Shown piece by piece: positions 1-64,000 of a stretch of DNA of 64,000 nucleotides (positions are counted from its first letter, which is position 1; each line of letters begins with the position of its first letter). Location: NCBI GenBank assembly GCA_029948255.1, contig JALIZF010001914.1, positions 744,001-808,000 on the forward strand, read 5' to 3'. The notes beneath the pieces were generated by a model. The model was not told the origin of the DNA, made no database searches, and worked only from the letters and a program-made list of their open reading frames with translations. The translations under genes and the position numbers were made by a program. The DNA comes from Telmatactis stephensoni. Taxonomy: Eukaryota; Cnidaria; Anthozoa; Actiniaria; Isophelliidae.

Positions 1-62
1 TTTGACGTCTTCAGTACAGACCCATGGAAAAATGGAATCGATTTATTTTATACAATATTCAT
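1..62. repeat. dispersed repeat fragment (shared with 1350-1415)
   Basis: This stretch reads TGACGTC, then AGTACAGAC, then GGAAAAATGGAAT. The same words occur in the same order at about 1350-1410 inside the RAD51C intron. Two copies 1.3 kb apart suggest a dispersed repeat family. Its ends and class are not clear to me. Confidence 0.35.
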
Positions 63-189
63 CTAAACATTTCAACCAAATTGCAATCAGAGCGCGCGTA
101 AGGTTCAATGACGTCATCTATGCGTGTGTACTGTTATCACACACGGTTCTCGACCAATCAAAGCTCGCGTAATATACTATTCATTATAT

Positions 190-299
190 GTATAATTAGA
201 TATAGTTACTGAAGCCGGCAGCAAAACTGGTTATAGCCCGAAGCTGACTGCAATATATCCAATATTGCTGCTGGCTGAAGTAACTATCTTGTATAATTA
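190..299. repeat. short foldback (hairpin) repeat
   Basis: ATAGTTACTGAAGCCGGCAG near 202-221 is repeated in inverted, slightly diverged form near 268-290 (CTGGCTGAAGTAACTAT). This gives a stem of about 23 bp with a loop of about 45 nt. It is probably a small MITE or its remnant. No target-site duplication was clear. Apart from this, 1-773 holds nothing I recognise. Confidence 0.45.
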
Positions 300-773
300 C
301 TGGTCAACTTCATAACCACCAAAATCACCAAAATTGTTGAAATTGAAGCAAATTTTAATTTTTAAAAAATGAAGTATTGTATGAGCATGCGTACTTCTGT
401 TGATTTTATATCCCACACGTTTTGATGCTAACGTTTGTCATAATAAAGAAAGCCTTACAAGACTTTATTTCTGAATGGGGAGCTAGATTTTGAAAAGGCT
501 CTGAAAAGTACTGTGACCGCTAGCTTAGTAGATACTTTTCTTTGTCATCCTGCAAATCTGGTTCCCCTAAGCAAGTCACATTGCAATATTCACACAGTAT
601 TATTAAAAATATTGCCGTCTGTTAGGTTAGGCTGATGGCATTATTTGCAGCAATGCAGCTGATGTATGCTTTTCTGTCTGGATTCGTTGGGTTATTGCGC
701 AATGAAAACAATAGCTTATGAAATTGATATATGTATATATATACATTTTTATTTTCATGTATTTTTTATCCAG

Positions 774-1151
774 GTCAAACTGATAGTTTTGGACAGCATT
801 GCGTTTCATTTTCGTCATGATTTTGAAGACATGGCACTTCGGACACGCCTACTGAATGGCTTAGCGCAAACATTTATCAGGATTGCATGTGAAAAACAAA
901 TAGCTGTAAGTAGATTCACAATCTACGGTGAGCATGTGAATAGCCGTTGGATTGAGGGTTTTTCAAAGAGATAGATCGATATAGGGGTGTGGTTTATGAC
1001 TGAAATGATTCAATGTGACCATTTGTAGATTGTATTGATGAACCAAATGACGACACGATTACGTCAAAATCAAGTGGGCCAATCACATCTTATTCCTGCT
1101 TTAGGTAAGTCAATCACCGACCAAGTCAGAGCTTTCAGCTCTTTCTTTCTT

Positions 1152-1223
<72 letters not shown>

Positions 1224-2734
1224 GTATAATGACCCTAGCCTGTAATTCAGATGTAATCTAGAAGGGGTCTGACTAAACACATCGAATGAACTTCAAAATG
1301 TGATGAGAGACTGTTTCTCGTACATTTCAAATTTGTTCTCACCACATTTTGACGTCATTTGTGCATCTAGTAGAGTACAGACGCACGGAAAAATGGAATT
1401 TATTAGTTTTATATTTAAGTGTAAGTAGGAATGTTACTCGTTCAACTAAATCACTCACTTCAGAATATCCTTAATCTTTAACCAGTGTGATTAAAAACTA
1501 ATGGAATGGGATTAAACATGAATATGATTTTGTTTTAATTTTAGGAGAGAGTTGGGGTCATGCCAGCACAATTCGTGTTGTTCTTTACTGGGAGAACAAA
1601 CAGAGGTATATTATTTATATTATATTATTTAGCGCCAACCCAGGGGTACATCTAAAGAAAACCATTGACCTCAGGGTCCTGGTCTGAGATCCTGAAAGCA
1701 CGATTAACTCCTAAGAAAACCACTCATGTTAATCGTGGTTTCACGTTAATGGAGCTTCTGTTTTACATGACTGGCGCTGAAGAATCTTTCATTGGAAGAA
1801 CAGGGCTGGTCCTCTTCCCCTCCCCCCTAACTCCTCCCACCCCTCTTTTTCTTTTCTTTGTATACAATATAAGGCTGATAATATTATATTGGAATGGTCT
1901 GTCAGTAGTAGATTATTACTTGATTATACTCTATTACGTTTATTAGGTCTTTGAAAAATTCGACATGATTGTTTTTGAGTTTCTTGTAAAGCGAATATAC
2001 ATAGCACTATATAAACAAAGTATTTATTAGTATTTATTCTCTTGATGAGTATTTTTTTAAATAATTATTGTAGACTGGCGACTCTGTACAAATCCCCAAC
2101 AAGGCAAGAAACCACAGTGCCATTTCAAGTAACGGTGAGTAGTGATGGTACTTTTATGAACCTGCATATGAAGTTATAGACACAAAATGTCACGCTTAAA
2201 CAGTAGCTGTCGGTCATTCATGGTCCATTTGTTGGAAACAAACGCCAACCCAGGAATATGATTATAAATATAAAACTTAGAAAACTACTCATTCCAACCG
2301 GCCAGGATTAACCATCCTAAGACTATTTACACGAAAACGGTTTTGGAACCGGACCAGTGGTATTTACATGAGAACGGTTGTGGAAGGTTCCAAAATTGAT
2401 CCTCTTTAGTAGGTCCACAAATCAAAACGGTTGGATAGAATATCTAGTGTAAAGGAAAGGACCATCCGATCGTTGTGATATTTGGAACGGCTGTCCCGTG
2501 TAATCATAGCCTAATCCACTTTCGAATAACTTGAAGTCTGCATGTTGATTAAGCTTATAGTGGTGTACTATCTATCCACAGTCTAGCGGAGTACGAGATC
2601 TATGGGAGCCAGATCATGCCAAGAACGATACAGCTTGCATTACTACTGCCAACAGTACCTGTGATGGGATTGACCACAATGGAAATACACAACAAACAGA
2701 AAGTCGTAAAAGAACTTTTGATGAGATTAGTTAA
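774..2734 (+). CDS. RAD51C: RAD51C-like DNA repair recombinase, C-terminal five exons (5' part lies outside the window)
   Basis: RAD51C is a RecA/RAD51-fold paralog that acts in the BCDX2 and CX3 complexes during homologous recombination. Five exons read in one continuous frame: 774-905, 1029-1104, 1545-1605, 2074-2134 and 2582-2734, about 160 codons plus stop. All have AG/GT borders and matching phases. The first encodes the Walker B strand (LIVLDSIAFHFRHD) and the RTRLLNGLAQ helix. The second begins VLMNQMTT, the third reads ESWGHAS and IRVVLYWENKQR, and the fourth LATLYKSP. The last exon is divergent but ends in a basic SRKRTF followed by DEIS, like the nuclear localisation tail of vertebrate RAD51C. 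Walker A and the N-terminal domain must lie upstream of base 1; I found no further exon in 1-770. The introns hold a CT microsatellite and dispersed repeats. Confidence 0.93.
1141..1223. repeat. (CT)n / (CTTT)n microsatellite in a RAD51C intron
   Basis: A CTTT-type repeat flanks both sides of a pure CT run of roughly 50 bp (about 1157-1206). It starts about 35 bp after a 5' splice site. The ORF running through it is a repeat artefact. Confidence 0.95.
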
Positions 2735-3400
2735 CACGTGCTGGATTCAACCCATTGGATTTGGGCAAAAACTGTGTCTGGAAACAATTCCTTGTTGTTT
2801 CATCACTGATGAGGTGTAATACGAAGATTAGTTGTATTTTAGATAAAAGGTCGACAATAGTCCTTCCTTTCTTTAGTAAAGAGGGAAGGATCACACGTCT
2901 AGTCTGGCAAAATCCAGCCCTTGTAGGGTTGGTAAAAAAAAGCTGCTGGCGAAACCGAGACTGAACTGAGTTTCCAGTCTTATCAGAGATGACTTGATTT
3001 CAAACAACGGAACAGATTTGGCCTCAGTCTTTCAGATGCTAGTGATATAGATTGTAATATGCACTCTTTTAGCTTTGACTGACTCAACTACGAATTTCAA
3101 CAAAAGCAACCACTAGTATTAAATGTTATTACTTCAGCTAGCAGTAACACTGAATTCTAGTCTGTTTTCCAACTGAGTAAATTGGTAATGCCACATAGAA
3201 AATAAAATACTATTTTACTGAACATTCTAAAGTATGTTAAGGGCTGCAGGGTCAGAAGCTAAAAACGAGAAAATGTCTCTTTTTCGATTTGCAGCGTAAC
3301 AGAATGAAACGAAACTTTGACACCTTGAAAGTGTCCAACGCAGTATAGAAAATCAACGCTCAGAAATGGCCAGGGCCCTGTACCGATATTGTTCAACATC
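2735..3400. other. 3' flank of the RAD51C-like gene, no gene seen
   Basis: AT-rich sequence after the RAD51C stop codon. It presumably includes the 3' UTR. AATAAA occurs at about 3201, but I cannot assign it. No coding homology or structured repeat was recognised. Confidence 0.5.
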
Positions 3401-3411
3401 TACACTCCTTG

Positions 3412-3860
3412 ATCTTCTTGTTCTTGTTCTTCTTCTTCTTCTTGTTCTTCTTCTTCTTCTTGTTCTTCTTCTTCTTCTTCTTGTTCTTCTTCTTCTTCTT
3501 CTTGTTCTTCTTCTTCTTGTTCTTCTTCTTCTTCTTGTTCTTCTTGTTCTTCTTGTTCTTCTTGTTCTTCTTCTTCTTCTTCTTCTTCTTCTTCTTCTTC
3601 TTCTTCTTCTTCTTCTTCTTCTTCTTCTTCTTCTTCTTCTTCTTCTTCTTCTTCTTCTTCTTCTTCTTCTTCTTCTTCTTCTTCTTCTTCTTCTTCTTCT
3701 GCTTCTTCTTCTTCTTCTGCTTCTGCTTCTGCTTCTGCTTCTGCTTCTGCTTCTGCTTCTGCTTCTGCTTCTGCTTCTGCTTCTTCCTCCTCCTCCTCCT
3801 AGCCTCCTCCTCTTCTTCTCCTCTTCTCTTCTTCTTCTTCTGCTTCTTCTCTATTACTAC
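3412..3860. repeat. long compound (TTC)n microsatellite with ordered variant blocks
   Basis: About 450 bp of trinucleotide repeat in successive blocks: TTC interrupted by TTG (about 3412-3560), almost pure TTC (about 3561-3700), alternating TTC/TGC (about 3716-3785), then TCC-rich and imperfect TTC. Long poly-Leu, poly-Phe and poly-Lys frames here are artefacts of the repeat. Confidence 0.97.
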
Positions 3861-3899
3861 TACTTCTTCTTCCGGGTGGGGCCCACCTCCCGTTCTTGG

Positions 3900-4600
3900 T
3901 GAAGATATTCTAGTGGGCTTCGCACAGTGCTGTGCAGGAGACATCTAGACTTGTCACTTGCACAACTGAGTGGTAGGGTATTCCACTGACTCCCGTATTG
4001 ATCTTGGAAGAACGAGAACTGATGATTAGTACGTAAGAACGGAACTTTATGAGCTTGTGAGTTCATGTGTCTTGAAGATTTCACGTGAAGTGTTAGTAGA
4101 TGTTGATCTGAGAGCCCATATCGACCAAACCATTGCGTATTTTGTATATCATACAGTCTCAAGGCTTGCCTTCGGGTTTGCAAAGAAGCCCAACCGACTC
4201 ACTGACATTGACAGATTTTACAGACTGCGGCTCAGACAAGTCTTTCGACACCATCCAGTGCATCCTTGAAGATTATACCTCGGAGCCCTAAAAGATAAAA
4301 GACAGGCTAACATACAAGAATGCTCTGTTTTCCATCTTGCTATCAGAGTAACTTAGTGACATGCATGCAATCTTGTCGGTGTGAAGGAAAGTAGCTGAGA
4401 TTCCAATCAGAACCTGTATATCTCGTAGTGACCTTTCAGTCGGAGTCTCATGTTTGCACCATACCTTAAAATTAACTGAAAAAACTCAAAAGCGTGCAAA
4501 TCTCATTACAAAGCCTGCTGGAACTAACTGAGGAGCGGACTTTTTAAAACACCTTTCGTACTTCTACACTCGCACTTTTTTGCCCCACTGCAGACTACGC
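3900..4600. other. non-coding stretch, no gene recognised
   Basis: Mixed-composition sequence without a convincing ORF or clean inverted repeat. It ends in a poly-C run (about 4600-4614). It may be decayed LINE sequence, because a recognisable reverse-transcriptase relic follows directly. Confidence 0.35.
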
Positions 4601-4670
4601 CCCCCCCCCCCCCCTCCCTCCTCTGCGTTTGAAGCCACAGTTGTCGTACTAGAACACTAGATCGGCTGTT

Positions 4671-4766
4671 ATCAACAATGCCCTGCGTATTATCTCTGGG
4701 TTGACCCCAACAAATATGTCCCCAGTCCTCGTAGGCATTGCTCCTGCTAACAGACAAGAGCGTCAA
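4671..4766 (+). pseudogene. relic of a non-LTR retrotransposon reverse transcriptase (region downstream of the RT core)
   Basis: One frame reads INNALRIISG, then TPTNMSPVLVGIAPA. This is the typical sequence after the RT domain of coral/anemone-type LINE polyproteins. Only about 32 codons are recognisable. The flanks are out of frame and there is no intact ORF, so this is a decayed fragment. Confidence 0.6.
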
Positions 4767-4874
4767 CCGCAAACATTTCGCAGCAGTTGCAAAAGAAATG
4801 AGCGGGACCTGTGCCCACTATCACCATCAGTTGTAGCAGCTGTGCAACACCAACAGGGTTCCCACTCTCCTTGG

Positions 4875-4985
4875 CGAAAAATCAGGGAAATCAGAGAACA
4901 ATTCAAGGGCAGGAAATTGTCAGGGAATTTTGTCATCGGTCAGGGAAATTGTAAAAGCAAGCCAAAAGTCAGGGAATTTTGAAAC
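4875..4985. repeat. degenerate short tandem repeat (TCAGGGAAATT-type)
   Basis: The word TCAGGGAA recurs four times in about 100 bp (near 4882, 4918, 4940 and 4969) with AT-rich spacers. It looks like a decayed short-period tandem repeat or the end of a dispersed element. Confidence 0.45.
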
Positions 4986-5004
4986 AAAAAATCTAGGTTA
5001 CCCA

Positions 5005-5133
5005 CCAGACTAAAGTCTCGATTGGGAATTTGGTCAATAGGCTACCAAAAATCCAGACAGAGGCGGAGTTTCCTATACAATGTCTGTACACTTTGCTGGC
5101 TTCCCGGTAGCCTATTGACCATCTTTAGTCTGG
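5005..5133. repeat. MITE-like inverted repeat of about 129 bp
   Basis: The ends are CCAGACTAAAG (5005-5015) and CTTTAGTCTGG (5123-5133). Internally TGGTCAATAGGCTACC pairs with GGTAGCCTATTGACCA. The paired outer and inner blocks mark a small foldback element. No target-site duplication was certain. Confidence 0.6.
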
Positions 5134-6880
5134 CTGGACGCGTAATTATGCACACGGTGGTAACCAATCAGGTTACTGTAGATAGCTTGCATCTTAATTC
5201 TAGTTTAATCCATATATTTGATGCATGTAGATATAATGTAATCTACGGGTGCTAAATAAAGCATATATGTCTTGTCTATAAATTTAGGTTACCTGTGGAA
5301 GCCAATATCTTCATTCAGTTACCCAACGGGCCACGTTCGATATCTTAAAATTCTAACTTGACTACAAGGCTTTGATAGGATGGTACTGACTTCCTGTAGA
5401 TACGAAAACATCCTTCCCAAGTACATTAATAGTGTTACGAATGAACCAATGTACCATAAATGACGATTACAATTGGGATATTTTCAGAATTTTGATTGGA
5501 AAATGAGTTAGTTCACAAACTATAACAGCGTTACTATCCGGGGTTACTATAGAATTGACACCATTGTAACCACTTACTCTCAGACACTGTAACCTGTCTG
5601 GTGCATAAGCCCTCTCACGACCGCAAAAGATTGCTACACCCTTCAGTAGCTAGCACTCAAGAGAAGCTCAAGAGAAAGAAAAACTATTGACTTTGATTTT
5701 GTTCCCCACACTAGGGTGAATTACAGCTACAAGTTACAAATACATATGTAGTTTAATTATTTTTTACCTCTCTTATAATGACCACCTACGACCACTGGTC
5801 AGAAAATAGGTTTTTGAAAGGGGTACCATTTACTCTGAAAGGTATATAAAGTGGTACCTTTTTTCTCTGGAAGGTATATAAAAATAGGTTTTCAACAAGG
5901 GCTTGTTTAGAAGTCTCCCTTGCAGCCGTGGTTAGTCTTGTCACGCAATGCTCCATACACGAGGGAGACTAGGGGTGGAGCCTCCCCATATAACATTAGC
6001 TCACCACAGATTGTTACCCGTGGCTTTAGCTTATTTTAATGTTTTAAAAAGAAGGAAAGCTTTAAAGTACGAAACAAAAGACCACATGTGCATTTATTAC
6101 ATCTTTATTCAGTCGGCAAAAGTCATTTGACAGCACACCAACGGTGCAGACAAGAACAAAACGAAATAGTCTAAAAAACTGAAACATTATAAACAAAGCT
6201 AAAAATAAATCCCTAATGCATGGTCTTCCGCATCCAATTTTTTTGGGGAGAGAAGTAGGCGAGAATTGGACACACAGGCAAAATGATTTATCTCGCAAAA
6301 GGAGAACACAAGAAAAAGAAAACAACCATCGGAAGAAAGTACTGGAAGGAAAAATCCAGAAAAAGGAAACGTTTTGGGCTTCCTGTGTCAGCAACTGCGA
6401 TCCTGACATCCATTTCTGATTTCCGGATCCGGTTTGAAACCGAACGAAAGTGAACACGGACTGAACTGGACTGAACATGTGGTATAACGAATGGTTGATG
6501 CTCATTCTAACTCTTTGGTAAGCCAGCCTTCCCTGCTTTTCTAGACAAACAATTTTTATCAATTATTATGAGTTTTTGACTCTATTGTGAAGAGAACGTG
6601 CCTCCTTTGCAGCTGAGAGAACAAGTTGAGTTACATAACAACATAGCACTCATCAAGGCTGTTGTGTGTTTTAAGTTTAGCTCAGATTAACTTAAATTTG
6701 TAACCATTTGTTTCGTTATCTTCTAGCCCACACCAGGAACTCGTGAGCAGTGAAATCTAATTCAAGACTCTACCAAATACAAGGTTTCAGTACAAAGTTT
6801 AGTTTTGTTTCACCCAATTGAAGATTCCCACTGAGCTGAAGGACTTTGAATTGCTGAGTCACGAGTTTTGTAGGTCTTCC
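5134..6880. other. intergenic region before the CD36-like gene
   Basis: No supported gene. At about 5822-5892 the phrase AAAGGTATATAAA occurs twice within 60 bp with GGTACC-type flanks, a short imperfect tandem repeat. Minus-strand ORFs at about 6062-6562 have no family features. The last 150-200 bp is probably the 5' UTR of the next gene. A possible 3' splice site (TTTTGTAG) ends at 6873, so a 5' UTR intron is possible. Confidence 0.4.
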
Positions 6881-6917
6881 GTTATGTCATGCATCGCCGT
6901 TCTTACATGACGGAGCA

Positions 6918-8468
6918 ATGCAGTCCAAAGAGGAGCAAACAAGTTGTATTTATGGCGGAAAAAAGATCGCAGTTTTATTCACTGTGGGAACCTTGTTTAT
7001 CTTGGCTGGCTGTACCTGTTATCCATTGATTGATTCCCTGATACAGAACAAAATCAATTCCCAGCTTGTTCTAAGCCCTACATCAGCGAGCTACAAAGAA
7101 TGGAAGTCACCCGATGTTCCGATATATCTTCAGTTCTTTATATTCAATGTGGAAAATCATCTTGAAGCCGAGCAAGGGGCAGTTCCAGTAGTCAGCCAAA
7201 AAGGACCCTATTCATATAGTGAATTTAGACATAAAGGAAACATCTCTTGGAACAATGAGAATTCTACTGTGATGTACAATGAAAGGCAGTGGTTTGTATT
7301 TGACCCTTCTACGTCATGCAGTAGCTGTGATCCCTCCAAGGATAAAGTTATAACTCTTAACATCGTATTGGTAACACTTGCTAACTTGATCAAAAACTTG
7401 CCAGATGTTTTAGATTGGAAGGCTTTGGTAGATGTTCTTTTCGATGTTGAGAAGGAGACCTTATTCCATGAGATGAATGTCCATGAATTATTGTGGGGGT
7501 ACCAAGACCCATTGCTTCATAAATACAATGACATAAAGAAAAAATGGCCTTTCAAGGACTTTAATCTGCCAGATGTGAGCTCATTTATAGCATTGCAGCA
7601 GAATAACACATTACAGGGAGTTACTAAAGTCTGTACAGGAGCCAAGGACATCAATTCTATTGCAAAATGGAAAGAATGGAAGGGGAGGGGTAATGTTGGT
7701 GTGTGGAACACATCGTATTCCAACATGTTAAATGGTAGTGATGGTACTCAGTTTCCACCCCAACAAAGTACAGATAATATTTTGTATGTTTTTGTGACTC
7801 AACTTTGCAGGTCTCTGTTTTTGACTTATGAAAAGAAATCCAAAGTCCATGGAATAGACACTTTAACATTCACAACACCAGCAAAGCTTTTCTTCAATGC
7901 AACGCTCAACCCTGATAACCAAGCTTTTTGTACCAAAAAGTGCTACCCTACTGGAATTTTGGACATTGGTGTTTGTCAGAATGCATCTATACCTCTACCT
8001 TTATTTATCTCTGCCCCTCATTTTTACCTGGGCGACAAATCACTCATTGAAAAAGTCCATGGTTTATCTCCTAATAAGAAAGACCATGGAACATTTCTTG
8101 ATGTTGAGATCCATACAGGAGTTCCATTAAAAAGTGCCAAACGGCTCCAGATAAATGTTTTTATTGAGCCTGTCCCACATATCACACAAATGGAAAAAAT
8201 AAGAAGTGCATTTTTTCCTATAATGTATATTAATGAAACATCAACAATTGGAAGACGCCAAGCAAGAATGCTCAAAGAGAAAGTACTTATGCCATTCAGT
8301 ATTACTCACTACTTGGAGTTAGCAGTGGTCATTGTTGGAGGAGTTTTGTTTTTAACTGCATTTGTCTTGTTAGTCCTTTTGATCCATAGAAACAGAAAAC
8401 TGATGTTAATTAAAACCATGCTGACTCCATCAGTCAATGAAAGAACTCCACTTGTTGTTAACAGCTAG
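6918..8468 (+). CDS. CD36-family scavenger receptor, LIMP-2/SCARB2-like, intronless
   Basis: CD36-family proteins are two-pass membrane receptors for lipids and lipoproteins. LIMP-2 members sit in lysosomes and carry beta-glucocerebrosidase. This 516-aa ORF has a cytoplasmic N-terminus, TM1 at about 17-38, a large lumenal domain, TM2 at about 466-489 and a 27-residue tail. Family landmarks are KGPYSYSEFR in the first third and the Cys-rich FCTKKCYPTG block followed by PLFISAPHFYLGD. At least eight N-X-S/T sequons lie in the lumenal part. The tail has ERTPLV at about 508-513, an acidic dileucine-type signal like that of LIMP-2, so lysosomal rather than surface location is inferred. The length is normal for the family. 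The gene has no intron, unlike vertebrate homologues. ATGs at 6884 and 6888 precede the start, and the second opens a frame that overlaps it. Orthology within the family is uncertain. Confidence 0.92.
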   Translation: MQSKEEQTSCIYGGKKIAVLFTVGTLFILAGCTCYPLIDSLIQNKINSQLVLSPTSASYKEWKSPDVPIYLQFFIFNVENHLEAEQGAVPVVSQKGPYSYSEFRHKGNISWNNENSTVMYNERQWFVFDPSTSCSSCDPSKDKVITLNIVLVTLANLIKNLPDVLDWKALVDVLFDVEKETLFHEMNVHELLWGYQDPLLHKYNDIKKKWPFKDFNLPDVSSFIALQQNNTLQGVTKVCTGAKDINSIAKWKEWKGRGNVGVWNTSYSNMLNGSDGTQFPPQQSTDNILYVFVTQLCRSLFLTYEKKSKVHGIDTLTFTTPAKLFFNATLNPDNQAFCTKKCYPTGILDIGVCQNASIPLPLFISAPHFYLGDKSLIEKVHGLSPNKKDHGTFLDVEIHTGVPLKSAKRLQINVFIEPVPHITQMEKIRSAFFPIMYINETSTIGRRQARMLKEKVLMPFSITHYLELAVVIVGGVLFLTAFVLLVLLIHRNRKLMLIKTMLTPSVNERTPLVVNS

Positions 8469-8685
8469 ATCTTGTAGTTTTGGTTTGATGGTAGTGGGTG
8501 TGCTAAAATTATTGTGTGCTACATAAAAAAAGTCATTCAGTACTATTTGATATTTTGGGAGAGTGATAACATTACACAAATTAAGTAATTCAAAGAAGAC
8601 CCTACTTGATGGGGAGTACCTGATGGGAAGTATATTTTGAGAATTGATGAATTAATTGTTATAGATTAAAATTTACATTCATTCC
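8469..8685. other. 3' UTR/flank of the CD36-like gene
   Basis: AT-rich sequence after the stop codon, with no gene. No strong AATAAA was seen before the MITE that starts at 8689. The real polyadenylation site may lie beyond it; ATTAAA-like sequence occurs near 9332. Confidence 0.4.
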
Positions 8686-8688
8686 TTA

Positions 8689-8941
8689 GGGAGCATTCAT
8701 TTTTTAGGAGGGGGTGGGCCGGAGGAATTGCAGGAATCAAATACAAAAAAATGCAAGCCCCCATGGTAAGGAATTGAACTATATTGATGACCCACCCCAC
8801 TTCCAAATACAAAAATAGGGTCCCTTGACCTGGTTTAACTTTCAGAAAAAAATGACCCACCCCCTTTCATAGAGTAAATTTCTTTTGGCCCACCCCTCAA
8901 TTCCTCCGGCCCACCCCCCCTCCTAAAAAATGAATGCTCCC
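8689..8941. mobile_element. MITE with long perfect TIRs and TTA target-site duplication
   Basis: GGGAGCATTCATTTTTTAGG opens the element and its reverse complement closes it. The arms match for about 45 bp, except for G-tract length. Both sides carry TTA (8686-8688 and 8942-8944). A 3-bp TTA/TAA duplication with G-rich TIRs fits non-autonomous PIF/Harbinger-type elements. The element is 253 bp and has no coding capacity; ORFs through it are shadows. Confidence 0.85.
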
Positions 8942-8944
8942 TTA

Positions 8945-9888
8945 TTGCATCTTTTTAATACGCTGAGTCTGATAGTTTCCATTTTTAATGATTTTGTTAT
9001 TAATTACTTCCAAAGTAATGACTTGAACTTTGGAACTTCCAAACAAAAGTGTAAAATGCAGTGTTACAACAGACTCGGTAACTTTTGAGGACTTTGTGGA
9101 CCCCAATTAATTAAGACATTCATCTGTGTTTTTGTTTTTGTTTTGTTTTTGTTTTGGTTTTTGCAGCAGCTCAACAAATATTCATTCAGTAGCTGTAAAA
9201 AAAGTATTCTGACCAATAATCTCATTCAGTGAAAAGTATGTAAACTTAAAGGCTGAAATTATATTTGCTCATTGTTTCTTGTAAACATCAATGGTGCTAT
9301 TGTAATATACTTTTTTACTGCTAAGCTAATATATTAAAAGAAAAAGATGTCTCGTTATAGAAAGGTGTATTTGTTTTTTATGAAAGTACCCCTCTCCTAG
9401 CTAGGACCTGATAGAGAGTAACATCATGATGACGACAGCTGGGAGAAGGGGTTGTCAAAAAGGTTTAATCTCAATATGCAATGCTATTTTTTTCACCATT
9501 TTCAATTCTCATTCAGACTTGAGAGTTTTGAAATGAATGATATTGAAAGAAATTATCTGGCCAAATGGAAAATATACTGGAGTCAGTTGTTCGAAGCCTG
9601 GATACGTTATCCACCGGATAAGAGCTATAAATTTTATCCACTGAATAAGTAAAAGGTAAATTACCGAGAACCGAGGCTTTTAGCCTTATACAACCCAAGG
9701 ACCGCAGGGATGTTTCAGTTTTGCTGACCCTCCCCTCCCCTAGGTTGTTAAGATTGCTATGCATGCTGGGTAGTTTAGGTTATGTCGTTCTTGTTCTTGT
9801 ACGATATGAACAACAGTTAAAACACGTTTATTTTAACTCTCTTAACGTTCAAACCAAATGTAGCAACACAACTCGTTGACATCGTACA
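8945..9888. other. intergenic region and PPTC7-like promoter
   Basis: No gene seen. It contains a T-rich simple repeat at about 9129-9163. A dispersed repeat at about 9596-9650 has a TTATCCACCGGATAA-like core followed by TTTATCCACTGAATAA. Similar TATCCAGTGAATAA wording ends the LINE fragment at 12810. Sequence just upstream of 9889 is presumably the core promoter, but no TATA box is obvious. Confidence 0.45.
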
Positions 9889-12800
9889 ATGGCAATGCAG
9901 ACATGCGTAGTTTATGGGCGTCTTTTTTGCTCTCAAGCAAGACAAGCAGTCAGTCATGTTCTTGGACGAGAAGCAGGAGCAGCGAGAGTTCGGCTAATCG
10001 CTGTTTGCTGCGGGTTTTCTAAAGACGTCAATTCTCCTGCTAGAAAGTTTGTGTTTGGAGACGATGCCTATTTTATCGCTGATAATCGTGGAAGCAGTGT
10101 TATGGGTAGGTGAAATAAGGATTTTAGAGAAGAATAAAGTCTGTGTTTTATGATGTAATTTGTGCCCTCGAAGGTGTTTTTGCATTGGTTATAAATTTAT
10201 CAGTTTAATCAATTTTTAGTCCAGTGTTTAAGTATCTCAAGTATGTACACCTAAATGTCTTCTGTAAGTGAAATAAACGATGTCTTCGACTAATAAGAGT
10301 TACAATTTGGGTTGATATGTAGTCGTTCATAAATTAAGCTGTCTATCACGTGCAAGATGCAGAAAGCGAACTTTGGTCATCAGATTTTTTTATTGACACA
10401 GTCACAAAGGGTTCGAAACACGATTGTAGAAGTTTGTTTCTTCTCAAGAATATTGATAAAAATTTTACTTTTTTCTGATCCAGGAGGAATTAAGCCTTAG
10501 GCTATTTATCTCGTCAAAGTTCAAAAGACATTTCTTGACAATGTTTATCAACAAGTTGTCCATCAATAAGACTCTTACATAATAAAAAAGTAAAAGTTTT
10601 ACAGTAACGTGGATGTTTTTTAAAATGAAAAATGCAGTATAATATCCCAAATATTTGAAAAGTTTTCAATCATTTCTCCATTAGACCGTAAACCGATTAG
10701 GAATGGACGCATATGACGTACTTTTCTATTTGTTTACTTACGTTTTAATTATTTCTTGTGTTTCAGGAGTTGCAGATGGGGTGGGTGGCTGGCGTCAATA
10801 TGGCATCGATTCATCCAAGTTTGCTAGTTCTTTAATGGAAGGCTGTAGAAAATTTGTGCTGGAAGGTGGTTTAGATGCACATTCACCCATTGCAATACTT
10901 AGAAATGCCTTCAAAGAAATGACAGAACTCAAAGCTTCAGTTTTTGGTATGCATACAATTTTTGTGCTTGACCCTGTTAGATGAATGTTTTAATGGTTTC
11001 TTGCAGCTGTTTTTAGTGCATGGTGATGTGGGTTTGAGAAAGACTAGGAATTTAGTGAAAGACGAGTAACATGCAAATTTGTACCTACAAGCAAACTACA
11101 TCATTCCAATTTTCATTTTATTTTTCATTTTACTTTTTAACTGAAATGTTTTCCACAATCATTCTTCTGTGATGTCTTATCCCAGTGTGTTACATGTTTT
11201 TAGAAATTAACATTAGGTGGTATTTAAAGTAACCCCCTAAAACAATAGAATGTAAAGAAAATTTTTCTGTTCCTGAGATAATAGGCTTTAGTATTCAAAG
11301 AATGACATTTGTGTAATTACCCATTTATTTCAGCAAGGTTGCCAGATTGAACAGTGAATGGGAATTGATATTTTTCAGACCAATAGGAACTGTGGGATCA
11401 TTAAAACTTGTACATTGTGTAATTTACAAGTGTAGCTGTCAAGAACAATGATGGTGGCATGTGACATCATGGCAGTCATCTTGGTTAAATGTTATCTGTT
11501 GTTCATTCATCCAATATGGTTACCACTGCTTTATCTAAGTTTTCTTTCTCAGGCTAAAACCTAGCAATAGCTACACATGTGAATTGAAAGTATACTGGTT
11601 TATTGAAGTAACTTTTGGATAGCTAAGTTATTGTGCATAATGCCAGCTCATTTAAGCCAAAACATCTCCAGTTATTTTCCTCAGTATTTAGTGTTTGTTC
11701 TTGCATTAATTTGTTTGACACACAATTTCAAAATAGTGACCAGGAAAATAAAAATAGCACACACACACTCACACGCACACACACACACGTTGTATGCATG
11801 CTCAGCATAAATAACAAACTTTGATGTGCTTGCCACTAGAACCTTCAAATAGCTCAGTTGGTAGAGTGTTGGACCAGAAATCTAAAGGTTGTGGGTTCAA
11901 AGCCCACTGAGGGATTGGATTTTTTCTGAGCAAAAATCTACACTCAAGAAGCATACACATCTAACTAATAGCACAGGTACCACACAAGGCAGCGTAAGTG
12001 GACCATACTTGTTTAATATCTTTATGAACGATCTAGAGACAATAGACAACAACCTAGCCATGATAACAAAATATGCTGATGACTCCAATTTGTTAATCAC
12101 CATCAAGAAATCTACTCCCGATCTGTCCACCCAAGCCATTGACCATTTTCTAGATTGGTCGTCTTTGAATGAAATGACTTGCAACCCGTCTAAATGCAAA
12201 TCTCTAACCTTTAGGAAAAAAGGTAGTGCGCCAACTGATAGAGTCATTGTTCACAACATAAAGGAGCATGATCAACTGAAGCTACTTGGGATCACCTTCC
12301 AGTCAGACTGTAAATTCACTACTCATGTGACCGAGAAGCTAAAAGAAGCAAATAAGTGTCTATATGTCATCAGAAGTCTTAGAAAAGAAGGATATAATCA
12401 GAATGAAATTGACCATTTATTTAAAAGTTTGGTACTCCCAAAGATCACATATGGTATATCTGTGTACGGAAGCAGTAAGTCCGACCTGAGCATCATTGAT
12501 CGCTTCTTGAAGAGATGCTACAAGAGAAAATACTCATCTGATCTGTACACAGCCAGCGGATTACTGGAACAAAGCGACAGAGCGATTTTCAAGAAGGTAA
12601 CCCAACAAGAACGCCATCCACTCAGAGCCCTCCTACCAAGATGCAAGACTACAAAGTACCCGCTGAGGAAAGACACTTCCTTAAAACCCAAAGTTAACAC
12701 AGAACGTTTCATGAACTCGTTTATTAATAGAATAATCTTCAAATATAATTTAGCAATTTAGCAATGTAATTGTTGTGTGTAAGCTGGCGCATCTGGATAC

Positions 12801-15035
12801 GTATTATATCCAGTGAATAAAGATTATTGTTATTGTTATTGTTATTGTTAATAGCAATATTGTCATTGCTATGGCAACAGGTTCTCAATTTCACAATGTG
12901 TGGGGACATATTTTCTAGAGTAGAACCTGAGTATCTCAAACTTCTAAGGGTAACCTAGAATAATTATTGAGGTAGAGGAGTTCAAGATACAGCTAACAGT
13001 ATTGACTGGAGAATATATGATTAAAAGGGTTTTCAAGATCACCAAATTTGATGGGTTCTACTCTTTGTCAAATCCTGACTTTTCTTGCATACAATATTTC
13101 TAAATCTACAAATTGTGATAATGTTATTTTTTGTTTTTATTTTCAGGAAGTAGTACAGCGTGTATTATAGTCCTGGATAAAAACAGCAAGATGTTACGTT
13201 CTATGAACCTGGGAGACTCCGGGTTCCTTGTTATAAGAAAAGGTCATATAGTACATCAATCATCAGACCAGCAACACTATTTTAACACTCCTTATCAGCT
13301 AGCAATTCCTCCACCAGGACAAGATGGGAGAGTTATACAAGACAGGTGAACCAATATGAACTTCCTGTAATTGTAGCAATAACTAAGTAGACTTACAGAT
13401 TTGATGACTGATTGAAGTCTAATTATTTCTCTACTTTGGTACAAAAATCATTCCAATTGTCATGCCAGGAATGAGGAGGGGAAGGGGTTGTACAATGAGT
13501 TACTGGACTGTTGCGAAGGACTTTGGCTGGGGAAAAGAACAGATTCAACAAGCTATGTACAGTATTTCCGTGATTAAACACCCTGGGCACATATTTTAAA
13601 TTTGGTGGACAAGGGTTTGTTAATGTAAACACATGATTCCTCATATACACCCTTCCAATAAATGCCACAATGTTTGTTTTCCGCACTTGACATCAAATTT
13701 ATTCTTTTCAATTGCATTCACATTGTACAAGTTTCAAAAGAATAAATTTGACGTCAATCGCGGAAAACAATACATTGTGGCATTTATTAGAAGGGTGTAT
13801 AGGAATGTGCCATAACTCTGTAAGTCAAAAAGCAAGTTTTACATCATTTTCTATTAAGTATCTCTTATTTATCACACTTCTTGGAGGAAGGGGGATGCTT
13901 AATTGAGGGTGGAGCTTATTTCAAATATCATCTTCAAGGGGGGGCACTTAATCGCAGGAAGGTGCTCAGTATGCTGTTTCTTTTGATACTCTAGTTTGGA
14001 TGTAGCAGAAAGCACATCATTTCAAGTAGAAGTTGACGATCTAATAGTGATGGGTACAGATGGCTTGTTTGATAATCTTCCTAAAGATCACATACTCCAA
14101 GAAGTATCTTTGTTAGAGGTAAGCATTTATCACAAATTCTTGTAATTTAACTGAGTGAAGTCCAGTTTAGTCTGTAATCATACAATGCAAGGGATAAACA
14201 AAATTGGACAACCACCTACACTACCTACACTATAGTTTGTTTATTCAGATTGTGCCTGAAAATATGGAGCATGTAGTAGTAGTGTTATTTGTGTATATCA
14301 AATAATTATGGAACATGTTGTATTAGTGTCATTTCTGTATATCAAATATGGAGCATGTTGTATTAGTGTCTTTTCTGTAATTTGTGTTGTGATATACAGA
14401 TATACTGTTAGTAATTTGTGTTGTGATATACAGATATACTGTTAGTAATTTGTGTTGTGATATACAGATATACTGTTAGTAATTTGTGTTGTGATATACA
14501 GATATACTGTTAGTAATTTGTGTTGTGATATACAGATATACTGTTAGTAATTTGTGTTGTGATATACAGATATACTGTTAGTAATTTGTGTTGTGATATA
14601 CAGATATACTGTTAGTAATTTGTGTTGTGATATACAGATATACTGTTAGTAATTTGTGTTGTGATATACAGATATACTGTTAGTAATTTGTGTTGTGATA
14701 TACAGATATACTGTTAGTAATTTGTGTTGTGCTATAAACATGATGTAGGTGAATCAAAAATAGTTATTAATAACTTCATGTTAGTGAATGTATTTAGCAA
14801 TAGTTAATTCAGCTTTGTTTCATCTGATCCTCAGAACTTTGACAGAGAGAGCATCCAATCATTAGCTGATAACCTTGCAATGAAAGCCAAGTCCCTTGCA
14901 TTTGACCCCAGCTATGATTCACCCTTTGCAAAGCAAGCAAAATTCCAGGGGTTTGAAATAACAGGAGGCAAACCAGATGATATTACAGTCCTTATTAGTG
15001 TAGTAACATCAGACACTGGCCAGAACAGTGAGTGA
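9889..15035 (+). CDS. PPTC7: PPTC7-like mitochondrial PP2C-type protein phosphatase, complete, five exons
   Basis: PPTC7 is a metal-dependent PPM-family Ser/Thr phosphatase of mitochondria that affects coenzyme Q synthesis and mitophagy. Exons are 9889-10105, 10767-10946, 13147-13345, 13995-14118 and 14835-15035. All have consensus borders and compatible phases and join to 306 aa, the size of the vertebrate protein (about 304). The N-terminus is Arg/Ala-rich and acid-poor, as expected for a mitochondrial presequence. Catalytic-core motifs are [17 protein letters not shown] (metal-binding Asp), [40 protein letters not shown] and [13 protein letters not shown] 9889 is the first in frame. Intron 2 holds a SINE/LINE fragment, intron 3 a foldback repeat and intron 4 a minisatellite. 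It encodes one domain and shows no sign of damage. Confidence 0.96.
11843..11912 (+). repeat. tRNA-like SINE head or tRNA pseudogene with pol III A and B boxes
   Basis: TAGCTCAGTTGGTAGAG (A box, from 11850) and GGTTCAAAGCC (B box, 11894-11904) have tRNA spacing, with a D-arm, an anticodon-like stem (TTGGA/TCTAA) and a T-arm (GTGGG/CCCAC). The position before the anticodon is C rather than U and the acceptor stem pairs poorly. A functional tRNA is therefore unlikely; it is best read as the head of a tRNA-derived SINE in PPTC7 intron 2. Confidence 0.65.
11960..12855 (+). mobile_element. 5'-truncated non-LTR retrotransposon with reverse-transcriptase C-terminal half
   Basis: One open frame to the stop codon near 12760 contains RT motifs in order: [18 protein letters not shown], the catalytic YADD box (about 12072-12083), then KLLGITF and [14 protein letters not shown]. 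The frame continues to a natural-looking stop and a short 3' UTR ending in an ATTGTT microsatellite tail (about 12825-12850), typical of CR1/L2-like LINEs. The endonuclease and the N-terminal half of the RT are missing. It lies sense-oriented in PPTC7 intron 2, directly after the tRNA-like head. It is open but truncated, so not autonomous. Confidence 0.85.
13631..13809. repeat. foldback MITE of about 180 bp in PPTC7 intron 3
   Basis: The left arm (13631-13709) contains TTCCTCATATACACCCTTCC and ATCAAATTTATTCTTTT. The right arm (13736-13809) carries their inverse, ending in GGGTGTATAGGAA. Arms of about 75 bp with a loop of about 26 bp show moderate divergence. It contains no coding sequence. 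Confidence 0.75.
14252..14735. repeat. minisatellite: 34-bp tandem array preceded by degenerate 42-45-bp repeats
   Basis: From about 14381 to 14731 a 34-bp unit (GATATACAGATATACTGTTA plus GTAATTTGTGTTGT) is repeated about ten times without spacers and almost without variation. Before it, 14260-14372 holds about three diverged copies of a unit starting TATGGAGCATGT. The array lies in PPTC7 intron 4 and is probably polymorphic in copy number. Confidence 0.96.
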
Positions 15036-17800
15036 CAACAGTATTAAGCTGCATGTGAAGTTTAGATTCTTCTTTTAAGTCAAAGAGATGCAAAGAAGGA
15101 ATTATTAAGACCTGGGCACATGAAACAGCTATTTCTGCAATGTTGTGCACAACACAGTTGCGATAGAGCCATTTTCATATGACTGTGAAAATACCATGGT
15201 CACAGTACGGCACTGTTACAGCAGGAATTACTAGGAATGTTTTTATGGGCATCATGACAATGACACAGTGTGATAAGATTCACACTCATATGAAAACAGC
15301 TCTATGTGGCAAGCCCTTCAATGTTGCAGAAGTATGGTAGTAATATTTAATGAGGATATACTCCACTCAATAATTAATTTTCAGGAAGGTCCTAACAAAA
15401 AATTAAAAACTAAAAATTGATAAAATATGCTATATGGAAATGTTGCAAATGTTACAATGTTGCAAAAAGTTGCATCATGTGACCAGGAGATGTTTGTTTT
15501 CGATAAATCTTTCAATACATGCATGTTATATTCATGAGAGACTCCATAATGGTTTTGATATTGTAATGCAAGTTAGCCATGGGGTCTTCATGGAGGCAAA
15601 CATTGGAACAAGAGGACCATCTTTAAAAGATCAACTTGCCCTTTAGATGTTATTTTTATGCCAAATATTGTTTCAAACTGTCCAAATCAAATTATATTAA
15701 AAAGCAGCTGAAATTTCCTGATTTGAAGTTAGTTGCCCCCTTAGTAAGCATGAAACTAATCTGCATTACAATGCAAAAACCATCATGGCATCTAGATATT
15801 GAATGAAACCTATAATTGTCTTTAGAATGATGATAGGTACTCCAAACACAATTTCTCAATGTAGCTTGATTAATTATCATTATGACAGAAGTCATTCCAT
15901 TGGCAACCCCACTTCAATTACACTGCAGACATTTTTTCCCTTGTCAATTAATCACCTTTGAGTGATTTGCATCGATTTGTCTATGCTTTTTTGCGCCCAA
16001 GAATATTTGATGGATCAGTAATAAACAAAAATCTAGTTAAGATATGAAGATCATGAGGGTTGAAATGCAACAACTTTCGTTCTATAAAATATTTTTGTTA
16101 GCTCATTTGTTGAACTCTGAGTGAAAAGGGTGGTGATATTGTGCTGGTACACAATTTTATAATTATTAATTCTTATATTCATTATTGCTTGAACTTGGAC
16201 ATTCCAGCAGGACATTTTGCTGCTGTTAATCATGTTAATGTGATAGTTCTATTGCACAAAAATCCATGTGAAACTGCCTTTCAAAAAAACCCTAATTCCT
16301 TGTTCCCAAATGTTGCAACAAATACGATGTGTATGATGTTTTTGACCAAAATGTCCATAACCTGCTGCATCTGTTCATATAATATTGAATATCACACTAC
16401 GTTTTCAAACTTTAGGGGGTTTGTGTGTTGTGCAATGATGGGAATTTTAAACTTGGCAATATATATATCATGGAGTGAAAGTTTCATAATAGCTTGATAT
16501 TCTGACAGTATCATGCACTCTCTATGCTCTTGCCAACAGCAAAGGCATAATGACACATGAGCCAATGGGCATTGGTTAGGAACTTCATTGTTTTTCATGG
16601 TCCAAGGTGCCCTTTGCAGGACCTGGTCACGTGACACATGTCATTGAAATATCAACTCTGATGGCAAAATGGTTGAAATGATCATAAAGAGCATCTTTAA
16701 CTCAGTGTTTGGCTGGGTTTGAGCCTTTTTGACATAATGGGGAAGACATAAGTTTATGATTGAAATTCCTTTTTTTTATTGAGTACCAAACCATGCCAGT
16801 CAGCTATACATTCCTTGGCAAAAATCAGACTTTCAAAATATTCTACGTACATCCATGGACCATGCTAATTTGGAGGTGCTTATTTCTGATGTGTGATTAA
16901 AGCTGATATTTCTGTGTCATGTGTCACTGTGACCAGGGTCTGCAAAAAGCCTATAGTCTTGTATAAATACTATTTGTATGTTTGTACATAGCATTTTATT
17001 TATGTTGCTTTTCACATTAAGCAAGAAACACTTTGAAGTATAAAACATTAAAAGTCTGACAAGTTACACATAGTTAAATAAGTCGGCATGAATGGGCTGT
17101 GTGTACCAGTCAATGGCTGTAGGAAAGTCCTATGTTCAATCATACAATGTACATAAATATATTGAGTTAAAAAAGAACAATTAACTTGTGTTTACAGATG
17201 ATAAGTGTTGAAAATTACAAGAGATGATGTTCTTTACAGCTTTTTTTAGAATAATTGATTTTAATGGTAAAACCATCATTTGTGTTAAACATCGGACCTA
17301 AGTTCTGGAAAGTCTGATTAGCACTAAGCCTAGTAAGAAATCATTTTTGATCGCTAATCAGGCATTTATTAACTGGCCCCAGGAGTCAAGAAATGTTTTC
17401 TTATGATAGTAGTACAAATGTGGTGAACTTTTAAATTTGTAAATAAAAAATATCGAGAATTGACCTTGATTGCTGATGACTATACTGAGGGCGATTGTTA
17501 TTGGGCGATTTCATCCCAGGGAATCATCCCCCATCCCGCAAGCATCCCCCATCCCGCGCAATCAAACTGGTGTTAAAAGCAGTATTTATGCTGTAGAGGC
17601 TAAGTCTCCTTACATACTATATGGAGTTTGTAGGAAATTGAACGTGAAAAATAAGTCTTGCATTCCTATTGGTTGAAGCGTCGCCCCAGTAGTGATCATA
17701 ACTATTTCTTTTTTCCGGAACAATTTTAAATATTTGTGTACGTGTCTAGAGACACAAAAAGGCACCTGACTTGATAACATTTATTAGCTTCGCCATGTAA
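15036..17800. other. PPTC7 3' flank and gene-free intergenic region
   Basis: No convincing gene on either strand. Short ORFs (for example 16141-16497) lack family features. Repeats recognised here are the foldback at 15163-15304 and two copies of CATCCCCCATCCCGC near 17527-17556. Confidence 0.5.
15163..15304. repeat. foldback MITE fragment (about 140 bp)
   Basis: ATAGAGCCATTTTCATATGA at the left is matched by the inverse TCATATGAAAACAGCTCTAT at the right, with 25-27 bp of diverged pairing on each side. It lies 130 bp after the PPTC7 stop codon, probably in its 3' UTR. Confidence 0.6.
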
Positions 17801-17803
17801 TGA

Positions 17804-18103
17804 TATACAGTCAATTGAAGAAACGTTGTCGGGTCTAAAAACATAGAAGCTGAGACCGAAATGGTTCATGGGATGTCAATAATTATATTCTGATTTATTC
17901 ATTTAAGCTGCAACCGATAAAAAATCGAAGCCAAACGGCCCGCCAACCCAGGTCCTGAACACGTTTTTGGCATTTTGCATCGAAGGCAAAGCATAAATGA
18001 ATAAATCAGAATATGATTATTGACATCCCAAGCATCATTTCGGTCTCAGCTTCTATGTTCTATGTTTTTAGACCCGACAACGTTTCTTCAATTGACTATA
18101 TAC
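17804..18103. mobile_element. MITE with TIRs of about 100 bp
   Basis: CAGTCAATTGAAGAAACGTT at the left is matched by the inverse at the right, and pairing extends about 100 bp on each side (through GAAGCTGAGACCGAAATG and GGGATGTCAATAATTAT). The flanks are TATA-rich, so a TA duplication of mariner type is possible but cannot be proved. The unpaired centre of about 90 bp contains CGCCAACCCAGG, also found in two RAD51C introns. Confidence 0.8.
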
Positions 18104-18144
18104 AAAGTTACACGTAAAAAGTAAAGAAATTATATATGTTATAT

Positions 18145-18443
18145 ATGCTTATATACATACATACATACATACATACATACATGATTGAGACTCCCTCAAC
18201 AGGGCTTTTCAGCTCAATTTACAAATCCTAACTAAATCATATAAATCAAACATAAATGGATTAAGAATCCCAACTGGCAAGGAGGCAAACCAGTTGGCTA
18301 TATTACAAGCATGGCCGAGAAACTGAATTTGAACTAATCGAAATCGGAACAAATTCAGTCTCAGCTAGTGGCCAGAGCGGGAATCGAACCTGGGACCGCC
18401 AGATTGCGAGACCAACGCTCTGACCACTCGGCCATGCTGGCAG
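18145..18443 (-). mobile_element. tRNA-derived SINE with conserved body and (ATGT)n tail
   Basis: Read on the minus strand, the head (18443-18371) has a perfect A box TGGCCGAGTGG (18434-18424) and B box GGTTCGATTCC (18390-18380). The body includes TGCCAGTTGGGATTCTTAA, which resembles from memory the conserved central domain reported in coral and other cnidarian SINEs (Nin type). The 3' end is an ATGT microsatellite (about 18149-18182 on plus). The order of head, body and tail is that of a complete, slightly decayed SINE. Confidence 0.8.
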
Positions 18444-18620
18444 GGAAACTGCAACAGCGAGTAGTCAATTACTGCGGGCCCGTTAATAAACCTATAAATC
18501 GTTGATAATAACTAAATAATAAAAATAAATAAGTGAATAATCTTGGATAATGATAAAACATAAAAGATATATATCATCCCTGCTACCAGGGACAGCTCGT
18601 CTTCATGTGAACGGTCCTAA

Positions 18621-18953
18621 GGGCCTGATCAAGCCCGCCGCACACGTTGAGAAACTGCGTGAGGAAACTACCACACGAGGCACTGCGCCCAGACGATTTC
18701 TTTAGTGCCGCATCTTTGGCTACGCGAGGCCAAAAATAGAGCAGGTAAAAGAGCACACGGTGAGAAAAGTGCCTCGTGTGGTAGTTTCCTCACACAGTTT
18801 CCGGCTCAACGTGTGCGGCGAGCTTTATACGAATCGGGCTGCATGGCCCGGTTAAGCGGGCTAACTTCTTTTGTTTTGTGGCCCCAAGGGAAAAGAAAAC
18901 AAAAGAAGTCAGTCCGCTTAACCGCGCCAGCCCGGTTCACATAATCAGGCCCT
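18621..18953. mobile_element. MITE with nested inverted repeats and TAA target-site duplication
   Basis: The ends are GGGCCTGAT and ATCAGGCCC, flanked on both sides by TAA (18618-18620 and 18954-18956). Inside are two consecutive hairpins. One pairs GAGGAAACTACCACACGAGG with its inverse near 18768-18790. The other pairs CGGTTAAGCGGGCTAACTTC, through TCTTTTGTTTT, with its inverse near 18893-18923. The TIR style and 3-bp TAA duplication fit the PIF/Harbinger type. The 79- and 81-aa ORFs inside are artefacts. Confidence 0.85.
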
Positions 18954-19150
18954 AAAGCAGGGAACGCAACGACGGAATCCGGAGGTGTGACTCGGTGTAG
19001 AGCGCTATAAAAGTCGCCTTTATCATGTTCTCGATTATTTCTGGTAAACAAATCCCTCAGCTCAATCCAGTATAGGCCGGCAGAACAATTTTTTTGAAAT
19101 CACGTCTCACAAAAATACGTACCACTTAGTGTACTACTTATACGTACTAC

Positions 19151-19455
19151 CACGTAGCGAGGGGAGCGCCTGCCTAAAATTTTGGACTTGAGCCCTCATT
19201 TGAAGGATGATGTTAATGATATCACTTTAGGGTTTTACTATTAATTTAATTCACAATATTTAAATGTTATCTCAAATATAATCCGCACTTGGACAAAGTT
19301 GTTTTTGTTTATCGATGCTGGACAAATCCCCAAGTGCTTTTGTCCCAAATCATTCTTCTTGGGGAAATTTGTATATTTTGGCGGGAACTTGACCTTGAAA
19401 TTTAACCTTTCCATTTACTGCCCCCCTTTTTTGCTCAGGCCTCGCTACGCCCCTG
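19151..19455. repeat. possible element bounded by inverted CGTAGCGAGG
   Basis: CGTAGCGAGG at about 19153 is matched by CCTCGCTACG at about 19440, each followed or preceded by G/C-rich bases. Only about 10 bp pair and no target duplication was found, so this is tentative. Confidence 0.35.
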
Positions 19456-19587
19456 TCACTTAGGTACTCGTGGTAATTTTCCAGGCGATAGTTTTAATGG
19501 AGAACAGCATCATTTTATCCACGGGACATCAACCACAGTGTTATCTAATATGTACTGGATTTACACACGTAAAAAAGAAAAGAATAG

Positions 19588-19588
<1 letters not shown>

Positions 19589-19680
<92 letters not shown>
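19589..19680. repeat. (GA)n microsatellite
   Basis: An almost pure GA run of about 90 bp. Arg/Glu-repeat ORFs across it are artefacts. Confidence 0.97.
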
Positions 19681-19681
<1 letters not shown>

Positions 19682-19699
19682 CTACCTTTATTTGTACTA

Positions 19700-20060
19700 A
19701 TTTCGCGCGTACTTAATTTCGCGATTTTGGCGAAACAGTATTTCGCGAGGCTTTATTTTCACGATTCCGATGAGACAACATGTAAAAGGATAAGAAACTT
19801 GTGAGCGAGAACTACAAGGAGCAATGGCGATTTGATGACTGTACAAAGGTTGTTCTCAAAGATTTGCTCAAGGAAAGTGATTCATGAAGATGAGATATGA
19901 AATGGACTTATTAGTTGCACTGGAACCCGGAACTGAACATAAGTGAACATCGATCCGTTTTTGTGTTGATTATAAGTTGTACATTTTATATTGATTTATG
20001 TCCAGGGTATTAAATTTCGCGCGTGTAAATTTCGCGAGGCTTTTTATTCGAGGGTCTTTA
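19700..20060. repeat. scattered TTTCGCG-motif repeat
   Basis: The words AATTTCGCG and TTTCGCGAGGCTTT recur at about 19697-19750 and again at 20012-20045. These are two diverged blocks of the same dispersed repeat, with non-repetitive sequence between them. Confidence 0.5.
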
Positions 20061-22245
20061 ATTTCATGATTTTTTTTAATCGCCAAATTAAAGACGAGCG
20101 AAAATAAGTAGGAACAAGGTAGCCAAATTGGGCGAATTAATTTGCAGTAATACCGCGCAGGTTTTATTCTACTTTTCATGTACCGTACGTTCTTTTTCCT
20201 TTTTTGACTGAGTTTTGTAGTCACTCATCGAGGAACTTCTCAGGTTGATTTGTTTCGCCTTGAAGTTGGCTTTCCATGCCCTCTGCTAAAAATGATGATC
20301 GATCGTCATATCGCCAACCAACGTGGCGTGGTCAAAAGGTGAAAAACTCTGTTCGAATTTCTTGGGTTCTAGTCATTGAAACTATATTTGATATGTAAGC
20401 ATGAGCAAGTTTGTCTCAAGGTCTTAGGCCCGTACATGTAGAAAGTAGCACGAAGCGATTAGTTCAAGCCTCAGCAGCTAGGTGCAACTTGAGTGAAAAC
20501 ACACCTTTTTTGGACGCTTTTAATTATCGCCGAGAGTTGTGATCGCTTCAGGAGAAAGTTCAAATTGGTAAGAAAAAATTGCCGAAAAAACCGTCGTCGA
20601 AACAAGTTGATTTGAAAGATTGGAGATCGTTAGTGTGCTGCCTTCCCACTTCGTGGCTCCAAGGTAGAAGAACAAGATAAGAAAAAATCGCTAAATTTAC
20701 AAAATTTATGACATAATATCACTTCTGTTGTTGAGATACGTTTATTTATATAACCTTTTTTCTCCCTTAGTTGAGGTAATTTTGAATTTTATTCTGAACC
20801 CAAAAATCAAGTCAAACAAGTCTACTTTTGAGCTTTGGTTGCCTGTGGTCTTAGCACCAAGGAGACGACCTTGAGCACCAGTCGCACGACTCCAGGGACC
20901 CGTTTCTAAGGAAGGCCACTGACAATCTTGTTAAAGTATCCAGCTCTTTCTCAAATGACGCGCTATTTCCAGGTTCCAATTGTTATGTTTGTGCTTTAGT
21001 TTCCGGAAAAGCTCACGGAGACTTGCGCGCCCCTGTAATCTTTCCTGTAAATAATTTGCACACGCACTATGTTAACATTCAATGTTGCAACGCTCTTGTA
21101 CGCTGGAGCATCCAAAAAAACTCACTTCTATTTAGAAATCCTGCATCTGCTTTTGTCATAGCATTTGTAAGACAATTATTATTATCAACATTGTATTTTG
21201 ATTCTTTATTTAAATCAGTACACATAATTGTAACAAATTTTGAAATGCATTTCCTTTTATCACTGATCAAATACCACTACAAAGAATGTTTTTTCTCCAG
21301 CACAACCCATAATAAATATTTTAATTGCAGAGCCAAGCTGCAACAATTGTCTTGGTTTTGGTAGTATAGTCATCTGAATCTCGGATCACGTGACCTTGGT
21401 AGCCATGGTAACCATCTATTTCCTGATTGGTCAACCATTGCTGGTGCTCAACCAATCAGAAACAGACATAAATGCCTTTAAGATGAACGGCTGATGAAAT
21501 TCTTTCATTTCTGGACGATGAGAATGTAGTGAGTTTTAACTGAATCTACCCTTGGGATTATCAACGTGAGAAAGTTCTTCCAAACCAAATGTATTTTCTA
21601 TTGTTCGTTGATGGTTTCACCTTGTATTTACGGTATATGCAGTATACAGTCTAGACATTTACTATTCACAATGGTAGACAAAGCACTTTTAGCCACTTTA
21701 TGTCTTGAAAATTAATAATACTATAATTTAATATTGTTCATGTGTGCTGTTACTTGAATATACATCTTATTATACTTTATATATTGTACCAAGCAGCACG
21801 GCCAAATTATTCCAGAAAAGTACTTTATATTGCAGTTATATGGGCACCATTAATGGCATGCAAACTTGTACATCAGTCTGCCATTGAAGATGGATGATCT
21901 GAAAATACATAAATGGTGTTTTCCACTGAATTCTAACAAATCACAGCTACCTAGACTTTGATTTCATAGTCTGCAATTTGTAAATGCCTTGACAGGAACT
22001 GCAGGGTGAAATGCATATTTTTAGTCCGATCAACCAATAGATATTTTGTTAGACTATGAAATTTGAAATTTATAAATAATACAGCACTGACATGGCACAA
22101 CAGCACCCATACAAAATCTATATAACATTTGAGATATAACGAGCGCGCTGATTGGCTGGCGACCGTGTATATATATATCAGAGGACAGAGACATGGCTTA
22201 CACAAAAACGTCGAAATATTTTTACTTTTAAAAGCAAAACGATTG
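20061..22245. other. gene-free region upstream of the palindrome
   Basis: No supported coding sequence. A CACGTGAC motif with inverted CCAAT/ATTGG words at about 21386-21475 is promoter-like, but no gene follows that I can recognise. Native 3' sequence of the rabphilin gene (minus strand) may lie at the right end of this stretch, displaced by the inserted element. Confidence 0.4.
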
Positions 22246-22398
22246 CATATGTCTCTGTACTGTGATACAAACACTCTGAAAGATGTAGATCACTCAAAAA
22301 GTGGGAGAAAACACCTTGCTACCCATCGTGTTCCTAAGCTTGCTTTTCTCTTGCTCTACAACTTCCATTGTGTTTATATCACAGTACAGAGACATGCG
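22246..22398. repeat. foldback repeat next to the palindrome insertion
   Basis: ATATGTCTCTGTACTGTGAT (about 22246-22265) is matched by the inverse ATCACAGTACAGAGACAT (about 22378-22395), arms of 25-30 bp around a spacer of about 100 bp. It is probably an old MITE. Confidence 0.55.
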
Positions 22399-22454
22399 CG
22401 CGCGTTTTATATTCCTTAAATATACTGCTAGCCATGATCTGTACTGATGTCTTT

Positions 22455-22459
22455 TTTCT
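22455..22459. repeat. left target-site duplication of the palindromic element
   Basis: TTTCT immediately precedes the first palindromic base (22460) and is repeated at 48055-48059. The context is T-rich, so the match is suggestive rather than conclusive. Confidence 0.55.
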
Positions 22460-22467
22460 AGTAGTAT

Positions 22468-22872
22468 ATGTACCACTTCAGACCATGCATTCCATACAGA
22501 TGGAGAGATAAGACAGAGACTCAGGCACAGTACCGTCTCATAAGGGATGGAAATGGGCCCCACCCACCTAGTTCATGCGGACTCTCACAGGAGCAAGAGC
22601 TCCTGCTATCGATGTTAGTCAAACGCACTATGTGTGTCGTTGAGAGTCGGGAAACGACTGGCGAAGGTTATTTTTGTCAGGAGAAGGAATGTCACAGGAA
22701 ACTCGCTGAAAAAGCAGGATGGGAAAAGTTGCCAGCTGGGCAATGTTGTTATTGTAAAGGAGAATTTTGGCAGTGTTTGTGTTATTATAGAATGTGGAAC
22801 GAAGACACGCATCCCGCGCGTTGGCTCGAAAGTCAAACAACGTCAGACGTGAAAAGTAAAAAAGGCACGTGA
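22468..22872 (+). CDS. unknown 134-aa Cys-rich ORF at the extreme terminus (left copy)
   Basis: ATG lies 8 bp from the element end and the frame is open to 22872. The product has Cys pairs (FCQEKEC, then QCCYCKGEFWQCLC), as in a small zinc-binding protein. The same frame is intact in the right arm. A 150-aa ORF on the opposite strand (22628-23080) overlaps it, and I cannot say which is real. Alternatively this is an exon whose continuation is unresolved. No homologue recognised. Confidence 0.35.
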   Translation: MYHFRPCIPYRWRDKTETQAQYRLIRDGNGPHPPSSCGLSQEQELLLSMLVKRTMCVVESRETTGEGYFCQEKECHRKLAEKAGWEKLPAGQCCYCKGEFWQCLCYYRMWNEDTHPARWLESQTTSDVKSKKGT

Positions 22873-23080
22873 AAGACAGGAGCGGTTGAAAAGCGATGGC
22901 TTTCTTTGTGACGGTGATCTGGTGTTGGAGTATATGATCATAAGATCGAAAGGACTGATCAAGGGGAGGAGAGAGGAGACCCTGGCCATGGAAGACTTTT
23001 GCAGGATTTTCAAAGTCTAGTATCTGTTTATCAAGGCACTTGGAACTAGCCTCTTCCAAATTTGGTTTAAACACGAACAT
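22628..23080 (-). CDS. unknown 150-aa ORF (left copy)
   Basis: An open ATG-started frame on the strand of the spliced gene, beginning about 105 bp after that gene's stop codon. The first half is hydrophilic (FKPNLEEASSKCLDKQ, FHGQGLLSPPLDQSF). The second half is Leu/Phe-rich and antisense to the terminal Cys-rich ORF. It could be a separate small gene or a shadow. No family recognised. Confidence 0.35.
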   Translation of the reverse strand: MFVFKPNLEEASSKCLDKQILDFENPAKVFHGQGLLSPPLDQSFRSYDHILQHQITVTKKAIAFQPLLSFTCLFYFSRLTLFDFRANARDACLRSTFYNNTNTAKILLYNNNIAQLATFPILLFQRVSCDIPSPDKNNLRQSFPDSQRHT

Positions 23081-23184
23081 TTTGTATAGTTCTCTTAAAG
23101 AAGCAATGCTGTTTTACAAATATATCAAAATAGGATAATTTGCTAGCTTTTGCAGCAGCGCTCGTGTCTCTGTTAATCGGTTCG

Positions 23185-24135
23185 TTATTGTAGAAAATAT
23201 CTATGGGTTTTGAATTGAGGATAATCGAGAGTAGATAGGAAACGTTCTAAATTGTCATCACGGCTCACAGTATTTGGAGTACACACAACGTAAGCTAGAC
23301 TAAAGTTTGGGTGTTTTCTAAGGAATGTGAAAATGCAGTTGTGAAAAATACGGCCTAGAGGGAGTGGCGATTTGGTAATTATAAAGTCGCCTCTACAGTA
23401 GAAATAGTAATTACCAGTTACATTGGTAAGGTTGAGTGTATGAAAAATAATTGGTTCGCAGTGTGGAATAAAACTGAAGGTCAACATTTTCCGTTTTTGG
23501 TGACATTTCAAACAGAATAAGGTCTGATAACTGATTTCATCGCGAAAATTATCGTTTCTGTATTGACAGGCCGGCTTTAAGCAAAGCAGGTGAAATCTAG
23601 AGAAGAAACGAATTTCTTAAAAAAAGGAAATCGCTCGAGAGTCAGTCTTCTAAGATGAATTTACACAAACTACAGTTTCTCGATATGTGACGGTTGAGAC
23701 AATTAATTGATTTATCTACACACTTTGCATAAGGTCATCTTTTTTGTCGTCTACTGATAAGACCTTACCATCGCACTCACTGGTAGGGATCAGATTGAAA
23801 GACATTCATTTGAATGTCGTTGTACCACTGAATCAAAAATCTAGCAGTTTTGTCGGCTGATTTATGTGTATAGTTTTGTAGCCAATGCTTTCTAAAAAAA
23901 CATGGTTTAGCTACTTAGAAACTACTTCCCTCAAAATAAGAATATATGATAGAATAAGCACATTCTTCAGAAGCAAATGGGGTTAAACTGCATATAAAGT
24001 AAACAGACGACTTAGAAACTGGCTAGGTGTGTTTGAGTAAAGAAACAAATAAGACTTACGCAGGCCTATAGCTAGGGCTAGTAGCAGAGGCGGCTTCACA
24101 GACGTCTTCTTTGTCAGATTCTGGCCATGGATCGC
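23185..24135 (-). CDS. spliced Cys-containing gene of unknown function, three exons (left copy)
   Basis: Exons 24060-24135, 23781-23891 and 23185-23596 (minus strand) join in one frame. Borders have strong consensus (CTCGCAG and TCTCTAG acceptors, GTAAGT and GTGAGT donors) and the split codons close correctly (GC/A and CA/A). The last exon ends in TAA. About 197 codons are visible: an acidic start (DPWPESDKEDVCE), an AKHWLQNYTHKSADKTARF helix-like stretch, then Cys/His residues (FHLLCLKPAC, LFCLKCHQKRK, IPHCEP) suggesting metal binding. The 5' exon is not resolved and must end in phase 1. Introns are unexpected in a viral-type element, so this may be a captured host gene or an exapted one. 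I do not recognise the family. Confidence 0.65.
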
Positions 24136-24394
24136 CTGCGAGAAAAAACATATACATATATCAGAAAAAATATTTTTTGCTTTTTATTATTATTTTTTGA
24201 AGGCCGGAGTCAATGGCCGAAACGTCTACAATTAAAAGAAAAATCAGAGACAAAAATCTTTATAAACTTTGAATTTTATGGATCCTGATTGCAATTTCAA
24301 AATCTTTACTATTATTTTTTTATTTATTCATTTATTTTGACGCAAGACTTACTTATTTTCTTGTTCACCCAGAGAATCTGAGGATGCAGAAAAT

Positions 24395-24697
24395 ATGCTA
24401 GAAATGAAGGCAAAAGAAACAAGAATATCTTTAAAAGCGAGGGTGGGTCCAAGGCACAGTAAAAAACTTTGTCAATACTCATTGAAAAATCGAGTCATCG
24501 ACTACCCGTTCCAAAATGACTTTGAAAAACTACGACCAAAAGCAAAAGTAAACACATTAAAAAATTTTGTCGAGTGTGTTTATGCGACAAGGAACTCAAG
24601 AAACGATCAAACGATAATATTTGATACAAAACATGTGTTGGACCAAGAGCAACTTTCCCAGCCTGAGTCTAAAAATATTATGGATCAACATCGTTGA
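24395..24697 (+). CDS. unknown basic 100-aa ORF (left copy)
   Basis: ATG-started frame rich in Lys/Arg/Asn/Gln, antisense to the region just 5' of the spliced gene. Both arms keep it open. No family features; it may be a chance ORF. Confidence 0.2.
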   Translation: MLEMKAKETRISLKARVGPRHSKKLCQYSLKNRVIDYPFQNDFEKLRPKAKVNTLKNFVECVYATRNSRNDQTIIFDTKHVLDQEQLSQPESKNIMDQHR

Positions 24698-24849
24698 CAA
24701 AAACAGAGGCATCAATGATGTTTTTTTCAAACGGACTGGTTTGGTCTTGAAATGAAAATTGAAAAGAACACCTGAAAAAAGTGACTGACTGACAATAACA
24801 ATGATACAACCATGTCAAGGTCACCGCGTGAGCGAAACAGATTCGAAGA

Positions 24850-26720
24850 AATATCAGGAGTCGAATGAGTGTCCAAAAACGATTCCAAGGTTTTCTATAC
24901 GAAAAAAACAACAACAACAAACAAACAAACAAACCTGGTGACAAAACCGGAGTGCATTACCCTGTCGAGGAATCGTGTCTTTGTGTGGGTTTTCTGTCAA
25001 GGCATGCATGTTGTCACTGAGGCCTCGCGCGTCCTTGCGTGTGACCCCTTGCGCTAATGTTTGGACATCTTTAGCAGTGATTCGCAAAGCCAATACATGG
25101 CATTTTCTTGACCACGAAATTTATTGTACCTCCTCTCAATGAAAATAAAATGTATCCTGATCCTGATTTATTACTATGTAAAGCTAATTGCATGTGACAG
25201 AGGGGATGACAATGGCCGGCTAAACCACAATAGCTTACAAACCAAAAAATTACAATACTGGAAGAAATAATAAATAAATAAGTAAATAAATAAATAAGTA
25301 GATAAATAAGTCAATAAATAAATAGATAAATAGATTTGATAAATATTAGTAATACTAAAGTGATAGTTCTAAATAGATATTAAATATTGAACTTTCAATT
25401 TTGATTTCGGAAATTGTTTACATTTGCTGCTACTACATCATCTGATGGAAGGTCGTTCCCGTTTTGCAACAGCTCTATATCAGTTTTTGCACCTAAGCGA
25501 AAATAATATGTTGGTGTTTTTTTTTTTCTAGTTTTCGTTTCTGAGGAATTCACAAAATCACTGTTTCATTTTTATGGCACTTTAGCCATTTAAGCACTGA
25601 CTTGTATGAGTCACTATGAGTCTGTTTCTTTTCCTAATAGAAGAGAGGGAGGGCCATTGTAGGTCTTGGATCATTGCTGCCACACTTGCTTCTGTGGACT
25701 AGTTGTTCTTTACAAAACGCGCAGCTCGTCTCTGGACCATTTCCAGTTGATTTATACATTTCTGTGTGTATGGGTAGTAATTCCATCGTCGGTCATTTAT
25801 GAATGAGTTTCGAATTGGCTTCAGTTTGCAGTCCAAGATAAGCATCATCCTCTGTTGTAAAGTTTTCATTGATGACTTGGAAAAAAATCTCTGCTTTTAC
25901 CCCTATTTCATTCGGGATATGGAAAATAATAATTTCGCCTGTAGGGGGTGTGTTAACTCGTGTCCATTCCTCTTCCGCCACAAACTAAGGTGGCAGATCT
26001 AGTTGTCAAGCTAGCCATCAGGAGCTGAAAAAAGAGACGTTTTTCAAAGAAAGAGTGCCCAAAAGCAATTCCAGGGATTTCTACCAGAAGAAGAAGAAGA
26101 AGAAGAAGAAGAAGAAGAAAAATGAAACCTTGTGGCAGAAACAGGAATGCATTACTCTATCGAGAAATCGTGTGTATGTGTGGGTTTTCTGTGGGGCATG
26201 GTGTCAATGATGAAATTTATTGTACTTCCTCTCAGTGAAAATAAAGTGTGTAACTGGGTTTCGAATTGGCTTCAGATTGCAGTCCAATAAGCGTTTTCCT
26301 TTGTTGTTCGGTTTTCAGTGATGACTCAAAGGACCTCATTATCCTTTTATAGAGAAGGAAAAAACTCTGCTTTTTTCCTATTTTATTTGGGATATGAAAT
26401 AGCTGGTCTGGTCAGGGTGATTTCGTTCCTTCGAAACCCAGCGTCAAAATAAATAACAATTATTTCGCCTGTGAGGAGAGTGTTGAAGAAACAAAATCTT
26501 TATACACGTAGTCCATAGGCGACATCTAACGTGCGTCGACACCCAATCATTTGTCGGGGGAGGGGTGCGTAGGGAAACAAAAACCGTTGTTCAACAAGTG
26601 CGTAGCCTATACATCGCGTGCGTCTACACCCACAGACATGCCTTATGGAACGGGTATCTGTCTTAACTCGTGTCCATTCCTTTTCGGCCACAAACCAAGA
26701 TGGCGGATCTAGTCGGCCGA
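24850..26720. repeat. internal duplicated modules in the left arm
   Basis: Three blocks occur twice. GAAATTTATTGTACCTCCTC with a nearby CGTGTnTnTGTGTGGGTTTTC is near 24975-25135 and again near 26160-26245. TTTCGAATTGGCTTCAG is near 25807 and 26259. TTAACTCGTGTCCATTCC with CGGCCACAAACCAAGATGG is near 25952 and 26654. An ancestral module was duplicated and diverged before the arms arose. Confidence 0.7.
25264..25770 (-). pseudogene. 3' relic of a non-LTR retrotransposon nested in the left arm
   Basis: Read on minus, frames give QLEMVQRRAARFV, then MIQDLQWPSLSSIRKRNRL, then LPSDDVVAANVNNFKSKLK. This is the typical end of a CR1/jockey-like RT polyprotein, interrupted by stops and frameshifts and followed by an ATTT microsatellite. 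It was present in the element before the inverted duplication, because both arms carry it. Confidence 0.75.
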
Positions 26721-27296
26721 GCCGAGTATTTTGAGGGATTTTTCAAAGAAAATTCCTTTTGGATGAGAAAACATTTATCAGGCCTCGAACTAGGGTCAGT
26801 AGAGATTTCCTTATACGGTAATAGAAGGCTCGCGGGTAAAACATCATTCTTTTAAAACCCTACTCGAGATGAATCGGTGATAAACCGACCCTCTAGTGAG
26901 AATCCGAATAAACTGTTACTTAAAACGTGGCTCTATCCATCAGCAATGTGAAAAATAGTTCATGGATAATTTGAACGACATGGAATTGCATGACTTTCTG
27001 TCCAAAAGTGTCTCTCCCAGGCGGGCACTACCAGTTACCAATGAACACATAGCCCCACAAACAAAACACTTCGAATAGAAGCAGACCTAGATTAGAAGAT
27101 TAGCTTCTCGCTTGGGCTTTCCAGATTAGGAATGGAATTTGAGAGATGAGGGGCGGCCTGATGTGGAGGGAGATTGGTGATGTGTTATATGGGGGAAAGC
27201 AAAGATGATTTATGTTGGAGACTATTTATAAAGATTTGTTGTCCTTCATTATTACTTATCGATGACCATCGAGTCATACAGAGACCGACGATAAAG

Positions 27297-27518
27297 ATGA
27301 GTGACGTGGTAAAAAGGTGGACTTTTACTAAACCTGTTCCACACGAAATACTGTCTTCAGCGAGAGGAATGTATGGAGGAATATCACTTGTGAATCAAAA
27401 CTATTTGCGTACCTTGACAGGAGTGAAAAGGTTAGAAGAGCAAGTTCGTTTGATAAAAAAGGCTCAAGAGGAAAAAGAAGTCCCACGAGGCATTTGCATG
27501 AGACTGTGTGGAACTTGA
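27297..27518 (+). CDS. unknown 74-aa ORF with upstream TATA box (left copy)
   Basis: ATG at 27297 opens MSDVVKRWTFTKPVPHE and closes after a Lys/Glu-rich helix (VKRLEEQVRLIKKAQEEKE). TATAAA lies at 27237-27242, about 55 bp upstream. It may be the first segment of a longer frameshifted gene that continues into the 224-aa ORF at 27773. Function unknown. Confidence 0.45.
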   Translation: MSDVVKRWTFTKPVPHEILSSARGMYGGISLVNQNYLRTLTGVKRLEEQVRLIKKAQEEKEVPRGICMRLCGT

Positions 27519-27772
27519 TTTTATTACAGACCATGTTTTTCTATAAGATTCAACTGTGTGTGGGTATTTTTTAAAAGAATTTGGTGAACAAGGAGTCAGT
27601 CTAATTATTTGAGAGAATCTGACTAGCAAAGAAGAAGTGTTTTTGTGTGCTAACCAAGGGCTTATGACCTTTAATTTGTCCGTAATAGAAGTAAAGAACA
27701 AATTGTCAAGCTACAAAAAGTGTGTTACCTGTTTTGTGAAACCAGTGTGCCAATATATTCCGAAAGAAGAGT

Positions 27773-28447
27773 TTGCTGGGGAAGTTGTTGGAGTCACAAG
27801 CAGCACTTTATTTTGAAGCATCTGAGCTGGAAGAGTTGTTTTCTACCCTCGATAAAGAAAGCGTGTTAATTTTGTTGATTGTAAGACAAATGGGCCTTCC
27901 TATACAAGCTTTAGACGAGAAAGGAGAAGTTCTGGCCGAGACCCACATGTCCTATATTGGTTTTGGTAAGAGAATTGAGCCTCTATTGAATGAAGAAGAA
28001 CTAACAGAATATCATGAAAATAATGATTTGGTGCTTATGGGGGAAAGAGCTCAAAAGATAGCCGACTACTTGAAGAACGATAAGTGGTTTCCTTCCAACA
28101 CGCCAATAGATCGTGTTCGCTGGATTGTTTGTGAGATGGGTTTTTCTGTGAAGTTTGAAGACAAAGAAACTTCAGAAGTAGAACACTTTGTAATCCTTCC
28201 TAGCCGATGGGAGTATGAAAAGAGTTTTCAGCCAGAGCGATTGAAAGAATACAACAGCATGTTTGATGAAGCAGCTGTGGAAGTCGATAGATTGGGTAAG
28301 TTGGGCGAAGATTTTCCAGAAGAACTTTTCACCCGACGCTTTGAGATAACACAGTGTGAAGCTCAACGGATTGTTGACAAGTTGATTGAAGATGGATTTT
28401 CAGTGGATCTTGAAATGGCTCAGAGGTGTAAGGTCACAGTACGTTAA
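27773..28447 (+). CDS. unknown 224-aa acidic ORF, longest open frame in the arm (left copy)
   Basis: No in-frame ATG is present at the beginning. The frame opens after TGA at 27737 and the first candidate start is TTG, so the true 5' part is probably lost by frameshift; an adjacent frame upstream carries KKCVTCFVKPVCQYIPKEEF. The product is alpha-helical in look and acidic, with EASELEELFSTLDKES, LNEEELTEYHENNDL and RIVDKLIEDGF, a helix-turn-helix-like C-terminal rhythm. A stem GGGATAATTTTTATCCC follows the stop (28459-28475). No family recognised. Confidence 0.5.
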   Translation: MLGKLLESQAALYFEASELEELFSTLDKESVLILLIVRQMGLPIQALDEKGEVLAETHMSYIGFGKRIEPLLNEEELTEYHENNDLVLMGERAQKIADYLKNDKWFPSNTPIDRVRWIVCEMGFSVKFEDKETSEVEHFVILPSRWEYEKSFQPERLKEYNSMFDEAAVEVDRLGKLGEDFPEELFTRRFEITQCEAQRIVDKLIEDGFSVDLEMAQRCKVTVR

Positions 28448-28997
28448 AAAAGATCCATGGGATAATTTTTATCCCACGGGACATTTTTTCCTCGGGGATA
28501 ATAGACAACTTTAAGCGAGAGATCGAGAGAGAGACAAAAAGACCATTGTTGGAGATATTCTAAATTGTATCCAAGTGACTCATATGCCAACGACTTTTCA
28601 GTGTTAATTTTAGAATTGTAAATGTGACCAGTGCGCGTGAGTGAACGTTTAATAAAATCGACACCAAAACGAGTGGCGAATTGAAGAAACGTTTATTTCA
28701 GCTAGCTCTGGAGAAAATTCAAGAAGGGTGGTTAATTGAGAAAGATGGAAAGCTGGTATTTAGTTGATTATCCTTGAGCGACACCATCGCCGTTTTTCTT
28801 CGAATCAGCTACCAAACACCTAAGTGAAAAAGAAAGAGAAAAAGTGATGATTTCAGAGAAGATGCCCAAGATGAGAGGATTTTTGGGAAGGAATATAGGG
28901 GCGATCATCAGAGAAGAATGCTGAGTTTAGGATTTCAGAATGTGTTGATTGTACTTCCTCATGTAATGTCTTTGCAAGGGGGGTACTTATTTTTGTA
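28448..28997. other. decayed coding fragments in the left arm
   Basis: Short open pieces in changing frames: LKKRLFQLALEKIQEGW to a stop at 28767, and KHLSEKEREKVMISEKMPKM to a stop near 28924. They look like C-terminal remnants of one or two lost genes. AATAAA occurs at 28650. Confidence 0.4.
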
Positions 28998-29249
28998 TTG
29001 ATATACCAAACTGTGACAAGATTTGTACTTGCAGTTAAAATTTGTCAGTTATGTACGGAGTATGTAAAGTGTGAGCAGCAGTATGACACAAGGAAAAGAA
29101 AACGAACAATAGTAGCTAAAGTGTCTGTTTGTACGTTATCGTTAATGCGTGTAGGAAAATTGAGTGAAATTGTCATGGAAAATATTGGTGCAATAGATAT
29201 TGCTTTAGCTGTGAGAAACTGCAGTCTTTGTTTTAGCTGTGTGAAGTAA
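28998..29249 (+). CDS. small Cys-rich ORF whose stop overlaps AATAAA (left copy)
   Basis: 83 codons from a TTG; no ATG at the start. It has CxxC-type clusters at both ends (ICQLCTEYVKC, NCSLCFSCVK). TAA at 29247-29249 overlaps AATAAA at 29248-29253. This compact end is shared with two other ORFs in the arm. Function unknown. Confidence 0.45.
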   Translation: MIYQTVTRFVLAVKICQLCTEYVKCEQQYDTRKRKRTIVAKVSVCTLSLMRVGKLSEIVMENIGAIDIALAVRNCSLCFSCVK

Positions 29250-29466
29250 TAAAGGAATGCAAAGATTGGTCACTTAAAGGAATAGGTTTTTTTTTTTTTT
29301 TTTTTTTGTAAAATATTGAATAGATCGAAATCAGTCCTAGTAAAATAGAATTTGTAGCTGGATTTGTTTAGTAATGTTCCTAACTGAAGTTGTAGCTTAG
29401 CTTCCGAAACAAACGCTTTTAACAATTATATAATAGTGTGGTGATTCTGAGTGGGGGAGATTCATA

Positions 29467-29601
29467 ATGAGGGAATTTGGAGAGGAAGGGATGCGTCTTC
29501 AATTACGCTTTGGAAAGGAGAGTAGAATTTATTCTTCAACTCCGAATGATGGAGATGTTGATGATAATAATGCTGTATATATTTTAGTTTTGTTTGGATG
29601 A
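29467..29601 (+). CDS. small ORF of 44 codons
   Basis: ATG-started MREFGEEGMRLQLRFGKES followed by an Asp-rich stretch and a hydrophobic end, also present in the right arm. It could be a remnant or a chance ORF. Confidence 0.25.
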   Translation: MREFGEEGMRLQLRFGKESRIYSSTPNDGDVDDNNAVYILVLFG

Positions 29602-29785
29602 TTTGACACGTTGGAGCATGTCTCGTTTTTCGTGAGGAATGATAATGATATGAATTGTTCCATGCTATTAAAAAAATCGTTTATGGGCTAAAATTTTGTT
29701 CCATGGGATAAAAAAATGAAGTGCAAGGTTGACCTTGATTTGTCTATAAAAAGTGCCTCTGAAGCAGTAAAGCGACCCTTTCAAA

Positions 29786-30418
29786 ATGTGCTTGCAATGT
29801 GCAGTATGTGATTCTACGAAGGTTTGGACGAAATGTGGCGCCGGTGAATTTCAAAAACCGGACGTTAGGCTGCAATATGATGACCCCTAAAAAGAACGTG
29901 GCTGCTTTGTAGGAAGCTTTCATGAAGATGTCGCGTTTTAAAGAATATACGCTGACTGAACATCCTTTGGATTCTGCGATGGAGCGGCCAAAATGCGAAC
30001 GCATGTGGTACATGGCCTTAAAAAAGTGTGAATCTGACGGTCCCAACCATAACAAGCGCCCCTTTTTTCCTGTGATGCCAAAAGACCCAAAAAGCAGTGT
30101 AAGAGGATTTATATCAACGAAAGCTCTGATTATGGCTTCAGTGGTACCCGACAGAACGAAAGAGGATGGTGGAAAAAGTACGGCGACTTGTCAATCCGTG
30201 AAGTGTTCCAGGAGGTGTGATTAAGAAAGCAGAAGAAACAACAAGAGAGCAAGGATGTCGATAGAGAAGAAGAGATGGTTGAAGAAGAGGAGGAAGAAGA
30301 GGAAGAAATGGTTCCTGTTAACAAATAAGAGAAAGGTGAAGGTGATCAAGAGAAAGCCAAAGCCTCTTTTGGTTTAGGCCCTCAATCCCAGATGATTGAT
30401 GAGGAGGAGGACGAATAA
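29786..30418 (+). pseudogene. broken gene: Cys-rich N-terminus, WW-containing middle, acidic tail (left copy)
   Basis: TATAAA at 29745-29750 precedes ATG 29786. The first frame has CLQCAVC and WTKCG, then meets a stop. A second frame (29922 onward) has KMSRFKEYTLTEHP and a basic middle. After another frame change comes NERGWWKKYGDLSIREVFQE, and the last frame is a Lys/Gln then Glu run (EEEMVEEEEEEEEEMV) that passes an in-frame TAA (30326-30328) before MIDEEEDE. The final TAA (30416-30418) overlaps AATAAA. At least three breaks are shared by both arms. The layout suggests a nucleic-acid or packaging-associated viral protein, but I recognise no family. Confidence 0.55.
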
Positions 30419-30689
30419 AGGGCAGACTTTTTAAGATCGAGTCATAAGAGAAATATAAAATGTGATAAATAAAGATATTTGATAAAATTGTCTTGGTGTG
30501 TTTGATGTGTTTGAACTGAGTATAACCCGTGAGATGGAGGGAATCAAACAGTTGGTTTTAGACAGCAGGGAAAAGAGGAAAAGTGGTATTATTATTTGCT
30601 CATTTCACCGAGGCAGTTCCAAGATTTGAGCTTTTGTTTCATGACAAAGACTGAACTAGCAAAAAGACGGTAGAGGCAAAAGTTTTGAG

Positions 30690-31117
30690 TGAACAGGAAA
30701 AGCTTGGGTTACATGGATTGATCACTCAATTTGGCGTTATTAGAGACGCTTTATTTTGAAAAGTATCGGCATCGTACGTTTGGAGCAGTAACACCTACGA
30801 TCATTAGCAATGAGGGACTGGAAGAGACGGATATTGAACGGTGGGTTGAACGGTGGGTTGAACAGTACATGGATTATTGGGATGAGATGATTGTAGAAAC
30901 ACAGGAATTTGAAATGCTGAGAAACTTGTACAGGGTGCTGTTATTTTCTTGTTTCAAAATGGAGATTGCCTGCATGATGAGTCCGAATCTACCTGTGGAA
31001 GAAGAAGTATTGCAACGCATGTGTTATTTAGTATACAAATGGAGTACTACATCAGGTGCAGGAGGTGCAAGCTGGTGCAGCAACGGCCGGTGCATGGGGA
31101 GTCATAACGGCGACTAG
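30690..31117 (+). pseudogene. unknown helical ORF, frameshifted at its start (left copy)
   Basis: A leading segment (VLSEQEKLGLHGLITQFG) runs into a stop. The next frame (30731-31117) reads LLETLYFEKYRHRTFGAV, then repeated ERWVERWVEQYMDYWDEM, then an amphipathic stretch to YLVYKWSTTSG. No ATG start. No homologue recognised. Confidence 0.4.
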
Positions 31118-31238
31118 TGAGTCACGCGCCGGCGATCCGCTTGCAGTACAGACGTCTTAGAGACCGGGTGCTTCGGTTTTTCGCACAAATCAGTTGAACC
31201 TTCAATCATTACTACTGTTGGATATAAGATCAAACAAA

Positions 31239-31715
31239 ATGGACGAAGATGAAATATGCTGTTGTTTTGAGGGGGTTGATGTGGAACAAAGTCGAAAGAC
31301 GGCTGAAAAATGGCGGAGAAAAGTCATGGGGTTGTTCCGCACCATGCAAACAACAATGTTCGAGATGCATAAAAAATTCACAGAAACTGGCAGATATGTG
31401 TGGATACGTGTGGGACGAGGAAGAAGATGCAAAATGCTGCTGCGGTCAATCAAGAGACTTTGAGCAAGCAATGAAACAATTTTATATAGACGAGTGGGAA
31501 AAAGTGGAGATACATACGTGTCTTGTAGCCGAGCCCTATCCTTGCAGCTGCCTCGAGTGCCGCGATACAGTAAAAAATCTAATGAAAATATATACGAAAG
31601 ACTGACAGATTTTATCTTGGCATACAAAATGGAACAAATGAAATTGTCCAAGAGTGATAACCCCCAATACGATGATTACTGGACAACGTTGTTTGAACAG
31701 CTAAAACATTCTTGA
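31239..31715 (+). pseudogene. Cys-rich gene broken into three frames (left copy)
   Basis: ATG 31239 opens MDEDEICCCFEGVDVEQSRK. The next frame carries CKQQCSRCIKN, KCCCGQSRDFEQAM and YPCSCLECRDTV. The third ends with YERLTDFILAYKMEQ and a stop at 31715. Overlapping open frames with a smooth hand-over look like one zinc-binding protein with two frameshifts. Function unknown. Confidence 0.5.
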
Positions 31716-31778
31716 ATTACTTGAGCACCGGCGCTACCATGAAACAAAAGAAATTAATTCTGTAAATACTCGACGGTT

Positions 31779-31784
31779 TATAAA
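31779..31784 (+). promoter_or_regulatory. TATA box of the 199-aa ORF (left copy)
   Basis: TATAAA 29 bp before an ATG at 31813 and about 42 bp before the 199-aa open frame. It is one of three TATA-ORF pairs in the arm (others at 27237 and 29745). The spacing fits a core promoter rather than chance AT-rich sequence. Confidence 0.5.
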
Positions 31785-31825
31785 AGGTACCTCACAACCC
31801 AAAACCTATCAAATGATCTTTAGCA

Positions 31826-32425
31826 TTGTACTACTCGTCTACTGTTGGTTACGCGATTATTACGAAGGACCCCTTTGGATTGTTCACGAAAGGATCAAGT
31901 GTGAAGATGCAAAACACCCCTCTCGAAGGAAACAAGGTGATCATGACCGTGACTGACGAAGTAGAAGCAGTCGGACGCGTTAAAGTTCGTTTGGTACTTT
32001 CATTCCTATACGGAGAACTTTGTATCAGAAAAGTGCATGAAAGATTTCAATGTGAAGGATGTGTGGAAAACTGGCCCAGCCAAAAAGATCACGAATGTTG
32101 CTTACGAAGTGGAGGGGAAATCTTCGAGAGTTTCTACGACAGTGTAAAAACTGAGATCGATCTTAACATGTTCCACGACCTTTGTGAGCAGTTTACCAAG
32201 CTCGCTGGCATCCCCATGACAACAGCATGGGATGCATTCATCAACAGTCTACCAAGGATGTCTACTCGTTCAGTGTACTTCTTCTGGAAAGACTTGAGGC
32301 ATACGTGCAATTACAAAGAAGAAATCATTGTAGACTTTGTAGACATGATGTGTGATGTACTGAACGGTAAAGCATGGGACTCCAAACCTTATCTGATATT
32401 CAAATCGATTATGATGGATGAATAA
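31826..32425 (+). CDS. 199-aa ORF with CxGC-PSQ-H-CC motif, stop inside AATAAA (left copy)
   Basis: The frame opens at a TTG; ATG 31813 lies in another frame, so an early frameshift is likely. Residues about 68-92 contain HERFQCEGCVENWPSQKDHE followed by CC, a compact Cys/His cluster that should bind zinc. I recall similar CxGCxxxxPSQxxH motifs in uncharacterised proteins of invertebrate Polinton-like elements. The C-terminal half is helical and acidic. TAA (32423-32425) is embedded in AATAAA (32421-32426). No function is known to me. Confidence 0.6.
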   Translation: MYYSSTVGYAIITKDPFGLFTKGSSVKMQNTPLEGNKVIMTVTDEVEAVGRVKVRLVLSFLYGELCIRKVHERFQCEGCVENWPSQKDHECCLRSGGEIFESFYDSVKTEIDLNMFHDLCEQFTKLAGIPMTTAWDAFINSLPRMSTRSVYFFWKDLRHTCNYKEEIIVDFVDMMCDVLNGKAWDSKPYLIFKSIMMDE

Positions 32426-32610
32426 AACTGTTGTTGTTGTTGTTATTGTACACATTGATTTAGTCTTGTGTTTGATATCAAAGGGTAAAGTCATGGGTTG
32501 TGGGTGTTTGAGAACCCTCCCTAATCTAAAATTTGAAAATATCTTTCGAAGAATCCGTTGTGTTCTAGCCTGCTGTGAAGGAAAAGTAGTGATACAGAAC
32601 TCCTATATCG

Positions 32611-33413
32611 ATGGAGACACTCCTAGAGAAACTGTATTACAACGTAAACCAAGGAGTGAGTCTCGGAAGCCTCGATGCCCTTTTCCATGCTGCTAAGAAG
32701 AAAAACAAAAAGATAACGAAAAAACAAGTTCGAGAATGGTTGAAAGCCCAGCGTGTGTATTCCCTCATTGACCGGTGCGAAAACATTTCCGGAGAAACCG
32801 TGTGGTGGTCGGATCCATAGATTCTGCCTGGGAATTGGATTTAATTGACCTTCAGTCTCTCAAGAAATAGAACAGTAACTATCGCTACATCGTTACTTGT
32901 ATCGACGTGCTGTCCAAATTAAACACGCTTGGGTCGTCCCACTTAAAGACGGCCCCACTCGGGTTCAAGCGTTTAAGCAAATCCTAAAAGAGTCGGATCG
33001 CAAACCACAGAAAATCCACACCGATCGCAGAAGTAAATTTACGAATAAAGTTTTCCAAGCGTTTTTCAAAGAAAAGAACATTCAATCATACCACACGTTC
33101 AACGACACCAAAGCTAGCATTGTAAAACGTTTTAATCGAACGCTAAAACACCGCATGGAAAGGTACTATGAAGTATTTGGACGTGTTACCCGAACTGCTC
33201 GAGTCTTATAATCATACATATCATAGAAGTATCAAAAGAGCTCCAGCTTCGGTCAGCAAAAGTAACGAAAAAGACACGTGGATCACACTGTATGGAAATG
33301 AGCCAACGAAGAAGGGATACGCCTTTAAAGTAGGAGATCAAGTCCGCATCTCAAAGTCCAAAGGATGGTTTGAAATTGCGCAATTCTTTGGCTTAGGGAG
33401 GAATTGTTGTTGA
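32611..33413 (+). pseudogene. retroviral-type (rve) integrase of Polinton/adintovirus type, inactivated (left copy)
   Basis: This family joins element ends to target DNA through a D,D-35-E catalytic triad. ATG 32611 starts an N-terminal segment (LDALFHAAKKKNKKITKKQV, then VREWLKAQRVYSLI) that ends at a stop at 32820. The first catalytic Asp region (SAWELDLIDLQ and YIVTCIDVLSK) lies in another frame at about 32817-32916. The second (HTDRRSKFTN) and third (ASIVKRFNRT) lie in the frame 32897-33211. The C-terminal part, with NHTYHRSI and a chromodomain-like KVGDQVRIS, lies in the frame 33168-33413. The catalytic Glu position, normally followed by RFNR, is Lys (33125-33127). With at least three frame breaks and no Glu it cannot be active. 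Confidence 0.85.
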
Positions 33414-33450
33414 GAAGAAAAAGCCCGAGGAGTCGTTAGCAGCAATTGCT

Positions 33451-33929
33451 GTGACTGTAGAGGACCCCAAACCCCACCCCCCATCTCAAAAGTGTGTCGA
33501 TGAAGTGATTGGGGTTTTGCAAAGAGGAAAAAAACAAAAACAAACAACAACAACAACAACAACAACAACAGAAATCCAAGACGGAAGGGAGGTCGCAACG
33601 TTGTCCCGAAAGGCTTTTTACAAGATGAAGATGAAGCAGTGGGCAACGTGGATCAAAAATCGACCTTTGCTGATTAGCGAAGTTTTAATTGACGGAACTG
33701 TTGCTGCTTTTGGCAGACATGGACAGAAAGGTCATGGCGATGCTCATTCGCCAACTGCAAAGTAATTCAGAAATGGTGTGAAGAACTTGTGAGAGCGAGT
33801 GAATTGGCTGAATTGGTGTCTACTCGAGGAAAGAAGAGACAAGCTATTTTGATTGAGGCTCCCACAGAAGCACCACCAGGAGGAGGAAAAAAGCTCAAGG
33901 TTGGCGATGACCTGTGTCATGTAGATTGA
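33451..33929 (+). pseudogene. unknown Lys/Thr-rich gene remnant after the integrase (left copy)
   Basis: An open frame at 33451-33765 begins VEDPKPHPPSQKCVDEVIGV, passes a poly-Thr stretch coded by an ACA microsatellite, and reads KAFYKMKMKQWATWIKNRP. Another frame then carries VIQKWCEELVRASELAELVS and a Gly/Pro-rich end at TGA 33929. It is probably one frameshifted gene. Function unknown. Confidence 0.4.
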
Positions 33930-34164
33930 CAGAGTGATACATTGGGTAAGAGTGGTGTGTTATTTTTTGGGTAAGGTCGCGAAGGAAAGCTCATGAGACA
34001 ATGTGAAAGTATGTTGCCTAGCATAGTGAGTTCTTCGTTTTGTGTGTGGGGGCTCGGTACCTGAAGCTACGAGGGATGCCAAGGGAGCACATTTTTGTGG
34101 AGGAAGGGTGGGCTGAGGACAAAACTTCTTGATTGAAGGCTGGTGGACGAAGGAATTTAGAGAC

Positions 34165-34401
34165 TTAATTGTGAAAATTGTGCTTGGCCATGCATAAAAG
34201 TTTATGTTTTCCTAGTGTAACTAACGTAGATGATGTGGTGTGTAATATACCTATAACGGCATTAGAGCCTAGCGTTGAAAATCCTTGGTATTGGATTAAC
34301 TTGAAAGTCGGCCAAGGGTTGATGGTGAGGCGTAGGTCGAAATATTTGAGAGGGTATTTGCAAGCTACTGTGATACTGTGAGGGCGGTCAGTCGTAGACA
34401 T
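34165..34401 (-). CDS. unknown 78-aa ORF near the centre (left copy)
   Basis: A minus-strand frame reading MSTTDRPHSITVACKYPLKY and then a beta-strand-like stretch (FSTLGSNAVIGILHTTSSTL). An antisense frame of 67 codons also exists. This strand preference, opposite to most ORFs of the arm, is shared with the ORFs at 34858-35200. Possibly a remnant of a structural gene; not recognised. Confidence 0.35.
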   Translation of the reverse strand: MSTTDRPHSITVACKYPLKYFDLRLTINPWPTFKLIQYQGFSTLGSNAVIGILHTTSSTLVTLGKHKLLCMAKHNFHN

Positions 34402-34857
34402 TAGAATTTAAAGGTTTGAACCTGACCTAAAAATGAAAACTTTAAAAGCTGAATTTTCGGTTACTCGCTGTAGCCTTCTTCAGAACTATTTGCAAGCTCA
34501 TACCAAACATATGTTGTCGTTCGTGCGGGCTTCCTGTGTTTTTACTATTGGGTTCCTGTTTACCGAAAAGCTGTAGGTTTCTAAGCCAATTTCAAGATGG
34601 TGGACAATGTGATGTGTTTCATCGCTACAATACCTGCAAGTTTTGATGGAATTTTGGCAGTTTGAGGCTCAAAATTGCAGGAAAAATCAACAAAAACAAA
34701 TCTACGTGACTTCCAAATATGGTAATGCCTGCCCATATATGGAATAGATTTCATGGCCGTGCAAACGACAACTTTTTATAGAGATATGCTTGATATGCGT
34801 AAGGCTCCGAGGGGGCCTAAGATTGATTTTGGGAGGAAACATGCTGTGTTGTCGGAA

Positions 34858-35200
34858 TTATTGATAAATCGTAGTATAGATTGAAATTTGGTGGAAGTGT
34901 TGTATGCTAATAAAATACAAGAGGATCAAGTGTTTGTATGAAGTGCCGCGTTTACGAGAGAGGTTGTATGGACCAAGGGTGATTTGAGATTGACGTTGAG
35001 AGAAGAAGAGTCGTTTTTTTGAAGGAGGCAGAATCCTCCGGGTCAGTGCGTGGTGCGGTTTCGAAACTAGTCCGATTAACTGGGATCTCAAACGCTGTCG
35101 CGGCAGATTGTTTGCAGAAAGGACGGCCGACACTGTTGCGACGAATTAAGCGGTGGCTGAAGCGACGCGCAGACCTTATGACAGACAGATGAGTGTGCAC
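34858..35200 (-). CDS. unknown overlapping basic ORFs next to the palindrome centre (left copy)
   Basis: Two overlapping frames (34952-35200 and 34858-35133) are both Arg/Ser/His-rich: MHTHLSVIRSARRFSHRLIR and MSAVLSANNLPRQRLRSQLI. They start within 25-90 bp of the arm end and read outward. They may be two frames of one broken gene that was cut at the junction. A further short frame starting MFPPKINLRPPRSL follows outward. No family recognised. Confidence 0.35.
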
Positions 35201-35222
35201 TGAGAGCTAGACCGCGGAAGTC

Positions 35223-35253
35223 TCCTACGTAGCCGCCGGCCAAGCCGGCGGCT
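35223..35253. repeat. asymmetric centre of the palindrome with a small hairpin
   Basis: Thirty-one bases separate the arms: TCCTACGT followed by AGCCGCCGGC-CAA-GCCGGCGGCT, a 10-bp stem with a 3-base loop (35231-35253). It is the only GC-rich spot of its kind here. It may be the trace of a hairpin end or of fold-back synthesis. Confidence 0.9.
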
Positions 35254-35275
35254 GACTTCCGCGGTCTAGCTCTCA

Positions 35276-35618
35276 GTGCACACTCATCTGTCTGTCATAA
35301 GGTCTGCGCGTCGCTTCAGCCACCGCTTAATTCGTCGCAACAGTGTCGGCCGTCCTTTCTGCAAACAATCTGCCGCGACAGCGTTTGAGATCCCAGTTAA
35401 TCGGACTAGTTTCGAAACCGCACCACGCACTGACCCGGAGGATTCTGCCTCCTTCAAAAAAACGACTCTTCTTCTCTCAACGTCAATCTCAAATCACCCT
35501 TGGTCCATACAACCTCTCTCGTAAACGCGGCACTTCATACAAACACTTGATCCTCTTGTATTTTATTAGCATACAACACTTCCACCAAATTTCAATCTAT
35601 ACTACGATTTATCAATAA
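35276..35618 (+). CDS. unknown overlapping basic ORFs next to the palindrome centre (right copy)
   Basis: Mirror copy of 34858-35200 (frames 35276-35524 and 35343-35618). The two copies are divergently arranged around the central hairpin. Confidence 0.35.
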
Positions 35619-36074
35619 TTCCGACAACACAGCATGTTTCCTCCCAAAATCAATCTTAGGCCCCCTCGGAGCCTTACGCATATCAAGCATATCTCTATAA
35701 AAAGTTGTCGTTTGTACGGCCATGAAATCTATTCCATATATGGGCAGGCATTACCATATTTGGAAGTCACGTAGATTTGTTTTTGTTGATTTTTCCTGCA
35801 ATTTTGAGCCTCAAACTGCCAAAATTCCATCAAAACTTGCAGGTATTGTAGCGATGAAACACATCACATTGTCCACCATCTTGAAATTGGCTTAGAAACC
35901 TACAGCTTTTCGGTAAACAGGAACCCAATAGTAAAAACACAGGAAGCCCGCACGAACGACAACATATGTTTGGTATGAGCTTGCAAATAGTTCTGAAGAA
36001 GGCTACAGCGAGTAACCGAAAATTCAGCTTTTAAAGTTTTCATTTTTAGGTCAGGTTCAAACCTTTAAATTCTA

Positions 36075-36311
36075 ATGTCTACGACTGACCGCCCTCACAG
36101 TATCACAGTAGCTTGCAAATACCCTCTCAAATATTTCGACCTACGCCTCACCATCAACCCTTGGCCGACTTTCAAGTTAATCCAATACCAAGGATTTTCA
36201 ACGCTAGGCTCTAATGCCGTTATAGGTATATTACACACCACATCATCTACGTTAGTTACACTAGGAAAACATAAACTTTTATGCATGGCCAAGCACAATT
36301 TTCACAATTAA
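36075..36311 (+). CDS. unknown 78-aa ORF near the centre (right copy)
   Basis: Mirror copy of 34165-34401. Confidence 0.35.
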   Translation: MSTTDRPHSITVACKYPLKYFDLRLTINPWPTFKLIQYQGFSTLGSNAVIGILHTTSSTLVTLGKHKLLCMAKHNFHN

Positions 36312-36546
36312 GTCTCTAAATTCCTTCGTCCACCAGCCTTCAATCAAGAAGTTTTGTCCTCAGCCCACCCTTCCTCCACAAAAATGTGCTCCCTTGGCAT
36401 CCCTCGTAGCTTCAGGTACCGAGCCCCCACACACAAAACGAAGAACTCACTATGCTAGGCAACATACTTTCACATTGTCTCATGAGCTTTCCTTCGCGAC
36501 CTTACCCAAAAAATAACACACCACTCTTACCCAATGTATCACTCTG

Positions 36547-37025
36547 TCAATCTACATGACACAGGTCATCGCCAACCTTGAGCTTTTTTCCTCCTCCTGG
36601 TGGTGCTTCTGTGGGAGCCTCAATCAAAATAGCTTGTCTCTTCTTTCCTCGAGTAGACACCAATTCAGCCAATTCACTCGCTCTCACAAGTTCTTCACAC
36701 CATTTCTGAATTACTTTGCAGTTGGCGAATGAGCATCGCCATGACCTTTCTGTCCATGTCTGCCAAAAGCAGCAACAGTTCCGTCAATTAAAACTTCGCT
36801 AATCAGCAAAGGTCGATTTTTGATCCACGTTGCCCACTGCTTCATCTTCATCTTGTAAAAAGCCTTTCGGGACAACGTTGCGACCTCCCTTCCGTCTTGG
36901 ATTTCTGTTGTTGTTGTTGTTGTTGTTGTTGTTTGTTTTTGTTTTTTTCCTCTTTGCAAAACCCCAATCACTTCATCGACACACTTTTGAGATGGGGGGT
37001 GGGGTTTGGGGTCCTCTACAGTCAC
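36547..37025 (-). pseudogene. unknown Lys/Thr-rich gene remnant (right copy)
   Basis: Mirror copy of 33451-33929. Confidence 0.4.
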
Positions 37026-37062
37026 AGCAATTGCTGCTAACGACTCCTCGGGCTTTTTCTTC

Positions 37063-37865
37063 TCAACAACAATTCCTCCCTAAGCCAAAGAATTGCGCAA
37101 TTTCAAACCATCCTTTGGACTTTGAGATGCGGACTTGATCTCCTACTTTAAAGGCGTATCCCTTCTTCGTTGGCTCATTTCCATACAGTGTGATCCACGT
37201 GTCTTTTTCGTTACTTTTGCTGACCGAAGCTGGAGCTCTTTTGATACTTCTATGATATGTATGATTATAAGACTCGAGCAGTTCGGGTAACACGTCCAAA
37301 TACTTCATAGTACCTTTCCATGCGGTGTTTTAGCGTTCGATTAAAACGTTTTACAATGCTAGCTTTGGTGTCGTTGAACGTGTGGTATGATTGAATGTTC
37401 TTTTCTTTGAAAAACGCTTGGAAAACTTTATTCGTAAATTTACTTCTGCGATCGGTGTGGATTTTCTGTGGTTTGCGATCCGACTCTTTTAGGATTTGCT
37501 TAAACGCTTGAACCCGAGTGGGGCCGTCTTTAAGTGGGACGACCCAAGCGTGTTTAATTTGGACAGCACGTCGATACAAGTAACGATGTAGCGATAGTTA
37601 CTGTTCTATTTCTTGAGAGACTGAAGGTCAATTAAATCCAATTCCCAGGCAGAATCTATGGATCCGACCACCACACGGTTTCTCCGGAAATGTTTTCGCA
37701 CCGGTCAATGAGGGAATACACACGCTGGGCTTTCAACCATTCTCGAACTTGTTTTTTCGTTATCTTTTTGTTTTTCTTCTTAGCAGCATGGAAAAGGGCA
37801 TCGAGGCTTCCGAGACTCACTCCTTGGTTTACGTTGTAATACAGTTTCTCTAGGAGTGTCTCCAT
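37063..37865 (-). pseudogene. retroviral-type integrase, inactivated (right copy)
   Basis: Mirror copy of 32611-33413 with the same frame breaks and the same Glu-to-Lys change (37349-37351), so decay preceded the duplication or was homogenised by gene conversion. Confidence 0.85.
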
Positions 37866-38050
37866 CGATATAGGAGTTCTGTATCACTACTTTTCCTTCA
37901 CAGCAGGCTAGAACACAACGGATTCTTCGAAAGATATTTTCAAATTTTAGATTAGGGAGGGTTCTCAAACACCCACAACCCATGACTTTACCCTTTGATA
38001 TCAAACACAAGACTAAATCAATGTGTACAATAACAACAACAACAACAGTT

Positions 38051-38650
38051 TTATTCATCCATCATAATCGATTTGAATATCAGATAAGGTTTGGAGTCCC
38101 ATGCTTTACCGTTCAGTACATCACACATCATGTCTACAAAGTCTACAATGATTTCTTCTTTGTAATTGCACGTATGCCTCAAGTCTTTCCAGAAGAAGTA
38201 CACTGAACGAGTAGACATCCTTGGTAGACTGTTGATGAATGCATCCCATGCTGTTGTCATGGGGATGCCAGCGAGCTTGGTAAACTGCTCACAAAGGTCG
38301 TGGAACATGTTAAGATCGATCTCAGTTTTTACACTGTCGTAGAAACTCTCGAAGATTTCCCCTCCACTTCGTAAGCAACATTCGTGATCTTTTTGGCTGG
38401 GCCAGTTTTCCACACATCCTTCACATTGAAATCTTTCATGCACTTTTCTGATACAAAGTTCTCCGTATAGGAATGAAAGTACCAAACGAACTTTAACGCG
38501 TCCGACTGCTTCTACTTCGTCAGTCACGGTCATGATCACCTTGTTTCCTTCGAGAGGGGTGTTTTGCATCTTCACACTTGATCCTTTCGTGAACAATCCA
38601 AAGGGGTCCTTCGTAATAATCGCGTAACCAACAGTAGACGAGTAGTACAA
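38051..38650 (-). CDS. 199-aa ORF with CxGC-PSQ-H-CC motif (right copy)
   Basis: Mirror copy of 31826-32425, identical in translation, with the same TATA box and the same overlap of stop and AATAAA. Confidence 0.6.
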   Translation of the reverse strand: MYYSSTVGYAIITKDPFGLFTKGSSVKMQNTPLEGNKVIMTVTDEVEAVGRVKVRLVLSFLYGELCIRKVHERFQCEGCVENWPSQKDHECCLRSGGEIFESFYDSVKTEIDLNMFHDLCEQFTKLAGIPMTTAWDAFINSLPRMSTRSVYFFWKDLRHTCNYKEEIIVDFVDMMCDVLNGKAWDSKPYLIFKSIMMDE

Positions 38651-38760
38651 TGCTAAAGATCATTTGATAGGTTTTGGGTTGTGAGGTACCTTTTATAAAC
38701 CGTCGAGTATTTACAGAATTAATTTCTTTTGTTTCATGGTAGCGCCGGTGCTCAAGTAAT

Positions 38761-39237
38761 TCAAGAATGTTTTAGCTGTTCAAACAACGTTGTCCAGTAA
38801 TCATCGTATTGGGGGTTATCACTCTTGGACAATTTCATTTGTTCCATTTTGTATGCCAAGATAAAATCTGTCAGTCTTTCGTATATATTTTCATTAGATT
38901 TTTTACTGTATCGCGGCACTCGAGGCAGCTGCAAGGATAGGGCTCGGCTACAAGACACGTATGTATCTCCACTTTTTCCCACTCGTCTATATAAAATTGT
39001 TTCATTGCTTGCTCAAAGTCTCTTGATTGACCGCAGCAGCATTTTGCATCTTCTTCCTCGTCCCACACGTATCCACACATATCTGCCAGTTTCTGTGAAT
39101 TTTTTATGCATCTCGAACATTGTTGTTTGCATGGTGCGGAACAACCCCATGACTTTTCTCCGCCATTTTTCAGCCGTCTTTCGACTTTGTTCCACATCAA
39201 CCCCCTCAAAACAACAGCATATTTCATCTTCGTCCAT
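38761..39237 (-). pseudogene. Cys-rich gene broken into three frames (right copy)
   Basis: Mirror copy of 31239-31715 with the same two frame breaks. Confidence 0.5.
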
Positions 39238-39358
39238 TTTGTTTGATCTTATATCCAACAGTAGTAATGATTGAAGGTTCAACTGATTTGTGCGAAAAAC
39301 CGAAGCACCCGGTCTCTAAGACGTCTGTACTGCAAGCGGATCGCCGGCGCGTGACTCA

Positions 39359-39786
39359 CTAGTCGCCGTTATGACTCCCCATGCACCGGCCGTTGCTGCA
39401 CCAGCTTGCACCTCCTGCACCTGATGTAGTACTCCATTTGTATACTAAATAACACATGCGTTGCAATACTTCTTCTTCCACAGGTAGATTCGGACTCATC
39501 ATGCAGGCAATCTCCATTTTGAAACAAGAAAATAACAGCACCCTGTACAAGTTTCTCAGCATTTCAAATTCCTGTGTTTCTACAATCATCTCATCCCAAT
39601 AATCCTATGTACTGTTCAACCCACCGTTCAACCCACCGTTCAATATCCGTCTCTTCCAGTCCCTCATTGCTAATGATCGTAGGTGTTACTGCTCCAAACG
39701 TACGATGCCGATACTTTTCAAAATAAAGCGTCTCTAATAACGCCAAATTGAGTGATCAATCCATGTAACCCAAGCTTTTCCTGTTC
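39359..39786 (-). pseudogene. unknown helical ORF, additionally frameshifted (right copy)
   Basis: Mirror of 30690-31117, but one extra base near 39607 breaks the frame in the middle, so only 76 codons remain open (39359-39589). This is an arm-specific mutation that postdates the duplication. Confidence 0.45.
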
Positions 39787-40059
39787 ACTCAAAACTTTTG
39801 CCTCTACCGTCTTTTTGCTAGTTCAGTCTTTGTCATGAAACAAAAGCTCAAATCTTGGAACTGCCTCGGTGAAATGAGCAAATAATAATACCACTTTTCC
39901 TCTTTTCCCTGCTGTCTAAAACCAACTGTTTGATTCCCTCCATCTCACGGGTTATACTCAGTTCAAACACATCAAACACATCCAAGACAATTTTATCAAA
40001 TATCTTTATTTATCACATTTTATATTTCTCTTATGACTCGATCTTAAAAAGTCTGCCCT

Positions 40060-40692
40060 TTATTCGTCCTCCTCCTCATCAATCATCTGGGATTGAGGGC
40101 CTAAACCAAAAGAGGCTTTGGCTTTCTCTTGATCACCTTCACCTTTCTCTTATTTGTTAACAGGAACCATTTCTTCCTCTTCTTCCTCCTCTTCTTCAAC
40201 CATCTCTTCTTCTCTATCGACATCCTTGCTCTCTTGTTGTTTCTTCTGCTTTCTTAATCACACCTCCTGGAACACTTCACGGATTGACAAGTCGCCGTAC
40301 TTTTTCCACCATCCTCTTTCGTTCTGTCGGGTACCACTGAAGCCATAATCAGAGCTTTCGTTGATATAAATCCTCTTACACTGCTTTTTGGGTCTTTTGG
40401 CATCACAGGAAAAAAGGGGGGCTTGTTATGGTTGGGACCGTCAGATTCACACTTTTTTAAGGCCATGTACCACATGCGTTCGCATTTTGGCCGCTCCATC
40501 GCAGAATCCGAAGGATGTTCAGTCAGCGTATATTCTTTAAAACGCGACATCTTCATGAAAGCTTCCTACAAAGCAGCCACGTTCTTTTTAGGGGTCATCA
40601 TATTGCAGCCTAACTTCCGGTTTTTGAAATTCACCGGCGCCACATTTCGTCCAAACCTTCGTAGAATCACATACTGCACATTGCAAGCACAT
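40060..40692 (-). pseudogene. broken acidic-tailed gene (right copy)
   Basis: Mirror copy of 29786-30418. It carries the same stop and frame breaks plus a few substitutions (Leu to Ser after EHP, Arg to Pro in the PFFPV region). Confidence 0.55.
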
Positions 40693-41224
40693 TTTGAAAG
40701 GGTCGCTTTACTGCTTCAGAGTCACTTTTTATAGACAAATCAAGGTCAACCTTGCACTTCATTTTTTTATCCCATGGAACAAAATTTTAGCCCATAAACG
40801 ATTTTTTTAATAGCATGGAACAATTCATATCATTATCATTCCTCACGAAAAACGAGACATGCTCCAACGTGTCAAATCATCCAAACAAAACTAAAATATA
40901 TACAGCATTATTATCATCAACATCTCCATCATTCGGAGTTGAAGAATAAATTCTACTCTCCTTTCCAAAGCGTAATTGAAGACGCATCCCTTCCTCTCCA
41001 AATTCCCTCATTATGAACCTCCCCCACTCAGAATCACCACACTATTATATAATTGTTAAAAGCGTTTGTTTCGGAAGCTAAGCTACAACTTCAGTTAGGA
41101 ACATTACTAAACAAATCCAGCTACAAATTCTATTTTACTAGGACTGATTTCGATCTATTCAATATTTTACAAACAAAACAAAAAAAAACTATTCCTTTAA
41201 GTGACCAATCTTTGCATTCCTTTA

Positions 41225-41476
41225 TTACTTCACACAGCTAAAACAAAGACTGCAGTTTCTCACAGCTAAAGCAATATCTATTGCACCAATATTTTCCATG
41301 ACAATTTCACTCAATTTTCCTACACGCATTAACGATAACGTACAAACAGACACTTTAGCTACTATTGTTCGTTTTCTTTTCCTTGTGTCATACTGCTGCT
41401 CACACTTTACATACTCCGTACATAACTGACAAATTTTAACTGCAAGTACAAATCTTGTCACAGTTTGGTATATCAA
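41225..41476 (-). CDS. small Cys-rich ORF whose stop overlaps AATAAA (right copy)
   Basis: Mirror copy of 28998-29249 with the same translation and polyadenylation overlap. Confidence 0.45.
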   Translation of the reverse strand: MIYQTVTRFVLAVKICQLCTEYVKCEQQYDTRKRKRTIVAKVSVCTLSLMRVGKLSEIVMENIGAIDIALAVRNCSLCFSCVK

Positions 41477-42026
41477 TACAAAAATAAGTACCCCCCTTGC
41501 AAAGACATTACACGAGGAAGTACAATCAACACATTCTGAAATCCTAAACTCAGCATTCTTCTCTGATGATCGCCCCTATATTCCTTCCCAAAAATCCTCT
41601 CATCTTGGGCATCTTCTCTGAAATCATCACTTTTTCTCTTTCTTTTTCACTTAGGTGTTTGGTAGCTGATTCGAAGAAAAACGGCGATGGTGTCGCTCAA
41701 GGATAATCAACTAAATACCAGCTTTCCATCTTTCTCAATTAACCACCCTTCTTGAATTTTCTCCAGAGCTAGCTGAAATAAACGTTTCTTCAATTCGCCA
41801 CTCGTTTTGGTGTCGATTTTATTAAACGTTCACTCACGCGCACTGGTCACATTTACAATTCTAAAATTAACACTGAAAAGTCGTTGGCATATGAGTCACT
41901 TGGATACAATTTAGAATATCTCCAACAATGGTCTTTTTGTCTCTCTCTCGATCTCTCGCTTAAAGTTGTCTATTATCCCCGAGGAAAAAATGTCCCGTGG
42001 GATAAAAATTATCCCATGGATCTTTT

Positions 42027-42701
42027 TTAACGTACTGTGACCTTACACCTCTGAGCCATTTCAAGATCCACTGAAAATCCATCTTCAATCAACTTGTCAA
42101 CAATCCGTTGAGCTTCACACTGTGTTATCTCAAAGCGTCGGGTGAAAAGTTCTTCTGGAAAATCTTCGCCCAACTTACCCAATCTATCGACTTCCACAGC
42201 TGCTTCATCAAACATGCTGTTGTATTCTTTCAATCGCTCTGGCTGAAAACTCTTTTCATACTCCCATCGGCTAGGAAGGATTACAAAGTGTTCTACTTCT
42301 GAAGTTTCTTTGTCTTCAAACTTCACAGAAAAACCCATCTCACAAACAATCCAGCGAACACGATCTATTGGCGTGTTGGAAGGAAACCACTTATCGTTCT
42401 TCAAGTAGTCGGCTATCTTTTGAGCTCTTTCCCCCATAAGCACCAAATCATTATTTTCATGATATTCTGTTAGTTCTTCTTCATTCAATAGAGGCTCAAT
42501 TCTCTTACCAAAACCAATATAGGACATGTGGGTCTCGGCCAGAACTTCTCCTTTCTCGTCTAAAGCTTGTATAGGAAGGCCCATTTGTCTTACAATCAAC
42601 AAAATTAACACGCTTTCTTTATCGAGGGTAGAAAACAACTCTTCCAGCTCAGATGCTTCAAAATAAAGTGCTGCTTGTGACTCCAACAACTTCCCCAGCA
42701 A
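42027..42701 (-). CDS. unknown 224-aa acidic ORF (right copy)
   Basis: Mirror copy of 27773-28447, identical in translation, including the missing ATG. Confidence 0.5.
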   Translation of the reverse strand: MLGKLLESQAALYFEASELEELFSTLDKESVLILLIVRQMGLPIQALDEKGEVLAETHMSYIGFGKRIEPLLNEEELTEYHENNDLVLMGERAQKIADYLKNDKWFPSNTPIDRVRWIVCEMGFSVKFEDKETSEVEHFVILPSRWEYEKSFQPERLKEYNSMFDEAAVEVDRLGKLGEDFPEELFTRRFEITQCEAQRIVDKLIEDGFSVDLEMAQRCKVTVR

Positions 42702-42955
42702 ACTCTTCTTTCGGAATATATTGGCACACTGGTTTCACAAAACAGGTAACACACTTTTTGTAGCTTGACAATTTGTTCTTTACTTCTATTACGGACAAAT
42801 TAAAGGTCATAAGCCCTTGGTTAGCACACAAAAACACTTCTTCTTTGCTAGTCAGATTCTCTCAAATAATTAGACTGACTCCTTGTTCACCAAATTCTTT
42901 TAAAAAATACCCACACACAGTTGAATCTTATAGAAAAACATGGTCTGTAATAAAA

Positions 42956-43177
42956 TCAAGTTCCACACAGTCTCATGCAAATGCCTCGTGGGACTTCTTT
43001 TTCCTCTTGAGCCTTTTTTATCAAACGAACTTGCTCTTCTAACCTTTTCACTCCTGTCAAGGTACGCAAATAGTTTTGATTCACAAGTGATATTCCTCCA
43101 TACATTCCTCTCGCTGAAGACAGTATTTCGTGTGGAACAGGTTTAGTAAAAGTCCACCTTTTTACCACGTCACTCAT
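42956..43177 (-). CDS. unknown 74-aa ORF with upstream TATA box (right copy)
   Basis: Mirror copy of 27297-27518 with identical translation. Confidence 0.45.
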   Translation of the reverse strand: MSDVVKRWTFTKPVPHEILSSARGMYGGISLVNQNYLRTLTGVKRLEEQVRLIKKAQEEKEVPRGICMRLCGT

Positions 43178-43796
43178 CTTTATCGTCGGTCTCTGTATGA
43201 CTCGATGGTCATCGATAAGTAATAATGAAGGACAACAAATCTTTATAAATAGTCTCCAACATAAATCATCTTTGCTTTCCCCCATATAACACATCACCAA
43301 TCTCCCTCCACATCAGGCCGCCCCTCATCTCTCAAATTCCATTCCTAATCTGGAAAGCCCAAGCGAGAAGCTAATCTTCTAATCTAGGTCTGCTTCTATT
43401 CGAAGTGTTTTGTTTGTGGGGCTATGTGTTCATTGGTAACTGGTAGTGCCCGCCTGGGAGAGACACTTTTGGACAGAAAGTCATGCAATTCCATGTCGTT
43501 CAAATTATCCATGAACTATTTTTCACATTGCTGATGGATAGAGCCACGTTTTAAGTAACAGTTTATTCGGATTCTCACTAGAGGGTCGGTTTATCACCGA
43601 TTCATCTCGAGTAGGGTTTTAAAAGAATGATGTTTTACCCGCGAGCCTTCTATTACCGTATAAGGAAATCTCTACTGACCCTAGTTCGAGGCCTGATAAA
43701 TGTTTTCTCATCCAAAAGGAATTTTCTTTGAAAAATCCCTCAAAATACTCGGCTCGGCCGACTAGATCCGCCATCTTGGTTTGTGGCCGAAAAGGA

Positions 43797-45664
43797 ATGG
43801 ACACGAGTTAAGACAGATACCCGTTCCATAAGGCATGTCTGTGGGTGTAGACGCACGCGATGTATAGGCTACGCACTTGTTGAACAACGGTTTTTGTTTC
43901 CCTACGCACCCCTCCCCCGACAAATGATTGGGTGTCGACGCACGTTAGATGTCGCCTATGGACTACGTGTATAAAGATTTTGTTTCTTCAACACTCTCCT
44001 CACAGGCGAAATAATTGTTATTTATTTTGACGCTGGGTTTCGAAGGAACGAAATCACCCTGACCAGACCAGCTATTTCATATCCCAAATAAAATAGGAAA
44101 AAAGCAGAGTTTTTTCCTTCTCTATAAAAGGATAATGAGGTCCTTTGAGTCATCACTGAAAACCGAACAACAAAGGAAAACGCTTATTGGACTGCAATCT
44201 GAAGCCAATTCGAAACCCAGTTACACACTTTATTTTCACTGAGAGGAGGTACAATAAATTTCATCATTGACACCATGCCCCACAGAAAACCCACACATAC
44301 ACACGATTTCTCGATAGAGTAATGCATTCCTGTTTCTGCCACAAGGTTTCATTTTTTCTTCTTCTTCTTCTTCTTCTTCTTCTTCTTCTTCTTCTTCTTC
44401 TTCTTCTTCTTCTTCTTCTTCTTCTTCTTCTGGTAGAAATCCCTGGAATTGCTTTTGGGCACTCTTTCTTTGAAAAACGTCTCTTTTTTCAGCTCCTGAT
44501 GGCTAGCTTGACAACTAGATCTGCCACCTTAGTTTGTGGCGGAAGAGGAATGGACACGAGTTAACACACCCCCTACAGGCGAAATTATTATTTTCCATAT
44601 CCCGAATGAAATAGGGGTAAAAGCAGAGATTTTTTTCCAAGTCATCAATGAAAACTTTACAACAGAGGATGATGCTTATCTTGGACTGCAAACTGAAGCC
44701 AATTCGAAACTCATTCATAAATGACCGACGATGGAATTACTACCCATACACACAGAAATGTATAAATCAACTGGAAATGGTCCAGAGACGAGCTGCGCGT
44801 TTTGTAAAGAACAACTAGTCCACAGAAGCAAGTGTGGCAGCAATGATCCAAGACCTACAATGGCCCTCCCTCTCTTCTATTAGGAAAAGAAACAGACTCA
44901 TAGTGACTCATACAAGTCAGTGCTTAAATGGCTAAAGTGCCATAAAAATGAAACAGTGATTTTGTGAATTCCTCAGAAACGAAAACTAGAAAAAAAAAAC
45001 ACCAACATATTATTTTCGCTTAGGTGCAAAAACTGATATAGAGCTGTTGCAAAACGGGAACGACCTTCCATCAGATGATGTAGTAGCAGCAAATGTAAAC
45101 AATTTCAAATCAAAATTGAAAGTTCAATATTTAATATCTATTTAGAACTATCACTTTAGTATTACTAATATTTATCAAATCTATTTATCTATTTATTTAT
45201 TGACTTATTTATCTACTTATTTATTTATTTACTTATTTATTTATTATTTCTTCCAGTATTGTAATTTTTTGGTTTGTAAGCTATTGTGGTTTAGCCGGCC
45301 ATTGTCATCCCCTCTGTCACATGCAATTAGCTTTACATAGTAATAAATCAGGATCAGGATACATTTTATTTTCATTGAGAGGAGGTACAATAAATTTCGT
45401 GGTCAAGAAAATGCCATGTATTGGCTTTGCGAATCACTGCTAAAGATGTCCAAACATTAGCGCAAGGGGTCACACGCAAGGACGCGCGAGGCCTCAGTGA
45501 CAACATGCATGCCTTGACAGAAAACCCACACAAAGACACGATTCCTCGACAGGGTAATGCACTCCGGTTTTGTCACCAGGTTTGTTTGTTTGTTTGTTGT
45601 TGTTGTTTTTTTCGTATAGAAAACCTTGGAATCGTTTTTGGACACTCATTCGACTCCTGATATT
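43797..45664. repeat. internal duplicated modules in the right arm
   Basis: Mirror copy of 24850-26720. One module here contains the expanded CTT microsatellite (about 44357-44431). Confidence 0.7.
44745..45250 (+). pseudogene. 3' relic of a non-LTR retrotransposon nested in the right arm
   Basis: Mirror copy of 25264-25770 with the same in-frame stop after RAARFVKNN and the same ATTT tail (about 45178-45250). Confidence 0.75.
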
Positions 45665-45816
45665 TCTTCGAATCTGTTTCGCTCACGCGGTGACCTTGAC
45701 ATGGTTGTATCATTGTTATTGTCAGTCAGTCACTTTTTTCAGGTGTTCTTTTCAATTTTCATTTCAAGACCAAACCAGTCCGTTTGAAAAAAACATCATT
45801 GATGCCTCTGTTTTTG

Positions 45817-46119
45817 TCAACGATGTTGATCCATAATATTTTTAGACTCAGGCTGGGAAAGTTGCTCTTGGTCCAACACATGTTTTGTATCAAATATTAT
45901 CGTTTGATCGTTTCTTGAGTTCCTTGTCGCATAAACACACTCGACAAAATTTTTTAATGTGTTTACTTTTGCTTTTGGTCGTAGTTTTTCAAAGTCATTT
46001 TGGAACGGGTAGTCGATGACTCGATTTTTCAATGAGTATTGACAAAGTTTTTTACTGTGCCTTGGACCCACCCTCGCTTTTAAAGATATTCTTGTTTCTT
46101 TTGCCTTCATTTCTAGCAT
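45817..46119 (-). CDS. unknown basic 100-aa ORF (right copy)
   Basis: Mirror copy of 24395-24697, with the same reading frame and the same doubts. Confidence 0.2.
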   Translation of the reverse strand: MLEMKAKETRISLKARVGPRHSKKLCQYSLKNRVIDYPFQNDFEKLRPKAKVNTLKNFVECVYATRNSRNDQTIIFDTKHVLDQEQLSQPESKNIMDQHR

Positions 46120-46378
46120 ATTTTCTGCATCCTCAGATTCTCTGGGTGAACAAGAAAATAAGTAAGTCTTGCGTCAAAATAAATGAATAAATAAAAAAAT
46201 AATAGTAAAGATTTTGAAATTGCAATCAGGATCCATAAAATTCAAAGTTTATAAAGATTTTTGTCTCTGATTTTTCTTTTAATTGTAGACGTTTCGGCCA
46301 TTGACTCCGGCCTTCAAAAAATAATAATAAAAAGCAAAAAATATTTTTTCTGATATATGTATATGTTTTTTCTCGCAG

Positions 46379-47329
46379 GCGATCCATGGCCAGAATCTGA
46401 CAAAGAAGACGTCTGTGAAGCCGCCTCTGCTACTAGCCCTAGCTATAGGCCTGCGTAAGTCTTATTTGTTTCTTTACTCAAACACACCTAGCCAGTTTCT
46501 AAGTCGTCTGTTTACTTTATATGCAGTTTAACCCCATTTGCTTCTGAAGAATGTGCTTATTCTATCATATATTCTTATTTTGAGGGAAGTAGTTTCTAAG
46601 TAGCTAAACCATGTTTTTTTAGAAAGCATTGGCTACAAAACTATACACATAAATCAGCCGACAAAACTGCTAGATTTTTGATTCAGTGGTACAACGACAT
46701 TCAAATGAATGTCTTTCAATCTGATCCCTACCAGTGAGTGCGATGGTAAGGTCTTATCAGTAGACGACAAAAAAGATGACCTTATGCAAAGTGTGTAGAT
46801 AAATCAATTAATTGTCTCAACCGTCACATATCGAGAAACTGTAGTTTGTGTAAATTCATCTTAGAAGACTGACTCTCGAGCGATTTCCTTTTTTTAAGAA
46901 ATTCGTTTCTTCTCTAGATTTCACCTGCTTTGCTTAAAGCCGGCCTGTCAATACAGAAACGATAATTTTCGCGATGAAATCAGTTATCAGACCTTATTCT
47001 GTTTGAAATGTCACCAAAAACGGAAAATGTTGACCTTCAGTTTTATTCCACACTGCGAACCAATTATTTTTCATACACTCAACCTTACCAATGTAACTGG
47101 TAATTACTATTTCTACTGTAGAGGCGACTTTATAATTACCAAATCGCCACTCCCTCTAGGCCGTATTTTTCACAACTGCATTTTCACATTCCTTAGAAAA
47201 CACCCAAACTTTAGTCTAGCTTACGTTGTGTGTACTCCAAATACTGTGAGCCGTGATGACAATTTAGAACGTTTCCTATCTACTCTCGATTATCCTCAAT
47301 TCAAAACCCATAGATATTTTCTACAATAA
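46379..47329 (+). CDS. spliced Cys-containing gene of unknown function, three exons (right copy)
   Basis: Exons 46379-46454, 46623-46733 and 46918-47329. Splice sites, phases and translation are the same as in the left copy at 23185-24135, with no disrupting change seen in either. A candidate upstream exon ends at about 46159 (donor GTAAGT, one base left over) but cannot be confirmed by eye. Confidence 0.65.
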
Positions 47330-47433
47330 CGAACCGATTAACAGAGACACGAGCGCTGCTGCAAAAGCTAGCAAATTATCCTATTTTGATATATTTGTAA
47401 AACAGCATTGCTTCTTTAAGAGAACTATACAAA

Positions 47434-47886
47434 ATGTTCGTGTTTAAACCAAATTTGGAAGAGGCTAGTTCCAAGTGCCTTGATAAACAGATACTAGACT
47501 TTGAAAATCCTGCAAAAGTCTTCCATGGCCAGGGTCTCCTCTCTCCTCCCCTTGATCAGTCCTTTCGATCTTATGATCATATACTCCAACACCAGATCAC
47601 CGTCACAAAGAAAGCCATCGCTTTTCAACCGCTCCTGTCTTTCACGTGCCTTTTTTACTTTTCACGTCTGACGTTGTTTGACTTTCGAGCCAACGCGCGG
47701 GATGCGTGTCTTCGTTCCACATTCTATAATAACACAAACACTGCCAAAATTCTCCTTTACAATAACAACATTGCCCAGCTGGCAACTTTTCCCATCCTGC
47801 TTTTTCAGCGAGTTTCCTGTGACATTCCTTCTCCTGACAAAAATAACCTTCGCCAGTCGTTTCCCGACTCTCAACGACACACATAG
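47434..47886 (+). CDS. unknown 150-aa ORF (right copy)
   Basis: Mirror copy of 22628-23080 with identical translation, downstream of the right-arm copy of the spliced gene (46379-47329). Confidence 0.35.
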   Translation: MFVFKPNLEEASSKCLDKQILDFENPAKVFHGQGLLSPPLDQSFRSYDHILQHQITVTKKAIAFQPLLSFTCLFYFSRLTLFDFRANARDACLRSTFYNNTNTAKILLYNNNIAQLATFPILLFQRVSCDIPSPDKNNLRQSFPDSQRHT

Positions 47887-48046
47887 TGCGTTTGACTAAC
47901 ATCGATAGCAGGAGCTCTTGCTCCTGTGAGAGTCCGCATGAACTAGGTGGGTGGGGCCCATTTCCATCCCTTATGAGACGGTACTGTGCCTGAGTCTCTG
48001 TCTTATCTCTCCATCTGTATGGAATGCATGGTCTGAAGTGGTACAT
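47642..48046 (-). CDS. unknown 134-aa Cys-rich ORF at the extreme terminus (right copy)
   Basis: Mirror copy of 22468-22872 with the same translation. It starts 8 bp inside the right end of the element and is read away from the rabphilin stop codon, on the same strand as rabphilin. Confidence 0.35.
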   Translation of the reverse strand: MYHFRPCIPYRWRDKTETQAQYRLIRDGNGPHPPSSCGLSQEQELLLSMLVKRTMCVVESRETTGEGYFCQEKECHRKLAEKAGWEKLPAGQCCYCKGEFWQCLCYYRMWNEDTHPARWLESQTTSDVKSKKGT

Positions 48047-48054
48047 ATACTACT

Positions 48055-48059
48055 TTTCT
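48055..48059. repeat. right target-site duplication of the palindromic element
   Basis: TTTCT directly follows the terminal ACTACT at 48054 and matches 22455-22459. Confidence 0.55.
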
Positions 48060-48093
48060 TCTAGCCCCTTTTACTAGCTATATAGGTTTACCT

Positions 48094-61542
<13,449 letters not shown>

Positions 61543-61912
61543 GCTAATTCATGAATTGTAATAGATCAAAGTGTAGTTCTTAGACAGCCTTTTCTTGGAT
61601 TTAGATCAGCTGATACAAGATTGCAGCTCTTGCTTCTTGACTCTTATCATGTCGGTTTATTCCAAACGAATACCAAAAAACCAACGAATTTTCCAGTGTA
61701 TCCCATAGCGATGAGGCAAAATTCCCTCCATTAGTTTACAAAACTTCAATTCAGTCTATTAAATTACGATTAACAACAGGAGTACGGAAATTATATTAAC
61801 TTCAAACTGCAGACTGTTTTCATTGGCATAATTATGTGTGTTTGTCACGTGACCAATAAGTAAATTATGATCGCGGGCACAAAATTTTTGCAGTTTTGGC
61901 AACGTTTCACAA
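61543..61912. promoter_or_regulatory. head-to-head promoter between rabphilin-like and OLAH-like genes
   Basis: Only 370 bp separate the two divergent start codons (61542 minus, 61913 plus). The palindrome GTCACGTGAC (61844-61853) is an E-box with the sequence known as the CLEAR/TFE-type site, and a CCAAT box overlaps its end (61853-61857). No TATA box is placed obviously for either gene. Shared regulation is inferred from the spacing. Confidence 0.6.
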
Positions 61913-63691
61913 ATGGACTCTAAATGGCTCCGATGTAGATTTAAACGACCGACGGCTAGTTTTTATATGTTCTGTTTTCCTTGGGCAGGTGGAGGAACAT
62001 CCTATTACACTGGAAAATGGACTCAAAATCTACCTGAAAACATCGAAGGTGAAGCAACCTGGTACTTGAATTTCTATACACAACTGACTCCAAGTGACCT
62101 TGTTTTTAGTTTTTAGAAAAATCTTGCTGCAGGATTTCAGTTGCCTATGAAAGAAATAGTACTTGTGTACTGTACGCGGTGCACGGCCATGGCAGTATTG
62201 TTAACGTGCAGCATTCGATCTTGAACTCTAGTTTATAATATCCCTGCTGAGTATCACTGTATTTCTTTCACAACGTCTCAAATAAGTTACATGTAGAAGG
62301 TTGGTTTTTAATTAAGTTTAAATTATTGAATTTAGACTGTCCATTGACAAAAATCCCTCATTTCTCTAAAGCGACGAAAAGAGGGAATTGAATAGGAATT
62401 GAATGGGAAATTTTGAATAAAGAGTTCAGTGGTATTTTAATAATTTACTGCAGATTCACCTCATTAGGTAAATTATGAAGCTTATATAAACACTTTTGAT
62501 GTGTCAACTTATTTAGCAATTATTCCAATATTTTCTCCCAAAACTCTTCCATTTTAACACCAACAAAATAGGCAGTTTAATGAGTCATTTCTCTCACAAG
62601 AATCCTGTATGTGTGTTTGTTTGGAGTAGTTAGTGGATGACACAAACTTCTATAAATAAGTAGATTATCATCTCAGTGAGAGGTCCAACCTTCAAAACCC
62701 TCAAATTTAGATTTTTCCAATCCAATTCTTGTTTAGATTAGAAAGAATTAAAGTTCATCCAAACAGTCAATTTGTTTTTGTTGCTAATTTGCATTAAAAT
62801 TGTTGACACTATTTGCTTTAAGAACATCTGCAGTAATTGCATATTACATATATATGCATCTTTAGTGATCAACTAATAACTAATATTATGTTTTTATTAA
62901 TATTAATAATCTGTTTTTGTGTATCAGTTTATGCAATTTGTCTACCAGGGAGAGAGGGCAGATTTAAAGAGCCATTTATGACAGAATGGCAGCCAGTTAT
63001 CCAAGATCTCTGTAAGGACATTGGCAAAGTTTTGGAAGACAAAAGTAGGCAGTTTGCTTTCTGGGGACATAGGTATGTAAGTGACGTTTTGGGCAAAATG
63101 ATGTACAATGATTTGAGGAGGTATAATTGAGAATAATTATTAGGAAGCTTAAGACAAATTAAAGTACAAGTACAAAATTTGACTGATTAACTTGAGTTAG
63201 TAAGACATGTCAGGAAAGGATGTGATTCTATAGGTACAAGACTCTGCTGAACAACTTTTCCAAAAAATCTTCTCTCTTTTCCAAATTTGAGCTTGGAACC
63301 AAAGCATGCACTCAACAAATGCAGAATACTGTAATCAGCAAGTATTATAATATGCTAATTAATCAAATTTTGTACTCATACTTGTCTTTTGTGCTTAAGA
63401 TCCCTATTATTTATTATAAGATTGCTCAATCACATTCTCAAATTATTTTACAATTTGTATCATTTTCATATCACTAAACATTTTTCCAAGTGGTTTGTAC
63501 AACCTAAAAACTTCCACATAATTGCCAAATTCCTTTCAAAGCAAATCTTTCCTGAACCACAAAAAAGTTTAATGTTGTGTATTTCTCTTAGTATGGGTGC
63601 ACGTATATGTTTTGAAGTAGCTACACACCTCAAAGTACATTATGGCTTGGAGCCTGCACATCTACTAATATCTGGTGTCCCAGCACCACAG
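61913..63691 (+). CDS. OLAH: OLAH-like type II (S-acyl) thioesterase, first three exons; continues beyond the window
   Basis: OLAH releases medium-chain fatty acids from fatty acid synthase. It is an alpha/beta hydrolase related to GrsT-type editing thioesterases of polyketide and peptide synthases. Exons 61913-62048, 62928-63072 and 63592-63691 join in frame (127 codons) with consensus splice sites. The N-terminal strand-loop FCFPWAGGGTSYY provides the oxyanion region, then LPGREGRFKEP, then FAFWGHSMGARICFEV, where GHSMG holds the nucleophile Ser. The Ser codon is split by the second intron. The catalytic Asp and His lie in later exons outside the window. A stop follows each exon only if read into the intron. 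No signal peptide, so cytosolic. Confidence 0.93.
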
Positions 63692-64000
63692 GTAACATAC
63701 TGCCGCTAGTTACATTGTAGGTAGGAAATAATCATTTAACTCTGTCTTGCTTATATAATACCACTGAATACATGATCTATGTTGGTTCTTTGAGGCATTC
63801 TTAATCATCATCCCAAATCAACTACTAAGACATTTAGGGTAGTTCCTGATGTATTATCCATAGTGTCTTTATTTAAACATGCATTTAGGTGGTTTTGACA
63901 ACTATCCAAAATGTTTAAGTGTTAGCATTCCTTATAAAAATGCTAATTTAAAGTAATAATGCATAAGCATAGTAACATTTTCATTCAGCGAAGACACAGG
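63692..64000. other. intron of the OLAH-like gene at the window end
   Basis: The donor GTAACA at 63692 starts an AT-rich intron that runs to the window edge. No further exon recognised. Confidence 0.6.

Follow-up and report, generated by a model that had tools for sequence, protein, structure and literature searches.

The window, the whole stretch of 64,000 nucleotides of Telmatactis stephensoni DNA that was analysed, contains a palindrome of 25.6 kb (positions 22460-48054, here called C29) that is real. On balance, it is best explained as a Foldback-like Maverick (Polinton) of the non-autonomous kind, in which the terminal inverted repeats (TIRs) have expanded to make up the whole element. 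Two other loci, C344 and C282, carry related copies, which suggests that the palindrome moves as a non-autonomous element in its own right.

Geometry and ends of the palindrome

Self-BLAST gives inverted self-matches of 99.7-99.9%. Together with an arm-to-arm alignment it places the left arm at 22460-35215 (plus strand, 12,756 bp) and the right arm, which terminates in ACTACT, at 35261-48054 (minus strand, 12,794 bp), confirming an initial annotation that had described arms of about 12.8 kb mirroring each other with few small differences. Between the arms, the centre excluded, there are 10 substitutions and 6 indels. The largest indel is 43 nt of an AAG microsatellite, with the longer allele at 44356-44431 (minus strand) and the shorter left-arm counterpart at 26086-26119. 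The substitutions are clustered, with seven of the ten inside 760 bp (1 in 100,000 random draws); without two substitutions in a T run, five of eight lie inside 599 bp (125 in 100,000 draws). Near-identical arms with most of the substitutions in one patch, as a haplotype bubble could give, might point to an assembly artefact in which a single arm was used twice, a worry raised in the initial annotation. This is very unlikely, since the C29 arms are separable by the differences just listed, a 1,619-bp insertion (a transposon with a 9-bp duplication) is found in the left arm only of C344, and the flanks and target duplications of C29 and C344 differ.

The centre occupies 45 bp (35216-35260) and consists of GGAAGTC, 9 nt, a 9-bp stem (GCCGCCGGC), a CAA loop, the stem again, 1 nt and GACTTCC. 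It is an imperfect hairpin with an innermost loop of 3 nt, and its asymmetry is also present in the C344 centre. A spacer of 31 bp had been proposed, which holds if the 7-bp GGAAGTC/GACTTCC is counted as arm; inside those 31 bp there is a further 9-bp stem with the 3-nt loop, and by alignment the centre is 45 bp. With only 3 nt in its central loop the palindrome would be expected to be unstable, a strange property in an element that has to last.

The ends are AGTAGT and ACTACT, and TTTCT stands directly outside each of them (22455-22459 and 48055-48059), as first described; given the 5-mer composition of the flanks, the chance of a matching 5-mer is 0.0012-0.0014. Beyond the ends 9 of 60 mirrored bases agree; the initial annotation had described the outer sequences as unrelated. 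A minus-strand frame to the right has its stop (48094-48096) about 35 bp away from the right-hand target duplication. On this side lies a minus-strand gene with one C2-domain match above the Pfam cut-off and one just below. This gene had been called rabphilin; Pfam shows only C2, and rabphilin-like is kept as a reading. Mavericks have a published end motif of (AGT)2/(ACT)2 (PMC8097293), which the C29 ends carry, and the terminal stretch starting with AGTAGT (22460-22611, plus strand, about 152 bp) shows 93-96% identity with three termini in C138, the locus of a relative. It could be argued that a host chromosomal palindrome merely contains Maverick debris, as the arms hold repeats and a dead integrase. 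This is hardly credible, since the mirror ends at Maverick termini, followed by the 5-bp duplication, and the copies at C344 and C282, though differently flanked, begin at that very base.

Contents of the arms and Maverick relatives

A remnant of a retroviral-type (rve) integrase is found at 32590-33390 (plus strand), with an identical mirror at 37086-37886. Frame changes and a stop interrupt it, a Lys stands at the position aligned to the Glu of other integrases, and its match to Pfam rve is 9.2e-7 with 29.5 bits, under the curated cut-off of 32.6. Judged by these lesions, the integrase in each arm is dead, and the retroviral-type integrase typical of Mavericks is present as a remnant only. 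Among 148 frame pieces of C29 searched against Pfam (E<=0.05) there was no polymerase (polB), ATPase or capsid match, the capsid part of this negative being weak because Pfam covers capsid genes poorly. The inner arm tip (35044-35178, plus strand) is 76% identical to C138:158140-158270, where an overlapping frame is read as ATPase-like, though it has no Pfam match.

Each arm also holds open frames. One of 235 aa (27740-28444, plus strand; mirror 42030-42734) is without a family match and has a homologue in C154 at 71% amino acid identity, and a homologue search among 1,141 candidates gave none. Another, of 202 aa (31817-32422, plus strand; mirror 38054-38659), is predicted to be all-helical and has six database homologues at 47-78% (BLASTP); its predicted fold had no match with E<=0.001 (best E 0.62). 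The arms also contain repeats. A multi-copy repeat of about 106 bp (24199-24304, plus strand; mirror about 46210-46315) is inserted in both C29 arms and missing from both C344 arms, an old internal tandem duplication (24863-26713, plus strand; 73-92% between matching pieces) occurs once per arm, and an internal repeat of about 300 bp (34499-34798, plus strand) is found in at least 35 other places at 91-95%. Integrase and ORF searches of viral contigs, and an ORF search of genome contigs, confirmed no relative; a 15-base end pattern hit at least 120 stretches in viral contigs, which were taken as chance and are uninformative.

The relative in C138 (129387-175859, 46.5 kb) has a terminus 96% identical to that of C29, TIRs of about 152 bp and a 5-bp duplication (TTCCT), and carries both an integrase (Pfam 4.8e-15) and polB (2.9e-15); the only PHROGs match among eight proteins was a DNA polymerase in C138. 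A second Maverick, in C1428, has TIRs of 4.0 kb and a 6-bp target duplication, TAGGTC, so that within one genome TIRs range from about 152 bp (C138) through 4.0 kb to the entire element (C29 and C344). Many open integrase frames are found elsewhere.

These data bear directly on the first interpretation of C29, in which a virus genome, dimerised head to head during replication as in defective adenovirus genomes, integrated once and gene conversion has since kept the arms alike. The identical ends, the target duplication and the hairpin centre are what such a dimer would show, and both the Maverick/Polinton type and the target duplication stand, as does the proposal that two identical ends are usable by an integrase. 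What does not hold is a dimer of the complete element: the arms are truncated Maverick ends whose integrase is dead, and they have no Pfam match to polymerase, ATPase or capsid, whereas polB and integrase are both present in the relative that shares the TIR. The integrase damage and the old duplication are common to both arms, and related palindromes, partly with the same integrase damage, exist at other loci. The integrated dimer is therefore improbable. Nor does a single integrated event fit, given related copies at two more loci and, at C344, arm copying in the chromosome.

Related copies and mirrored variation

The C344 copy has the same centre as C29 with about 2% divergence, and its target duplication, CTTTT, lies within an ATPase-like frame; the two palindromic insertions with distinct duplications support the Foldback-like reading. 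The integrase damage is partly common to both copies, including the same Lys, pointing to a probable spread in trans. A substitution count between C29 and C344 for the frame at 30722 was dropped due to misaligned frames (dS 0.37). C282 joins 22460-23588 to inverted 33910-33261 (C29 coordinates) and retains one end only; from this layout it looks like a centre-deleted derivative of the palindrome. At the right end of C344 there are 437 bp that derive from the left flank, and after them a terminal piece of 186 bp. Since it carries DNA from the left flank, this end shows copying from arm to arm inside the chromosome, seen at one locus; the right end of C29 is clean.

Across the four arms of C29 and C344 there are 246 variable sites, of which 234 are mirrored and 12 private, a pattern suggesting that the two halves of each copy change in step. 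Arm-shared variants, sought as proof of an ancestral palindrome, were found at none of the 246 sites, which keeps in play the main rival, independent formation at each locus. Here, ordinary, non-palindromic insertions with the same native hairpin would each have later suffered a break in place, repaired by fold-back copying at the hairpin and resolved via the other TIR. This is possible, if clearly the less likely course. It would account for the mirrored sites and for the flank DNA at C344, and fold-back at short inverted sequences is described as a route to inverted duplications (PMC3907307). On the other hand, it has to explain why two loci share their centre and why a third has a palindromic layout, and the C29 right end is clean. 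At C344 the match between the terminal piece and the arm extends over 186 bp, whereas the TIRs in C138 measure about 152 bp; the two ends may therefore have been alike already over more than the usual TIR length. It also calls for monomers of the subfamily. The first 201 bases of C29 match ten places (two in C29, three in C344, one in C282, three in C138 and one in C296, at 80%), and those outside C29, C344 and C282 belong to diverged relatives. The search for single-arm copies proposed at the outset recognised none among these ten termini (all ten scored) or at the two arm ends (40 of the 160 candidates scored at one, 40 of the 835 at the other).

A proposed mobile palindrome and its known counterparts

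Under the Foldback-like reading, the centre suggests that the truncated end of a Maverick folded back at a short hairpin and that copying then ran outward, which would give two 12.8-kb arms with an AGTAGT end on either side. With two good ends, this product could be inserted by the integrase of other Mavericks; the target duplications show insertion, and the supply in trans would fit the damage to its own integrase, which dates back to the ancestor that the two copies share. The arms of each copy would then change together, as the mirrored sites indicate, by chromosomal arm-to-arm copying with overshoot into the flank, as seen once at C344, and perhaps also by mutual pairing of the arms of displaced single strands during protein-primed replication. 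Against this reading, the mirrored pattern and common centre are also expected if monomers with a native hairpin folded back separately. A bolder version, tentative and a shade less probable than independent formation, makes the palindrome its own replicon: linear, with a protein-primed origin at both ends, and copied by helper Maverick enzymes. The displaced strand would snap into a hairpin, arm pairing on arm, and after mismatch repair the symmetric genome would re-integrate.

Several known systems are comparable. Defective adenovirus genomes in which the left end is duplicated are of the protein-primed type and have the same end on both sides; unlike them, C29 is integrated, its genes are dead and there are several genomic copies. 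With Mavericks it shares the AGTAGT/ACTACT ends, the rve remnant and a polB-bearing relative with the same terminus, but published vertebrate Mavericks have TIRs of 46-1,447 bp and 6-bp duplications (PMC8097293), against 12.8 kb at C29 and 5 bp at C29, C344 and C138, and the C29 arms are without a Pfam match to protein-primed polB, ATPase or capsid. The 5-bp duplications thus count against the Foldback-like reading. As in Foldback/Galileo elements, where non-autonomous copies are nearly all inverted repeat and repeat length shifts by recruiting internal sequence (PMC3573991), C29 is repeat throughout. Galileo, however, belongs to the P-superfamily, its TIRs reach about 1.26 kb and its flanking sequences are 7 bp long (PMC3573991), while C29 is a Maverick with TIRs ten times longer, and no P-superfamily transposase was found in the C29 arm or C138, only the rve integrase. 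Fold-back inverted duplications of human chromosomes likewise have a short inverted sequence at the turn and one side copied, but with spacers of 766-70,466 bp and dicentric intermediates (PMC3907307); the palindrome has a 3-nt loop and is part of a probably mobile element that is found at several loci. Ginger elements have TGTNR ends and 4-bp duplications (PMC2836005), as opposed to AGTAGT and 5 bp. The initial annotation knew of no described family with this architecture, and none was found in the literature searched.

In published vertebrate Mavericks the TIRs reach about 1.4 kb (PMC8097293); at C29 and C344 they are the whole element, an example of long palindromes existing with almost no spacer. 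C344 preserves a record of how a repeat can be copied, as flank DNA was carried along. With these palindromes, concerted change between the arms of a mobile element can be put to the test, and, if the replicon reading is true, they would represent a DNA element whose halves are proofread against one another in every cycle. They also bear on the possible decay of virus-like transposons into parasites of related elements.

Structure and borders of the palindrome

The near-perfect palindrome described in the initial annotation is present at 22460-48054 of the window, with the left arm at 22460-35215 and the right arm at 35261-48054, each a truncated Maverick (Polinton) end. Aligned with each other, the arms show 10 substitutions and 6 indels over 12.8 kb, and they are separated by an asymmetric centre of 45 bp (35216-35260) that folds into a hairpin whose stem is GC-rich and whose loop is 3 nt long, with an 8-nt bulge on one side only. 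The substitutions are clustered, with 7 of the 10 falling in 760 bp, which was equalled by 1 of 100,000 random draws. The related copy on contig C344, taken as outgroup, allows 8 of the 10 to be assigned, 6 as changes in the left arm and 2 in the right. Both ends read AGTAGT inward with TTTCT directly outside, as had been annotated (the chance of such a 5-bp match is 0.0012-0.0014). The sequences outside had been called unrelated, and indeed the mirror ends at the terminal bases, with only 9 of 60 positions agreeing beyond. The window also contains, outside the palindrome, a reverse transcriptase frame at 11886-12758 (RVT_1, 6e-13) that overlaps a predicted tRNA-Ser (11842-11914), and a CD36-family gene at 6858-8465 (a single 536-aa open frame, 1.2e-132).

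In a survey of vertebrate Mavericks (PMC8097293), the commonest end motif is (AGT)2//(ACT)2, target duplications are 6 bp, TIRs are 46-1,447 bp long, and intact elements measure 12.7-24.6 kb. By these values, the palindrome has Maverick ends but no Maverick TIR. The 5-bp duplications at this locus (on contig C29), at C344 and at a relative on C138 are all pyrimidine runs (TTTCT, CTTTT and TTCCT). A target preference for such runs is possible (n=3); the left flank of another copy, on C282, is not a pyrimidine run. A second long-TIR case is found at C1428:6508-21682, with AGTAGT/ACTACT ends, a 6-bp TAGGTC duplication, and TIRs of 4,008 and 4,009 bp that are 99.9% identical and each contain an integrase match. 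This Maverick is flanked by arrays of a ~152-bp tandem repeat. On C928, integrase matches at 8998-9555 (+) and 19959-20516 (-) lie inverted about 10 kb apart, possibly marking another long-TIR Maverick or a palindrome.

Related copies and concerted change of the arms

The assembly (483.5 Mb in 1,782 contigs, with the window at C29:744001-808000) was searched with the element's first 201 bases. All 10 candidates were scored and all 10 match: two on C29, three on C344, one on C282, three on C138 (93-96%) and one on C296 (80%). Searches with 2 kb of the outer and inner arm gave long stretches at 92-100% in the same three loci (C29, C344 and C282); elsewhere they hit relatives at 70-76%, besides the termini on C138 and short repeats present in many copies. 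No monomer (single-arm copy) of the subfamily was recognised in the terminus search or among the arm-search candidates scored, which were 40 of 160 and 40 of 835, so that copies may have been missed there.

The C344 copy occupies 211242-239251, is bordered by CTTTT on both sides, and sits within an ATPase-like frame (Pox_A32, 1.7e-5) that is taken to belong to another Maverick; translated separately, the right flank is open in the phase predicted by hand count. Its centre is the same as that of C29, bulge included, and an insertion of 1,619 bp, accompanied by a 9-bp duplication, is found in its left arm only. On C282, the left end is followed by 17 bp and then by an arm piece in inverted orientation (99.6 and 99.2% identity to C29), for which the simplest reading would be a deletion spanning a palindrome's centre.

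Among positions readable in all four arms of C29 and C344 (459 gapped or missing positions excluded), 12,051 are invariant and 246 variable. Of the variable sites, 234 separate C29 from C344, with the arms within each copy alike, 12 are private to a single arm (9 in C29, 3 in C344), and none of the 246 groups arms across copies. Comparison of the left arms of the two copies gives 241 differences over 12,313 aligned bases (1.96%) and 63 gap openings, whereas only the 10 substitutions separate the two arms of C29. Both C29 arms carry, at the same base, a ~106-bp repeat that is absent from both C344 arms. Past its arm end at 238630, C344 continues with 437 bp mirroring its own left flank; next comes a 186-bp terminal piece, which ends at 239251 and is followed by the target duplication. 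The mirrored flank (210805-211241 vs 239067-238631) is identical outside one 100-bp stretch; the 21 differences within that stretch may reflect a later conversion. Since the right end holds a mirror of the site's own left flank, site-specific sequence was copied across the centre while chromosomal. Fold-back copying is documented in human chromosomes (PMC3907307). Independent formation at the same hairpin in each locus would explain the mirroring just as well; compared with a palindrome that moves as such, it is disfavoured only on grounds of economy.

Gene content and origin of the arm

Frame pieces from one arm, 148 in all, gave matches to 18 Pfam families at E<=0.05, each family being hit by a single piece. 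An integrase core is the strongest match (rve, 9.2e-7, slightly below the curated cut-off); the remaining matches are weak (0.001 or worse) and give no consistent picture. The integrase remnant, identical in both C29 arms, is scattered across different frames and includes a stop. In all five alignments shown (HTLV-2 and other integrases), a Lys in it aligns with a Glu of the partner, which we take to be the catalytic Glu. Two other frames are open. The 235-aa frame has no homologue in the protein database and is 71% identical to a frame on C154, while the 202-aa frame (31817-32422) has six database homologues (47-78%), is predicted to be helical, and had no match in a fold comparison. It represents a small protein family, predicted to be helical, whose six database members have neither names nor domains. 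In 200 order-2 Markov arms, frames of at least 235 aa arose in 3 and of at least 202 aa in 15, so frame length by itself carries modest weight, less than the homologues do.

The relative at C138:129387-175859 is a 46.5-kb Maverick that ends in AGTAGT/ACTACT and lies between two copies of TTCCT. Its ends share a TIR of ~152 bp and diverge from each other beyond it. It contains an integrase (4.8e-15), a polB (2.9e-15) and retrotransposon frames of Bel-Pao type. Beyond the terminus, patches of the palindrome arm within 23031-27120 resemble the right end of this relative at 72-81%, and 22653-23006 resembles its left end at 74%. Further patches (27528-35028) resemble C154 and C300 at 74-76%, rising to 88-89% in a single stretch of 99 bp. 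This patchwise likeness makes the arm a mosaic. C154:199027-208437 and C300:474601-484028 are two copies, 99% identical, with ACTACT at one side; the other side stops at the same base, without motif or matching duplication.

Proposed spread of the palindrome in trans

The integrase damage is partly common to C29 and C344, the Lys included, and target duplications are found at both. Integrase matches number at least 152 genome-wide (130 of 579 candidates scored), many of them in open frames. In three frames compared between C29 and C344, synonymous changes total 5 and non-synonymous ones 15 (ratios 0.55-0.87); a fourth was dropped because it was misaligned. The ratio for the 235-aa frame against C154 is 0.27. 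On these small numbers, selection seems relaxed in the palindrome lineage.

Elements built of inverted repeats are known, as Galileo illustrates (PMC3573991). A literature search, with most subscription papers outside its coverage, found no Maverick of palindromic form. Because the layout is seen in all three loci found and no monomer was recognised among the candidates scored, we prefer the reading of a non-autonomous Maverick that is mobile in its palindromic form. In the replication half of this model, which builds on adenovirus biology, displaced strands would snap back.
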